Source: Tetradesmus obliquus
Lineage: Eukaryota > Chlorophyta > Chlorophyceae > Sphaeropleales > Scenedesmaceae
Direction: 5' to 3'
NCBI GenBank assembly: GCA_030272155.1
Contig: CP126202.1
Coordinates: 434,001-498,000 of the forward strand
Length of the DNA stretch: 64,000 nucleotides
The position numbers and the translations under genes are program-made. Below, piece after piece: positions 1 through 64,000 of the stretch. The notes beneath the pieces were generated by a model that saw nothing but the letters and a program-made list of their open reading frames with translations, was not told the DNA's origin and ran no database searches. Position 1 is the first letter of the stretch, and every line of letters starts with the position of its first letter.

Positions 1-2012
1 GCAGGTTGTGCTCTGTACACGGGAGTAGGGAGCAAGGTCCGTAGGGTTGGCGTTTTGAGAGCAATCAAAGGTGCCAGCGAAGCTTGAACTTGAGTTGACA
101 AACAGCAGCACAGCACTGTTTGCACGGTTGTTCAGCATGCGCACTGCAGCAAACCTGGCTGTCCCAGAGTCTAGGTACACTGCACTCTGATTGTTGGCGG
201 TGATCGTTGCTGTTGCCCCGAGCCACATCGTTGTGTGGACAGCCCAAATGCCAGCGCCGTCCATTGGCATGATTGTCGCATTTGCAGGTTTCAAGGGCTC
301 TATGAACTCATCCACCGTGAAAGAGCTTACAGGCTTGTTGTTGCTCAGCAGCAGCAGCGGCCCGTGGAACGTCATCCACACAGGCCGACTGCTGGTGCCC
401 CTGCAACCGCCAGATTGAAGTGCATTGATGCGGCAAATGTCGCAGATGCAAACTGTGTTAAAGAGGCTGATACGGCACAACATGCATGTGGGACTCGTCT
501 GTCTATCCAGCTGAATGCACACAACATGAAAGCGGGGTACTTCACCCAAGCGTGTCGTAAACGTTTGATCCGAGTAGGATACAGCCTTTCAGCACCAGAG
601 CCAGCTTCAGCCCTGCTTACATGTTGCCAAATGAAAACTCTCCCTTTACAACAAAACAAAGGCATTACAAGATATTAGACGAAGCGCTGCAATCGCATGG
701 CTAAGTTTCCTCACCTGCTGCGCAGCGCTCCCCATGTGTTGCCCACAAACCGGGTGACGCCGCTGAAGGTCACATTGGACACCGTGGTCAGACCTGCCGC
801 ACCCGCCTCGTTGCTTGGCACATAGCACTGAAAGTTGTCCCAAGAAAAGCCTATGCCCCAGCCGCTCGCCTCATAGCAGGTTACACCGCTGTGGTTGTTG
901 CTCGCGAAGCTTGTATCCCTGAGGGTGATGGCTGCAGCTGTGTCGTCAATGTTGGCCACTGCCCTGGGGCTGATGTGGCTGCAGCACACCATGCAGCGCA
1001 GCAGTGGAGGCGTAAGACCTTGGGCATGCACGTGCGTATGCATGGACACAACTGCAGGGTTCCGCAACTCAGTGACTGGTTGAATCAGCTGTTGCAGCGC
1101 AGCAGACGATGGTTGAATGTTCATCCAAGGCCATGACCATGTGTATGTGCATGCACATCCATATGGAGAAACCTGCAGAGCCACCGCCTGGATTCACAGC
1201 TCAGCATGATGATGCATCATGCACAATGCGGATCAATTAGCATCAGTTTTACACATCATATCAGTCACCTTGCTGATAACTTGAATCAGGTGTGTAGTGC
1301 ATGAAGCTTAGTAGATCCTCCCAAGCAGACATTGCCAAGCACTTTTGATAGGACCCAGAAATTGTTCGCGCAGCAGCCATGTACTTAATGATCGACGCAG
1401 CATGCAGCAGTGGCCACTGCGCCGGTACCAGTGCTCCAATGCATCCTGCACGTGCACTTGCCTGAAGGTGACGTTGTCAGCCACCAGCGTTGCCCTTGTG
1501 CCGGCAGGTGTCACTCCACCTTCATCAACAGCTGCACCACCAGCTGCTGTGCGCTGAATCAGCACGCCCCCTCCCCCTCTGTGGCTGCCGCCAGCGTAGC
1601 CTGACACTGTCAGATTGCGCAGCACCAGGAAGCCACCGGTGAGTCTGAAGTGCAGCTGCTGCTGTGCTGTGCTGTTGCCCCCTGCTGCTGCTGGCTTAGG
1701 TGGCAGCAGGATGGTCCTGCTGCTGTTGCTGCTGCCTGTGATGCAGCACGACTGGCCTGGCTGCAGGGTGAGAGTGGTGGCCAGCACAAACCTGCCAGCC
1801 AGGAGCTGGTAGTTTCTATCTGGTAACAGAAGCACGGGCTTGGAGGAGTCGTGTATCACGATGGGCGGCCCTGCAGGGCAACCAGCAGTGCTGCCAGCAG
1901 CAGCAGAGGATGCTGCTGTGAGCCCCAGCACTTGCTGCGTGCCGCTGCTGCACCAGAACAGCACGCAAAACAGAGCAAACAACTTGATGATATTCGAACT
2001 TATTTCTTTCAT
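1..2012 (-). CDS. Secreted right-handed beta-helix protein (3' part beyond window)
   Basis: Three exons read in phase on the minus strand: 2012-1462, 978-715 and 400 to the window edge. Residues ~1-30 form a signal peptide (MKEISSNIIKLFALFCVLFW core), so the protein probably enters the secretory pathway. After it come repeated short strands of the kind NVTF, TSFASNN and NVTFSG, with alternating small and hydrophobic residues and many N-x-S/T sites (NSS, NST, NLT, NVT, NHS, NAT). This is typical of parallel beta-helix (PbH1-type) extracellular proteins, though no catalytic pectate-lyase or pectinase residues are recognisable. The first intron begins GCAAGT, a GC-AG intron; the phase (AG then C) supports it over other donors. 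The 3' end lies outside the window. Role in wall or mating-matrix adhesion is only a guess. Confidence 0.62.
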
Positions 2013-2952
2013 ATAGGCACTGTGCGGTGAGGCGTGGATTGTGATCCCGAAACCAGATGAAGCGAAGCAGGATGGAAGCCCTCGTTTGTTGCGCCCAAAG
2101 CAGTAGTAAGCGTTTCAAAGTTTATGGAGTTTCTCATTAGGTACAAGTCGAGCTGACGTTTTTGGTGGTATGGGTGGCCATCGACCGCTAAGGTTGACGC
2201 TCAAGAGCAGGCAGTAATCGAGGGGCGTCATCTGCCGCTGCTGACGTGTTGGTCGGGCAGAGCAAGTTGATCATGTCCCCTGAATTTTGAAAATGACAAT
2301 TAATAAAAATACTTCTGCGTGGTTGCATCCAGCGAAGTCAGTAGGCTGTGCTACAGTTGTGCCATGCAGTGGCACATGAACACAGCACATGTGCCCGGCA
2401 CCATTGTGTAATGTACCACTGGTACCATACCGCAATCCTGCCACATCCTGCAGCTACTGCAGCTGTGCAGTCCCGTCACCGAGCTGCGCGCAGCTGCCAA
2501 ATCACACGGCTTGCGGTGCTGTGAATTTTGGCATGAGACTTGGTGACCGAGTGCCTGCATCAACCCAGTGCGCATCCTAGCCCAACAATAGCTGTCAGGC
2601 CACAGCAGCACCACAGCACAATACAATATTCCAGCGATGCATGAGGGTTGAAGGACACCTATTGCAGCACTTGTAGCCTGGGGACAAAATCTCATTGCGC
2701 CCAGGGACAGGGCAGTTAATTCATGCTGCTGCTGTGCTGCAGGCACAGCTGCTGCTCCTGCTGTGCCTGCTCACTGTTTGTTGGTAACAAAAGTCACCTC
2801 CGCTGGTTGGGTCGGCAATAACAGGCTCATTCGGCCACCTCAATACTCGGTACAGAGAACCTCAAGCACGGCTCATGCCTCAGTGCTGCTGGGCTGCGGC
2901 TGTGACACCACTTCAGCAACAACAAACAAGCAGCAACCCATTGATGCACTGA
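2013..2952. other. Intergenic spacer, no gene seen
   Basis: Lies between the start of the beta-helix gene and the stop codon of RAD51B, both on the minus strand, so it should hold the RAD51B 3' UTR and the beta-helix promoter. It has an AT-richer patch around 2290-2320 and CTG-rich patches near 2725-2765. Open frames here are short and show no recognisable domain. Confidence 0.5.
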
Positions 2953-5900
2953 TTACCAAGCGGCGTACTCGTTTGCAATCTGCACCTCCAGCGCGCTCTG
3001 CTGCACAGACTGCGGCAGCACAGTGCCGTGTACCTGCACCACGCCTCCTGGAGTTATCCTGTACTCAAACGCCTGATTGGCACTCATGGGTGACTTGGCG
3101 ACCTGCCACAGCAGCAGCAGCAGCAGCAGCAAGTGCAACAGCATCAGCATCAGCTAAACTGATCCTGTACTCATAGGCCTGGTTGGCACTCAAGGGCGAC
3201 TTGGCGATTTGTTGCACAAGCAGCAGCAGCAGCGGCAGCAGCAGCAGCGGCAGCAGCAGCAGCGCAAGGCACAACTAGCATCATTGTGAAAGAAAGCCTG
3301 GCGTTGTGCCTGAGCACACACAGCATCATCAGTACTACTGTTGACAAGTGCACCCAAAGCTGCCGCTGCTGAGCCTGGCTGCGATGGAACGAGACAGCAC
3401 ATGGGTACTGGTGATGCAATCAGGAGCAACTCCTGGCTCTCACCCCAACACAGGCGGGAATCATCAGCGTCAGCTTGGATGCACTTGGTTGTACCAGTGC
3501 CCTGCAGGTAATGATCAATGGCATCCTCCGACAAAACCTCGCAGCACAGCACACCTTGATGAAGCGCCGCTCCTCTGCCCCCTCCTCTATTCGCCAGCAC
3601 CAGTCGCACATTCAGAGAGTCGCATCACCGCCAATAGCCATACACGCACTCAATGATTATGAGGGGGGTCAAGGTTAAACTTTCAATGGATACCCTCACA
3701 CCTTGATGAAGCGCCGCTCCTCTCCCCCTTCCACGATTCGCTCCAGCACCAGCCGCACATTCACCGCATGAGCCCACTTGGTGCCAAGTGCAGCAGACAG
3801 CTGCCCATCCTTGCTTGTCGCAGCGCTGCCGCCGGGTAGGCCCCGCTGCTGCTGCTGGAAGGCGTGTGTAGCTGGACCTGTCGGCCGAGCTGTGACCTGC
3901 ACCACACCAAGTGCAGGTGCAGTTTCAGCTATTAGAGGGGTGTTCAGGCATCACAACCACGTGCTGCAACGCAACCCCTCGTAGCTGGCGAGTGACCACC
4001 ATCACTGCTATACAGCAGCATACAGCAGGCAGCAAGTGCGTACGGCACCACCTGCAGCACAGCAACATCATGATGTTGCCACACTGGTCACTTACCTCCC
4101 TGCTATTGCAGCTCCTTGCTTCGCCCAGCTCGCACCTGGTTGGTGACCACCACTGGAATGCGGTGTTGCTCAGCCAGCACCTTGACCGCGGTGGCCTGGC
4201 ACAACCCAGTTGACACATCACACCCGCTACAGGATGACATCTCACCTTTCACACGCAACTTGTCACCACCAGTGCCACACTGCAGCCAGTGCACGACAGC
4301 ACCTATCAGCACATCAGTGCCTACACGCTGTTGCTGTTGCAGTCCTCGCACCTGGTTGGTGACCACCACAGGTATGCGGTGTTGCTCAGCCAGCACCTTC
4401 AGAGCTATGGCTTGCCGGCCCAGCTGCTCCCCGCGCGCAGCCAGCGCTGAGGCATCTCCCCCGCCCAGCTCAGTGCGCAGCAGCGCTGCTACACTATCCA
4501 GCAGTACCAGCTTGACGTCTCGTTGAGCCACCTGCAAGGGATTGAAACAGGCACAAAGCACAAGCTGCTGTTGGGAAAACACGTGGCCGGGTGCTGAGGC
4601 ATCTCCTCCGCCCAGCTCGGTGCGCAGCAGCGCTGCTACACTATCCAGCAGCACCAGCTTCACGTCTCGTTGAGCCACCTGTGCAAGCACAAAGCACAAG
4701 CTGCATTGGACACTTCAAGTCAGCTGCTGCCGCGTCGCCGCAGCCCAGCTTGGTGTGCAGCAGCGCTGCGACGCTGTCCAGCAGCACAAGCATCGCATCT
4801 CGTTGCGCTACCTGTGCACCAAAACAGAAGGACGCACAACAAAACAAGCAGGCAGCCTCAGATGAGCCTTCTTCTAAAACAGGACCAGTGACGCAATCAG
4901 CATTCGCAGGTTCTCAGATGCCCAAAATGCAATAGAAGCCAACATAAACACTGTGGCCCCCTGCACTTTTTGCTTGAGTGCCTCCAGCTGTGCCTGCAGC
5001 TGCTCCACCTATTCTGGCCTCAGGATAAGCATGCGCGTCAGCACAAGCCTCACATACTATAAGCCAAATTTAGTCAGCTCAAGCCACCAAACAACAGGCT
5101 TGCACCTGTCTCTTGAGTGCCTCCAGCTGCGCCTGCAGCTGCTCCACAGAGCCTGGATTAAGGATCAGCATGCCCGTGAGCACATGCTGCACATCATACA
5201 TCACACAACATCAATGCAGCTAAGCAGCCCAAACAACAGGAACCCACCTCTCTTTTGAGTGCCTCCGATTGCGCCTGCAGCTGCTCCACAATCTGTTTCA
5301 GTATCAGCATGCGCGTGAGCAAATGCTTCACACCACACAAGCCACAACATCCAAGCAGGCAAGCCACAGACAAGCTATCCCTCACCTCCCGCTTGAGTGC
5401 CTCCAGCTGTGCTTGCAGCTGCTCCACAGAATCTGGCTGCAGGGTCAGCTATACCAGCATGCGGTACCACCTGCTCCGCCAAATTGAGCCAAGCAGCCAG
5501 CAGTGCTCCTTACCTCTCGTTTCAGTGCCTCCAGTTGCGCCTGCAGCTGCTCCACAGAATCTGGCTTCAGTATCAGCATGCGTGTAAGCACCGGCTCAAT
5601 CAGCGACTCATAGACAGCTGTGTGGCAGCCGCTGAGCGCAGGCAGCAGCCCAGACTCAACAGCAGCAGTCACGCGCGCTGAGGCCATCTCCAGCAGGCGC
5701 TGCAGCAGCGGCGGCAGCAGCAGCAGCAGCGGCAGCAGCAGCAGCAGCAGGAGATTACGACCACCAGTTGCAGCACACGCAAAATGCCCCAGAGGCCGCT
5801 CGTCTGCGCAAGCACACACCATGCAATTCACCCCACCGCACAATCAGGGCAACGCAACTGCAGGCATCACCCAGCAGCGTAATGTGTATACACGGGCCCT

Positions 5901-6192
5901 TGCGCCTTGCTTCTGCACATATAATGTATCATGGTGTGGATGGCGAGCCAAAGTAACAAGCAGCGGCAAACGGTAGCGCAGCCGGCCTGTCACCTGTGTG
6001 CTGAACTTGCCTTCCCTGTCTCTGTACATTAGCATAGGGACTACTTGCCTTCTGTGTGTATGTACATCAGCATGTGTTTATGTAAGTTTGTATGTGTATA
6101 CGCACTCACCTGTGTGCTGAACTTGCCTTCCGTGTCTATGTACATCAGCATCGCCTCCAGCCCACCCAGGGCACGTGGCAGCGCCACCTGAC

Positions 6193-6231
<39 letters not shown>

Positions 6232-7737
6232 CCCAGGAGCTCACAAACCCAGCAGAACGGTCGCAAAGCGTGCACCGCTACGCTGACAACGCTGAGACGG
6301 TGGTTCATGCTGACAGCAATGGCAAGCATCAACTGCAGGCTACATAACACATGTGTTATGGTTGATGTGCAGGCACACCAGAACAAGCAACAAACACACA
6401 CATTCAGCGCCGCCGCCGCCGCCACCGCAGCAGCAGCAGCAGCACGACTATCAACAATCACCATGGGCATTACCTGCAGTGCAATGGTGTAGCAAGTCTG
6501 GCTCTTGCCCACTCCTGCAGGGCCCACCAGCTCGGTGATCACGCCAGCCGGCAGCCCACCACGCAGCGCAGCGTCCAAGCCCTGTAAGCAGCACCAACCA
6601 AGCACTTCTAAGTGATCAGAAGGCAAGGTGCATGGCCCACCAGCTCACTGATGGCGTCAGCCGGCAGCCCACCACGCAGCGCAGTGTCCCGGCCTGGCAG
6701 GGAAACACCAGACATGTGCCAGTGATGTGAGCTCAGACAGAGACAGAACGTAGCAAGCTCAGCTCGGTGATCACACTGCCTGGCAACGTGCCACGTAGGG
6801 CAGCATCCAGGCCCTGTAAGCATCAGCAGCCGTCAGTATAAGCACCCGCTGCGTCACCTGCACATACAGCTCTAGCAGCATCATGTACACATAGTCCCAC
6901 TGCTATCCTGCTGCCTACTATGGAGCACAACAGCACAGCTGTGCCACATGCAACGTCTTGCTGTGTGTGGCAGTGATCTACATGTGCACGTGTGGGTGCG
7001 TGCTGCTGCTGGTGCTGCTGCTGCTGCCTCACCTGGAGGCCTGTGAGCACCCTCACTGAATGCTGCCGCGAGGTCGTGTGCAGCCCCAGCGCCTGCAGCA
7101 CACAGCATGGCAACATAGAACATACAGTTGACTAGGGGTAGCACAAGGAGGAGGGAAAGGTGCCAAATGGTGGCCAGCTGTGCAGCTTCAGTGCCTGCAG
7201 CACACAGCATTCCAATAGAGGACAAACTGTAGTAAGACAGATGATCTTGGCAAGCAAGGCAAAGGAGGAGTGAAGGCGTTACATGATGACGAGCCAGCCG
7301 TGATGCTGACGTCAGCAGGTGCAGGCAAAGCAGGTGCAGAAGTGCAGTGAGCATGGTCGGCTGTCCTGCACAAACCTCTACAGTTACTTACACATGCGCA
7401 CAAATGCCGCAACCAACACACACACACACGCTTCAATACACACACAGGCGCATTGGTGCTTCAAAGCGTGCAACACAGCACCGAACCCAGTGCAGTGCAC
7501 CCAGCACCTCACCGTGGTGTAAGATGGCGCCAGGTGCATGGCTGCATGCGCCAGCAGCCACTCAGCGCGCGAGTAAGGCACGTCCAGCCGCTCCATGAGG
7601 TCAACTGCTGACAGCAGCAGCAGCTCCTGGCAGCTGTGCAGGTTGTGCTGCGCCAGCAGCTGCAGCGAGCCCGGGTCCAGGCCTGTGTCCCGCAGCAGCA
7701 GGCTGCTGCTGCTGCTGCTGCTGCTGTAGAAGTCCAT
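2953..7737 (-). CDS. RAD51B: DNA repair ATPase RAD51B (RAD51 paralog), complete
   Basis: Eight exons: 7737-7513, 7092-7033, 6581-6474, 6187-6110, 5699-5514, 4531-4352, 3896-3702, 3102-2953. Lengths sum to 1,182 nt, giving 393 aa plus TAA, close to plant RAD51B (~370 aa). Residues 1-75 are the helix-hairpin-helix N-terminal region after a serine run. Residues 81-116 carry GLDAALRGG and Walker A GPAGVGKS. MLMYIDTEGKFS follows, then Walker B-type LVLLDSVAALL, HRIPVVVTNQV and WAHAVNVRLVLE, all in plant RAD51B order, ending AKSPMSANQAFEYRI. RAD51B acts in the BCDX2 paralog complex that assists RAD51 filament formation in homologous recombination (family knowledge). The start has an Ser-rich stretch encoded by CAG/AGC repeats. 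Nearly every intron holds degenerate copies of adjacent exon edges. Divergent from the clathrin gene, 1.1 kb away. Confidence 0.93.
3160..3210 (-). repeat. Degenerate copy of RAD51B exon 8 start
   Basis: Repeats the acceptor and first codons of the last exon (AKSPLSANQAYEYRIS against AKSPMSANQAFEYRIT) about 100 bp upstream in transcription order, preceded by a CTG-rich tract. It is intronic if the 3102 acceptor is used. Confidence 0.75.
3548..3605 (-). repeat. Copy of RAD51B exon 7 donor end
   Basis: Repeats the coding end of exon 7 (EEGAEERRFIKV against EGGEERRFIKV) together with the GT donor, ~150 bp into the following intron. Confidence 0.75.
4130..4210 (-). repeat. Copy of RAD51B exon 6 donor end
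   Basis: Encodes KVLAEQHRIPVVVTNQV, the end of exon 6, and its GTGCG donor, ~215 bp downstream in the gene of the real donor at 4351. The rest of the exon is not copied. Confidence 0.85.
4575..4815 (-). repeat. Two acceptor-side copies of RAD51B exon 6
   Basis: Two copies of VAQRDVKLVLLDSVAALL, with boundaries near 4680 and 4812, lie upstream in transcription order of the real exon 6 start at 4531. Each keeps the acceptor AG. The first also covers the LLRTELGGGDAS segment. Confidence 0.85.
4960..5462 (-). repeat. Four-copy donor array of RAD51B exon 5
   Basis: Four copies of the coding end of exon 5 (EQLQAQLEALKRE and preceding MLILKP) with donor positions at about 5385, 5246, 5105 and 4966, below the real donor at 5513. 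Spacings are 128, 139, 141 and 139 bp. Copies diverge by scattered substitutions (for example SEALKREVG, LEALKREVR), and the intronic part between them is also related. Confidence 0.88.
5990..6080 (-). repeat. Two donor-side copies of RAD51B exon 4
   Basis: Copies of MLMYIDTEGKFSTQ and its donor at ~5991-6035 (MLMYRDREGKFSTQV) and ~6048-6078 (MLMYIHTEGK), downstream in the gene of exon 4 (donor boundary 6109). Confidence 0.8.
6630..6825 (-). repeat. Two acceptor-side copies of RAD51B exon 3
   Basis: Copies of LDAALRGGLPAGVITELVG at ~6640-6700 (DTALRGGLPADAISELVG) and ~6755-6822 (LDAALRGTLPGSVITELS-like), upstream in transcription order of exon 3. The second retains a clear acceptor. Confidence 0.82.
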
Positions 7738-8874
7738 GGGGAGGCTGACACAACTAGCGGCTGCCTCGATTACTGCGGCTGGTTATGCATTCATGCTGCT
7801 GCTGCTGCTGCTGCTGTTGCTGCTGCTGGTGCTGCGGCAGCTAAGAAGTGCCTTGTAGAGGCTACTGTCAACAGGGTGAGGAGGGGCCAGAGGTCAGTGG
7901 GTGCTGCTGTGTCACTCAGCAGGCGCCTGCTGTGTTGGTGCACAGAATCGAGGATGCTGAACTACGTGCATTGCAGCGGGGGGCACTTGCATTCAGTGTA
8001 ATGACTGTCAACTTGCTACTTGGCGCTGGTTGTAGAGGTTGCTGCTTGCTGTTGCAGCTCAGTGATTTGCTATGTAGACTGCAAGGTGCTGGCGAGTATG
8101 AGCATGTGACAGCCCCGCAGCAGCTGCAGCAGCAGCAGCTACTGCTTCCTGGAAATGCCTCTGTATTGTGGCTGCTAGTTTACTTCTTATGGCTGCACAC
8201 TGCTGTGACAGACAATGTGGAATGTCAACTGAATGAGCACTGCTGGAGGTGGTGTGAACTGCAGATCACGCTTGGGTGTCTGCAGGGCAACACATGAAGT
8301 ACAATGAAAACCGTGTCTTATTGCATGCAGTAGCGCATATTAGACAATGGGTGGCTGCAAGATGGCCTTCTAAGACCTGATGCTTGCTCCACTCCAGGCT
8401 GCAGCTGCTGCAGCTGCTGCAGAGCTGGCTACTTGCAGGGCAAGCACTAGCAGCGGACCAGCACGCAGTCGGGCTATTCAATGGAATTGTTTCGGTATGC
8501 AGACCGCCTGACTTGTGATCATCGGCTTTTCACACCAGAGTGCTGTCAGTTCAGGCAGTTGCTCTTGTACCTTCTTCCAAGTAAAGCGTGCTGAAAAAAC
8601 ATCAATGACTGATTAAAAGTATTTGTTCCGAGTGCTTTTAAGCTGAAGTAGAAGTAGTAGAGGGCGTTCCAGACACCTGTTGTGCCCTTGTTTGACAAGT
8701 GGTCCTTGTGCTGTACAACATTCAGGACTTCCCGTGATCACAGTGCTTTTGGAGTTGGTTTCTTCGTGAGCTGCTGAACCTAAAGCCTTGCAGCAGGCAG
8801 AGGCTACTTCCAGCACTTACCACATGCAAGTTGCGTTGCCTTGATTCGCCTCACCTGAGAGGAACACGCCCAAG
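7738..8874. other. Divergent spacer between RAD51B and clathrin heavy chain
   Basis: The two start codons face away from each other, 1,137 bp apart, so both promoters should lie here. It contains a CTG run at ~7795-7835, a second CTG/CAG-rich patch near 8120-8150 and 8395-8425, and an AT-rich stretch at ~8590-8650. No TATA box can be assigned with confidence, and no coding exon is supported. Confidence 0.5.
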
Positions 8875-11800
8875 ATGGCGGCAGCTGCGCCCCTCGTGGT
8901 GCAGGAGAAACTCCTGGTGCGCAGCTGTAGGACACCAAACTAGGTCGTTGTATGTTGCAGCAGGTCCTCGATCCTGTCACCAGCAGAGCACAGTAGCCCC
9001 TACGCCAGTGCAATTCAATATGGATCATATATGAAAAGTCGTGGGGCAGATGCCTAGGGCCCCTACGTAGCTGCAGTTTGCTGTAGGGCAGGGCCACAAC
9101 GTTTGGCCCGCCCAGCTGCTCGAGGCAGCACTTCCATAACTCAGCAGGCAGTAAGCAGCTACTCGCAAATGATCCAGTCTCTTCAAGCTCCCTGCTCTTG
9201 CCTGCTGCTCGCAGCTGCCCTCCATTGGAGTGGCACAGGAGTTCATCAGCTTCAAGAACTGCTCCATGGAGTCAGAGAAGTATGTGTGCATCCGCGAGAC
9301 AGGCGCGCAGAACCAGGTGGTCATCGTGGATATGGCAGCACCAATGAGTCCTGCAAGGCGCCAAATCACAGCAGACTCCGCGCTGATGTGCCTAGACAAG
9401 AAGGTCATCGCGCTGAAGGCCACCACAGCAGGCACGCCAGGCGATGCGCTGCAGGTCTTCAACTTGGACACCAAGACAAAGCTCAAGGCACACCAGATGC
9501 CAGAGCCTGTGGAGTTCTGGAAGTGGATCAGCGCCACGCAGCTGGGCCTGGTCACAGCCAGCTCAGTGTACCACTGGGACATCGAGGTGCGCTGCTGCTG
9601 TGCTGTGTACTGCTGGTACTGCTGCTGGTGGTGGTACTGCTGGTGGTGGTGCTCGTGGTGCTGCTGGCAGACCTTGATGGGGAGCTCTGGTACAAGCAGA
9701 ACAGCAGCCGGTTCCTGCGAATGGCAGTGGCACCCTTCAGGGGTCAACAGCAACGCATACAGTACCTGTCAGGTGGAAAGAGCAGCAGCACGTGCAGGAA
9801 GACATGTGCTGGGATATTGTCAGGCGCCTGTGACAGCAGCAGAGACACAGGGAGTATCAATAGCAATGCGCTCGTGCGTGTCTCATGCAGCAAACGGTGC
9901 TGCTGCAAACGCGCCAGCAGTTCATGACGCATTGTGCCAGCCTGGTCGGTGGCAGCATGGCAGCCAACAGACAGATAGGCAACACTGGTGAATGCACTAG
10001 TATACACCTCACAGAGTGCTGCAAACGTGCGGGTCAAAGCGTGTTTGACCGCATACTGAACTCAGCAGCTGCCTCACACCACTTAACTGGCGTGTGCTTG
10101 CTTGCAGGGCGCTGGCGACGCGCCGGTCAAGGTGTTCGACCGCACGCCAAACCTGGCTGGCGCGCAGATCATCAGCTACCGCACCAGCCCTGATGGCAAG
10201 TGGTGTGTGCTGATCGGCATCACGCAGGGCGCGCCCGAGAGGTAATTGCGCAGCTGCTGCACTTGCCTGCTGTCAGCCGTTGATCTGGTCTGTGCAGTGC
10301 GCTGCACGCGACTGCTTTGTTGCACCTAGGCTTGCTGCAGCATTCAGGGCCGCTGCATTTTGAGTCTCTGCTTTGTGGCACACATGTTGTTGCAGTGTTG
10401 GCTGGCACTGCTCCAGCCGATGCCCTGCTACTGTAGCATATGCCAGTGCATTTTGGGGTGCAGCAGTAGCATTGGACGCTGGCGCAGCTGGTGTGCAATC
10501 CTATGCTGCAGGTTGAAGCTGCCAGCTTCATGCGGGCTCATGTTGCTTGTTCAATGTCCTTGTCATTTTGGGTGCTGCTGCTTCGTTTTGTTGTTTTTCT
10601 GCAGGCCGCAGCTTGCGCGCGGCTTGATGCAGCTGTTCTCCATTGAGCAACAGAAGAGCCAGCCGCTGGAGGCGCATGCAGCAGCCTTCTCCACAGTCAA
10701 GGTGCGCAGTGCTTTGCTTTGATGGATGAGCAGCGACTGGGCAGCTGCGGCAGCAATGACACAGCAGCAGAATTTGCCGGCTGGTAGCCGGCATGCCAGC
10801 ATTTTCAACAGTCAAGGTGTGCAATGCACTGTGTATGTAATAGCAGCCAGCCGCGTTTGGCAGCTGCGCAGCTGGCAGCTGGGCGGCGGTCCTGCAGCAG
10901 CACACAGCAGTGGTCTTTACAGTCAACGTGCACAATGCTTCGCAACCAGAAGCAGCAGCTGCTACTACAACAAGCTGACACAGCTGGGGTAGCAGGCCTT
11001 TCAAAGCAGCAGCGGCAGCTGGCAGCATGCAGCAGTAGCGTGTTAGCAGGCATGCCAGCAGCCACAGCACGTAGTTGCACCACTCGTTTGTGGGCATGTC
11101 GGTTTGTGTACACAGCAATGGCAGTCATGGCAGCAGCTGCCGCGGCAGTGGAGCAACTTCCAGCAGAAGCAGCAGCGCGTGTGTGAGGGGCGGCGTCGGC
11201 TTCCGTTTGCAGGAACAGCAGCCACCAGCAGCAAATGCAGCAGTTACAAAGTGGCGACTAGCGTGCAACTGCTTACCTGCTTCATCTGTTTGTTTCCTTG
11301 TGTCTTCCGCTTGCCTGCAGTTTGCCGGCCGCGACGCGCCCAGCACTGTGATCAGCTTTGCGCAGAAGGCGCTGAAGGACGGCCAGGTGGTGTCCAAGCT
11401 GCACGTGATCGAGCTGGGCAGCGTGCCAGGTGCGTGGGGCAGCTGGTCGAGGGACAGTTTGGGACAGCTGTGCGTGTACAGCACAGGATAGCTGAACGTT
11501 GGACGGTGCGTGACAGTTGGTCAGCGTGCCAGGCGTGCGGAAGCAGCTGGCACGTGACAGGGCAGGGCAGCTGAGCGTGGAACAGCTAGCTCAGCACGCA
11601 GCGCACACTGTGGCGGGGCATTAGGTGCGGCTGGAAGCACACATAGCAGCGGCAGCTGACACACAGCAGTAAGCACGATGCAATGTGGCAAGCGGAGACG
11701 TGCACCATGCGCGTGCCAGGCCGTGCAATGCAGTGTGTTGCAGTGCATCAGTGGCTGTGTCAAGGAGCTGCAGGTGGCACTGCTGAGCATTGCTGCACAG

Positions 11801-13143
11801 CATGAAGGTGGAGACCATGCAGCTGGGTGCGGTAGAGCATCATTGCTGTACATTTACGCGCGCACACCTCATTATGTCCCCGACACTTTGCCAATTTCTT
11901 GCAACCTGTCGCTGCACATTTGATGCCGCAGGCGGCGCGGTCAAGCGCAACGCTGAGCTGTTCTTCCCAGCGGAGTTTGCGGACGACTTCCCAGTCAGCC
12001 TGCAGGTGAGCTCACATGCGCTTCGGCTGGTGTGCATGACCTTGCCCTATGCCTGCAAACACCCAGCAGGGCAGCTACTGTACAGACCAACCAGCAGGGC
12101 AGCTACTGTACAGACCAACCAGCAGGGCAGCTACTGCTGTTTGGAACTGTGTGTCCACGCGACTCTTCAGTAGCAACTCCAAGCATCACATCTGCTGAAC
12201 ATATCAATATTACGTCATCGGCCTGCAGATCTCGGAGGGCTTCTGCCTGGTGTACGCAGCCGTAGCGTGCTGCTACCTTTCCAACAGCTATCCACTAACC
12301 TCTACATAACTTTCATTGCTTGCTCCTCGCCCGCAGATCTCGGAGCGCTTTGGGCTGGTGTACGTGGTGACCAAGCTGGGCCTGCTGTTTGTGTACGACC
12401 TGGAGACAGCCACTGCGGTTTACCGCAACCGCATCAGCCCGGACCCCATCTTCCTGGCATGCGGCTCCGACTCTACTGGCGGCATCCTGGCCATCAACAG
12501 GTACGCCAGCAGGGCCACGTGTTACTTGTGTTATGATTTGTGTGTCAACGGTTTACCGCAACCGCATCAGCCCCGACCCCATCTTCCTGGCTTGTGGGTC
12601 GGACTCTACTGGTGATATCCTGGCCATCAACAGGTGTGAGGCTGGCTGTCTCTATGCTGCATCTGTGGCTGGATGTTGGTTTATAGCGCTAACACAGCAC
12701 GCGTCGGGGGTGCAGAATGCGGCTGCTTGTCTTTGCACCAACATTCCCTGCCGCTGCTGCTGCGGCTGCTGCTGGAGGCGCGGTCAGGTGCTGCTGGCCA
12801 CAGTCAATGAGCCTGCCATGGTGCCCTTTGTCAGCCAGCAGCTGAACAATCTGGCTCCATCTTTCTCTGCTGCTGCTGCTGTGCTGCTGCTGCTGCTGCT
12901 GCTGCTGTGCTGCTGCTGCTGCTGCTGCTGCTACTGCTGCAGGCGTGGTCAGGTGCTGCTGGCCACTGTCAATGAGCCTGCCATGGTGCCCTTTGTCAGC
13001 CAGCAGCTGAACAACCCGGCTCCATCTTTCTCTGCTGCTGCTGCTGCTGCTGCAGGCGTGGTCAGGTGCTCCTGGCCACAGTCAATGAGCCGGCCATGGT
13101 GCCCTTTGTCAGCCAGCAGCTGAACAACCTGGCACCAACTTTC

Positions 13144-13178
<35 letters not shown>

Positions 13179-13387
13179 AGGCGTGGTCAGGTGTTGCTGG
13201 CCACAGTCAATGAGCCGGCCATGGTGCCCTTTGTCAGCCAGCAGCTGTACAGTTTGGCACCAACTTTCTCTGCTGCTGCTGCTGCTGCTGCTGCTGCAGG
13301 CATGGTCAGGTGCTGCTGGCCACAGTCAATGAGCCTGCCATGGTGCCCTTTGTCAGCCAGCAGCTGAACAATTGGCACCAACTCTCT

Positions 13388-13419
<32 letters not shown>

Positions 13420-13525
13420 AGGCGCGGTCAGGTGTTGCTGGCCACAGTCAATGAACCGGCCATGGTGCCCTTTGTCAGCCAGCAGCTGAACAATCTGGCT
13501 CCATCTTTCTCTGCTGCTGCTGCTG

Positions 13526-13561
<36 letters not shown>

Positions 13562-13653
13562 AGGCGTGGTCAGGTGCTGCTGGTCACAGTCAATGAGCTG
13601 CCATGGTGCCCTTTGTCAGCCAGCAGCTGAACAATTGGCACCAACTCTCTTCT

Positions 13654-13688
<35 letters not shown>

Positions 13689-15737
13689 AGGCGCGGTCAG
13701 GTGTTGCTGGCCACAGTCAATGAGCCGGCCATGGTGCCCTTTGTCAGCCAGCAGCTGAACAATCTGGACCTGGCACTGTCGCTGGCCAAGCGCGGCAACC
13801 TGCCGGGTGCTGAGGGGCTGGTGCTGCAGCAGTTTGAGCGGCTGTTTGGCGCTGGGCAGTACAAGGAGGCAGCAGAGTGCGCAGCGGAGTCGCCACAGGT
13901 GTGTGAAGGGGTGTTGGGGTGTGTTGAGTGCGCCATGTTGAGCAGCAGGTAATGTTATTGGGCAGCAGCCTCGGGCTAGCGGCAGCAGTCATGTGATTGG
14001 GGCTGCGGTAGTGAACTGCAGCTGCAGTACTTGTGTGTAGTTTCAAGGTTGCCGGGTGCAGAGGGAATAGTGCTGCAGCAGTTTCAGCGGCTGTTTGGTG
14101 CTGGGCAGTACAAGGAGGCAGCAGAGTGCGCACCGGAGTCGCCACAGGTGCTCTGGGGGCACGAGTCTTGCACAGCGTGTGGTTGCAGCCTGAAGACAGC
14201 AGAAGCAGCAGCGGCTGTAGCAGCAGTTGTCATGTGTGCGCAAGCAGCTGCCACACAGGTTGGCCAGGCACATTGCTTGGCTTGCAATCTTGTCTGGAAG
14301 GACGCCTGCCGTGGCCCCTGGCCTCATCAACAAGCCCACCGTAAACAACTGACAATGTGCCTATGTCGTCTCCACATGCTTTACGTTGTGTCATCACTTT
14401 CAGGGCCTGCTGCGCACGCGTGAGGTGCTGGAGCGGCTCAAGGGCGTGCCGCCCAGCCCGGGCCAGAAGCCGGCCATGCTGGTGTACCTGGGCGTGCTGC
14501 TGCAGAAAGGCAAGCTCAACGCGCTGGAGAGCGCGGAGCTGGCACGGTGAGTTGCGGGACGGTTTGTAAATAGCAGTAGGGGCAGGTCCAGCAGCTCTTG
14601 CAGCAGCAACAGGAGCAGCAGGCTTGAATGCGCTGGGGTGCGAGAAACTGGCGTGGCAATTTGCTGGGAGGGGGCTTGAGGCGCACATTTGGGCAGCGGC
14701 AGCAGCAGCATGGCCATCAGCAGCAGTAGGGCGGCAAAGCCGAATGGGCTGAGGAGTGCAGAGCTGGCGCGGTGGACTGCAGGACAGGGTGGTTTGGGTG
14801 GCGGCAGCAGCGGGCAGCAGCAGCAGCAGCGGGGCTAAACACGCTGAAGAGCGCGGAGCTGGTGCATTGCGTGTGGTCGGCGGGTACAGCTGGGGTAGCA
14901 GTTGTGTTTTGCAGCAGCAGCATGGAGCATGGTGCAGCCGTGTTATCACACTGCGGCAAGCTGACTGCACTATTGTGCTGCTATTCCTGCAGGCTGGTGC
15001 TGGCTCAGAACAAGAAGGAGCTGCTGGTTAACTGGTGGAACAACTGTGGTGGCTGACCTTGCTCGCTGTCTGTTGTGCTTGTTATTTCCTGCAGGCTGGT
15101 GCTGGCTCAGAACAAGGAGCTGCTGGTCAACTGGTGGAACAACTGTGGTGGCTGATCTTGCTCGCTGTCTGTTGTGCTTGTAATTTCCTGCAGGCTGGTG
15201 CTGGCTCAGAACAAGAAGGAGCTGCTGGTCAACTGGTGGAACGACGGCAAGCTGGAGGCCAGTGAGGAGCTGGGAGACATGCTCAGCGCAGCGGGCGACA
15301 AGGACCTGGCACTGAAGATCTACCAGCTGTGCGGCGCCAGCGGCAAGGTGTGCTTCATGTCGCTGTTATGTCTGTGGTTGCTGTGTCAGTAATGGCTGCT
15401 GCTGCAATCGTCTGTAAGGCCAGCCGAGGGCAAGGACCTTGTGCTGGAGATGTACCAGCTGTGCGGCACCAGCGGCATGACGTGTTTGTTCATTTCGGCT
15501 GCGCCACCAGATCTGCTGCTGCTGCAGCTGTGTGTGCTGCGTGCTGGGTGCAGGCGAGGAGTGCTGTTGTTTTGTGTGCGTGCGCTGTGTTGAATTGACA
15601 GGTTGGCAGCATGGGATGTCATTTTCAGCACCACGGCGGCTTTAATATTGCTGCAGCGTACGCTCCAGCAGCTTTTCAACCCGCTGTGGCGGATGGAATG
15701 ACATCACATGCTGCGACACTCTATCTTCCTATCTTCC

Positions 15738-15772
<35 letters not shown>

Positions 15773-18700
15773 AGGTCAGCGTGGTACTTGTCGACAAGGT
15801 GGGCATGTCAGCACTGCAGGCCTACATCCGCTCATCACTGCTGGTTCTGCTGCTGCTGCTGCTGCTGCTGCTGCCGCAGGTCATTGTGGCGGTTGCCGAG
15901 AAGGGCCACATGTCAGCGCTGCAGGCCTACGTCTGATCGCTCCTGCTGCTTCTGCTGCTGCTGGTCCTGCTGCCGCCGCCGCAGGTCATTGCTGCGCTCG
16001 CCGAGAAGGGCGACATGTCAGCGCTGCAGGCCTACATCTGATCACTCCTGCTGCTTCTGCTGCTGATGGTCCTGCTGCCGCCGCCGCTCCCTTCTATCTA
16101 GGTCATCGTTGCGCTTGCCGAGAAGGGCGACATGTCAGCGCTGCAGGCGTGTTATCAACTGTTACTTCTGCCCCCGCCGCTGCTGCTGCTGCAGGTCATT
16201 GTTGCCCTCGCCGAGAAGGGCGACATGTCAGCGCTGCAGGCCTACATCTGATCACTCCTGCTGGTCCTGCTGCCGCCGCCGCTCCCTTCCTACATAGGTC
16301 ATCGTTGCGCTTGCCGAGAAGGGCGACATGTCAGCGCTGCAGGCGTGTTATCAACTGTTACTTCTGCCCCCGCCGCTGCTGCTGCTGCAGGTCATTGTTG
16401 CCCTCGCCGAGAAGGGCGACATGTCAGCGCTGCAGGCGTACACCGGGCAGAGCGGCGGCAGCCTCAACTACCTGCAGCTGCTGCAGCAGCTGATGATGAA
16501 CAACCCCAGCGGTGCTGTGAGCCTGGCCAAGATGGTGGCCAAGCAGAGCCCACCACCTGTGGATGTGAACACCATGGCAGACCTGTTCCTGCAGGTATGT
16601 TGGGATGCATGGGAGGGGCAGGGGGGAGGCAGCTGGAGGCGTTGCATTGAACAGATCGTGTGGAACTGAGTTGCTTGGCAGACCTGTTCTCGCAGGTGGG
16701 AGCTTGTAGCGATTTGCAAGGAATAGGAAGCAAAGCTTGCGGTGGCTGAGGGGAGTGAGGATGGTGGCAGCAGGGGGTGCAAGGAGCAGGTTGCGCAGCT
16801 AGCGGAGGGCTTGAGTGATCGTGGGGCACAGAAGCAGTGGGACAGGCTAGCTGCATTGCAGCAGCAACAGCAGCTGCAATGCCAATGGCGAAACTTCACT
16901 GTGCTTACTATGGTGTTGCTAGCTTACTTTGTAGCCTGATTGACTCAAGTGCAAATCCATTTGTTCTGTACCTGCAGCGCAACATGGTGCGTGAGGGCAC
17001 TGCCTTCCTGCTGGACGCGCTGGCTGGCGACAAGCCTGAGGAGGGGCCGCTGCAGACCAAGCTGCTGGAGATCAACCTGGTCACCAACCCACAGGTGCGT
17101 GTTATTTTGTTATGCACAGTTGTTACTTTGTTGGGGAGAGGTAGCTGCAGACTAAGCTGCTGGAGATCAACCTGGTCACCAACCCGCAAGTGCGCACTGT
17201 GTTGTTACACGGCTGGTGAAGCATGAGACTTGATGATGGACATCTTCAATTGCCTTTTTCGCAGCACAATTGTGACTTTGTTGAGAACGGGCCGCTGCAG
17301 GCAGATGCGCTTGTAGACAGCATCACAAACCATCTAATCTTACTTTCCTGTTTACCCCTGCAGGTTGCAGACGCCATTCTGGCCAACGGCACGCTGACTC
17401 ATTACGACAGGCCGCGCATCGCGCAGCTGTGTGAGAAGGCGGGGCTGTATATGCGCGCGCTGCAGCACTACACCGACCTCAAGGACCTCAAGCGCAGCAT
17501 TGTCAACACGCACGCCATCGACCCGCAGGTGGGATGATTTTGTATGGACTGATAGATATTGCGTGTTGTGGAGGTCTGCACCGTGTCGTGCTTTGACCTC
17601 AAGGTCCCTGCTCACATTGCACACACAGCACGCCTACTGTCATGCCCTGGCTGCCTGTACATGTAAGCTTACACTGCACTGTGTTGAGGCTGTGTACGGT
17701 AGAATGTTCTTAAACATGTGCTGCGCTGCTGCTGCCGCTGCTGCTGCTGCTGCTGCAGGCGCTGACGGAGTTCTTCGGCACGCTGAGTGCTGACTGGGCG
17801 CTGGAGTGCCTCAAGGAGCTGCTGCTGACCAACATGCAGGTGCGTTGTTTCTCACTGCTGCTGCTGGTGCTGCTGTCGGGTGCATGCTGCTTGGCGCGTA
17901 GCTGTAGCTGCTTTGGCTCTTGCTTGGCTGCTGGTCGTGTGAAGCGCAGCTGGTGCAGACATGCCGTGCCGCATGAGCAGCTGTGCTTTTGCTCGCCTGC
18001 AGCAGAAAAATGCTGGCTTTCGACCAAATTCAGTAGCGCTTACACTGAGACCAGTAAGTGTTGACCGGTCAAACAGGCCAACCTGCAGTTGGTGGTCAAC
18101 CCAGCCAGGACCTTCACAACTCATGCTGCTGAACTTGCCATGCATCTGTTTCCCGCAACTTTTGTATCTCAACACCCGCAGGCCAACCTGCAGCTGGTGG
18201 TCAACATTGCCAAGGAGTACACGGAGCAGCTGGGCAGCGGCAAGATCATCGAGCTGCTGGAGAGCTACAACAGCTACCCGGGGCTGTACCTGTACCTGGG
18301 GAGCCGCATCGCGTTCAGGTGAGGAGCGTGTTTGAATGTGGCTGTTCAAAGGCAAAATGTATCCTTCAGTTTTTGAAGTCCTGGAGAGCTACAACAGCTA
18401 CCCCGGGCTGTGCCTGTACCTGGGCTGGCGCATCGCTTTCAGGTGAGGAGCACCGAAGACTTGAAATCTTAAGGCACTACAAGCACTTTGAGGCAGCTGC
18501 GCGCAGCAGGCAGGTTTGTTGATAATTCAACAATAGTCTTTTGCTGAAATTGTACTTCCTACAGCCAGGACCTGAGGAGCACTACAGGTATATCGAGGCC
18601 GCTGCGCGCAACAGGCAGATCATGTCTTGATAGTGTTGTGCACGTTTTTAACTGTTTGCTGCATTTGTTCTGTCTGCGCTGTTGGCTCCCATTGTACCGC

Positions 18701-21700
18701 CTGCAGTGAGGACCCTGAGGAGCACTACAAGTACATTGAGGCTGCAGCACGCACCGGGCAGATCAAGGAGGTGGAGCGCGCCACGCGCGAGAGCGCCTTC
18801 TACCCCCCGGAGCGCGTGAAGGCCTTCCTCATGGAGGCAAAGCTGCCTGACGCGCGCCCGCTGATCAACGTGTGCGACAGGTGTGTGCTGCTATCCATCG
18901 CTGTTGTTTTTCAGCGTGGGTTTGGGGTTGCCAGTCTGGGTGCGCGAAGGCCGTCCAGATGGAGGCAAAGCTGCCTGACGGACGCCCGCTGATCAACGCG
19001 TGCGACACGTGCGTGCTGCTATCCATAGCTGTTGTTTTTTGACGTGGGTTTGGGGCTCAAGTCTGGGTGCAGGAAGGCGTTCCTCATGGAGGCAAAGCTG
19101 CCGGATGCACGCCCGCTGATCAACGTGTGCGACAGGTGTGTTTGGGGTTCAGAGTGTACGTAAATGCATACGCCCTGCTGGTCAATGTGTGGCAAGTGCG
19201 GCTGCAAACGATATGTACAGCCGTGGTGTCTTCAAGGTTTAGGCTTCAGGCTCTGGGTTTGGGATCAAGGAGGTGGAGCGTGAGAGCGCCTTCTACCCCT
19301 TGGAGCGCGTGAAGGCGTTCCTCATGGAGACAAAGCTGCCTGACGCACGCCCGCTGAAACGTGTGACAGGTGGGTTAGGAGGCTCGGGTTTGTGTGTTGT
19401 TTCAGACGAGCAGTCATCGCCGATCGGCACTCGTGACAGGTGCGGCTGCAAAACACATGTGCAGCCGTGGTGTGTTCGAGATGTAGGCTTCAGGTTTTGG
19501 GTTTGGGATCAAGGAGGTGGAGCGCCTTCTACCCCCGGAGCGCGTGAAGGCGTTCCTCATGGAGGCCAAGCTGTCTGACGTGCGCCCGCTGATCAACGTG
19601 TGCGACAGGTGTGTGCTGCTCTCCATAGCTGTTGTTTTGGGGCGTAGGGTTTGGGGTTCAAGTCTGGGTGCGTGAAGGCGTTCCGCGTGGAGGCGAAGCT
19701 GCCTGACGCGCGCCCGCTGATCAACGTGTGCGACAGGTGCGAGATACGCTCCATAGCCTGTTTTCAGGGGTGTAGGGCTTGGGGTTCAAGTCTGGGCGCG
19801 TGAGGGCCTCCTCCTTTGGAATAGTGTGCTGGTTGTGCGCCTAATGTGTTTTTGCATCACCTGCAGGCACGACCTGTTGGAGGACATGACCACCTACCTG
19901 TACAACGCCAGCCTGCTCTCGCACAGTTCACTGTTCCCTTAGGATCAAAGGTCTTTGCTGCTGCATCTGCAGGCACGACCTTGTGGAGGACCTGACCACC
20001 TTCCTGTACAACGCCAGCCTGCTCAAGTACATCGAGGGCTATGTGCAGAAGGTGTCGCCGCAGAAGACGCCAAAGGTGCGCTGAGGGTTTTGTTGTTACG
20101 CGGATGGACACCTATTGGTCACACACAATTCTGCCCAAGTACATTGAGGGCTGCGTGCAGAAGGTCTCGCCACAGGCGCGAGGCAGGTGGTTGTTAGCAT
20201 GGTCAGCGTGGACAGCGTCAAGACTCAACATGCTCTTGTTCAATCAGCTGTCATCAGCAATGCAATGCGCCATCAACAGGGCAATGGCTGTGCGGCATGT
20301 TCACACTTGCGCATGCACACACATGCGCACATGTGCACGCAGTGACATGTCTTTCCTGGGTTGCTTGCGTGCCGCCCTGCGCAGCTGGTCTGCGAAGCTC
20401 CTGATGACTTGGTGTAAACCTTGCTTTGCGCGTCCGCAACCCTACTCATCCTTTTGCGATGGCTTCCGGCTGCCCTGTTTTGCAGGTGGTAGGTGCGCTG
20501 CTGGACTGCGAGGCGCCTGGTCGGCCTTGTGAGCACCCATGTTCATGGGCACTCAAATGTTGTCATGTTCTCTGTCTGCTTGTTTGCTTCGGTTGCAGGT
20601 GGTGGGTGCGCTGCTGGGCTGCGAGGCCCCAGACGACTTTGTGAACAACCTGATCCTCAGCGTGCGCACTCCTACTAATGCTATTCATTCTTCTGGCTGC
20701 TGTTGTTTCTATTGTTCTGCAGGTGGTGGGTGCGCTGCTGGACTGCGAGGCCCCAGATGACTTTGTGAACAACCTCATCCTCAGCGTGCGCAGCCTGCTG
20801 CCCGTGGATGCTCTGGTGGAGGAGGTAGAGAAGCGCAACAGGTGCGGCGGAACGCTTGTTGAAACGTTTGGCGGAACGTTTGGCGGAACGATTTGTGTGA
20901 CGTGGCCTGGTTGGTGAGGTGGATGCTCTGGTGGAGGAGGTGGAGGAGCGCAACAGGTGCGGCGTAACGCTTGTCGAAACGTTGGGTGGAACGTTTGGTG
21001 GAACGCTTTGTGTGACGTGGCCTGGTTGGTGAGGTGGATGCTCTGGTGGAGGAGGTGGAGGAGCGCAACAGGTGCGGCGGAACGCTTGTTGAAACGTTGG
21101 GTGGAACGCTTGGTGGAACGCTTTGTGTGACGTGGCTTGGTTGGTGAGGTGGATGCTCTGGTGGAGGAGGTGAAGGAGCGCAACAGGTGCGGCGGAACGC
21201 TTGTCGAAACGTTGGGTGGAACGTTTGGTGGAACGCTTTGTGTGACGTGGCCTGGTTGGTGAGGTGGATGCTCTGGTGGAGGCGGTGGAGAAGCGCAACA
21301 GGTGCGGAGGGACGCTTGTTGGAACGTTTGGCAGAACTATAAGTGTGACGCTGCATTGTCGTTGTGAGGTGGACGGGCTGGTGAAGTAGGTAGCACAGCG
21401 CAACAGGCGCTGCACAAGGCAGGTTTCTGCGTAACAAAGTGCTATGTTTGTGTGCTGCAATGTGCTGAATCGTCTGCTGTGCTGTGTTTCAGCTGTGGTG
21501 TTCAATCATTCTCTGCCCTGCAGGCTGAAGCTGCTGACACCCATCCTGGAGCACTTGATTTGCGAGGGCATCCACATTGTCACATACATTGTGTTACTTT
21601 GCTTGTAGCACGTTACGAATCGTTGTTCACCCCGCAGGCTGAGCTGCTGACGCCTTTCCTGGAGCACCTCATTCGCGAGGGCAGCCGACCTGTTACATAC

Positions 21701-23659
21701 GTTGTGTTACTTCGCTCCTAACATCCTATGAACTGTTGTTCACCCCGCAGGCTGAAGCTGCTGACGCCCTTCCTGGAGCACCTCATCTGCTAGGGCATCC
21801 ACATTGTGACATACAATGTGTTACTTGCTCATAACATGTGTTATTTCTGTCACAACACATGCAGGCTGAAGCTGCTGACGCCCTTCCTGGAGCACCTCAT
21901 CCGCGAGGGCAGCCAGGACAGCCACGTGCACGACGCGCTGGGCAAGATTATCATCGACACCAACAACAACCCAGAGCACTTCCTGACCACCAACCCCTAC
22001 TACAACAGCCTGGTGAGCCTGCCTTCTCTGTCCTCTTTGCTGTCTACTGTTGCCTTCATACATGCACGAGCTGGCCACCATCTCCCATCACAACAGCCTG
22101 ATGCGGCCTACAAGCATATCGCTGCAAGATATGCTGCTTCTCTATGGTGCGACACATGCTGTGCGTCGCACGCTTCTGGTGTGCGTATGCATGACCTGTG
22201 CGTATGCATGACCTGTGCTTCTGGTGTGCGTATGCATGACCTGTGCTTCTGGTGTGCGTATGCATGACCTGTGCGTATGCATGACCTGTGCTTCTGGTGT
22301 GCGTATGCATGACCTGTGCGTATGCATGACCTGTGCTTCTGGTGTGCGTATGCATGACCTGTGCTGAAACTCATCTGGCACCATTCTGCAGGTGGTGGGC
22401 CGCTCCGCGGACAAGCGCGACCCCAACCTGGCACTTGAAAGCATCTGTGCTGCCATAGCTATTTGCCTTACATTATTGTCATGTTGTTTTTGCCGCACAG
22501 GTGGTGGGCAAGTACGCGGAGAAGCGCGACCCCAACCTGGCCTGCGTGGCCTACAAGCGCGGCTCTTGCGACGACGCGCTGATTGAGTGCACCAACCGCA
22601 ACAGCCTCTTCAAGCTGCAGGCGCGCTACATCGTGGACAGGGGCGACCAGCCGCTGTGGGACAAGGTGCTCGGGGAGGAGAACACCTTCCGGCGGCAGCT
22701 GATCGACCAGGTGCGGGGCTGCTTTCAAATTGTAACTCAAAGGTGTGTTTGGATTATTTGAGTATGCAGTTGAAACTGTGGACAGGGGCGACCAGCCGCT
22801 GTGGGACAAGGTGCTCGGGGAGGAACATCCTCCGGCGGCAGCTGATCGATCAGGTGCGCTGCAAATGTTTTTATGGGGGGCGCGTTAATGGACAAGGGCG
22901 GCCAGCCGCTGTGGGACAACGTGCTCAAAGGTGAGAACACTCTCTGGCGGCAGCTGATCGACGAGGTGCGGTTTTGAATTGGAATGAAATCATTGGAATG
23001 CAAGGAATTTTGAATGCTTTGGGTTTTCAAGCGGTGTTTGGACGAGGGGCGACAGCCGCTGTGGGGCTAGGTGCTGGGAGAGGAGAACACCTTCCGGCGC
23101 CAGCTGATCGACCAGGTGCGGCGTTCTTACCAGTCCGAACTCAGTTTTCAAATATTCAAATTGTGTGGAGTATGTGATGTTGCAGTCATGACTGTAGACC
23201 GGGGCGACCAGCCGCTGTGGGACAAGGGCATTCTGGCGGCAGCTGATTGACCAGGTGCGGCGCTGCAATAAACGCCAGAGTAATGAGTTGTCAAGGTTGA
23301 TGTTAGGCACCAGCCACTGTTGTACAAGGTGCTTTTGGGTGATGCCTTTTGGCATGCTTCTAACAAGCACCTTGTGCAACGGCAGATGTTTGACCGGGTG
23401 CGGCGCAAACGTTAGACGTGTATCTGTTGGCAGCAGCGTCAGAAACGGGTGGAGAGCCGCCCTCGCAAGCTGGTCAGGTCAAAGCCTTACTGCGCCTCTA
23501 TGACCGACTGACTACCTACCACACCTGGCGGTGCCTGCTTGCCTACTTCCTGTTGCTGCTGTTGCTGCTGCTGCTGGGTTGTCAGCACTGCGCTACCTGA
23601 AAGCCGCAGCTTGGAGCAAGTCCGCGTCACCGTCAAGGCCTTCATGCCACTGTAACTCA

Positions 23660-23691
<32 letters not shown>

Positions 23692-24155
23692 CGTGTCTAG
23701 GTGGTGAGCACGGCACTGCCTGAGAGCCGCAACCCGGAGCAGGTCAGCGTGACGGTCAAGGCCTTCATGCGGCATGAGCTGCAGGCGGAGCTCATCGAGC
23801 TGCTGGAGAAGATCGTGCTCAACAACTCCGCTTTCAGCAGCAACGCCAACCTGCAGAACCTGCTGATCCTCACGGTGAGAGACACGCAGTTCCCACCTGT
23901 TGGTCCTGTCCACAGCATGTGCACGCACCTGCACATTTAAACTGCGTGTTGAGTGCCGGCAGGCTCGTTCCGTCTCTTGCTGCCGTGTGCAAGGCTGAGA
24001 TAGGCGTTGCAGCAGCCTGCTCAAGCAGCTGCAACAACGTGCCTGATGACTGTTTGTCCACTCTTACATGCCAGGTGCTGGTGGTCCATGCTGCGATGCA
24101 CTTGCGCTGAGTTGAGTTGAGATGGTGCTTGTGTTATGTGCTGAGATACACCGCG

Positions 24156-24189
<34 letters not shown>

Positions 24190-27100
24190 AGGCCATCAAG
24201 GCTGACCCCAGCCGCGTGAAGGACTACATCTACAGGCTGGACAACTTCGACGGCCCCGCGGTGGCGGAGAAGGTGCGGCGCAAAATAGCAAAATGTTATT
24301 ATTTATAAATCAGCACACAGCTGTTGGTCCCTGGGTGGTGACTGCAGCTGCAGCATGACTAGCATTGGCAGGGATCTACGATGGTATGGTGGCAGCGGAG
24401 GTGGGGCCCAAGTGCCAAGATCTGCTGTGATGTTGCACCCATGCAGCGACTGCTGTTTGGAGATTTCTGACCGTTGATGAACAAGTATGCAGTGCCTGCT
24501 GCCTGGATTGCAGATTCAACCTGCTTGCCGGAATGCGTTCCTGGCTGCCCCGTCCTCTTATCATGCAGCTGCCATGCTGACTTGCAGCTTGCATGCATCT
24601 TTTTTTGCCAGCCACGCACCTTGGATGACTGCTGCGTGCTGCTGCTGCTGCTGCTGCAGGCCATTGAGTTTGGTCAGTACGAGGAGGCGTTTGAGATCTA
24701 CAAAAAGTTTGGCAAGAAGGTGGAGGCGGTGCAGGTGCTGCTCACGCACTGCAAGGACCTGGACAGGGCGCACGACTACGCCAACAAGGTGAGGGGTTAC
24801 ATTTATGTCATAAATCAGAACCCTGACACCTTATGTCAAGCTGGCGTTTGGGCACAGACAGGAAGAGCTCTGACCCGGTGCGGCGCGTGCTGCACTTGCA
24901 TGGATGTACTGGGTGGCAGGTTGATGCGGCGCCTGTGTTGAGCGAGCTGGGCCACGCTTTTGTATGGAGTGGCCAGATGCTTCGCATTAGCTTGTTGCAG
25001 TTGGTCAACGCATACTGCACATTATGCAATGGCTGCAGGTTGATGAGGCGCCTGTGTGGAGTGAGCTGGGCCATGCGTACCTGGAGGCTGGCCAGGTGCC
25101 TGATGCCATCGCGTCCTACCTGCGCAGCAGCGACAGCAGCAGCTACCTGCAAGTCATCGAGGCATGCACAGCTGCGGGCTGCTACGAGGACTTGGTCAAG
25201 TACCTGCTCATGGTAAGCGGTCGGTTTAGGGTCTAGCGTACACCGGTGCATGGTCGAGGGTTCAAGGGGTTTGGATTTGGAAATTGGGGGTGTTGCGGGC
25301 TTGACAGCAGCCGCTATTTGGCACTCATCAAGGCCTGCACAGCTGCTGCTGCTACAAGGAATTGGTCAAGTACCTGCTCATGGTGCGTGGCGGCTTGTGT
25401 TTAGGGTCTAGCGTACATGGGTGCATGGTCTAGGGTTCAACGGATTGTGGTTTTGGGTTTAGGGTGTGTTGCGGAGTCGACAGCAGCCGCTACCTGGCAG
25501 TCATTCAGGCATGCAGAGCTGCGGGGTGCTACGAGGACTTGGTCAAGTACCTGCTCATGGTGCGTGGCGGCTTGTGTTTGGGTTCTTGGGTACAAAGTGC
25601 ATGGTCTAGGGGATCATATCGAAGCTCACCTCGGTCGGTAGGCCTACATGCAGACAATGCTTACTCTGTGTCAACAGCATGTCAGGCGCCTGCTATCAAA
25701 GCTGCATACTCAAATTCACCGTCAACTTCAGACTCAACTTCCCACCCATCTTCACACCCTCCCGCAGGTGCGCAAGAAGGTGAAGGAGTCCAAGGAGGAC
25801 AGCGAGCTGCTGTACGCGTATGCGCACCCTGCAATAATCGTCACACTTTCAAAGGTTCACACTCACAAAGTTCGTGCCTGACCTCGCACTCATGTTTACA
25901 CCCTGCAGGTGCGCAAGAAGGTGAAGGAGTCCAAGGTGGACAGCGAGCTGCTGTACGCGTACGCTCACATTAATTATCAATCTTCACACTGGCAACGTTA
26001 ACACTCACAGAGTTCACATCAACTTCACACTCATTTTCACACCCCACAGGTGCGCAAGAAGGTGAAGGAGTCCAAGGTGGACAGCGAACTGCTGTACGCG
26101 TACGCGCGCGTGAACAACCTTGGGGAGATTGACGCCTTCCTGCACACCAGCCACCAGGCCAACCTGCAGAGCGTGGGAGACAGGTGCGGCCCGCTGCTGC
26201 TGCTGCTGCTGCAACTGATTAACTGTTCTTGGCACCTCGAGCCTGTTTGTGCTGCTTCTGTGTTGCGTTGAAGCTGGGCGTGCAGAGTGTGGCGTTGATG
26301 TGACGAGTGCGTGTACGCGGCTGCACGGCTGCTGTTCACGTGCATTCCTTTGAATGGCTGCTTTCGGCCGCCTGTTGCCCATCCTTTGACCGCCTTGTTG
26401 CTATTTTCTCCGTTATCCAACAGGTGCTTTGACGAGGGCATGTACGAGGCGGTGCGGCTGCTGTTCAACACATCTTTCCACATGCATCTGCTTATGGCCT
26501 CTTTCCTTATTGTTGATTCGCCTTTTTTGCAGGTGCTTTGACGAGGGCATGTACGAGGCCGCGCGGCTGCTGTTCACGCACATCCCCAACTGGGGCCGCC
26601 TGGCGTCCACGCTGGTGCGCCTGCACCGCTTCCAGGAGGCGGTGGACGCAGCGCGCAAGGCCAACAGCTCCAAGACCTGGAAGGAGGTGCGGGGTTCAGT
26701 ATTTCGGGGTTCTGTGCTGCATGTTGTTTAGGTTGCACCACTTCCAGGAGGCGGTTGATGCAGCGCGCAAAGCCAACAGCTGGACCTGGAAGGAGGTGCG
26801 GTTTTGACATTGCTGGTGCTGCTGACCGTTGGGGTTCATGTTTTTTTAGGTTTGCGGGTCGATTAGCTGCACCACTTCCAGGAGGCAGTGGATGCAGCAG
26901 GCAAGGCCAACAGCTCCAAGACCTGGAAGGAGGTGCGGCTTGAACCCTGCTGGTGCTGGTGGTTGAGGATTTGGAGTTTTCAGCTTGGGATTTTGTGGTT
27001 GTGCGGCTGCACCGCTTCCAGGAGGCAGTGGACGCAGCACGCAAGGCCAACAGCTCCAAGACCTGGAAGGAGGTGCGGCTTGAACCCTGCTGGTGATTGT

Positions 27101-30100
27101 GGTTTAAGGTTGAGGGGTGTTCAATTTTGTGAGGATGTGATCGTACGCTGCACCGCTTCCAGGAGCGCGCAAGGCCAACAGCTCCAAGACCTGGAAGGAG
27201 GTGCGGCCAATACCCTAGGGTGCCTGTGTGCTTGCGTGCATGTGTCTGCGCATGTCCCTCTGCACGAATGCATGTGTCAAGGTTTGGTAGTGGCTCGTGC
27301 TCTCAACACGCGCCATCGCCTTCCTGTGTCACACAGGGTATTTGCAAACGTACCTGCTGCGCTTCTAGCCACATCTGTCTGCCGTCTTCTATCGTCTGTG
27401 CTGCTCCACAAGTGGGCTTCACATAAGGCAGGGAACGTGATTTCAAGCTGGGCCAGCTGTGCGGCTGATCAGTCAACGCAATCCCTCTTACAGTATTTGC
27501 GGCAACTTCTGGTCTCCTACTTCCTGTCCCTCTGCAGGTGCTTTGCGTGCGTGGAGGAGGGCGAGTTCAAGCTGGGCCAGCTGTGCAGCTCATCAGCCAA
27601 CGCAGTCCCTGTTACCCACTTGTGTTGCACGGTCACCTCTGTTTCTTGTCCTTCTGCAGGTGTGCTTTGCGAGGAGGGCGGGTTCAAGCTGGGGCAGCTG
27701 TCCAGGCTGAACAGCATCGTGAACATTCAGTCTTACATACAAACGCCTGCTGCATGTTGCTCTGCAGGTGTGCTTTGCGGTTGTGGAAGAAAGCGGCTGC
27801 CAGCTGAGCCAGCTGGGCAGCCATTGAGCAAACACAGCAGCATCTGATACACGTTTCCGCTGTGCTTTCCTGGACGATGCCATGTGCCGCAGGTGTGCTT
27901 CGCGTGCGTGGAGGAGGGTGAGTTCAAGCTGGGCCAGCTGTGCGGGCTGAACATCATCGTGAACGCGGACGACCTGGACGAGGTGTCAGAGTTCTACCAG
28001 CGCCGCGGCCACTTCGAGCAGCTCATGAGCCTCATGGAGTCCGGCCTGGTGAGTTTGCGCTGTTCTTAGAATCTCTGTCCTGCTGCTTGCTTGTGATTGT
28101 GTACTGCTGAGTTGCAGTGCCAGGGAACTATACGATCATGGTAGCGGCCTGCTGATCCCGGCGGTTTTACATGCACATCCTTGTGTGCTAACTGTGAACA
28201 AACTGCCTCAAACCATAACAGTTCATGTAGTCCAGGCAAGTCATAAATGAGTACAATCGCTGAGTTACAGTCGTCAGAGAACATTGTCGTGTCATTGTAC
28301 TTATTTTGACACACTCCCACGCAGGGCCTGGAGCGCGCGCACATGGGCATCTTCACGGAGCTGGGCCTGCTGTACGCCTAGCACATAATCACACTCAGCA
28401 CACGTTTTCAACGCCCGAGACGTAACACGTTGGTACTTTGCTGTTACATTCAGGGCCTGGAGCGCGCGCACATGGGCATCTTCACGGAGCTGGGCCTGCT
28501 GTACGCCAAGCACATATTCACACTCAGCACACGTTTTCAACACCTGAGATGTAACACGTTGTTACTTTGCTGTTACATTCAGGGCCTGGAGCGCGCGCAC
28601 ATGGGCATCTTCACGGAGCTGGGCCTGCTGTACGCCAAGTTCCGCCCCGCCAAGCTCATGGAGCACCTCAAGCTCTTCGGCAAGCGGCTCAACATCCCGC
28701 GGCTCATCAGGGTCTGCGAGGAGCAGGGCCACTGGAAGGAGCTGGTGCACCTGTACATCCAGGTGGGGTGAAGCTGCAGATACCTGCAATTTTGCTTGCT
28801 GTAGCTGTAGCTCACTAGTCAAAGCAAGGCAAATCATTGGTTGCTGTTCTGGTTGACTGCAGAGCAGCTGGTGCACCTGTACATCCAGGTGCAGGGAAAG
28901 CCGCATGTGTGCCACTTAACGTCACCTTGCAGACCAACCCGCAGGCCATTTGTATGGGCTGTATTTCTCAGTAGCTTCAGCTGTAGGAAAAAGTGGCCAG
29001 AAAGCAAACCACCTATGGCTCAGCCACTGCATGCTCTGCTGCTGTCGTGTGTGCGCAGTACGACGAGTACGACAACGCTGCTCACGCCATGATCGCGCAC
29101 AGCCCGGTGGCGTGGGAGCACGTGACCTTCAAGGACGTGGCCATCAAGGTCTCCAACGTGGACGTGTACTACAAGGGCATCAGGTTCTACCTGCAGGTGC
29201 GGTGTTTGTGTGGAGTGTTTTGAATTACATAAGCGATATCGGTGCTGCATTGTACACGCATCAAGTGTTCCTGACATTTATTTGTTGCTTTACAAACTGC
29301 GCCCATCCGATACGCACCTGAGACTGTTGCAAAGCGCGCACCTGAGACTGTTTTCTTGACTGAATGGCCGCATCAGCTGTGTGCAGTTGTGTTCAATATA
29401 CTCGACTTTGAATGTTGTTTTCACATGTGTGTCTGTCTGGGCTTCGTCCCGCAGGAGCACCCCGAGCTGCTGGCTGACGTGATGAAGGCGAAGGCAGCTT
29501 GCAGCAGTTGTACCCCAACTGCTGTTAACTCTGGTCTCAACTTTCCTTGTTTGTTGTTTTCGCCCTATCCCTGCAGGAGCACCCCGAGCTGCTGGCTGAC
29601 GTGATGAAGGCGATGGAGGTGCGGCTGGACCACGCGCGCGTGGTGCTCATGTTCCGCAAGGAGGGCGCGCTGCCGCTCATCAAGGACTACCTCATGAACG
29701 TGCAGAAGACCAACATCCTGGAGGTGCGTGCGCGGCAGTCCTGAAGTTGAACTGTCGTCATATGAGAAACGGTCATGTCCGCATGCGAGAATGCAACGCG
29801 CATTTGCAGAGCTGTGCGTGCTGGTTTACCGCGCCACCCTGCCTTGGTTGCCGCTGCCTCTTTTCTTCTTGGTATACACATGCGGCTTGACGTGCCGTGG
29901 CTGCTTTTGTGGTCTGCATTGAATGTTGCAGGTCGACGAGGCAGTCAACGAGCTGCTGATTGATGAGTACTTTGAGGGCCTGCTGTACAATCCACCGTTC
30001 TGCATGTTGCTGACGTGTGTTGACCTTATGTTTGTTCCGCAGGTCAATGAGGCGGTCAACGAGCTGCTGATTGATGAGGAGGACTTTGAGGGCCTGCGCT

Positions 30101-31444
30101 CATCCATCACCACGCACGACAACTTTGACCAGGTGCGGTGAAAACAAAGGACACGGATGGCACGAAACAAGCAGCCGCTGCATGCTGTAGGACTGCACCG
30201 TGGCGCAGCAGCCGACTGGTGTGTCTGCCAGTGGACCAGAACAAGAACTGCATGCCATCACTGTATGGTGAAGGCTGCCTACACTGGCGATGCTGCGTGC
30301 CTGCTGGTGCTGCCAGTTGGTGGAGCTATGCACTCCTGCTGTTGATGTTGATCCGGTTATGTTGCACGTGCTGCGTGTGCAGGTGGGCCTGGCCAGCCGG
30401 CTGGAGCGCCACGAGCTGCTGGAGTTCATGCCAATATGTCACATTCACTGCAATAGCACGACATAGATGTAACAATCAAATGTGCTTCATTGTCGCAGGT
30501 GGGCCTGGCCAGCCGGCTGGAGCGCCACGAGCTGCTGGAGTTCCGGCGGCTGGCTGCCTTTGTGTACAAGAAGAACCTGCGCTGGAAGAAGGCCGTGGAG
30601 CTGGCCAAGGCAGACAAGTGCGTGGCAGGCATAACATTATTGGCAGGGGTGCATATGTTGCGCCAAATGCATAATGAAAGACAGTGCAGGGTGCGGGCCT
30701 TGTGCAAGAAATGAGCGGGCCAAGGCAATTGTGTGGCGGGCACGACCACCTGATCAGGGGTGCATATGCTGTCCAAACTGCATGCTGTTGGGGCCTGCCT
30801 GCAATGCGCGTGCCTGCTGACATGCTTGCTTCGTCCACCTTGCTTTATTCATGCGTCCCTTTTTGATACAGGCTGTACAAGCGGACGCCATGCAGACATT
30901 GGCATTTGCCCATGCACCTGCTGACATGTGTTATATTTGACCTGAAACGCCACTTTCATCTGGCTCTGTTGTGCTATGCCTGTGCTGCCCTACAGGCTGT
31001 ACAAGGACGCCATGGAGACCGTGGCAGTCAGCGGTTCCCCGGAGCTGGCGGAGGAGCTGCTGCGCTGGTTTGTGGGCGCCAACGAGCCGGAGTGCTTTGC
31101 GGCGTGCCTGTACAGCTGCTACGAGCTGCTGCGGCCTGACGTGGTGCTGGAGGTGGCGTGGATGCACAAGCTGATGGACTATGCCATGCCGTACATGATC
31201 ATGGCCGTCAAGGAATACAGCGGCAAGGTGCGGTTCAGGTTTTTATGTCACATTGTCGAGGTTTAAGATGTGTATGGCCAAGGGTTTAAAGGTTGAGATT
31301 GTGCGTGGCGCGGATGCACAAGCTGATGGATTACGCCATGCCCTACATGATCATGGCTGTCAAGGAGTACAGCGGCAAGGTGCGGCTGCTAGTGATACTG
31401 ACCAGTAGCTTTCAGGGTGGTAGCTGCCATTGCTGCACACCAAG

Positions 31445-31476
<32 letters not shown>

Positions 31477-31874
31477 GCGCCATAGCTCTGTCGCCATACA
31501 CATGGAGCTGCAGATGTCACATCGCTAGGAGGCCTGGTTGGCACCTTGCCTGCATGCGTCCCCCATTCTGGCGCATGTGGCATAGCTCTGGCAGCTCACG
31601 AACCTTTGTGTGTCCCTCACTGCACCTGCAGGTGGAGCTGCTGATGTCGGAGCGCAAGGAGGCCAAGGAGGCTGTGCAGGCGCAGGCAGACACCATGAAG
31701 CAGGCGCAGGCGCAGGCCAACAGCTTCCAGATGCTGATGCCGCTGGCGCTGCCTGCGCCCGCGGCAGACCCAGCAGCAGCAGCAGCGGCAGGCTACGGCA
31801 TGCACCCTGCAGCAGGGTTTGGCGGCGCAGCGGCAGGGTTCACAGGGCAGCCGGGGTATGGCGGCGGGTACTGA
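8875..31874 (+). CDS. CHC: Clathrin heavy chain, complete, 34 exons
   Basis: Exons: 8875-8916, 9215-9586, 10108-10241, 10605-10701, 11321-11429, 11932-12005, 12337-12500, 13691-13898, 14404-14546, 15194-15347, 16391-16594, 16978-17094, 17364-17528, 17759-17839, 18182-18318, 18707-18880, 19973-20075, 20723-20841, 21865-22012, 22501-22710, 23701-23874, 24192-24272, 24660-24788, 25039-25212, 26050-26183, 26533-26686, 27893-28048, 28583-28762, 29059-29196, 29577-29723, 30043-30132, 30499-30617, 30996-31227, 31632-31874. They sum to 5,106 nt (1,701 aa plus TGA), matching plant CHC (~1,705). Phases agree at every junction. Residues 1-~330 are the beta-propeller ([25 protein letters not shown]); the clathrin repeats follow ([45 protein letters not shown]). 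The C-terminus ends in an Ala/Gly/Pro tail. CHC forms the triskelion coat of endocytic and trans-Golgi vesicles. All introns are GT-AG. Confidence 0.97.
10790..10945 (+). repeat. Degenerate donor copies of clathrin exon 4
   Basis: The exon 4 end and donor (ACAGTCAAGGTGCGCAGTGC) recurs as related 20-30 nt pieces near 10805-10830 and 10917-10945. The copies are short and more decayed than elsewhere, so this call rests on weak similarity. Confidence 0.5.
12061..12141 (+). repeat. Three-unit 27-bp minisatellite in clathrin intron 6
   Basis: Three near-identical head-to-tail units built on CAGCAGGGCAGCTACTG followed by TACAGACCAAC, lying wholly in the intron. No exon similarity. Confidence 0.85.
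12225..12262 (+). repeat. Acceptor-side copy of clathrin exon 7
   Basis: An AG acceptor followed by a changed version of the exon 7 start ([10 protein letters not shown] against [10 protein letters not shown]), ~105 bp before the real acceptor at 12336. Confidence 0.75.
12545..12640 (+). repeat. Donor-side copy of clathrin exon 7
   Basis: Near-perfect copy of [21 protein letters not shown] through AINR with a GTGTGAG donor, about 135 bp after the real donor at 12500. Only synonymous or intronic differences are obvious, so it is young or under selection. Confidence 0.88.
12774..13690 (+). repeat. Seven acceptor-side copies of clathrin exon 8 start
   Basis: Before the real exon 8 (13691) there are seven copies of its first ~75 nt ([24 protein letters not shown]). 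They start at about 12778, 12943, 13056, 13181, 13300, 13422 and 13564, with spacings of 112-165 bp. Each is preceded by a (CTG)n tract ending in AG and breaks off just after the codons for QQLNN, where the real exon continues with [11 protein letters not shown]. The array makes up almost all of intron 7's 3' two-thirds. Of the seven upstream acceptors only that at 13181 lies a multiple of three (510 nt) from the real one. Confidence 0.95.
14040..14155 (+). repeat. Donor-side copy of clathrin exon 8 end
   Basis: A ~110-bp copy of [20 protein letters not shown] through AESPQ, ending in GTGCTC at the donor position, about 250 bp after the real donor at 13898. Differences include GIVLQQFQ and CAPESPQ. 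Confidence 0.88.
14620..14872 (+). repeat. Three decayed donor copies of clathrin exon 9
   Basis: Remnants of [10 protein letters not shown] and the following GTG at ~14628-14655, ~14748-14775 and ~14840-14868. They are spaced about 100-120 bp apart after the real donor at 14546. Confidence 0.65.
14988..15170 (+). repeat. Two acceptor-side copies of clathrin exon 10
   Basis: Copies of [16 protein letters not shown] start at 14993 and 15095, before the real exon at 15194. Both end in NNCGG followed by a stop in the exon frame, where the real exon reads [11 protein letters not shown]. Confidence 0.9.
15420..15486 (+). repeat. Donor-side copy of clathrin exon 10 end
   Basis: Repeats [17 protein letters not shown] against [17 protein letters not shown], with the donor GT altered. 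Confidence 0.7.
15770..16390 (+). repeat. Six acceptor-side copies of clathrin exon 11 start
   Basis: Copies of [17 protein letters not shown] start at 15775, 15880, 15985, 16102, 16195 and 16298, before the real exon at 16391. Acceptors are CTG- or CCG-rich, except two that are TATCTAG and TACATAG. The pair 16102-16297 is itself duplicated as 16298 onward (~196-bp higher-order unit). The copy at 16298 is exactly 93 nt upstream and open, so its use would add 31 residues in frame. Confidence 0.95.
17130..17200 (+). repeat. Donor-side copy of clathrin exon 12 end
   Basis: Copy of [15 protein letters not shown] followed by GTGCGC, ~100 bp after the real donor at 17094. A shorter fragment of the same region (NGPLQAD) is at ~17283-17310. 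Confidence 0.85.
18070..18110 (+). repeat. Acceptor-side copy of clathrin exon 15
   Basis: AG followed by [13 protein letters not shown] against [13 protein letters not shown], ~108 bp before the real exon. Confidence 0.8.
18375..18450 (+). repeat. Donor-side copy of clathrin exon 15
   Basis: Copy of [20 protein letters not shown] with GTGAGGAGC donor (reads [20 protein letters not shown]), ~125 bp after the real donor at 18318. Confidence 0.88.
18465..18630 (+). repeat. Two acceptor-side copies of clathrin exon 16
   Basis: Copies of [15 protein letters not shown] at ~18470-18510 ([14 protein letters not shown]) and 18563-18622 ([16 protein letters not shown]), before the real exon at 18707. 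Confidence 0.82.
18935..19745 (+). repeat. Five donor-side copies of clathrin exon 16 end
   Basis: After the real donor at 18880, the end of exon 16 ([24 protein letters not shown]) is repeated with donor positions near 19008, 19135, 19369, 19608 and 19736. The longest copies also carry [10 protein letters not shown]. Sequence between copies is related (GTTTGGGGTTCAAGTCTGGG). Some copies have lost bases (for example PLKRVTG). Confidence 0.93.
19860..19935 (+). repeat. Acceptor-side copy of clathrin exon 17
   Basis: AG plus [19 protein letters not shown] against [19 protein letters not shown], ~105 bp before the real exon at 19973. Confidence 0.88.
20130..20180 (+). repeat. Donor-side copy of clathrin exon 17
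   Basis: [13 protein letters not shown] against [13 protein letters not shown], ~100 bp after the real donor. Confidence 0.82.
20484..20680 (+). repeat. Two acceptor-side copies of clathrin exon 18
   Basis: Copies of [22 protein letters not shown] at ~20486-20530 ([14 protein letters not shown]) and ~20599-20670 ([22 protein letters not shown]), each after a TGCAG acceptor, before the real exon at 20723. Confidence 0.9.
20915..21410 (+). repeat. Five donor-side copies of clathrin exon 18 end
   Basis: The exon end [12 protein letters not shown] and its GTGCGG donor are repeated with donor positions at 20956, 21071, 21186, 21301 and 21406. The period is 115, 115, 115, 115 and 105 bp (from 20841). 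Intronic parts are highly alike between copies (GAACGTTTGGTGGAACG motif), so this array is young. The last copy reads CAACAGGCGC, so its donor GT is lost. Confidence 0.95.
21518..21864 (+). repeat. Three acceptor-side copies of clathrin exon 19
   Basis: Copies of [15 protein letters not shown] start at 21524, 21638 and 21751, before the real exon at 21865 (period 114, 113, 114 bp). All run into non-exon sequence after EG; the one at 21751 reads LEHLIC then a stop. Intronic parts (CACATTGTGACATACA type) are shared. Confidence 0.93.
22172..22362 (+). repeat. Minisatellite in clathrin intron 19
   Basis: At least five head-to-tail units built from TGCGTATGCATGACCTGTG and CTTCTGGTG, with alternating long and short unit forms (about 28 and 17 bp). 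No similarity to the exons. Confidence 0.9.
22388..22440 (+). repeat. Acceptor-side copy of clathrin exon 20
   Basis: AG then [18 protein letters not shown] against [18 protein letters not shown], ~109 bp before the real exon at 22501. Confidence 0.88.
22770..23402 (+). repeat. Five donor-side copies of clathrin exon 20 end
   Basis: After the real donor at 22710, [24 protein letters not shown] is repeated with donors near 22853, 22965, 23115, 23254 and 23398. The most distant is the most decayed (SLVQGAFG-like). The third copy keeps [13 protein letters not shown] perfectly. GTGCG follows most copies. Confidence 0.92.
23595..23655 (+). repeat. Acceptor-side copy of clathrin exon 21
   Basis: Degenerate copy of [16 protein letters not shown] ([16 protein letters not shown]) followed directly by a (CTG)n tract that leads into the real acceptor at 23700. 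Confidence 0.85.
24900..24960 (+). repeat. Acceptor-side copy of clathrin exon 24
   Basis: AG then [14 protein letters not shown] against [14 protein letters not shown], ~120 bp before the real exon. Confidence 0.85.
25295..25565 (+). repeat. Two donor-side copies of clathrin exon 24 with TTTAGGG-like spacers
   Basis: Copies of [27 protein letters not shown] end at donors near 25382 and 25559, after the real donor at 25212. The spacers share GTTTAGGGTCTAGCGTAC and TGCATGGTCTAGGGTTCAA, and include TTTAGGG heptamers resembling the plant telomere unit. Confidence 0.88.
25762..25970 (+). repeat. Two acceptor-side copies of clathrin exon 25
   Basis: Copies of [19 protein letters not shown] start at 25768 and 25909, before the real exon at 26050, an exact 141-bp period. 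Intronic parts (TTCACACTCA type) are shared. Confidence 0.92.
26298..26475 (+). repeat. Two acceptor-side copies of clathrin exon 26
   Basis: Copies of [14 protein letters not shown] at ~26302-26345 (decayed: [13 protein letters not shown]) and from 26424 ([15 protein letters not shown]), before the real exon at 26533. Confidence 0.85.
26728..27208 (+). repeat. Four donor-side copies of clathrin exon 26 end
   Basis: Copies of [22 protein letters not shown] plus GTGCGG at ~26732-26800, 26867-26938, 27002-27075 and 27147-27206. Spacers share TTGAACCCTGCTGGTG. The last copy has lost the EAVDAA segment. Confidence 0.93.
27405..27830 (+). repeat. Four acceptor-side copies of clathrin exon 27
   Basis: Copies of [18 protein letters not shown] start at about 27412 (decayed), 27538, 27660 and 27768, before the real exon at 27893. 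With the preceding donor array they fill most of the 1.2-kb intron 26. Confidence 0.92.
28320..28515 (+). repeat. Two acceptor-side copies of clathrin exon 28
   Basis: Copies of [18 protein letters not shown] start at 28325 and 28454, before the real exon at 28583, an exact 129-bp period. The exon part is almost unchanged; the first copy ends in a stop (LLYA then TAG). Confidence 0.93.
29450..29500 (+). repeat. Acceptor-side copy of clathrin exon 30
   Basis: Perfect-looking copy of [12 protein letters not shown] after a CGCAG acceptor, 122 bp before the real exon. Confidence 0.9.
29925..29990 (+). repeat. Acceptor-side copy of clathrin exon 31
   Basis: [17 protein letters not shown] against [18 protein letters not shown], ~112 bp before the real exon. 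Confidence 0.9.
30380..30432 (+). repeat. Acceptor-side copy of clathrin exon 32
   Basis: AG then [15 protein letters not shown], identical in protein to the real exon start at 30499. Confidence 0.9.
31295..31390 (+). repeat. Donor-side copy of clathrin exon 33
   Basis: Copy of [22 protein letters not shown] plus GTGCGG donor, ~155 bp after the real donor; essentially unchanged in protein. Confidence 0.92.
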
Positions 31875-32842
31875 GCAGTGGGGAGATGGGGCGCCGCTGC
31901 TAGCGTGAGCAGCAGTGTGCAAGGGAGCACACAGCGGTGACAGCTGTGTGGCAGGCATGGCTTGCTGCTGCTGCACGAAGCAGTAGCTGCTGTGCCTTGC
32001 AAGGGGTTAGGCAGCAGGTTGGGTGTGATGGGCTGTGCCGGGTTTTGGCGATGAGCAGGCCAGCAGCACTTTTGGGCAGAGGGTGGCAGGTGATATTTGG
32101 GACGTGCATTGCCTGCATTGCGTGCAGGGTAGTGCTGCATGTTATTCGAGCAGCTCGAGCACCTGTTTGTTGTTACGCGCTGAGGGTGGGGCATGCAAGC
32201 AGCTGATGTCAGCGCTGTGTGGAGTGCCTGTCGGGAGGACAGGCCTGAAGTAGCACAGCAGCTGCTTGCACAGCAGGGGCACAGTATCATCAGGTGCAGA
32301 CATGCTTTTGTGTGTTCAAAGCGCTTCCTGGCGCGGATGTAAGCGTTGAGACCATCAGGCAGTGTGTGTGGGCTGATCAGCACCACAACATTGAAGTTGA
32401 AGTAGCCATGCTGGTCCTGGGGGGCCCCTTCTTGCTATGTGAGTACGCATCATGTTGCATGCAATGATTGACCTGCAATGATGGACCTGCTTGCACGTTG
32501 TAGCAATTTTATAATGATCAAGGCTGGAGGGCTGGCGCAGTGGGAGGTCAGACCATGCTGAGGCTAGGGCTTGACGCACCTTCACTCGCTTGAACATTTA
32601 TGTTGTGCTTGGCCACTGATAATTGGATTACGTGTATCATGCACGCAGCATGCACATGGCGTCCAGGTTCAAGCAAGAAAAACGCTCTTTTGAAAACCGA
32701 AGCCTGGTGCCCACTGAGCAGAACACTCAAACACACATACCAAAACACTACTTGCAGTAATAAATTTTATTTCGGAAGATGTGCAGGATGCATGGGACAC
32801 TATCACCACGCAGAGAGAGATAGGAACGTTGAAGGGCTTTGA
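31875..32842. other. Clathrin 3' UTR and spacer
   Basis: Between the clathrin stop and the next gene on the same strand. A TGTAA, the usual green-algal polyadenylation signal, occurs near 32337 and could end the clathrin transcript. I see no coding exon. Confidence 0.45.
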
Positions 32843-34207
32843 ATGGAGCTTGAGGTGCTGCGTTCGCAGCTTCAGCTTGAAACATCGGCGAGAAAGGAGC
32901 ACGAAGTAAGCAAGGCTGCACGCTTTTCCCCGCTGTTGGTGGTTCAACAGCTCTGCATCTACCACTGCTGTACTGCTGCTGCATCACCCACTTGCGTGCT
33001 GGACTTTTCAACAAAGTGTGCATTCAGCTTGTTGTTGCCATGAGCCTTGCAGCAATCTTACGGTACCCTGGTAGACTTTAAATGCCATTTTGAGCGTGAC
33101 TGTGATTCTTGCTGAACCATCTGTGCATTGCACATGCAGCCCACTGTGTTGTGCTGATGCAGCATCCTGCAGCTTCAACTCAAACCAAAACCACATAATC
33201 ATAGCAGTAATCACCTGATCGAACTTCACAAATCCAACCTGAAGTGCATTTCCTGTCAACGCAGGTCCAATGTGCTGCCAAGACACGCCAGCTGTGGCAG
33301 CTGCGCGAGCAGCATGAGCGCGAGGTACGCCGCTTGCAGGACCAGCTGTCGGTGGTGCGCGCCTCGCTCCTGCAGCACCTTGCGCACAAGGCAGCGCTCG
33401 AGCTCAAGGTCAAGCAGCAGCAGAGCAGCAATGGAGCAGCAGTTGCAGCTGCGGCAGCACTGAAGCTGAAGCTTGCAGGAGTCGGCGAGGAGGGTGCTGG
33501 AGAAGATGCAGCCGGGCAGCTGCAGGATGATGTGCCTTTGGTAGCAGATGGCAGCCCAAAGAGGCGAGGAAAGCCAGCTCAGCTGGACCAAGCCGACAGA
33601 CCCTCTAGGCCAGACAGTCCAATCCCGCTCCTGCAAGATGCATGTGCAGATGCTGAGGCTGCTGTGGTAGCAGCTGACGCTGCTTCAGACCACTCCGCAT
33701 TGCTGCAGCAAGCAGCAGCAGGTGAGCCAGTGCAGCAGCTGGACACAACAGTAGCTGAACATGATGCAGGATGCGTAGACGCTGGGGCCAAGGCATCAGG
33801 CGTGTCTGCCGGCTCTGCAGCAGTGCTGCTGACAGCAGCAGCCAAGCTGCAGCGGCTAGTGGAGCAGCTGACTCAGCGTGAGCCGGCAGTGGCTGCTGAC
33901 CTGTCGCTGCTGCAGTGGCAGCTGACAACAGCGTTTGGCAGCATGACAGGTGCACCCAGCCGTAGCGGGGAGGATGCACAGCTGACAGACCACAGCAGCA
34001 GCACCAGCAGCAGTAATTGCCAGGATCCTGCAGTAGAGGTTCCAGCAGCGGCAGCAGAGGAAGCGGCAGCTGCAGCAGTGGCAGGTGCAAGTGGCAGTGA
34101 AGACAGCAGCAACAGCAACAATGCAGGCGGCTATTTGCAGACTCCCACAACACCAGCTGGGTCTGTCAAGCTGCAGCCAGCAGACACACACCCGCTCGCA
34201 GAAGATG

Positions 34208-34240
<33 letters not shown>

Positions 34241-36193
34241 ATCCTGCACAGCATAGCGCAGCAGAGGTGGCAGCAGCAGCGCGGCTGTTCTCTGGTGCGG
34301 CGACCACCCTGCAGGCCCCCAGCATTGACTGGTACTACCTGGAGGAGGGAGGCAGCGTGCGAGGTGGGCGTGCAATCAAGCTGCTTGGTGTGCTGCTGCG
34401 CTACAGCAGTTGCGGCCCCTGTGCGCACGCAGCTTGAGTCATTACAATGAGATATGATGAGTTATTGCAGGCACTCCATGGCCACGCACTCCAACTCTAA
34501 TTGACTGTCAGTTTTCCTGCCTGCCTGCACATGTCTTGCCCTGCAGGCCCGCATGATGCGGCGCTGATGATGCGCTGATTCTGCAGCTTCTTATTGGTGT
34601 CTGTTGTTCTATGCATGCCCTGCAGGCCCTGATGACGCGGCGCTGATTATCCGCTGGTTTTGCAGGTTCAGATGCAAGTGTTTTGCTGGCAAAGGGGCCG
34701 TTGGTCTGCTAGCTGACTATGTGGCGCCTGCCTGCCTGCTGTGCTGTGCTTTCCCTGCAGGCCCGCACGACGCAGCGCTGATGATCCGCTGGTTCTGCAG
34801 CTTCTTCCTGGAAGACCACCTGCCAGTGGCAGGCGTGCTGCAGCAGGCAGACGGCAGCAGCAGGCAGCCTCCAGGCACAGCATTCCAGCCGCTGCACGTG
34901 CTGCTGCAGCTGGTGCAGCAGGGCGGCAGCTACCTGCCGCATAATGCGATGCCGGCTGGCAGGGCGTCCGCATCTCAGCTGCTGCTGGCGATGCCTGCAT
35001 CGCCGCCACCTAGGCATGTGCTGCGAGCTCAGCAGCAGCAGCAGCAGCAGGGCGATTCAACATTGCCAAGGTGCAAGGCAGGGCTCAGCAACTGGGAGGA
35101 TGGTGTAGATGCAGCAGCAGCAGGAGGAGCAGCAGATGCGGAGCCAGCACTGCCTGTCAGCACCCTGAGCAGCGAGCCAGCTGCCACACCAACAGACAGG
35201 CATGCTGCCAGCAGCAGCGCTGGCGGCAGCAGCAGCTGGGGCAGTGGCGGCGGCTTTAGCCCTGCACACGCAGACGCCTGCCAGCAGCAGCAGCAGCAGG
35301 ATGAGGTGCAGGTTGCGGCAGCCAGCAGCAGCGCAGCAGGCGGGCTGAGCATGCAGCAGCAGGTGGCTGCTCGGCTGCGTGATGATGCCCGGCTGGAAGC
35401 TTCGCCGATGCGCTCCGGCAATGCATCACCAGCAGTTGGACACAACAGCAGCAGCGGCGGAAAGATAGGCCGCCTGGCACCGGGCAGTCTGGCCTTTGAA
35501 GCTCGCCCCAGCAGCAGCAAGCTGCTCCAGGACAAGGCTGCTGGCAACGGCAGCAGCAGCAGCAGCAAGGATGGTGGTGTGGACAGCAGGTCCAAGAGCA
35601 GCAGCAGCGGGGGCTGGGGCATCCAGGCAGTACAGGATGCACTTGATTCAGTGGGCAGTGCAGTGGAGGGGCTTGCGATGCAAGTTGCCGAGGGTCTGGA
35701 CAGCTTGGATAGCATGGCAAGTGCAGCTGCTGCTGGGCTTGCAGCAGATGATGCGGCTGGTGATAATGAGGGTGTTGCTGCAGAGGGCAGCAGCAGCGCG
35801 CTGGACTTCCTGTCTGACTTTCCGCAGCTGGTGCCTGCTGCTGTGATGAGCGACGGCGCGCAGCAGCGGCACAGCGCAGCAGGCCAGCAGCAGCAGCAGC
35901 AGCGGGGAGCCGCGCAACTGGCAGGCGCAGGGGCTGCCAGCAAAACTGCGGCAAGCTCTGCCAAGAGTCTCAGCACAGGGCTAGCAGAGCAGCAGCCAGC
36001 GCCAGCGTCTGGCGCTGTTGCTGACATGTCTGAGTTTGCTGCTGAGGCGGTGCGCCAGGTGCGCAGCGTGGTGGCGGCTGCGCAGCTGCCCGGGGTGTGG
36101 CGCGTGGAGAGCCTGCACCAGATGCTGCGCGCAGTGAGCCCCGAGCCGGCCAGCAGGGCGGCAGCAGCAGCACCAGGCAAGGGTGGCCGCTAG
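32843..36193 (+). CDS. Coiled-coil and GYF-like domain protein, 864 aa
   Basis: Three exons: 32843-32905, 33265-34363 and 34761-36193. They sum to 2,595 nt (864 aa plus TAG) with matching phases. A TGA directly precedes the ATG in frame, supporting this start. Residues ~1-80 form a charged coiled coil (REQHEREVRRLQDQ). A long low-complexity Ala/Gln/Ser region follows. Across the exon 2/3 junction the protein reads DWYYLEEGGSVRGP, then HDAALMIRWF and FFLEDHLPV, which fits the GYF pattern W-x-Y...GP...M..W.....F with His for the usual Phe. GYF domains bind proline-rich peptides, often in mRNA decay or splicing proteins; the partner here is unknown. The C-terminal ~450 residues are Ser/Gln/Ala-rich apart from the last ~40 (VRQVRSVVAAAQLPGVWRVE). 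Confidence 0.78.
34535..34670 (+). repeat. Two acceptor-side copies of the GYF exon start
   Basis: Copies of the acceptor and first codons of exon 3 (GPHDAALMIRWFCS) start near 34548 and 34627, before the real exon at 34761. Both keep CCTGCAG. Confidence 0.9.
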
Positions 36194-36224
36194 ATTGAGC
36201 TTTGCTTGCTACATAGTTGCCCCA

Positions 36225-36355
36225 GTAAGCTGGTCACTGCTGGCCAGCTGCCAGGTGTGCGACGTGTGGAGAGCCATCACCAGATGCTGCGCGCAGAGAG
36301 GCCTGAGCCCGCTAGCAGGGCGGCAGTGCCAGCACGCAAGGGCGTCCGCTAGCTT
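36225..36355 (+). repeat. Decayed duplicate of the GYF gene's 3' coding end
   Basis: Just past the stop codon lies a ~130-bp copy of the last codons (AAQLPGVWRVESLHQMLRAV) through PEPASRAA and the Gly-Arg-stop. Its own stop is near 36349. It sits in the 3' UTR or just beyond it. This is the same microduplication style seen at introns, here at a gene end. Confidence 0.85.
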
Positions 36356-36847
36356 GGCATCATTTCGTTCTTGCTATGCCGTCTATCATTCTGATGAAGC
36401 GCAATCAGCCGTGTCAGCTGCTTGCGTTCTGGCCAGCCGGTGGGAGTTCATTGCCCTTTTTGAAGTGAAAGCCAGCGCTGGTCGGGCGTGTGCGCACGTG
36501 CGGCATGCAATTGAGTTGTAGCGCATCAAGGGTGTGTGGGTTCAACTCATCTGCTCGATCCGAGTGCTGGGCACCTCCTGTAAACTGACAGTTTCAGGCA
36601 TGGTACTAGGCATGGCGCATTGCAGTGAATGCACAACTGTGCACTTGCAAGCAATGCTCAACCAGAACCCCCCACTGTTTCATGAATATTGGGGTATTGG
36701 ACGTGTCTTGCTGGTGGAGGCAACGCCTTCAAGGTTTATGTCCCCTGCAGTCAGGCTCGCCTGACTGCTGCGTGTAACTCGCCAGTACAATGTCGTTCCC
36801 CTGGTAAAAAAGCCAGTGCTGCAGCTGCCTGGGCCCAGGCCCCATTG
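36356..36847. other. Spacer after the GYF gene
   Basis: No supported gene. A TGTAA near 36579 may be the polyadenylation signal of the GYF gene. Confidence 0.4.
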
Positions 36848-37709
36848 CAATGGAGTCAGCAGCAGCCGGGTCGCTGCACTTGGAGTTGTTACATGGCATG
36901 TGCCGTACCAGCTGCTGCAGCAGCGCACATGTGGGGAGAGAGTTGCAGGATGCACACTTGGTGTGCACGCTGGCCAGCTGGCCATGGCCATACCAACACA
37001 TTACACGCACAACATGCTGACAGGCGGCCTCATAAAACAGTCTGCGCTACATCATGCGCAGTGGTTACGTCACTGTGTACAACTGTGACAAGTATGATCT
37101 GTTGTGAACCACCATGACAAAATAACAGTCATGCAAAGCAATCCTTGGCGGCCGCACTGCTCAATTAAAATGAAAACCAACGCCCATTGAGCCGTTCGCA
37201 ACGCTGCGCAAACACATGTACAGAGACTGGTGGTGAGCTGCACACACAAACACAAACACAGCACGCACGACTCCTGCACCCACCACAAGGGAAGCGTAGC
37301 AGTTGCTGCTGCTGCTGCCGCCGCCATAACCGCACCACCAGGTTTGTCAACTGCAAGAAATGCCGTCACGCTAATGACAACCATGAGACGCGCCCCGGCT
37401 GCCACCAGTCAGCCAGCCGTATGGATGAGGCGTATGCACACACCGCTGCATCCGTTCTGTGCGTGCTTACACTGCCACACACGCAAGCAGCGCTGTCAAG
37501 CAAACCAGCACCAGTCAGCCGTATGGATGGGGCGTATGCGCACACCGTTGCTGCAGTTCTGTGCGTGCTTGCATTGCCACACTTGCCGTCAAGCACAGCA
37601 GCAGGATCAACCAAGATGCAGTCCACAGCACAGAAACTTAGCTGCCTCATATCCCAATGCATCTGGGCAAGTGCCAGCCGGCACACCCAGCCTCCGCGTG
37701 TCGCGGTGT
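36848..37709 (+). repeat. Dispersed repeat, copy A (partner inverted at 60056-60836)
   Basis: About 860 bp aligns by eye along its whole length with the reverse complement of 60056-60836. Landmarks in both include TTGTTACATGGCATGTGCC, GTGAACCACCATG, CAACGCTGCGCAAACACATG and CACAGCAGCAGGATCAACC. Copy A carries an internal ~95-bp tandem duplication (two versions of GTATGGATGRGGCGTATG). No terminal inverted repeats, poly(A) or conserved protein are visible. Open frames in it are Cys/His-rich without a known domain. It is either an old interspersed element or a segmental duplication. Confidence 0.85.
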
Positions 37710-40700
37710 GCGGCCGCAAATACCACTTATAGTACAAAGCCACTGCAGGACAGCAGGCTGCATGCGTCCTCTTTTCCAGTGCAGTACTTGCTGCCAAAGC
37801 AGGCAGCGCGCTCAGCAAGCACCTGCCTCTCGTTTCCTACTATTGCATGCAACGTGCATAGCAGTGCATCGCGTTGCAGCAACCCTCCGCTGATACTCCT
37901 GCTCCACCCGCGCTGCTGACTGCCGCCGCCTCTCCTGTCCCCTCTGCACGCTAGTTGACCGCACACACGCAGATTTGCGTGCGCCATGTGCAGTACTGCA
38001 GGAACACGAACATAGCGTTGAGGGTGAACAACACACCTGCTAGCCAAAGCCAGCTGCAACGCATCTGCTGCGGCTGCCGGACCATCTGCCGCACCAAAGC
38101 AGCCACGCACACCAACAGGCGTGAGCTCGCAGTGCGAAAATATGCAGTGTTTTGGTGGCGCTGCCAAAGCGCGCGCCCGCAGCTAAAAGGGCACGCACAA
38201 ACTGCACAGAGCAGGTGTGGCACGCCGCGTACAAACAAAACAAGCATGGTTCAGTTGCCATGCTAGAACAGTACTTAGTCACGTCACAGCACAAGCAGAC
38301 AGCGTATGTGCCGTTGCTGGATCCATGCACGTTGAAAAGAGAGTCACAATTGAAAGCCGTTGGTCAAATGGCTGCAAAAAACGCGCGCAAACATGCTAGC
38401 ATTCAGCGGCATGCACTGCTGCAGCATGAAAGGACAGTGAACATCAATGTGCACATCCCGGCAATATTGCGTCGTCATGCTCATGCAAAAGAGAGCCCAT
38501 GCTCTTGCAATGCGTGCAAATCTAGTCAGGTCCGCGCCAAGAAAATGCCCTGCACATTGCCAATGCAGCAGGCGTTGCCTGCACGCTAGCACCCACGCCA
38601 CGGAACAAGGTTGGGACCTGCACTCTAATATGCAGATTTCAAATTTTGACCCAGCAGTGCAGGTCAGTAGTAGCCAAAGCAAGGCAAGTTCAGCCAGTAG
38701 TAAGGAGGAAAACTGCAGGGTGAGCCCACCGCCACATCACACGCTGCAATACCTGCAGTTGTAGTGTTTTTCCCGTCCAGTCAGTCATAAAAGGCGCTGT
38801 ACTGTGCCGCTGCAGCAGGCGTCGCCTGCGCACTGGCACCCAAAGCAATAGGCCAAAGCGAGGCCTCAACGCTAAAACACACATCGCAAGTTGCGTCCCA
38901 GCAACGCTGCTCAGTGGGATCTGAAGCAAAGCAAATTCAGCCAGCTGTAAGGCAAAGACCTGCAGGCAAGCACCCGTGGCACATCACACGCTGTCCACCT
39001 GCTGTGTTGACACAGCAAGCAAAATGCAACGCCGCCCACACAAAAGCGGGGCAACATGCAGCAGTTGATGCGGGTGATTACTATTCAGTGCAGGCAATGC
39101 GGGACGCTGCTATGCCGGCAATTGTGATTGCAGCACCGGCAAGCTGCAGCCATCAAGTGCAGACAGTGGTGTAGAGTTGGGACAGCATCCAGGCAGTCAC
39201 AGAGCAGAACAATCCAACCATGCAGGCATGCCATACCGTGGTCAGGCTGAGCCAATACATCGCGAGGATAGTGCGGCTGTGCCAGCACCACCGTCTGCAG
39301 TCAAAATCCAAGGCAGGTGCTGCTCAGGACACTGCAGAAGGCCTGCAGGCGCGTTGACGCAACACGTCACGCAGAGTGCACGCAGTACACAAATCTACAC
39401 TGCATGCAGTAGTATCAAATGACCAAGCGTACTTGGCGCTGCGAGGAAACACACCACATGCTCCGCTACAATGTACATGATCAGGAGTAGAAGTGAACAC
39501 AGAAGCGTACATACTCCAGGCACAAACAGCTTTCAGGCGTGCACAGGTTCTAACGCGGCCGGGAGCATTGCAGCCCCCGGCAAAATGCAGTGCAGAGATA
39601 ACACCCAGGACACACACCACACTGCCAGCCTGGTATACAGGGCACACACGCAAAGCGCACACCATGCACGTGTGCGCAGCATGCACATGACAGATATGTG
39701 CACACACAAGAGACTGATCGCATTGTACACGCATGTTCCGCCATCCGCGGCTGCCATGGCAGCGTGCCGGCCGTGGCTGCAAAAACAGCTGCAAGGCGTA
39801 ATCACAGGCGTTTGCTGGACACTCCAACCTTGCTTGTTGAGGCAGTTTCTTGAAAATGGCTCGACAAACAGCAAAATGCAAAGGCGAGCCAAGCTACGGC
39901 TCGTAAGGGTATTGATCCGCACGCCGCCTTTAAGGCATGCAAGGCGCCACACTTGCGCCTGAAATAGATCCACCAGCCCATCCTCGAACCAAAACCAAGC
40001 AGCATACGCTGCTTGAGGGGCAGGCATGCGCGCAGCGTGAGTGCACAAGTGCAGCAGAGTGCACACACCCATGCGAGGAACGCCAGTGCCCTAGCGAAAC
40101 AGAGAGTCACCCAAGGCAACAAAGCTCCGTCGCCGCCAATAAATCTTTTCACAAGACGAGCAGCGCACACACATGATCTGCTGACTCACAGGTGCAGCTG
40201 GCAGGCCAGGCGTTGAGCAGCAGTGCCAGCGCAGATGCAACAGCAGCACAGAAACACATTGGGAAACCCTCTGCAGACTCCCACTGCTGCCATGACACCG
40301 ACTTCTGCAAGCAGTACCGTCGATGTGCTTGCGCTGAGGCGCCTGGCCGCGCCATTCCCCTGCTAAAACAGTCATATATTTGCACTTCCTTCAGCAGTAT
40401 CGTAGATGCGCTTGCAGCCCGTGCACAAGTACGCATGCATTGCCTCGTGCCCCACGCAGCATCATGCCATGCAGTGTGATGCTGGTCACATGCACAGATA
40501 CCTCTTCGGAATGCAATCATGACTCATGCGCATGCACAGTGTACCAATGCGCATTGCAAACAGAACCTTGCCCTGTCCCCGCAGCCTCATGCACTGCCAG
40601 CACAGCAAGTGCGCAGCCCAGTGGGCTTGCTGCACTTGGTACAGTTCACTGCTGCAGTCACCCCTGCTTTTCACAAAACCTGCACCTTCCAGCCTATGAG

Positions 40701-40960
40701 GTTTCCTGGTCCCACACCTCACCACACAACGCCGCACCTGCTGCTGACCTACCCCATCAACAGCCCGCTACATCAACCCTGCGCGGCCTGGCCTGTCATA
40801 TAGGGTCCACCACGTCCGCAGCTGCAAACAGCAAATCAGCACGCCTGCTTTTCCGCGCTGTCAGCAGCCTGGCACAGCAAGGTGCTGCAGCCATTCCCAA
40901 TCTAACATTTGGTTGCGGTTCATATTGATACAGTTTGTAGACCCGCCGCCAGACAGCACC
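37710..40960. other. Gene-poor convergent region; one weak membrane-peptide frame
   Basis: Lies between two convergent genes. A minus-strand frame at ~38110-37955 reads LWLAGVLFTLNAMFVFLQYC, which looks like a membrane segment, but I find no neighbouring exons to build a gene. Around 38560-39010 two diverged direct copies of ~90 bp occur (shared CAGCAGGCGTTGCCTGC and CACATCACACGCTG). Elsewhere only short frames in CA-rich sequence are seen. Confidence 0.45.
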
Positions 40961-42765
40961 TCAGCACGCCTGCTCCTCTGCCCTGTCAGCAGCCGCAAGC
41001 GCATGCAAAAAGGCAGTAGCAGCGGAGCCGCCACCCTCCCCAACCACAGGCGTCTCTCCGTCATCTGTCAACCCCTGCTGCTGCTGCTGCTGCTGCTGCT
41101 TCGACAGCTTCTGCTGCAGCTCCTGCAGCTGATGCCCCTCCTGCTGCTGCTGCTGCTGCTGCAGCCCAGCAGCCGCCGCGGCGGCCGCCAGCGCCAGCGC
41201 CTGCTGCTTGCGCTGCTGCTGCAGCTGCCGCCGCAGGCAGCGCCGCGGCGCGGATTCGGTGCCGCATTTGCCCTTCCGCTGCACCACACACACTGCACAG
41301 CGCCCGGCCCTGCCAGGCTGCCCTGTGGTACCCCCTAGCACTACGCTACCATCTTCCGCAATCGTCAGCGGCGGCAGGCTCCCCGCAGACGCATCAGATG
41401 CAGTGCCATCTTCGCTGCAGCGCGCGAGCGCAGCCGCCGCCGCTGCTGCTGCTCCCAGTGCAGAGCCTCCTAGGTCAAGCCTGGACACACCGTCAGGACC
41501 ACCATCAGGACCCTGATTTGCTGTCAGGCTGTCAGGACCAGAGCCAGCCTGGCCACTGAGCCACGGGGAGTTAGCACCAGAATTCCCGCCAGGCTGCTGC
41601 TGCTGCTGCTCTCGCAGCTTGCTGCAGCTGAGCCCTGCTGCTGCTGTCGCTGCCATGACGGCCGCAAACCCAGCAGCAGCAGCAGCAGGTGCGCTGCCGT
41701 CGGAGCTGTGCCGGCCGACAGCAGCAGCAACAGCAGCATGACTCATGAAGCGTCCGCGCGAGTCATGCGCCTGCTGCGCACCAAACGCGCCCCTGCTGTT
41801 GGCGGCGGCAGCAGCAGCAGCGGCCGCGGCGGCGGCAGCAACGGTTCCCCTGCTGTTGCCGACGCCTTTGCTGCCCCTCCTGCCCCGTGAGCCTCCCTTG
41901 CTGCTCCTGCCGCTGCCGGCAGAGGTGTTTCCAGCGCCAGCCGTGTGTCCTGCCGCATCGTGCTGCTGCTGCTGCTGCAGGGTGGTGGGCTCTGGCGTTC
42001 CTCGCTGCTGCTGGTCCTGGCAGGTGTCATCGGGGCTGCCGTGCTGCGCTGCTGCTGCTGCTGCTGCAGCAGCACGCTGCTGGTGGCTGTAGCTGTTGTT
42101 GTCCCAGCACTCGTGGCTGCTGTTGTTGGCGTTGTTGCTCTGGCGCTGCAGCCGCGACTGCAGCAGGCAGGCAGCGGCGCGGCAGCACGCAGCGCATTAA
42201 TACAGACAGCAAGCATATACAGAGCATCCAGGTGGGAATTGCTAGAAACCACACCCTTTACAGCAGCAAAGCAGGACGCATGCACAGCTGCCTCGGCCAG
42301 CACCCAAGAGAGCAGTAGTTGCATACCACCGTTGTGCGGCAAACACGCAGGCTAGAGAAGCAAATGCGCCAGACACTTGACATCACATAGTTGGTTACCC
42401 ACCTGCCCGCCACGCGCACGCTTGAAGCCAGACAGCAGCACCGCCGCTGCTGCCTCCATCTCCTCATCATCCCCACCCCCACCAGCAGCAGCAGCAGCAG
42501 CACCACCTGTGCCGAGCTTGCTGGCGCTGCCGCCTGCCCAGCTGCCTCTTGCTGCAACAGCAGCAGTAGGTGTCACATCACTCTCAAATCCCACTGTGTC
42601 AACATCCATGGGGCTGCGCCCTGCTGCTGCTGCTGCTGCTGCTGCTGCCTTTGCAGACACAGGCGTGCCAGTTGCTGCTGCTGCTGCATCCAGCCTGCCA
42701 CCTGTGTGTGTTGTGGTGCGGCACTGCAGCTTGGGCTCTGGCAGAGGCTGCTGTTGCTGCTGCAC

Positions 42766-42796
<31 letters not shown>

Positions 42797-45700
42797 GGCT
42801 CTGGCTGCTGCGGCTTGTGTGCTGGGCAGGTCACCGTGTAGGGCTCAGCCTGCAGCACAGCAGCAGCATCACACAGCACTCATTTAGACCGCTAGCAGTA
42901 CAAGGGAAGGCAAAAGGAAAGTAGGGCTCAGCCTGCAGCACAGCAGCCAACAACCGCAGCAGGGACAGGGAAGTTTGAAAGCAAGAAAACAACAAACAAC
43001 GGGACCATGGGGCCAGATGCAACTGCTACCAAAGTTGCGCAGAAGCACGAGACTGGGAACCTCTGCTGCCAATCTTCGTAGACCACATGCAAAGGAGCAC
43101 AACATACAACATGCACCAGCAGCGCCCAACTGGCACCTTGCCATGAGCAACAATTCAGCATCACTCGGGTGCGCGCAGACCGAACCTGATCCAAATGTGA
43201 CAAGCTACTCACGATGAGCGTGCAGCCCGCCAGCCGTGCGCAGGGCAGGTGGAAGTGGCAGCAGCAGGCGCGCTGCGCGCACTTGAGGCTGGCGCCCGCC
43301 TCGCCGCAGCGGCTGCAGCGCGTGGCGCGGCCGCGCTGGATGGCGCTTGGCAGGTGCATCTGCAGCGGCAGCAGCAGCAGCAGCGAGGTACAGCAGCAGT
43401 GAGGTGCAGCAGCCAAGTGGCATGCAGGCGTGGCGCGGCCGCGCTGGATGGCGCTGGGCAGGTGCATCTGCAGCAGCAGCAGCAGCAGCAGCAGTAGCAG
43501 CAGCAGCATTGTCAGGTTGGTGACAGTGCTCGACAAGTCCATCTGTATGGAGAAAATTTTGCATGGAAGGCATGGGAGCAGATATAAAGTGTGGCAGAGG
43601 CTGTGGTAAGAGGTGCAAGATAGCTGCATGCAGTGGTGGCTGTGCACAACATGAGCAGGCCATTGCCTGCAAGCTAGCACATGCTGCACTGCAGCACAGC
43701 AAGGGGATGTGTCAGCCTGTCTATATGTACTGCACTGCTGCTGTGTAACATCCTGGCTCCCGCCGTGCATTACGCATCCGGTGCTACATCCCGCTGATTA
43801 TTTTGAAACTTTAACTGCCAAATCTCTGGGTCCCGCCATGCATCATGCATCCTGTGCTACATCTACCCTCTGCTTGCTCATGTGTCCGTCATGAATTGGC
43901 ACACACAGCCACTCACCAGTTTGCTGCGCCTGTCTGGGTACACCTCAGGGCTCCACAGCGCAACATCCCACTGTCACACTTTCTCAGCCCCACTCTTTTG
44001 ACTGTGCACACTCACTCTTTCTCCCTCAAACATCCTCACACTTTCATTCATCCTCACACACATCCTCACTCACCAGCATGCTGCGCCTGTCTGGGTACAC
44101 CTCAGGGCTCCACAGCGCAACATCCCAACGTCACACTGTCTCAGCCTCACTCTTTTGACTGTGCACCCTCACTCTTTCTCTTTCACACGTCCTCGCACCA
44201 TCCTCACTCACCAGCATGCTGCGCCTGTCTGGGTACACCTCAGGGCTCCACAGCGCAACATCCCAACGTTACACTTTCTCAGCCTCACTCTTATGACTGT
44301 GCACGCTCACTCTTTCTTCCTCAAACATCCTCACACTTTTCTTCATCCTCACTCACCAGCATACTGTGCCTGTCTGGGTACACCTCAGGGCTCCACAGCG
44401 CAAGCTGTCACTGTCACACTTTCTCAGCCTTGCTGTTTTGACTGTTACCCTCACTCTTTCTCCCTCAAACATCCTCACACTTTCATTCATCCTCACTCAC
44501 CAGCATGCTGCGCCTGTCTGGGTACACCTCAGGGCTCCACAGCGCACACTGCCGGTGCACCCACACCACGCCCTCCTCCTGCTGCTGCTGCTGCTGGGAC
44601 TGCTGCTGCTGCTGGCCCATGCTGACAGGCATAAGTGGCCCCAGGCCCTGCCTGCTCATGCCTGTGGCTGGTGCAGCACTGGCCTGGTCAGCATGGCAGC
44701 CGGGTGCTTCTGTGCCGTTGCAGAGAGCGCAGCGGGCACCAGGTGGAGCAGGCTCGTGCACCTCCGCCTGCAGGCAATGCGAAACAAGCAGCAGGGCACA
44801 GGAGTGTTGAGATGTGGTTTGTGCAGCAGGAGTGCCAGCAGGTAGCGTGTCTGTTACTGGTGTGCATGAAGTGCACGTGGCCAACATCAGGCTCTTGCCG
44901 AAGCAGGCTGTGTTTACTACAGTAGACTTGTCACGCACTCACCAAACAAGGTTATGTAGTGCCAGCCCTGCTGCTCGCTAATCACATGTTGCATGGCTTG
45001 CACACAACCACAGGCAGCTGCACCACGCAACCTGATCATGCACATCAGACGCCAAATGCAACAGCAACTCACCTCTGCAATGGGTGCCAGTGCTGCAGGC
45101 ACGCGCGAGCGAGCCAGCTCCAACCGGCCAACCTCCTGAAGCTGCCCCACAAACACGCAGCCATCCAGCAGAATGCGGACCTCCACCACATCCCGCGTGC
45201 TGCTGCTGCTGTTGGTGATGGCGGTGACAACTCCTGCTGCAGCTTTGTCAGACAGCAGCACAGCGGCTGAGTCACCAGGGCCCACCCTTTCTACCTGCAT
45301 GTCTGCAGGCCCAGCGGCTGCTGCTGCTGCTGCTGCTGCTGGTTTGGTTTCACCAGGGCTCGCAGTGTTGCTGCCGCCCGCGCCAGCCGACTGCGCTGCA
45401 CTGTCGGCGCCGCAAGTACTACCGCCCTTCGACGCAAGTGCAGCAGCTGCTGTGTCGCACTCTGCATGGCTTGCTGTTGAACTTGGAGAGCCAGGCAGCG
45501 ATGCGGCACTCTCCTGCTTCACTGCTGCTGCTGCTGGTGGTGCATCATTGACAGGACTTGCAGCACCAGAACGCACAGCAGCAGTGCCGCCGGCAACAGC
45601 AGTGGCAGCAGCAGGCGTCTCTGACCCTGCACGTGATGCCAGAGGCTCCTGGTGGCTGTTGCCGCTGCCGCTAGCTGCCTGCTGCTGCTGCTGCTGTGCT

Positions 45701-48080
45701 GCAGCAGGGTTTAGCAGCAGCCAGCTTAGCAGCTGGGGTCCAATTGGGGTTCTGCACAGGCCTGAGCCTTGAGCCCAGCCACTAGGCAGCGGCGGCAGCA
45801 GCGGCTGCAGGAAACTGCCAGTGCTTGCTGCGTTTGCTGCAGCTCCGGGGGGGCCTGGGGGTAGGCCAGATGGGTGCTGCTGTTGGCCCACTGTTGCTGC
45901 TGCTGCTGCTGCGTTGATGGGGCAATGGGGGTCTCCACACTTGCAGGGCTGATTGCCGCGCTGCACGTTGCCGCCTGCCGCTGCGTTGTTGGCTGTGCCG
46001 TCGATGCTGCTGCGGCTCGGCTGCCGGGCGCCGGGCCGCCCTGCTGCATCTCCACTTGCGCTGCGTGCACGCTTGTTGCCACCCTGATGTGGCCCAGCTG
46101 CAGCAGCATCCTCGCGTGCTGCACTCGCGCTCCGCTTCCTTGCCTTACTGCCGCCACATACCGCCGCATCCTGCTGCTGCTGCCTGTCGCTGCCCTCCTC
46201 CCCACCGGGAATCGGGCTGCCGCCAGCCACTGCTGCTGCCGCCGCTGCTGCTGCTGCTGCCCCTGTGAGGCTGCCAGGTTTTAGGGGGTCCACAAAGCCG
46301 GTCTGCCAGACGGGCGCTCTGCGCTGCCTGGGGGCGCGCTCTAAGGCAAGCGTGGTGCAGCCGCTGGTGCGCTCCCAAACATCTTCCACAGCGTCCCTTG
46401 GCAGCAGGTCCGCGCGTGCCCTCTCCTGCAAGGGACACAAAGGATACACAGGTGCAGGATATTGAAAAAAAGGATTTGAGGTTTTGCTGAGAGGCAGTGC
46501 GCTGCCTCAGGGCACGCTCCAAGGCAAGTATGGTGCAGCCGCTGGTGCGCTCCCAAACATCTTCAACAGCGTCACGTGGCAGCAGGTCTGCACGCGCACG
46601 CTCCTGCAAGGGTTGAAAGACGGGTGAAAGGCTGGGGTTTCAGTGTGTTGTGACAAATCATGTGTGGTGCAGCCGCTGGTGCGCTCCCATACATCTTCGA
46701 CTGCATCACGAGGCAGCAGGTCGGCGCGTGCCCTCTCCTGCAAGAATCACAAAGGATAAGAGGAAAAGAGTTCATGAGGTTAAATAATGGGTTTGCTGAG
46801 AGGCAGTGTGCTGCCTGGGGGCTCCTTTTATTTTCAAACATTTTCAACTGTGCCCCTTGGCAGCAGGTCTGTGCGCGCCCTCTCCTGCAAGGGAAATAGG
46901 TTCAGAATACGGAGCATGATTTGGGCAAGTTTGCTCATATAATGCAGTGAGCTCCCGAACATCCTCGGCGGCGTGTTAGAGCAGCAGGTCAGCGCGCGCA
47001 AGAGGAAACTGCCTGCTAAAACACGCGGTGTCACATCAAGGGCACAGCAAACGTGTTTGATGCTTTCGCACCTCAATGGCAATCGCCAGCGCCTCCTGCT
47101 GTGGCGGCCCGGGTCGCCCAGCCTTGCGCAGATCCATCAGCGCAGCAGCAGCAGCCAGCGCCGGCAGCGGCCGCAGCAGCGGCAGCTCAGCTTGGTGCTG
47201 CGGCCCTACTGCAATACCCTCCTCATCATCACCCGACCCTGCTGCTGCTGCTGCTGTGGGTGAGGCCTGCTTGCTTGCTGCGTCAGCTTGCTGCGTCCCA
47301 GCAGCAGCAGCAGCAGCAGCAGCAGCATCGTCGCCCAGCAGCCGCCGCAGCATCTCTGCTGCTGTTGCCTCCTGCGCGCCACCCGGGCGCCTGCTGCCGC
47401 CTAGCCCCTGCTGTAAGTTTGGCAGCTGCTGTGTTGCCGGTAGTAAGCTGCGGGGTGTGCGTCGCACCGGGGAGCGGAGCCATAAGCTATCATCGCCACG
47501 CGCAGCTGCTGCTGCTGCTTCCTCTAGCGGCACTGGGGCCCCAGCACCACTCATGCCTGCTGCAGGGATCTGCAGGCACGCAGGCGGCACGCGCAGGCCG
47601 TGCTGCTGCTGCTGCTGCCGCTGCTGCTGCTGGTATGCGCGGCCGGATGCGTCTGCTGCTGCTGCCTCTGCTTCTGCTGCTGCCTCGCAGGCAGCTGCTG
47701 CTGCTGCTGCCTTGGCTGAAGGCCGCGCCTCCAGCTGCATCTTCACCGCTGTCCTGCAAGCTTCTGCTGCCGCCTCAGCGCTTGCAGGAACGCTTGCAGG
47801 AACACTCTCTTGCCCTGCTGCTTGCGCCACTTGGGGTGTGATGACCTCCACAGGGCCTGACACATCAATGGGCAGGCCAGCTGCTGCTGCTGCTGCCACT
47901 GCAAGAGCGCTGCTAGTAGCTTCTGCAGGCGATACATGCCTCACACACGGCAGCAGCTGCTGCTGCTGCTGCTGCCGGTGCTGCTGTGCGCTGCTGTTGC
48001 TGTTGCACAAGGGTCGCTCCGCTGTGAGTGCTTCCCTCTGGTGCTGCGCTGCCATAGCAGCTGCGCTGCTGCCAGGCGCA

Positions 48081-48115
<35 letters not shown>

Positions 48116-48990
48116 CCTGTAGTGCATTGCAAGCAACTGCCCCAGCTGCTTTGCAGAGTTGCTCAGCTGATCCTGCTGCTGCTGCTGGTGGTGGTGGGAG
48201 CTGCCTGCATCCCTGCCGGTTTCTGCAGCAGCTGCTGCGTTGTTTGCTGCTGCTGCTGCTGCTGCTGGCGCCTTGGGTGAGAGCCCTTTCATGTCCAGCC
48301 AGCGGCCAAGTGGCATGTCTGGCTGACCCTCATGAGCAACACGGATGCTGCAAGCCATGCAAACAGGGCAGCGGCGGCAGCAGCAGTAGCCCTTTCTAGG
48401 TAGGTAATCAGTGTGCAAGCATCAAAGCTGTGCAGCGGGGCTGAAAGCAGCACACAGGTTGCAAACGAAGCCGTTTCCCAGTAAACAGAACATATCATAT
48501 ATGTCTGGCTGGCCTTGGTGAGCCACGCGGATGCTGCAAGCCATGCAAAAAAACAGGCAGCAGCAGCGGCACAGCAGCAGCACACTGATCACCAGCTTGC
48601 AAGCATCACAGCTGCGCAGCAGGGCTGAAAACAGGCCAAAGATTGCATTATAGGCCAATGCGATGTGCAGAACACTTATCCCAATCGTAACATTCGCACA
48701 CCAGCATGCGCCGCACCTTAACCGCCACTTCTTGGCGCTTGGCATACCGCTGTGGCGCTCAAACTCAGTAGGAGACATCGTCCAGCCAGTGCTGCTGCTG
48801 CCGTTGCTGCTGCCCCTGCTGCTGCAGGCCTGGCACCGGCACTGCACCACTCGCTGCTCTAGGAGGTAGCGGCCAGCGTTGCCATTGCAGGAGACGTTGA
48901 GGACGCTAGGTGTGATGCTATCGGCACCTGCTGCTGCTGCTGCTGCTGCTGTGGCCTGCGGCAGCGGGTGTTGCTGCAAAGAGGTCATCC
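40961..48990 (-). CDS. SAND-like and extended-PHD chromatin protein (N-terminus unresolved)
   Basis: Seven exons in phase: 48990-48717, 48347-47072, 46425-45073, 44767-44501, 43359-43213, 42849-42403, 42157-40961, giving at least 1,652 residues. The first two give VSCNGNAGRYLL, QCRCQAC, MSPTEFERHSG and AKKWRLSIRVAHEG with PLGRWL, resembling a SAND/TDBD-type DNA-binding module. Exons 4-6 make an extended PHD: CALCNGTEAPG, WVHRQCALWSPEVYPD, RCSRCGEAGASLKC, HFHLPCARLAGC and CPAHKP. The last exon has a Cys cluster, RCAVCVVQRKGKCG with a further Cys at APRRC. Exon 3 has a nuclear-signal-like KARKRS and NKRARS. Long Ala and Gln runs come from CAG repeats. By family, ePHD modules read histones, so a nuclear chromatin role is inferred. 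Confidence 0.8.
42915..42945 (-). repeat. Acceptor-side copy of ePHD exon 6
   Basis: The acceptor and first codons (AEPY) recur ~80 bp upstream in transcription order of the real exon boundary at 42849, after the same GCTGTGCTGCAG. Confidence 0.75.
43428..43480 (-). repeat. Acceptor-side copy of ePHD exon 5
   Basis: Copy of MHLPSAIQRGRAT after a CTG-rich acceptor tract, ~105 bp from the real boundary at 43359. Confidence 0.88.
43908..44405 (-). repeat. Four donor-side copies of ePHD exon 4
   Basis: Copies of ALWSPEVYPDRRSML plus the GTGAGTGAGG donor, with boundaries at about 44356, 44211, 44073 and 43916 after the real donor at 44500. Spacings are 144, 145, 138 and 157 bp. The intronic part between copies is pyrimidine-rich on the plus strand (CTCACTCTTTCTC) and strongly conserved. 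Confidence 0.93.
46500..47012 (-). repeat. Four acceptor-side copies of ePHD exon 3
   Basis: Copies of ERARADLLPRDAVEDVWERTSGCT with acceptor boundaries near 46603, 46737, 46884 and ~47000 (decayed), upstream in transcription order of the real one at 46425. Several also carry LALERA and beyond. Confidence 0.93.
48512..48565 (-). repeat. Acceptor-side copy of SAND exon 2
   Basis: Copy of the acceptor context and IRVAHQGQPDIYD against IRVAHEGQPDMPL, ~190 bp from the real acceptor at 48348. The preceding CATGGCTTGCAG is the same in both. Confidence 0.88.
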
Positions 48991-50501
48991 CTGCGGCAGT
49001 GGACAAAAGGAAGGATATCAGCCGGGCTGGGTGGGCTGGGTGTGTGTGGCTGTGTGTGGGTGCAAAGGGCGTTTTAAGCATGCACGAGGCAGTTGCCCTG
49101 CGCAGTGGCACAGCTGGGGTTGTCAGCACTCTCGTTCCCTGAAAAGGCAGCCAGGTACACCTCAGCAGAACATCTAGGTGGTTGTACTGGGCTGTTGGCA
49201 AATCCGACACTGTGTGGCACTGGCGTTGCAGTGTGTCTGCGGTTGTCCTGCAAGCAAGGTGATCATGCAGACGCACACCTGCCGCTACACACTGCTCCTG
49301 CCGCTGTTCCTGCAAGGGCACTGCTGCAAGAGATGCAGATGGTGCGGCTTTGCTGCTTGGCTCTCGCAGCATGTGCTGCTGTGCTGCTGCTGTAGCAGGG
49401 CTGGGTTGCAGCGTGGAGCTGCTGCTGTTCTGCATGTGGAGCAGCAGGCCCATGCTTCGGCTCACCTCCTTGCTGCTAACTGCGTTGTACGCTTTATGCT
49501 AGTTGAACCTTCTTTTAGAGCATCCAGCGAAGGGCCTCGGCTGTCCGCTGGTTTGCTAGCTGCCAACTGCTTCACCTGCAGGTGACACAGCAAGAGGCAG
49601 GCACAGCAGCAGGAGCAGCGCGTCAGCAGAGCTGCAGCACAGCAGAAAGAGCGCCCCCGAAACCCAAGATGCAAATCTACAAGCAGCCATGCGATCTGGA
49701 GCGCACGTTGCAGAGCGTCCGAGACTACCCCTGACCGCTTCAACAACACCAGCTGCAGGCGAGACGGAAGGCACACGTGGGCATGCGCACCGCGCGTCCG
49801 ACGGCGTTCAACACAAGGTCAAGCACCTGGCACCGCGTGCGTGGCACTGCCCTTCTAGCTCTCGCCACTAGTGATACACGCAGGCGCGCGGGTGATTGAT
49901 GGTTGACCCGCACCTACAGGGTGCGCTGGCTGCCGCTGTCAGTCCGATATGACCATAGCTGGCAGCAGGTGAAAGCAGCAATGCTGCGTGCGACTACAGC
50001 CGATACACTGCCAAGGCCGCGCCCAGGGACCTGGTGGCGAAAGCAAGCTGTCCAGCCATGTGATCAGGCACGCTTGCACCTTGTCAACCTTTAATCCTAA
50101 TTGATTGCTTGTGGCGAAGGCTGAAACGGGACAACCCGCCCCCACTCTGCTGAGGTGGACCACTGCTCACCTGTTGCGAAGGTGTCGGCCCGAACCCACG
50201 CGTTTAACAAGTTACTTTCCTTGATTGATCGCGCTGTGTAGCACTTGGTTTGTGCAGTCACTATCCAATCAAACTGCATGTCTTGTACCACCGTCTTGAC
50301 AACTGCAGACACCAAGACAATTATACAGTTGAAGCATTTTTCCGTCCAGAAAGTTGTGGTCAAGGGGCAAAAGGTCCTCGTGCTCAAACCCTGCGATGAC
50401 AAGGTCCTGCCACTTGCGTGCATTCCCGCTCTTGTGCCGCTTGCGCAAGCATCACGGCATTCTGTAAAGTGCAAAGGTGTTTCACAGCTGTGCTGCTCGC
50501 C
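48991..50501. other. Unresolved N-terminal exons of the SAND/ePHD gene and divergent promoter region
   Basis: A likely minus-strand exon at 49575-49466 (VKQLAASKPADSRGPSLDAL) has a CCTGCAG acceptor and a GTGAGC donor. A possible first exon starts at 49776 (MCLPSRLQLVLLKRSG). I could not join these to the exon at 48990 in phase. From ~49800 to 50501 no coding is supported; it separates this gene from the divergent 217-aa gene and should contain both promoters. Confidence 0.4.
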
Positions 50502-52116
50502 ATGTCGTCTTACGACCCTACTCTGTTCCAGCACGCCTTTGTTGCTCGCCTGCCTCGCTTACCAGCCTGGCTGCAGGCAACAGCAGAGAGACGGTTACCA
50601 CGGCAGCCTGACAGGGAGCAGACCCAAACGATTCGGGAGGAGACCTGCTACGTTGACGAGATAGATGGGGTGTCAGTCATCCGGTGTCAAGAGCTGGTAG
50701 AACGCTTCAGGCTTTGTGCAGACGGGTGCGTCGCCGTTTTGCTGTTTTTCAGCTCCGCGGAATTGCGCTGCATGCTGACTGCTGTCGCCCATCGTGCAGG
50801 CAGAAGGAGATGGTAGAGTCTAGCACCAGCACACATGTCCGGCCTTATGGCACTGGCATGCACTGCTCAAGCAGCAGCAGGTGAGCCCCTGGATTCAGCT
50901 GCACCTCTCTGCTATGTCTGTCACGTTTGCAGCTGCTGCCTGTGCTGCTGCAGCACTGCAGAGTGAGGTTGCTGCTGCTGTTGCTGACAACGCACACCTT
51001 CTCCTGCAACAGGCATGACGACCTTGCGAATGCTGCGCTGAACCCAGCCTTTGCAGCAACCCTCGGACAGATGCTGGATGACTTTTTCCAGTACGCAACA
51101 GAGCTGCAGCAAAGTTTGGAGCAGCAAGGTACGCTGAGGACACGAAGTAGTTGTAGGATGGGCTTCTGGTGGTAGCAGCATGTGCAGCGCTCTCTTGTGC
51201 ACGTGACAGTACCCAGCACTCCAAAGCAGCAGTCAACCTGCTGTGCAGCTGCACATCGCAGTTGCCTTCAGCAAGTACAAGCAGCTGCTGTGCTGCAACG
51301 CAGTTGCCAGTGTGTTCATGTAATGCTGCTGTTAGGCAGGTAACCAGGCGACAGCAGGTTGCAACTGCAGCTGGCAGCACTGCTCCTGGCATGCCGCACT
51401 GCTGCTGACAGCGATATTGCATTATGCAAACAGAGCGTTTGACCGAAGCGGTCGACCAAAGATGTATCCAAGTGTCGTGCTGACACCCTAGGAATGTTCC
51501 CGCTGTATGTGCAGATGCTCAAGCTGACTCGGGGTATGGCTGGCGGTTGCCTGCTGCATGGTTGAGCAGCAGCGACAGCAGCAGCAGCAGCAGCAGTGAC
51601 GCCACCAGCAGCAGCAGCAGCCCGGGCTTGTTTGGCTGGTGGCAGCGGCGGAAAGGGAGCGCGGCAGCAGCAGGCGGCAGCCAAGGTGAGCACAACATGC
51701 AGCGTTAGTAGTATCTGCTGTTGCGCTGCTGTGCAGGCACCAACTCGCAAGGGCTACTCTTAGGGCTGCTTGTCTGCTGTTTCAGGCAGACCCCATGCGC
51801 CTGCAAGCATCAGGCAGTCTCATTGCCAGCGCAGTGCACTGTGGCTACATTACGTTAACCTGAATTGTTCTTCTACTGGGTTGTCTGGTGTGTGCTCGTC
51901 TTCAGGCTGATGCACTGTGTGCTGCACGCCCGCTGCTCTTGTTGACAGAGAGATTACAGTCAGTTGCATGTAACGTGACATGTTTGCATGTAAGCAGGCT
52001 ATTGTTAAGCTCGGGTTGACATCTTGTGTGCCTGCTGCGCTGCCGCTGCCGCAGGCGGGCAGCCCAGCTTGCAGCAGCTGGTGCGGGAGTCCAGCAGCAC
52101 AGTGCAGGAGATCTGA
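50502..52116 (+). CDS. Unknown 217-aa protein, five exons
   Basis: Exons 50502-50725, 50800-50880, 51013-51128, 51515-51685 and 52055-52116 total 654 nt (217 aa plus TGA), with phases agreeing at all four junctions. The protein begins MSSYDPTLFQHAFVARLPRL and contains EETCYVDEIDGVSVIRCQEL. It then has NPAFAATLGQMLDDFFQYATELQ (a probable amphipathic helix), a Ser run, SPGLFGWWQRRKGS, and ends LQQLVRESSSTVQEI. No signal peptide or membrane segment is seen. I do not recognise the family. A frame continuing at 51786-51905 is a possible alternative last exon. Divergent neighbour of the SAND/ePHD gene. Confidence 0.62.
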
Positions 52117-54295
52117 GGCGTAGCCAAGGCGCTTGACGCACCCATCAGCTAGTCGTTCCTCAGCTAGCCAGCAGCAGGAGGCACTCACGCAGCTTGTGAG
52201 GCTGCTTGCAGCAAGTGTGGCTCTTGCCTCGCTCTGCAGAGTCAACCTGCGGTCAACGCACAGCAGCGGCAGCGTTAAAGGGCTGTGTCCTCTTGCCCAG
52301 CATGATTCATGTACTGTTGGCTGGGTCATGCATCTATGCGAGGCCAGTCTGAATCAAGCAGCGTGGTTTGCATGCGGCCGCGGTTGATGCACGGTTGGAT
52401 CCTCAAAGCAGGGGTGTGCAGGGTGAGGAGGGTTGGGCAGGTGCAGCAGCGGTGCGCAGGGCTTGGCAGGTTCGGCGGCAGGTTGGGCTGCAGGCAGGGT
52501 AGATTGCAGCGCACATCTTTTGTGCTGTCACGGCACGGATTGCAGCGCATTTGGTTACGGCACGGGAACAACACAACAACCCACGCAGCAGTGCTAATTG
52601 AGCTGCTGGAGTGGAAAGGGGTGCAGCTTGGTGATATCTGGTGCTGTCAGGGAGTTTTGGTGGGGAGCTTCGGATGCATCCACTGCTGTGATGTTGCGCT
52701 GTGCCGGCTGTGGCTGTGCGTAACATTGCTGCGCACGAGTAGCGGCAGCAACAGCAGCATTCCTGCGATGATGCAGTGTGTAGTGAGATGCGACAGGACC
52801 GCGACATTTGCATGTGTGGCTGGTGCAGCTGATGCAGCTTGTAGAACAGACAACAACGCTGCTGCCAGCCAGTATGAGCTGTGTAGCTCCCTCCTATTCG
52901 CTCCTCCTGGAAGTGTGCCGGCATTCTCGCCAGCACACTCAACTGGCTTGGCAGCTTGCAGCCATTTCTGCAGCATGTGGCTGTGTATTGTTACGTTACT
53001 CATTGTTACATTGTCACTCAGGAGCAGGAGGTGTGATGGGCGACGCCAGCGCAAACTTGTGAGATATGACGCAGCAGCTTGTGTACTGCCTGTGCGCTGT
53101 TTGTAGTATGAGAGGACCTAGTGTGAGCTGTGTCGACTGTGGCTGGTGACCAAGGGTAGATTGGACTGCCCGGCTAGAGGCTAGGCTGCTGTTATGCCGT
53201 GCAGTGTTGGCTGGACGGGAAGCTTCACACCTGCTTCACGCGGACGTGGGGTGGTTGTGTTATTGTTTGGGCCCTGATCCCACAGCACCCAACAGCTGCT
53301 GCATGTTTGGGCATGGTGTTGAGCGGAGTTGCCGCAGGTTGCTGCCAAGCTGTCTGCAATCAAAGCGCTGCATTCGCACGGTGCACATCATTGCTGGTCG
53401 CAGCACTGTTGTCAGCCTTGAGGTGCACCAGTGCAGCAGCTGCGGCCTTGGCTATGCCGACAGGATATGCTTGACTGGCAGTTGTACTTGCAAATCACTG
53501 CTTGCAGTTGTGAGTTGTATGATTGTTGCATGATACCGGGACTGGCGCGTGTGATTTGCGGGATTGCAATTTTGCACGGCCATTATGTTTGAAAGAAGGT
53601 TTTCCACCAGACTGTGCATGCCCTTGCAGAGATTGCGGCTTGCTGTCCTTCAGCAGTTGTGTTGGGGACGCAGCTCTGATTGATCCCTGTTTTGAGATCT
53701 ATTTTCAGCTATGTATGCATCACATTCTCAGCGGGGCTGCCTCAAACGCAACCTCACTTGCGCCAGGTGCACAGCAGTGAAAGAATGTGCGGTAGTTTAA
53801 TGCATCCATTGGCAGTCTTGAAGGATCTTGGAGTTGAACAAAGCGGCTTGTTGAGGTTATGTGAAGCTCCTGTATGCGGCTGCCCAGCAGCTGCAACTGC
53901 TGTGCAGGTGGAGAAGTGCAAGTAGGCCCACAACAGTATCTTGTGCTGCTTGCTGCCGTCTTGATGTGATGTTTTTGCTTGCAGTAGCAGGTGGCGCAGA
54001 CCTGGCAAATCTCTTCTAGGTATCCTCGTGACTGTGACACATGCATGATGCAACCACTGCATTGAGGCTGGTATGCTGTACGTGTGGTGTCGGCATTCAT
54101 TGTCATTTTGACTGTGGCCTGTCGCATGCAAGAGCACGGCAATTCCTGCTGCACAACTTCTTGAATACTTGACATCGCCCAGCTGTAACCGTCTATGAGT
54201 ATGGAGTATGATGCACATGGTCATTGGATAGCCCGGCCGTAAGATAGGCTACATCACGGCAAGCACCCAACCTACATTCTCAACCATGCCACCGT
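52117..54295. other. Gene-poor region, no supported exon
   Basis: Holds G-rich short imperfect repeats at ~52420-52570 (GGTTGGGCAGGTG and GCACGGATTGCAGCGCA types). Long Cys-rich frames occur on the plus strand (52309-53106) but show no domain, no splice framing and a composition expected from TGC/TGT-rich DNA. Confidence 0.45.
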
Positions 54296-54349
54296 GTGTC
54301 AACTGCAACTCTTGATAACCTAGCCGCCACCCCGGCATGCTGCTGCCGC

Positions 54350-55500
54350 CCTGCTGGCGGCCTCACTCATCATCATCATGTTACCCATCAAGCCATAGCA
54401 TCATTGTTGTCTTTGTCTATAATTCGTCATTTTGCATCAACTGGCGGCCTCACTGAGGTGTCAGCCGGGCTGACTGCGTGCAGCATCTGGTGCATGGTCA
54501 CCATCACGTCAGATTGCCACAGCAACCACGTGCACACGTTTGGTTTGTCACAATGAACGTGACTATTTGGCAGTTTGTCAAGCGTGGAGACCTGCATCCT
54601 GATGCTGTCAAGTCGTGTTCTAAATGGCAAGTCCATTGGAGCAGGGAGCAGGAAGGAGTAGGCGCTGCCGTTTGACGCTGCAAAGCGGGGTTTGTCCAGC
54701 CCCTCCTCATCATGTTACCCATCAAGCCATAGCTTACTTTATATGGGAGGGTGTGCCCGGTGTAACCTGCATGCGATGTAATTTATAGGTTACGGTGTGC
54801 TGCAGGCTATCACCATTTTTTTATCAACGCCATCGGCCCCGCGCCCCACAGGAGCCCATCAGTGTGTTGTCCAGCCCCTGAGAAACACACCTACTGTACC
54901 TGCACGCCCAGAGTGACTATTTGGCAGTTTTTCAAGCGTGGAGACCTGCATCCTGATGCTGTTAAGTCGTGTTTTGAATGGCAAGTCCATTGGAGCAGGG
55001 AGCAGGAAGGAGCAGGCGCTGCCGTTTGACGCTGCAAACTTTGGCGGCGGGGCTTTGTCCAGCCCCTGAGAAACACATGTGTACACCTACTCTACCTGCA
55101 CGCCCAGAGTGACTATTTGACAGTTTGTCAAGCGTGGAGACCTGCATCCTGATGCTGGATTCAGGGAAACGGTCGGTGAAAACCGAAGGAAGGATACTGC
55201 TATGTCCTCGCGGCTCTCCGCAGGATTCCGTCGATTGCTGGCTACATACATACCAGCCCTGCCAGGCACGTGCACGCAGCCAACCGTATGGGTAACCCCC
55301 ACCTGCTGCCTGGTGAAGGCGGTGAGGGGGTCTGGGTGGTCTACCCCTCACCAATAGAGAGGCAATAATAGTCGTAACTTCCGCTCCGTACGGGGCGCGG
55401 TTGCCGATGCCGATGACAAGGTATGGCTTACAAGAAGACTATTATTATAATCATTATTATCATTATTATTATTATTATCCTGATGCTTTTAAGTTGTGTG
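54350..55500. repeat. Long-period tandem repeat cluster
   Basis: A ~180-bp module beginning GTGACTATTTGGCAGTTT and containing GTGGAGACCTGCATCCTGATG is present at ~54559-54737, ~54909-55090 and from ~55111. The third copy is split by the insertion at 55157-55477 and resumes at 55488. A CATGTTACCCATCAAGCCATAG motif recurs at ~54375 and ~54712. Minus-strand frames such as TRLDSIRMQVSTLDKLPNSH are conserved between copies, but no protein family is recognised. Confidence 0.8.
55157..55477 (+). mobile_element. 5'-truncated LINE-like 3' tail with target-site duplication
   Basis: A 321-bp segment absent from the other repeat copies, flanked by a direct repeat of 10-11 bp (ATCCTGATGCT) at 55146-55156 and 55477-55487. 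It ends in an AT microsatellite tail (ATTATTATTATTATTATT, from ~55440). A short insertion with a simple-repeat tail, target-site duplication and missing 5' end is the signature of a non-LTR retrotransposon copy made by target-primed reverse transcription. No reverse-transcriptase coding remains. Family within LINEs is not assignable. Confidence 0.72.
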
Positions 55501-55543
55501 AGTGTTGGTAGCGGCCGGCGGAGAGGCTCAACAAGGGGGCTCT

Positions 55544-56372
55544 GACTCCCCTTACATCCTGTCACACCCCTTGTAGCAGAGGGGTAAATGATGGGAGTTA
55601 GTAAATGTGGAACGACAGTAATATTTCTACATGCCTCAGAGGGATGTCTATTTGCTAACTTCCACTAACTCCCAACATTTTCCAAAAAGGGTGAGAAATC
55701 AGCAGAAGTTGGGAGGTAAATTTCAGTGGGCAGGGCTGAAACCGGGGAAGTTGATAGCTAGTGGGATTTAGTGGTAAGGCAAAAGCAGGAAGTTAGAGCA
55801 GACAGCCAAGGATTTAGGGGAGTTTGCTGCTCAATGCACGGATCGGGCACCTGTAACTGCCAGAGGTCCCCTGGACCCCTCCTTGGGGTGTCTGCATGGT
55901 GTATCGTGCAACTGGTGGCTTCAAAAGCTCATCATGCCACACAAGGCTTGTGCCATGAGTCAGCACTTGCAGCGTGGGTAAGACACAAAGGGCTGGGCAT
56001 GGGCAATTGCCGTCAATTAAGCCGGTGGTGAGAGGAGCCTGCGCCCTGGAAAAGATGTCAGATAACACTAGTGGCTTGGCAAGTACTAACTTCCTGGCTT
56101 GTGTCACTAACTTCCCCTGAATTCCTGAAATGAGGCTTTCAATAGGAAGTCAGGAGGTAAAATCCACTGGGAGAGCCCAAAGTCATGGAAGTTGGGAGTT
56201 AGCTAACTATAGCAGAAGTTACTAGTTAGCTAACTATATAGCAGAAGTTTATTTTTCCACTATGTTGATTTGGCCCCTTAGACCACGTACAACACAGCTG
56301 TGCAAGCAGAATCACTAACTTCCACCGTTTACCCCTCCGCTACAAGGGGTGTGGCAGGAGTTAAGGGGAGTC
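55544..56372. mobile_element. MITE-like non-autonomous DNA transposon
   Basis: About 830 bp, AT-richer than its surroundings, bounded by imperfect inverted repeats of ~60 bp. The left end starts GACTCCCCTTACATCCTGTC and the right end is its inverse (reading GACTCCCCTTAACTCCTGCC inward), continuing through CACACCCCTTGTAGC and GGAGGGGTAAA. The interior is dense in the subterminal-type motif AACTTCC/GGAAGTT, and has two related ~50-bp blocks near 55700 and 56145. No transposase frame is present. A clean target-site duplication is not visible, so the superfamily is open. Confidence 0.75.
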
Positions 56373-56737
56373 AACAGGACCTTGGCTCAACTCATAACCC
56401 CACCCAGTCACTGCTTGCTGACAACACACAGCCTTGTCTCCTCTTACAGGCAATGCTGCAGCATTCGAAGCGGCACCGTCTGAAGTTTCAGGCACTTTGT
56501 GCCGAGAATAAAAGTTTCATCAAGTAGAAGTGGCACGGGACCGGGTCACCCACTGCCCGGTACGGTGGTTTGTGGTTCGCCCGGTGGTGTCACCTGTGGT
56601 AGTTCTATCAGCACCAGGCAAAGGCACACAACAATTCAAAATTCGTGTGTAAGGATAAGTTTCCACATGCAGACCGTGCTGCCGAATAATCTGTCCTGCA
56701 TCCCCGCCAGTTCGCTTATTCAAAAAATTCAACCCAG

Positions 56738-57694
56738 ATGAGCAGTTTGCTGCTGGCAGCTACGACCCTGTATCTTATCGGAAGCATGTCTCTCCAGGTA
56801 GGGCAACGCGGTCGAGGCACAACAGCAGCACGGCAATGCAGCACCAACATGTTGCTGCAACTCAACCCACCTTCCACATGCTCTACCGCTTATTCAAACG
56901 GCATGTGTGCAACATATATATACATGAAGTTCAACTGAGGCCTTGGCATGGTGCGACACAACCAAACACTGCCACCTGCCCCAGGCTTGCTGACGCAGCT
57001 GCCCTTTGCACCTGCACCATGATCTGTACACCACAAGCACTACACACAGCACTGACAGTGTGCATGCTTCAGCATTCTCCAAATTGCTGTGTTCCTGCAT
57101 TGCTTTTTGCTTGCAGGAAGAGCATGCCAGGCGTGCGCGCACAGCTGACATCCCACAGCTGCATGAGCAGGTCGTGTCGAGCGTCCTGCAACATGTAGCG
57201 CTGCGCCACCGCCTAGCCAGCAGCAGCTTGACCTGCAAAAGCTGGAGGTCAGCAGCCAATGCAGCAACCAAGGAAGTCAGCCTGAAATGAAGCTACCGCC
57301 ACAGCGACGACAACAACCGCAGCCGGGCAGCCAGCCTCGAGCAGTGGCTGCACTCACATGGTGCAGCAGTAACGCTCCTGAAGCTGGACGGCTTTTACGG
57401 CAACAAGCTTCTGCTGAAACTGCCTTGCGGAAAGCTGCATGGTCTCAGGGCTTTGAGTGCCAAGTACTGCAGCCTGCAGCTACGGGCAAACAGCGCAGGC
57501 AACAGGCAGCACGAGGAGCAGCAGCTGGCTGCTGCTGCTGCTGCCAGCAGCAGCAGCAGCCAGCAATCACTGTCCAGCCTGACCAGCCTCACTGCTTTGG
57601 AAGTGAGAGGCGTCAGCAGCAGCCTGGCTGGGCTGCCAGCTCTGACGCAGCTGCGGAGCCTGCGGCTGAGCAACATAACATCAACAGAGCACCC

Positions 57695-57727
<33 letters not shown>

Positions 57728-60000
57728 AGCAGAGCAACAGCAAGCAGAGGACCACCTAGTCGCGCAGCAGCAAGCCGAGCAGCAGCAAGCACAGCGCGCG
57801 CTGCAGCAGAATGTGCACGACGTTGTAGTGGCCTGCAGGCAGCTCACGCAGCTGCAGCTGACCCCCGACCTGCTGCCTGAAGATGCAGCAGGTCCCTTCA
57901 GCGGCCTGCAGCAGTTGCGGGAGCTGGACCTAGCAGGTGAAAGCTGCTCTGTCAGGCTGGCTGGCACACTTACTGATCTGCCTTCAGATATCACCAAGCT
58001 GCGCCTCAGCTGGGGTGGCAGCTGCTGAGTTGCGCGTCAGCACTGGCACTGGCAGCGCTCACTGCGCTGCAGGAGCTGGAGAATCAGGCGTTTGAGGCGC
58101 ATGGCGTGCGGCCAGACTTCCTGCAGAGCATGGGTCAGCTGCGGTTCCTGAAGATCGAGGCAGGCGCCAGCCCAGACGCGCTGCTGCTGCTGTGCGATGC
58201 GCTGTCGCTGCTTGGGGAGCTGCGGGGCGTCACCTTCAGGGTGACCGGCGGCGAGGCGGATGCACTTCCTGCAAGCGACGCCGTACGCTATGCAGCGCTG
58301 CTGCCGGCATCGCCGCACCTGATAGAAGCTGACATCTGCTGGGACTACAATGTCGCGCCGCTGCTTGCAGCCGGCTGTGCGCGGCAGATGTTCCCAGCGG
58401 GGCAGCAGCAGCGCAGGAGCTGGTGAACCTGATACTCGGCATGTCGGGTGAATGGTACTCGCTTGCGATTGAAGAGGATGCTGGCTTTGAAGTTGTGGAC
58501 TTTATTGGCAGCATGCCGGCATTCTTCGCGCCTGGAGATGTGGCAAGGCTGGCTGCTTGCTGTCCTTAGTTGAAGATGCTGTCCATCCCTGGCCTGGTGA
58601 CCCCAGGAGTGGACATGACGCCGCTGCTGTCGCTGCAGCAGCTGCAGTACCTGTTTGTCGGCGGAGAGGTGGTTGATGATGCCGTGGCTGGCAGCGTGCT
58701 GGCCAAGATGACGCAGCTCATGCGCTTGAAGGTGTTTGGCGCGCCGCAGCTGACAGGTCAGGGCATGCTGGCGCTGACATCACTGAAGAAGCTGATTGAG
58801 CTGGAGATCGGCGGCTGTGGCTTCAGTATCACCCTGTCAAACGAAGACCAAGAGGGCTACGTCAGCCTGCATCACGATGTAAGAGCATGCTACACACACG
58901 TAGAATCGTCCTATTTACACACGTGTGATGTTGCGAGGCTGCACATGATGACCTTATGCATTAGTTGCGCTTGCAGCATTACATAACTGTGATCTTTTCA
59001 TCAGGATGCTTCGCTGGCGTGACCGCTGGTTGCAAGCTCTGCCAGGATATGTGTGTGTTCATGCTTGCGTCTGTTGTGTTCGTTTTTGAGACTGGGTCTA
59101 GCAGGTCAATTATATGCTGTCCATGCGTATCTGCGCAGCTGTGCTCTCTGTTCATGTGCACTGTGTCAGCAGTGTGCAAACATGATCTGCTTTGCGCAGC
59201 ACAGCCTGTGTGGTAATGCGTACACTTGACCGTTCTTCTCTGAAGAGGCAAGCCGGCCTTGCCTCTCGAACTAGCCCTACCGTGGTCACAATCTGCTGCT
59301 GTGCTGCTGCTGTGAACACTTGCAGGAGGATGGTCCACCAGATGTGTGGATGCAGCTGCTGGCGCGCTGCCTGCGCAGTGATGTCTGTTTGAAGGAGGCG
59401 ACCGCGCAGTTGCTGGCCTACCATGCAGGTGAGATGGCAGTAACAGTGCGCCTGCTGGCAGTGCAGTGCAGTGCAGTGCACCTCCCAGCAGTTGCTGCGC
59501 CTGCATTGCTGCAAGGGGTCACTGGCATGAAGGGGCTGTTGCTGCTGCTGCTTTCTGTTGTATGTGCTTGAGCGAAACTTATACGGTTGTGTGCGCTTTC
59601 CCTGCACATCTCTTGTGAACTTCACTGCGACAGTGGAAGCTTGACATCATCATGCTGTTGCTTAGGGAAGCATCTCAGAACGCAATTCAGCAGACTTGCG
59701 TACAATACTACAGCCTGTCATCGCCAGACAAGCAGCACACACAGAGGATGCTGCGGCACTACAGCTAGTAGGCTAGTAGCCTGCCTTGCTTTGGTCGCTG
59801 ACTGCGCTGCTGAATGCTGTTTAGGGTTTTGGGTTTAGGGTGTTTAGGGTTTAGGGTTTAGGGGACCAGCACTGCTTCCTGACCTCCGCCTGGTGCTACT
59901 GCACTGCACTGCAGAGGTGGAGAAGAAGCTCAAGCTGGCATATGCACACATGAGGGCGGATGCCGAGCACTATGCATCTGTATGTGGATCTGATGATTAG
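56738..60000 (+). pseudogene. F-box/leucine-rich-repeat gene with broken frame
   Basis: A possible first exon at 56738-56797 (MSSLLLAATTLYLIGSMSLQ) joins in phase to 57117. That exon encodes an F-box-like segment (LHEQVVSSVLQHVALRHRL, then LTCKSWRSAANAA). LRR-like sequence follows (SLTSLTALEVRG, LTQLRSLRLSNI, LQQLRELDLAG, LQQLQYLFVGG). The 3' end is well formed: exon to 58878, then 59326-59428 and 59915-60000 (VEKKLKLAYAHMRADAEHY), all in phase. The middle is broken by an in-frame TGA at 57288, frame changes near 58022 and 58400, and a TAG at 58567. Both frame changes sit beside GGGG runs, so assembly indels are an alternative. F-box proteins are SCF ubiquitin-ligase substrate adaptors. Confidence 0.6.
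59820..59863 (+). repeat. Interstitial telomere-like tract (TTTAGGG)
   Basis: Five TTTAGGG heptamers within 44 bp, two spaced by extra T/G bases, inside the last intron of the F-box/LRR gene. This is the plant and green-algal telomere unit. Confidence 0.9.
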
Positions 60001-60055
60001 GAGGATGCGGGCACCGCAGCATGAGCTCCAGCTGCAGCGGCATGTTGCGCGAGAA

Positions 60056-60836
60056 ACACAGCGACACGCGGAGGCCGGGCGTGCCGGCTCGTGCCCGCCT
60101 AGATCGTGATATGAGGCAGCTACGTTTCTGTGTTGTGGGCTGCATCTTGGTTGATCCTGCTGCTGTGCTTGACGGCAAGTGCGGCAATGATGCAAGCACA
60201 TACAGAACCTTTGTGTGTGGCAGTGTGAGCACGCACAGAACAGCTGCAGCGGTGTGCGCATACGCCCCATCCGTACGGCTGACTGTTGGCAGCCGCGGCG
60301 CATCTCATGGTTGTCATCAGCCTGACAGCATTTCTTGCGGTTGGCTAACCTGGTGGTACGATTATGGCGGCAGCAGCAGCAGCAGCAACTGCTACGCTTC
60401 CCTTGTGGTGGGCGCAGGAGTCGTGCGTGCTGTGTTTGTGTTTGTGTGTGCAGCTCACCACCTGTCTCTGTACATGTGTTTGCGCAGCGTTGTGAACGGC
60501 CCAATGCATTATATGGGCATCATATGGGCGTTGGTTTTCTTTTCAATTGCAGCAGCGCGGCCGCCAAGGATCGCTTTGCATGACTATCATTTTGACATGG
60601 TGGTTCACAAGAGGTTCATACTTTCCGGACGTTATTACTCTGCATTGATGTAGCGCGGCCTGCTGTCCAAGGCCGCCAGTGATCATGTTCTTGTGTGTAA
60701 TGGTATGGCGAGCGCGCACACAAAGTGTGTAACCTGCAACTCTCTCTACACATGTGCGCTGCTGCAGTAGCTGGTAAGGCACATGCCATGTAACAACTCC
60801 GAGTGCAGCTACGCCGGCTGCTGCTGACTCCATTGG
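60056..60836 (-). repeat. Dispersed repeat, copy B (inverted partner of 36848-37709)
   Basis: Reverse complement matches copy A along its length, with one internal segment present once instead of twice and many point differences. It starts ~55 bp after the F-box/LRR stop codon. Confidence 0.85.
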
Positions 60837-62012
60837 CGCTTGCAGGGTGCAACAGTAGCCATCGTCATCAACAGCATGTTACCAATGAGCGTTGTTGAGG
60901 CTGAGGCTTGATCAAGGCTCATGAGCCTTTGCAATTTTCACAACAATCTTTGCTGCAGCAGCGCAGTAATTTTACCAAAACGTTTGGCAGCTCTGCCAGA
61001 GCATGCAGTGCATGCACTTGATGTGTAGTGCACGGTGCTCTGTCACACATGGAGTCCACCGTGGTTACAGCGGTTGTAGCCGATACATGCAACCACACAC
61101 TGACGCTGAGCAGATATGAAAGAAGGAAAGAAAGAAAAAAAAAGGAAGGAAGCGAGAAACGAACGAAGATGGATAAAGAACGCATGCAAGCACACCGCGA
61201 GTCACGCAAGCTCCAGCTCTTGCTGAAAACCTGGTACCCCACAAATGAAACCCAACACAAGGGCCTTTGAAGCCCCATGCATCAAACACGATGCACAGAC
61301 AAAACTGAAGGACTACTGCAGTCCTTTCATCAGAACCTGTCGCAGCAATGTCTGCCGCTACCACGTGCTGCCTCAACCGCCCCTGCCCCAAGTCGCATCT
61401 GCTTGCACATGAGATTGGATGGCAGTCAACACAATGGCCAACTGACCAACAGACCAACTGCAACACTCAACGCCAACACGTGCAGGCTTTTATTACTCAA
61501 GCTGCAGCCCCCAACACCCTGCGGAGCTTGTTGCTAGCACACCATTGAGCGCAGAGCATATTTCAAAGATCTGCTGCCAATACAAAACAACACGACAGTA
61601 CATCGTCAAGACTCGAGGGCATCTTTTTATCCTACATCTGCTCCAGACAAGATTCACCCAAAGGCGCTGGCGCAACTAGCAAATGCTGTGCCCACATCAC
61701 TCCAGTTAATCTCGTGGCAGCCTGAACCCGACATAACAAACTCAAGAAGCTTTGCACAAGCAGCGTGCTGCAACTGCCATGTGCACTGCTGGCGGCAGTC
61801 AACCTGGAAACATTCATTGCCCGTGCACCCATTTGCACCGACTGTGTTGTTGCACGTGCACGCTGACCAAAAAGGAATTGCTCAAACACCACACGTGCAC
61901 CCCACTCCATCTGCTGGCTGCAGCAGTGCAAGCAGCAGCAGCACCACCATCACCACCATCTTGAAACTCCCGCGCAGCTCGACAGTCACACAGCTGCTGC
62001 AGCTCTTGCCGC
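60837..62012. other. Convergent spacer with purine-rich tract
   Basis: Contains a ~40-bp purine run at ~61108-61150 (GAAAG/GGAAA units). The 3' UTR of the minus-strand hydrolase gene should lie at its right end. No exon is supported. Confidence 0.45.
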
Positions 62013-63941
62013 CTACTCCTGCTGCACCAGCTGCTGCTGCTGCTGCTGCTCTGGAGGCACCTGTTGCTGCTGTGGCACAGCCTGCTGCTCTGTAAGGATC
62101 TGCTGCTCCGGTAGCACCCGCTTCACAAACTGCAGCAGCTGCTGCGTATACTCCTCCGGGTACTGCCGGAAGTGACTCACGTGCTCCGAGTCTCCCCACT
62201 TGTGCCGGAACGTCTCGCTGCCGGCCCGGCCGAGCTGCTCCATAAACGCCTCGACCGCTGCGGGCTGGATCAGAGCATCCGCATCGCTGTACAGAAATAG
62301 CTTGGGGCAGGGGGGCGCGTGCTGTAGCCATGACTGCTCCATGGCTCGAAGCTGCTTCTTGTAGGTCGGGATCTCCAGCACGCGCCCGATGACGGCGGTG
62401 GTGGGCTTGACGAGCCAGCCCGCGGACTCCTCGATGCCTTCGGCGGGGCGGGCCAGCGCGGCGGCCACTAGCGCGCGGGAGAACACGTCTGCAGGAAGAA
62501 GTTGCAGGATGAAAAGACAGGCACAGCAGATGCGGGATAGGTATGCTGTGCAGGAAGGATTCGTGAAAATGCTGCAGCATGGCAGGTGCTGACGTGTCGG
62601 AAGCTGTACGACGATGCAGCTCATGCTGCAGCACAGCAGAATCAATCACTGGTCATGTTTCCTAGCAAAGCCTCACCTGCTGTCACATTGGCCGGGCTGC
62701 TGTCCAAAATGATGCCTCGGATGCGGCTGCGCACATCTGCTGCCGCAGGGTTGGTGGGCGCCCACTCTGCCAGCAACTTGCACACGCAGCCCATGTAGAT
62801 GAAACCGCCACCAGAGAACAGGTGCACCTGAGGGCAGACCGTAGCGTGAAAAGGGGATTTTACTTACTGGTTGTGCCACATATAACATATAACAGTGTTA
62901 TACATGCAAGCAGCTTGCACACGCAGCCCATGTAGATGAAACCGCCACCAGAGAACAGGTGCACCTGAGGGCAGGCAGCAATAGAACGGGAAACATCAAC
63001 ATAGGTTTGGCATCATCAGGTAGTGTTATGTATGCAAGCAGTGTGAGACACCAGCCCATGTACATGAAACTGCCACCGAATAACAGATGCACCTGAGCGC
63101 AGGCAGCGCTACATATACGGAGGTCATCTGGCATCATGTCATCACTTTTTTCCCCACAAATGCAAGCAGTGTGAGGCACCAGCCCATGTAGATGAAGCCG
63201 CCACCAGAGAACAGGTCCCAACCTCATTCACCAGAATGGGGGCGTTGTGCCGCTGCTGGGCCATCTGGATGACCTTGCGCGTGAACTTCCTTGCAAACAC
63301 AAAGATCTTCCTTGCTGAAAAACATTAATTAGTACTCACCAGAATGGGGGCATTGGGCCGCTGCTGAACCATCTGAATCAGCTTGCACATGGGCTTCCTT
63401 GCAAATAAAAAGATCTTCCTTGCTCGAAAGCATCAACAGCTCAAAAACAACAACAATAACTCAACTCACCAGAATGGCTGCTGAGCCATCTGAATCAGCT
63501 TCCGAGTGAACTATCTGGCGCGGCGCATGCCAGCAGGCGGCACCAGCGCGCTGGCAGAAACATCAACATTCAAAAAACACTTGTGTAATATATGAAATTC
63601 CTGTAACTTGCCGAGCTAATGACAGGCTCATTAGTCAAAGCAAAATGCAAACCTCGCTGAGGGGAGTCACTCACCAGTATGGGGGCATCGGGCCGCTGCT
63701 GGGCCATGTGGATGAGCTTGCGCGTGAACTTCCTTGCAAACAAAAAAGATCTTTGATGCTCAAAAACAATAATCAACTCACCAGAATGGGGGCATTGGGC
63801 CGCTGCTGGGCCACCTGGATGAGCTTGCGTGTGAACTTCCGTGCGCGGCGCATGCCAGCAGCCGGCACCAGTGCGCTGCTCACACGCGAGCGCGCTGCCA
63901 GCACATGCCTGCAGCCCAGCGACTGCCACAGCTGCACATAC
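62013..63941 (-). CDS. TMEM53/DUF829-type alpha/beta hydrolase-fold protein (5' end beyond window)
   Basis: Three exons in phase: 63941-63782, 62827-62677 and 62488-62013 (stop). They encode YVQLWQSLGCRHVLAARS, the nucleophile-elbow-like VHLFSGGGFIYMG, GIILDSSPAN, then LFLYSDADALIQPAAVEAF and GDSEHVSHFRQYPEEY, followed by a Gln-rich tail. The order LFSGGGF, DSSP, SDAD and SEHVSHFRQYPEEY matches TMEM53/DUF829 proteins, where Ser, Asp and His would form the hydrolase triad. TMEM53 members are linked to the nuclear envelope in animals; the algal function and substrate are unknown. The N-terminal strand with the usual GWWG-type motif must lie past the right edge. The first visible intron is built of exon-edge copies. 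Confidence 0.82.
62900..63745 (-). repeat. Opposed exon-edge arrays filling one intron
   Basis: After the donor at 63781 come four copies of the exon end (RKFTRKLIQVAQQRPNAPIL plus GTGAGT), with boundaries near 63674, 63469, 63339 and 63231. Then come three copies of the next exon's start (VHLFSGGGFIYMG) with boundaries near 63215 (acceptor lost), 63092 and 62964. Donor-type and acceptor-type copies abut at ~63220. Essentially the whole 954-bp intron is accounted for. Confidence 0.93.
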
Positions 63942-64000
63942 CTGCGCTTGCAGGAGAAAATCGAGTGAGGCAGGTGCAGCACACGAATGGTGAACAAGTT

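Follow-up and report, generated by a model that had tools for sequence, protein, structure and literature searches.

Copies of neighbouring exon edges in the introns of the clathrin heavy chain gene of Tetradesmus obliquus and their possible exchange with the exon

The window, which is the whole stretch of 64,000 nt analysed here, covers positions 434,001 to 498,000 of the forward strand of contig CP126202.1 in the Tetradesmus obliquus assembly GCA_030272155.1, and all coordinates below refer to it. It contains a clathrin heavy chain gene, the only gene of the window for which a model was built; in the other genes of the window, copies were seen by alignment among 14 hand-chosen pairs. The clathrin gene and the copies of exon edges in its introns are as follows.

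8875..31874, + strand: clathrin heavy chain gene, 34 exons and 33 introns, 1,701 aa; spliced model with an open frame of 1,701 codons
12549..12635, + strand: donor-edge copy in intron 7 (real edge 12416-12500); the intronic part resembles unrelated introns
12748..13690, + strand: array of 7 acceptor-edge copies in intron 7, ahead of the real exon at 13691; similar units are read as coding in P0001
14050..14150, + strand: donor-edge copy in intron 8, spacing 249; intronic part similar (local alignment, p 0.03)
14970..15193, + strand: 2 acceptor-edge copies in intron 9
15739..16390, + strand: array of 6 acceptor-edge copies in intron 10
18381..18451, + strand: donor-edge copy in intron 15
18942..19739, + strand: array of 5 donor-edge copies in intron 16, the last one read as coding in P0003
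20842..21413, + strand: array of 5 donor-edge copies in intron 18, unit 115
21519..21864, + strand: array of 3 acceptor-edge copies in intron 18
22776..23260, + strand: 4 donor-edge copies in intron 20, with a common exonic breakpoint at -77/-78 and intronic parts that are not recognisably related
25300..26049, + strand: 2 donor and 2 acceptor copies in intron 24
26734..27207, + strand: 4 donor-edge copies in intron 26
27412..27892, + strand: 4 acceptor-edge copies in intron 26
28325..28582, + strand: 2 acceptor-edge copies in intron 27, one read as coding in P0003
29451..29494, + strand: lone acceptor-edge copy in intron 29, 98% identical; spacer without a second genome match
30379..30427, + strand: lone acceptor-edge copy in intron 31, 49/49 identical; spacer without a second genome match
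31305..31385, + strand: lone donor-edge copy in intron 33; spacer without a second genome match

Copies of the adjacent exon edges were present in 25 of the 33 clathrin introns (donor 16/33, acceptor 20/33) when a hit had to lie above the 99.9% point of 1,984 scores of edges against other introns. The wrong-end control, which used the far half of the same exons, gave 0/22 and 0/23 hits (0/45 in total). With longer exon edges and a score of at least 20, 77 copies were counted across 26 introns, 33 of the donor and 44 of the acceptor type. The first-pass annotation had described such copies, with acceptor copies upstream of the real exon and donor copies downstream, and the clathrin gene bears this out: in all 12 introns with copies of both types, the donor copies precede the acceptor copies in the 5' to 3' direction. 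Intron length increases by 106 nt per copy (r 0.92), exon-edge units make up 55% of the clathrin intron DNA, and the TRF arrays of the gene are tandem and head-to-tail, with periods of 93-176 among others. Intron-only repeats, judged by eye from lists, occur at two sites (12063-12136 and 22172-22365), both with a short basic period. These results confirm that many introns contain repeats of roughly 120 nt, in each of which the edge of the adjoining exon is reproduced in non-coding form.

A public protein of 1,701 aa, P0002, derives from contigs no longer than 5.8 kb, a fraction of the length of the gene, and equals the spliced model with one of 1,701 residues differing. Therefore, the copies are very probably removed by splicing, leaving the mRNA unchanged, as had been proposed. 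P0003 shows no differences from the model apart from two inserts. Another T. obliquus entry, P0001, differs from this gene by three substitutions and has units similar to those of intron 7, as well as the intron 30 copy, read as coding; its set of intron 7 units differs from that of this assembly, and the entry is a gene prediction, not DNA. Two public clathrin entries of the species, P0001 and P0003, thus carry copies translated as protein, which shows that arrays of this kind can mislead gene prediction. A sequenced clathrin entry also exists for Scenedesmus sp. NREL 46B-D3.

Alignments revealed further copies elsewhere in the window.

3056..7230, - strand: RAD51B-like gene region (gene unmodelled) with donor and acceptor copies, e.g. 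at 3550-3763, 5990-6151, 6516-6689 and 7077-7230
34516..34806, + strand: acceptor-edge copy beside ORF 34571-36193 (the GYF gene of the first-pass annotation)
36231..36356, + strand: copied coding end of ORF 34571-36193, with similarity up to the TAG stop codon
40825..40869, - strand: copied coding end of ORF 40961-42196, with similarity tailing off about 10 nt beyond the TGA stop codon
43314..43506, - strand: acceptor-edge copy in a PHD-type zinc-finger gene
63228..63844, - strand: donor-edge copies that lie upstream of ORF 62013-62645 (DUF829, TMEM53-like) and are assigned to its gene

A Pfam scan of two ORFs around 34571-36193 gave no hit. Of the several genes said to be affected, clathrin is supported by counts, and the RAD51B region, ORF 34571-36193, the PHD-finger gene and the DUF829 gene by alignments. 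The suggestion that the process extends beyond introns agrees with the copies of coding ends, found for three terminal exons. Elsewhere in the genome, EF2 and three HSP70 genes have copies in 7 of 38 introns, with spacing similar to that in clathrin; the scan covered all modelled exons except an exon shorter than 20 nt in L033, both end exons of the L035 model and the final exon of the L036 model. A very high rate had also been proposed, which fits clathrin but not two HSP70 genes, where 0/15 introns contain copies.

The repeat landscape of the window was compared with that of the rest of the genome by BLAST (E <= 1e-3, low complexity removed). The window has 123 near direct repeat pairs, less than 3 kb apart, against 3 pairs further apart. 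The 20 kb of clathrin contain 53 near pairs and four other 10-kb blocks contain 29, the last 4 kb of the window lying outside the count, whereas 54 were found in 200 kb of sampled genome (20 stretches on 6 of the 17 contigs). The repeat density of the window is atypical of the genome and clathrin is a hotspot, since the sampled DNA has about one tenth of the clathrin density. In the 200-kb sample, taken without gene models, block ends showed no excess of splice consensus (20/54 vs 23/54 at the wrong end). A coding filter classed 13 of 29 loci as coding-like, where 6.4 were expected (at most 11 in 40 draws), and 6 of these 13 had a splice signal at the block end in sense vs 2/13 in antisense, which is a weak signal. 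The mean intron length of T. obliquus is 462, compared with 230-302 in the four other algae of a published table (PMC5966456).

The exonic and intronic parts of the units are unequally preserved. At clathrin junctions with a single copy, the exonic part has a mean identity of 88% and the rest of the unit is like unrelated introns. The test for intronic homology took 72 of the 77 copies, omitting those with a spacing of 200 or more or an intronic part under 20, and found homology at 0/21 single-copy junctions, 4/16 outermost pairs and 14/35 inner array pairs; by local alignment, the values were 2/22 for single-copy junctions and 20/38 for inner pairs. The junction-spanning tandem units posited earlier are therefore recognisable inside the arrays. 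Single copies with a trace of intronic homology were the donor copies of introns 8 and 12 (p 0.03 each, local alignment). In a BiP-like HSP70 gene, the outer pair of intron 3 is unrelated and the inner pair 98% alike; the spacer of the single copy in intron 4 gave p 0.026 by global and 0.21 by local alignment, and that of intron 6 was borderline, at p 0.077 in either alignment with 38 controls.

The same inequality was found between copies. In 37 pairs of non-coding copies, identity was 0.873 in the exonic and 0.712 in the intronic part, against an unrelated baseline of 0.65, and where the intronic parts were clearly homologous, the exonic part was better kept in 11 of 12 copy pairs (p 0.006). 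Below an intronic identity of 0.65, exon-copy identity was 0.913 (9 pairs) and copy-copy identity 0.803 (12 pairs), a star-like pattern with the exon at its centre. In the other three bins, at 0.65 and above, copy-copy identity exceeded exon-copy identity (0.913/0.886, 0.883/0.831 and 0.932/0.905), so the star is restricted to the lowest bin. Nine clathrin pairs reach an exonic identity of at least 0.97, and the five without intronic homology are all single or outermost, while the four with it are inner pairs.

In the shared-breakpoint test, 14 of 21 pairs agreed within 5 nt (random 17%), a result confounded by the 12 of the 21 pairs that are outermost; five of the nine non-outermost pairs agree, three of them within CTG-masked arrays. 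Mismatches in the copies are patchy (192 close pairs vs 156 +/- 7, with 59 of the 77 copies testable), and the four-gamete test on nine arrays gave 56 incompatible pairs among 130 pairs of informative sites, which repeat mutation could also produce. The copies are more alike than their linked flanks, as in concerted evolution with a selected master, and their similarity ends at the splice sites; for the three terminal exons, it runs to the stop codon or its vicinity.

The explanation we favour, to which we give about an even chance, is junction-spanning duplication followed by recurrent exchange of the copies with the selected exon. Short tandem duplications, mostly of 88-170 nt, would arise across exon edges, in keeping with the observed units, order and spacing, and the outermost splice site would stay in use, with the mRNA unchanged. 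An existing pair could re-duplicate via its shared exonic part and form an array, so the intron would grow by about one unit per copy, as the correlation with intron length suggests. The exon-derived part would be refreshed repeatedly from the real exon, either by gene conversion or by cycles of expansion and contraction through slippage. Selection on the exon would make it the permanent master of the copies, and similarity would thus stop together with the coding constraint, at a splice site or close to a stop codon. The intronic part, having no master, would drift past recognition, as the asymmetry between exonic and intronic parts suggests. The narrow spacing may reflect a range bounded by splice-site interference below about 90 nt and by the rarity of longer duplications.

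We infer the exchange from the asymmetry of the unit parts in the DNA of one strain. The four copies of intron 20, with one exonic breakpoint and intronic parts not recognisably related, count for it; the single copies that look freshest (98-100% identity, in clathrin introns 29 and 31) count against it, as they lack intronic homology and direct copying explains them equally well. Conversion over patches of 30-80 nt at about 88% identity would be unusually demanding.

Such direct copying is possible, at a clearly lower probability than exchange. During repair or replication, a polymerase would switch to the nearby exon edge, copy a stretch of about 30-90 nt that ends at the splice site, and then switch back; the first copy would be born without an intronic part, and arrays would form later by slippage between exon and copy. 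This accounts for fresh copies with unrelated spacers, for the increase in intronic homology from single-copy junctions and outermost pairs to inner pairs, for BiP-like intron 3 and for the three spacers without a second genome match, and it predicts the split among the nine pairs of highest exonic identity. However, it gives no reason for breakpoints so near splice sites or stop codons, it leaves unexplained that exonic parts outlast clearly homologous intronic parts, and some single copies do have intronic homology (donor copies of introns 8 and 12, and BiP-like intron 4).

The first-pass annotation had attributed the copies to microduplication across exon edges, hidden by splicing; if random, it would be followed by independent neutral drift of all parts. 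The copy order, the splicing and the homologous tandem units in arrays agree with this account, but it is improbable as it stands. Intronic identity would be expected near 0.8 (an estimate) at copies of about 0.88-1.0, yet single-copy junctions are at the unrelated level, and exonic parts are better kept than intronic parts even between two non-coding copies. Under random tolerated duplication, intron-only repeats of equal size should be numerous too, and clathrin has the two short-period sites. The asymmetry refutes duplication and drift on their own, unless neighbouring segments mutate at rates that are several-fold apart.

Selection might maintain the copies, for instance if they serve as decoy splice sites or as points of recursive splicing, but this appears quite unlikely. 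Mismatches within 9 nt of the junction are rarer (0.046 vs 0.106, ratio 0.44, CI 0.28-0.62; a few copies with an unaligned junction end are omitted, and we give the rate as a remark only), and simulated uniform change gave no such dip. Nevertheless, where copies end at a stop codon, that end has neither a donor nor an acceptor. Recursive splicing was unsupported, as acceptor copies of exons starting with GT are not better kept (16/162 mismatches vs 8/135). Coding selection on the copies was rejected: 6/48 indels are multiples of three and 13/479 changes (2.7%) create stops vs 3.2% expected.

Introner-like mobile elements, which would supply spacers and splice sites and are known for mass intron change in other algae, are very improbable here, since the spacers of clathrin introns 29, 31 and 33 matched only themselves in a genome-wide search that skips very common words, contradicting a mobile origin for these three, and the window has just 3 far repeat pairs. 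An assembly artefact can practically be dismissed, as the copies differ by about 10% from the exon and P0001 also includes units resembling those of intron 7, along with the copy of intron 30.

Among the papers listed by a literature search, judged by title and the start of the abstract and with most subscription journals outside its range, no description of this exon-edge-copy intron pattern was found. Intronic minisatellites or VNTRs form head-to-tail arrays, and tandem head-to-tail units with periods of about 93-176 also occur here; unlike them, the long-period clathrin arrays are tied to exon edges, and the exonic half follows the exon in sequence. Paired nicks may be a source of duplications; neither they nor Okazaki/nucleosome ideas enter the explanation favoured here. 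Short tandem duplications could plausibly come from end joining, as demonstrated in mouse and human cells at overhangs of about 50 nt (PMC8355091). In potato RdRp, a tandem duplication spanning an intron-exon boundary likewise inherited its splice signals from the duplicated junction (PMC4974935), but one new intron was gained once there, while existing introns are lengthened here, at many junctions of a single gene, in arrays and with the exonic half outlasting the rest. Novel Drosophila introns from tandemly duplicated proto-splice sites also leave duplicated exonic sequence intronic (PMC2891723), but they require an AG/GY site in coding sequence and make a new intron position, in contrast to lengthening only. 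Introners and transposable elements likewise change introns on a genome scale, mainly in fast-evolving lineages such as green algae (PMC9860276); they are families of similar introns, whereas no dispersed similar copies were found for any of the three spacers searched here. Direct repeats near splice sites (PMC11782384) also lie at intron borders, but they measure 4-30 bp and are read as insertion scars, compared with exon copies of 28-120 nt inside the intron.

The exon-edge units, at 55% of the intron DNA of one gene, are a visible stepwise source of intron length. That a coding exon acts as a selected master, rewriting its own non-coding copies in neighbouring introns that grow in steps of about 120 nt, is a picture we hold tentatively, at somewhat below an even chance. 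In this system, the idea that exchange lets selection on an exon preserve the non-coding DNA linked to it could be tested in nature. If the picture is true, intron growth would be anchored on and maintained by exon constraint, with the exon-derived parts staying near the exon while the rest drifts.

The clathrin heavy chain gene (window 8875-31874, + strand) was modelled by spliced alignment with manual correction, which gave 34 exons, 33 introns and a 1,701-codon open reading frame. The public protein P0002 differs from this model at 1 of 1,701 residues, and the T. obliquus protein P0003 (OEZ86_004423) shows no substitution. P0002 comes from contigs of at most 5,775 bases, whereas the gene spans 23 kb, so P0002 is very probably transcript-derived, with all intronic copies of exon edges spliced out.

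Self-comparison of the window, with low-complexity repeats removed, yielded 123 direct repeats less than 3 kb apart (near pairs) and 3 farther apart. The first-pass annotation had described introns built from copies of the adjoining exon edges, and alignment of the clathrin exon edges to their flanking introns bears this out: 25 of 33 introns contained a copy that outscored 99.9% of the 1,984 control pairs (donor, 16; acceptor, 20), whereas the opposite halves of these exons gave 0/22 and 0/23 in the adjoining introns. Donor copies lay 5' of acceptor copies in all 12 two-sided introns, the order originally claimed. With a cut-off of 20 and exon edges of up to 130 nt, 77 copies (33 donor and 44 acceptor) were counted over 26 introns. 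The length of an intron follows 294 + 106 x copies (r 0.92). Units account for 9,777 of the 17,894 intron bases; in each unit an exonic part of 28-120 nt (median 59) is joined to an intronic remainder, or spacer (median 62). The median spacing of copies is 122 (quartiles 109 and 130; n = 77), and 36 of 38 first spacings fall within 88-170 (SD 17 among those 36); the lower limit may be set by interference between closer duplicate splice sites. Among 180 non-overlapping tandem arrays in a 200-kb sample (20 stretches from 6 of the 17 contigs), exonic and non-exonic pooled, 165 had a period below 60.

Alignment of 14 hand-picked pairs from the window revealed the same anatomy in the RAD51B region, next to ORF 34571-36193, within a PHD-finger gene and upstream of a DUF829 ORF; 12 hand-picked pairs from random loci, also aligned, showed it too. 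EF2 and three HSP70 genes, all located on other contigs, had copies in 7 of 38 introns at spacings of 98-136: 2/14 in EF2, 5/9 in an HSP70 gene that we named BiP-like, and 0/15 in the other two HSP70 genes; controls gave 0/60 (wrong end) and 0/568 (other-intron pairs). The 200-kb sample held 54 near pairs, compared with 53 in 20 kb of clathrin. The pattern is thus present on several contigs but uneven, and clathrin is a hotspot.

The tandem duplication across the junction first proposed, if followed by plain drift, should leave both parts of a unit recognisable together. Within arrays, 14 of 35 inner and 4 of 16 outermost clathrin pairs had homologous intronic parts, but most single-copy junctions did not fit the expectation: in 21 such clathrin pairs the exonic part was 0.876 identical on average, whereas the intronic part resembled unrelated introns (mean calibrated z 0.39; 0/21 at p<0.05) and was close to the control also position by position. 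Local alignment detected intronic homology in 2/22 single copies, 3/16 outermost and 20/38 inner pairs; the two positive single copies suggest true tandem units at such junctions too. In BiP-like intron 3, the intronic part of the inner pair was 98% alike and that of the outer pair unrelated. Among single copies in this gene, those of introns 4, 5 and 6 were borderline (global p 0.026, 0.10 and 0.077; local 0.21, 0.28 and 0.077), and that of intron 9 was negative for intronic homology.

When copies were compared with each other, both being non-coding (37 pairs), the exonic parts were 0.873 and the intronic parts 0.712 identical, against 0.65 for unrelated sequence, and the exonic part was better preserved in 11 of the 12 pairs with clearly homologous intronic parts (p 0.006). 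Where intronic identity was below 0.65, the copies form a star around the exon, with copy-exon identity of 0.913 (9 pairs) versus copy-copy identity of 0.803 (12 pairs). The three higher bins show the reverse order, copies being closer to each other than to the exon, as expected of arrays with a recent common history.

Tentatively, the best account is that a microduplication spanning the exon-intron junction would be concealed by splicing, units would multiply via the repeated exonic part, and recurrent exchange would keep resetting this part to the exon sequence, leaving the intronic part to drift. Compatible with duplication plus exchange are one exonic breakpoint common to four copies in intron 20, whose spacers have no recognisable relation, and the patchy mismatches within clathrin copies. 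The main rival, direct templated copying of exon edges, would account without exchange for fresh copies with unrelated spacers in clathrin introns 29 and 31; a whole-genome search with three spacers found no second match. However, such copying gives no reason for breakpoints to meet the edge of coding constraint. In three copies of terminal coding ends, similarity ceases at, or no more than about 10 nt from, the stop codon, so the boundary tracks coding constraint rather than splicing alone.

Terminal coding ends that have a copy, by alignment
Window 36193: end of the copied coding sequence
Window 40961 (ORF end): end of the copied coding sequence
L021:5402 (sampled stretch elsewhere in the genome): end of the copied coding sequence, frame as read in this analysis

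The clathrin copies themselves showed no coding selection in their indels (lengths were multiples of three in only 6/48), and stop-creating changes (13/479) equalled random expectation. Synonymous differences were in excess (43% vs 27%), which fits drift of the exon itself. The mismatch rate was 0.046 within 9 nt of the junction and 0.106 deeper (ratio 0.44), a difference that may be overstated, as a few copies with an unaligned junction end are excluded.

Other repeats were also observed. Similar reading frames (...QRCANTCTETGGELHTQTQTQHARLL...) at window 37169-37919 and 59896-60519, in opposite orientation and about 22 kb apart, are a dispersed repeat. A telomere-like TTTAGGG tract lies in the interior at window 59818-59863. 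In the sampled stretch L028, a 117-nt-period array occurs twice (2316-2768 and 7857-8309), 5.5 kb apart with equal score and the same unit; local segmental duplication is the probable origin. Triplet tracts of CAG/CTG abound throughout the genome; a 201-base query (window 2953-3153) gave 62 genome matches, nearly all to its CAG-rich end.

Comparison of the public T. obliquus clathrin proteins showed that P0003 carries two inserted copies as if protein, and P0001 likewise contains two inserts, the first made of several intron 7 units and the second of the intron 30 copy.

Intronic copies translated as coding in P0001/P0003, by protein comparison (clathrin gene, + strand)
Window 12748-13690: translated intronic copies
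Window 19670-19739: translated intronic copy
Window 28454-28582: translated intronic copy
Window 29932-30042: translated intronic copy

For databases, this means that intronic copies enter public clathrin proteins as coding sequence.
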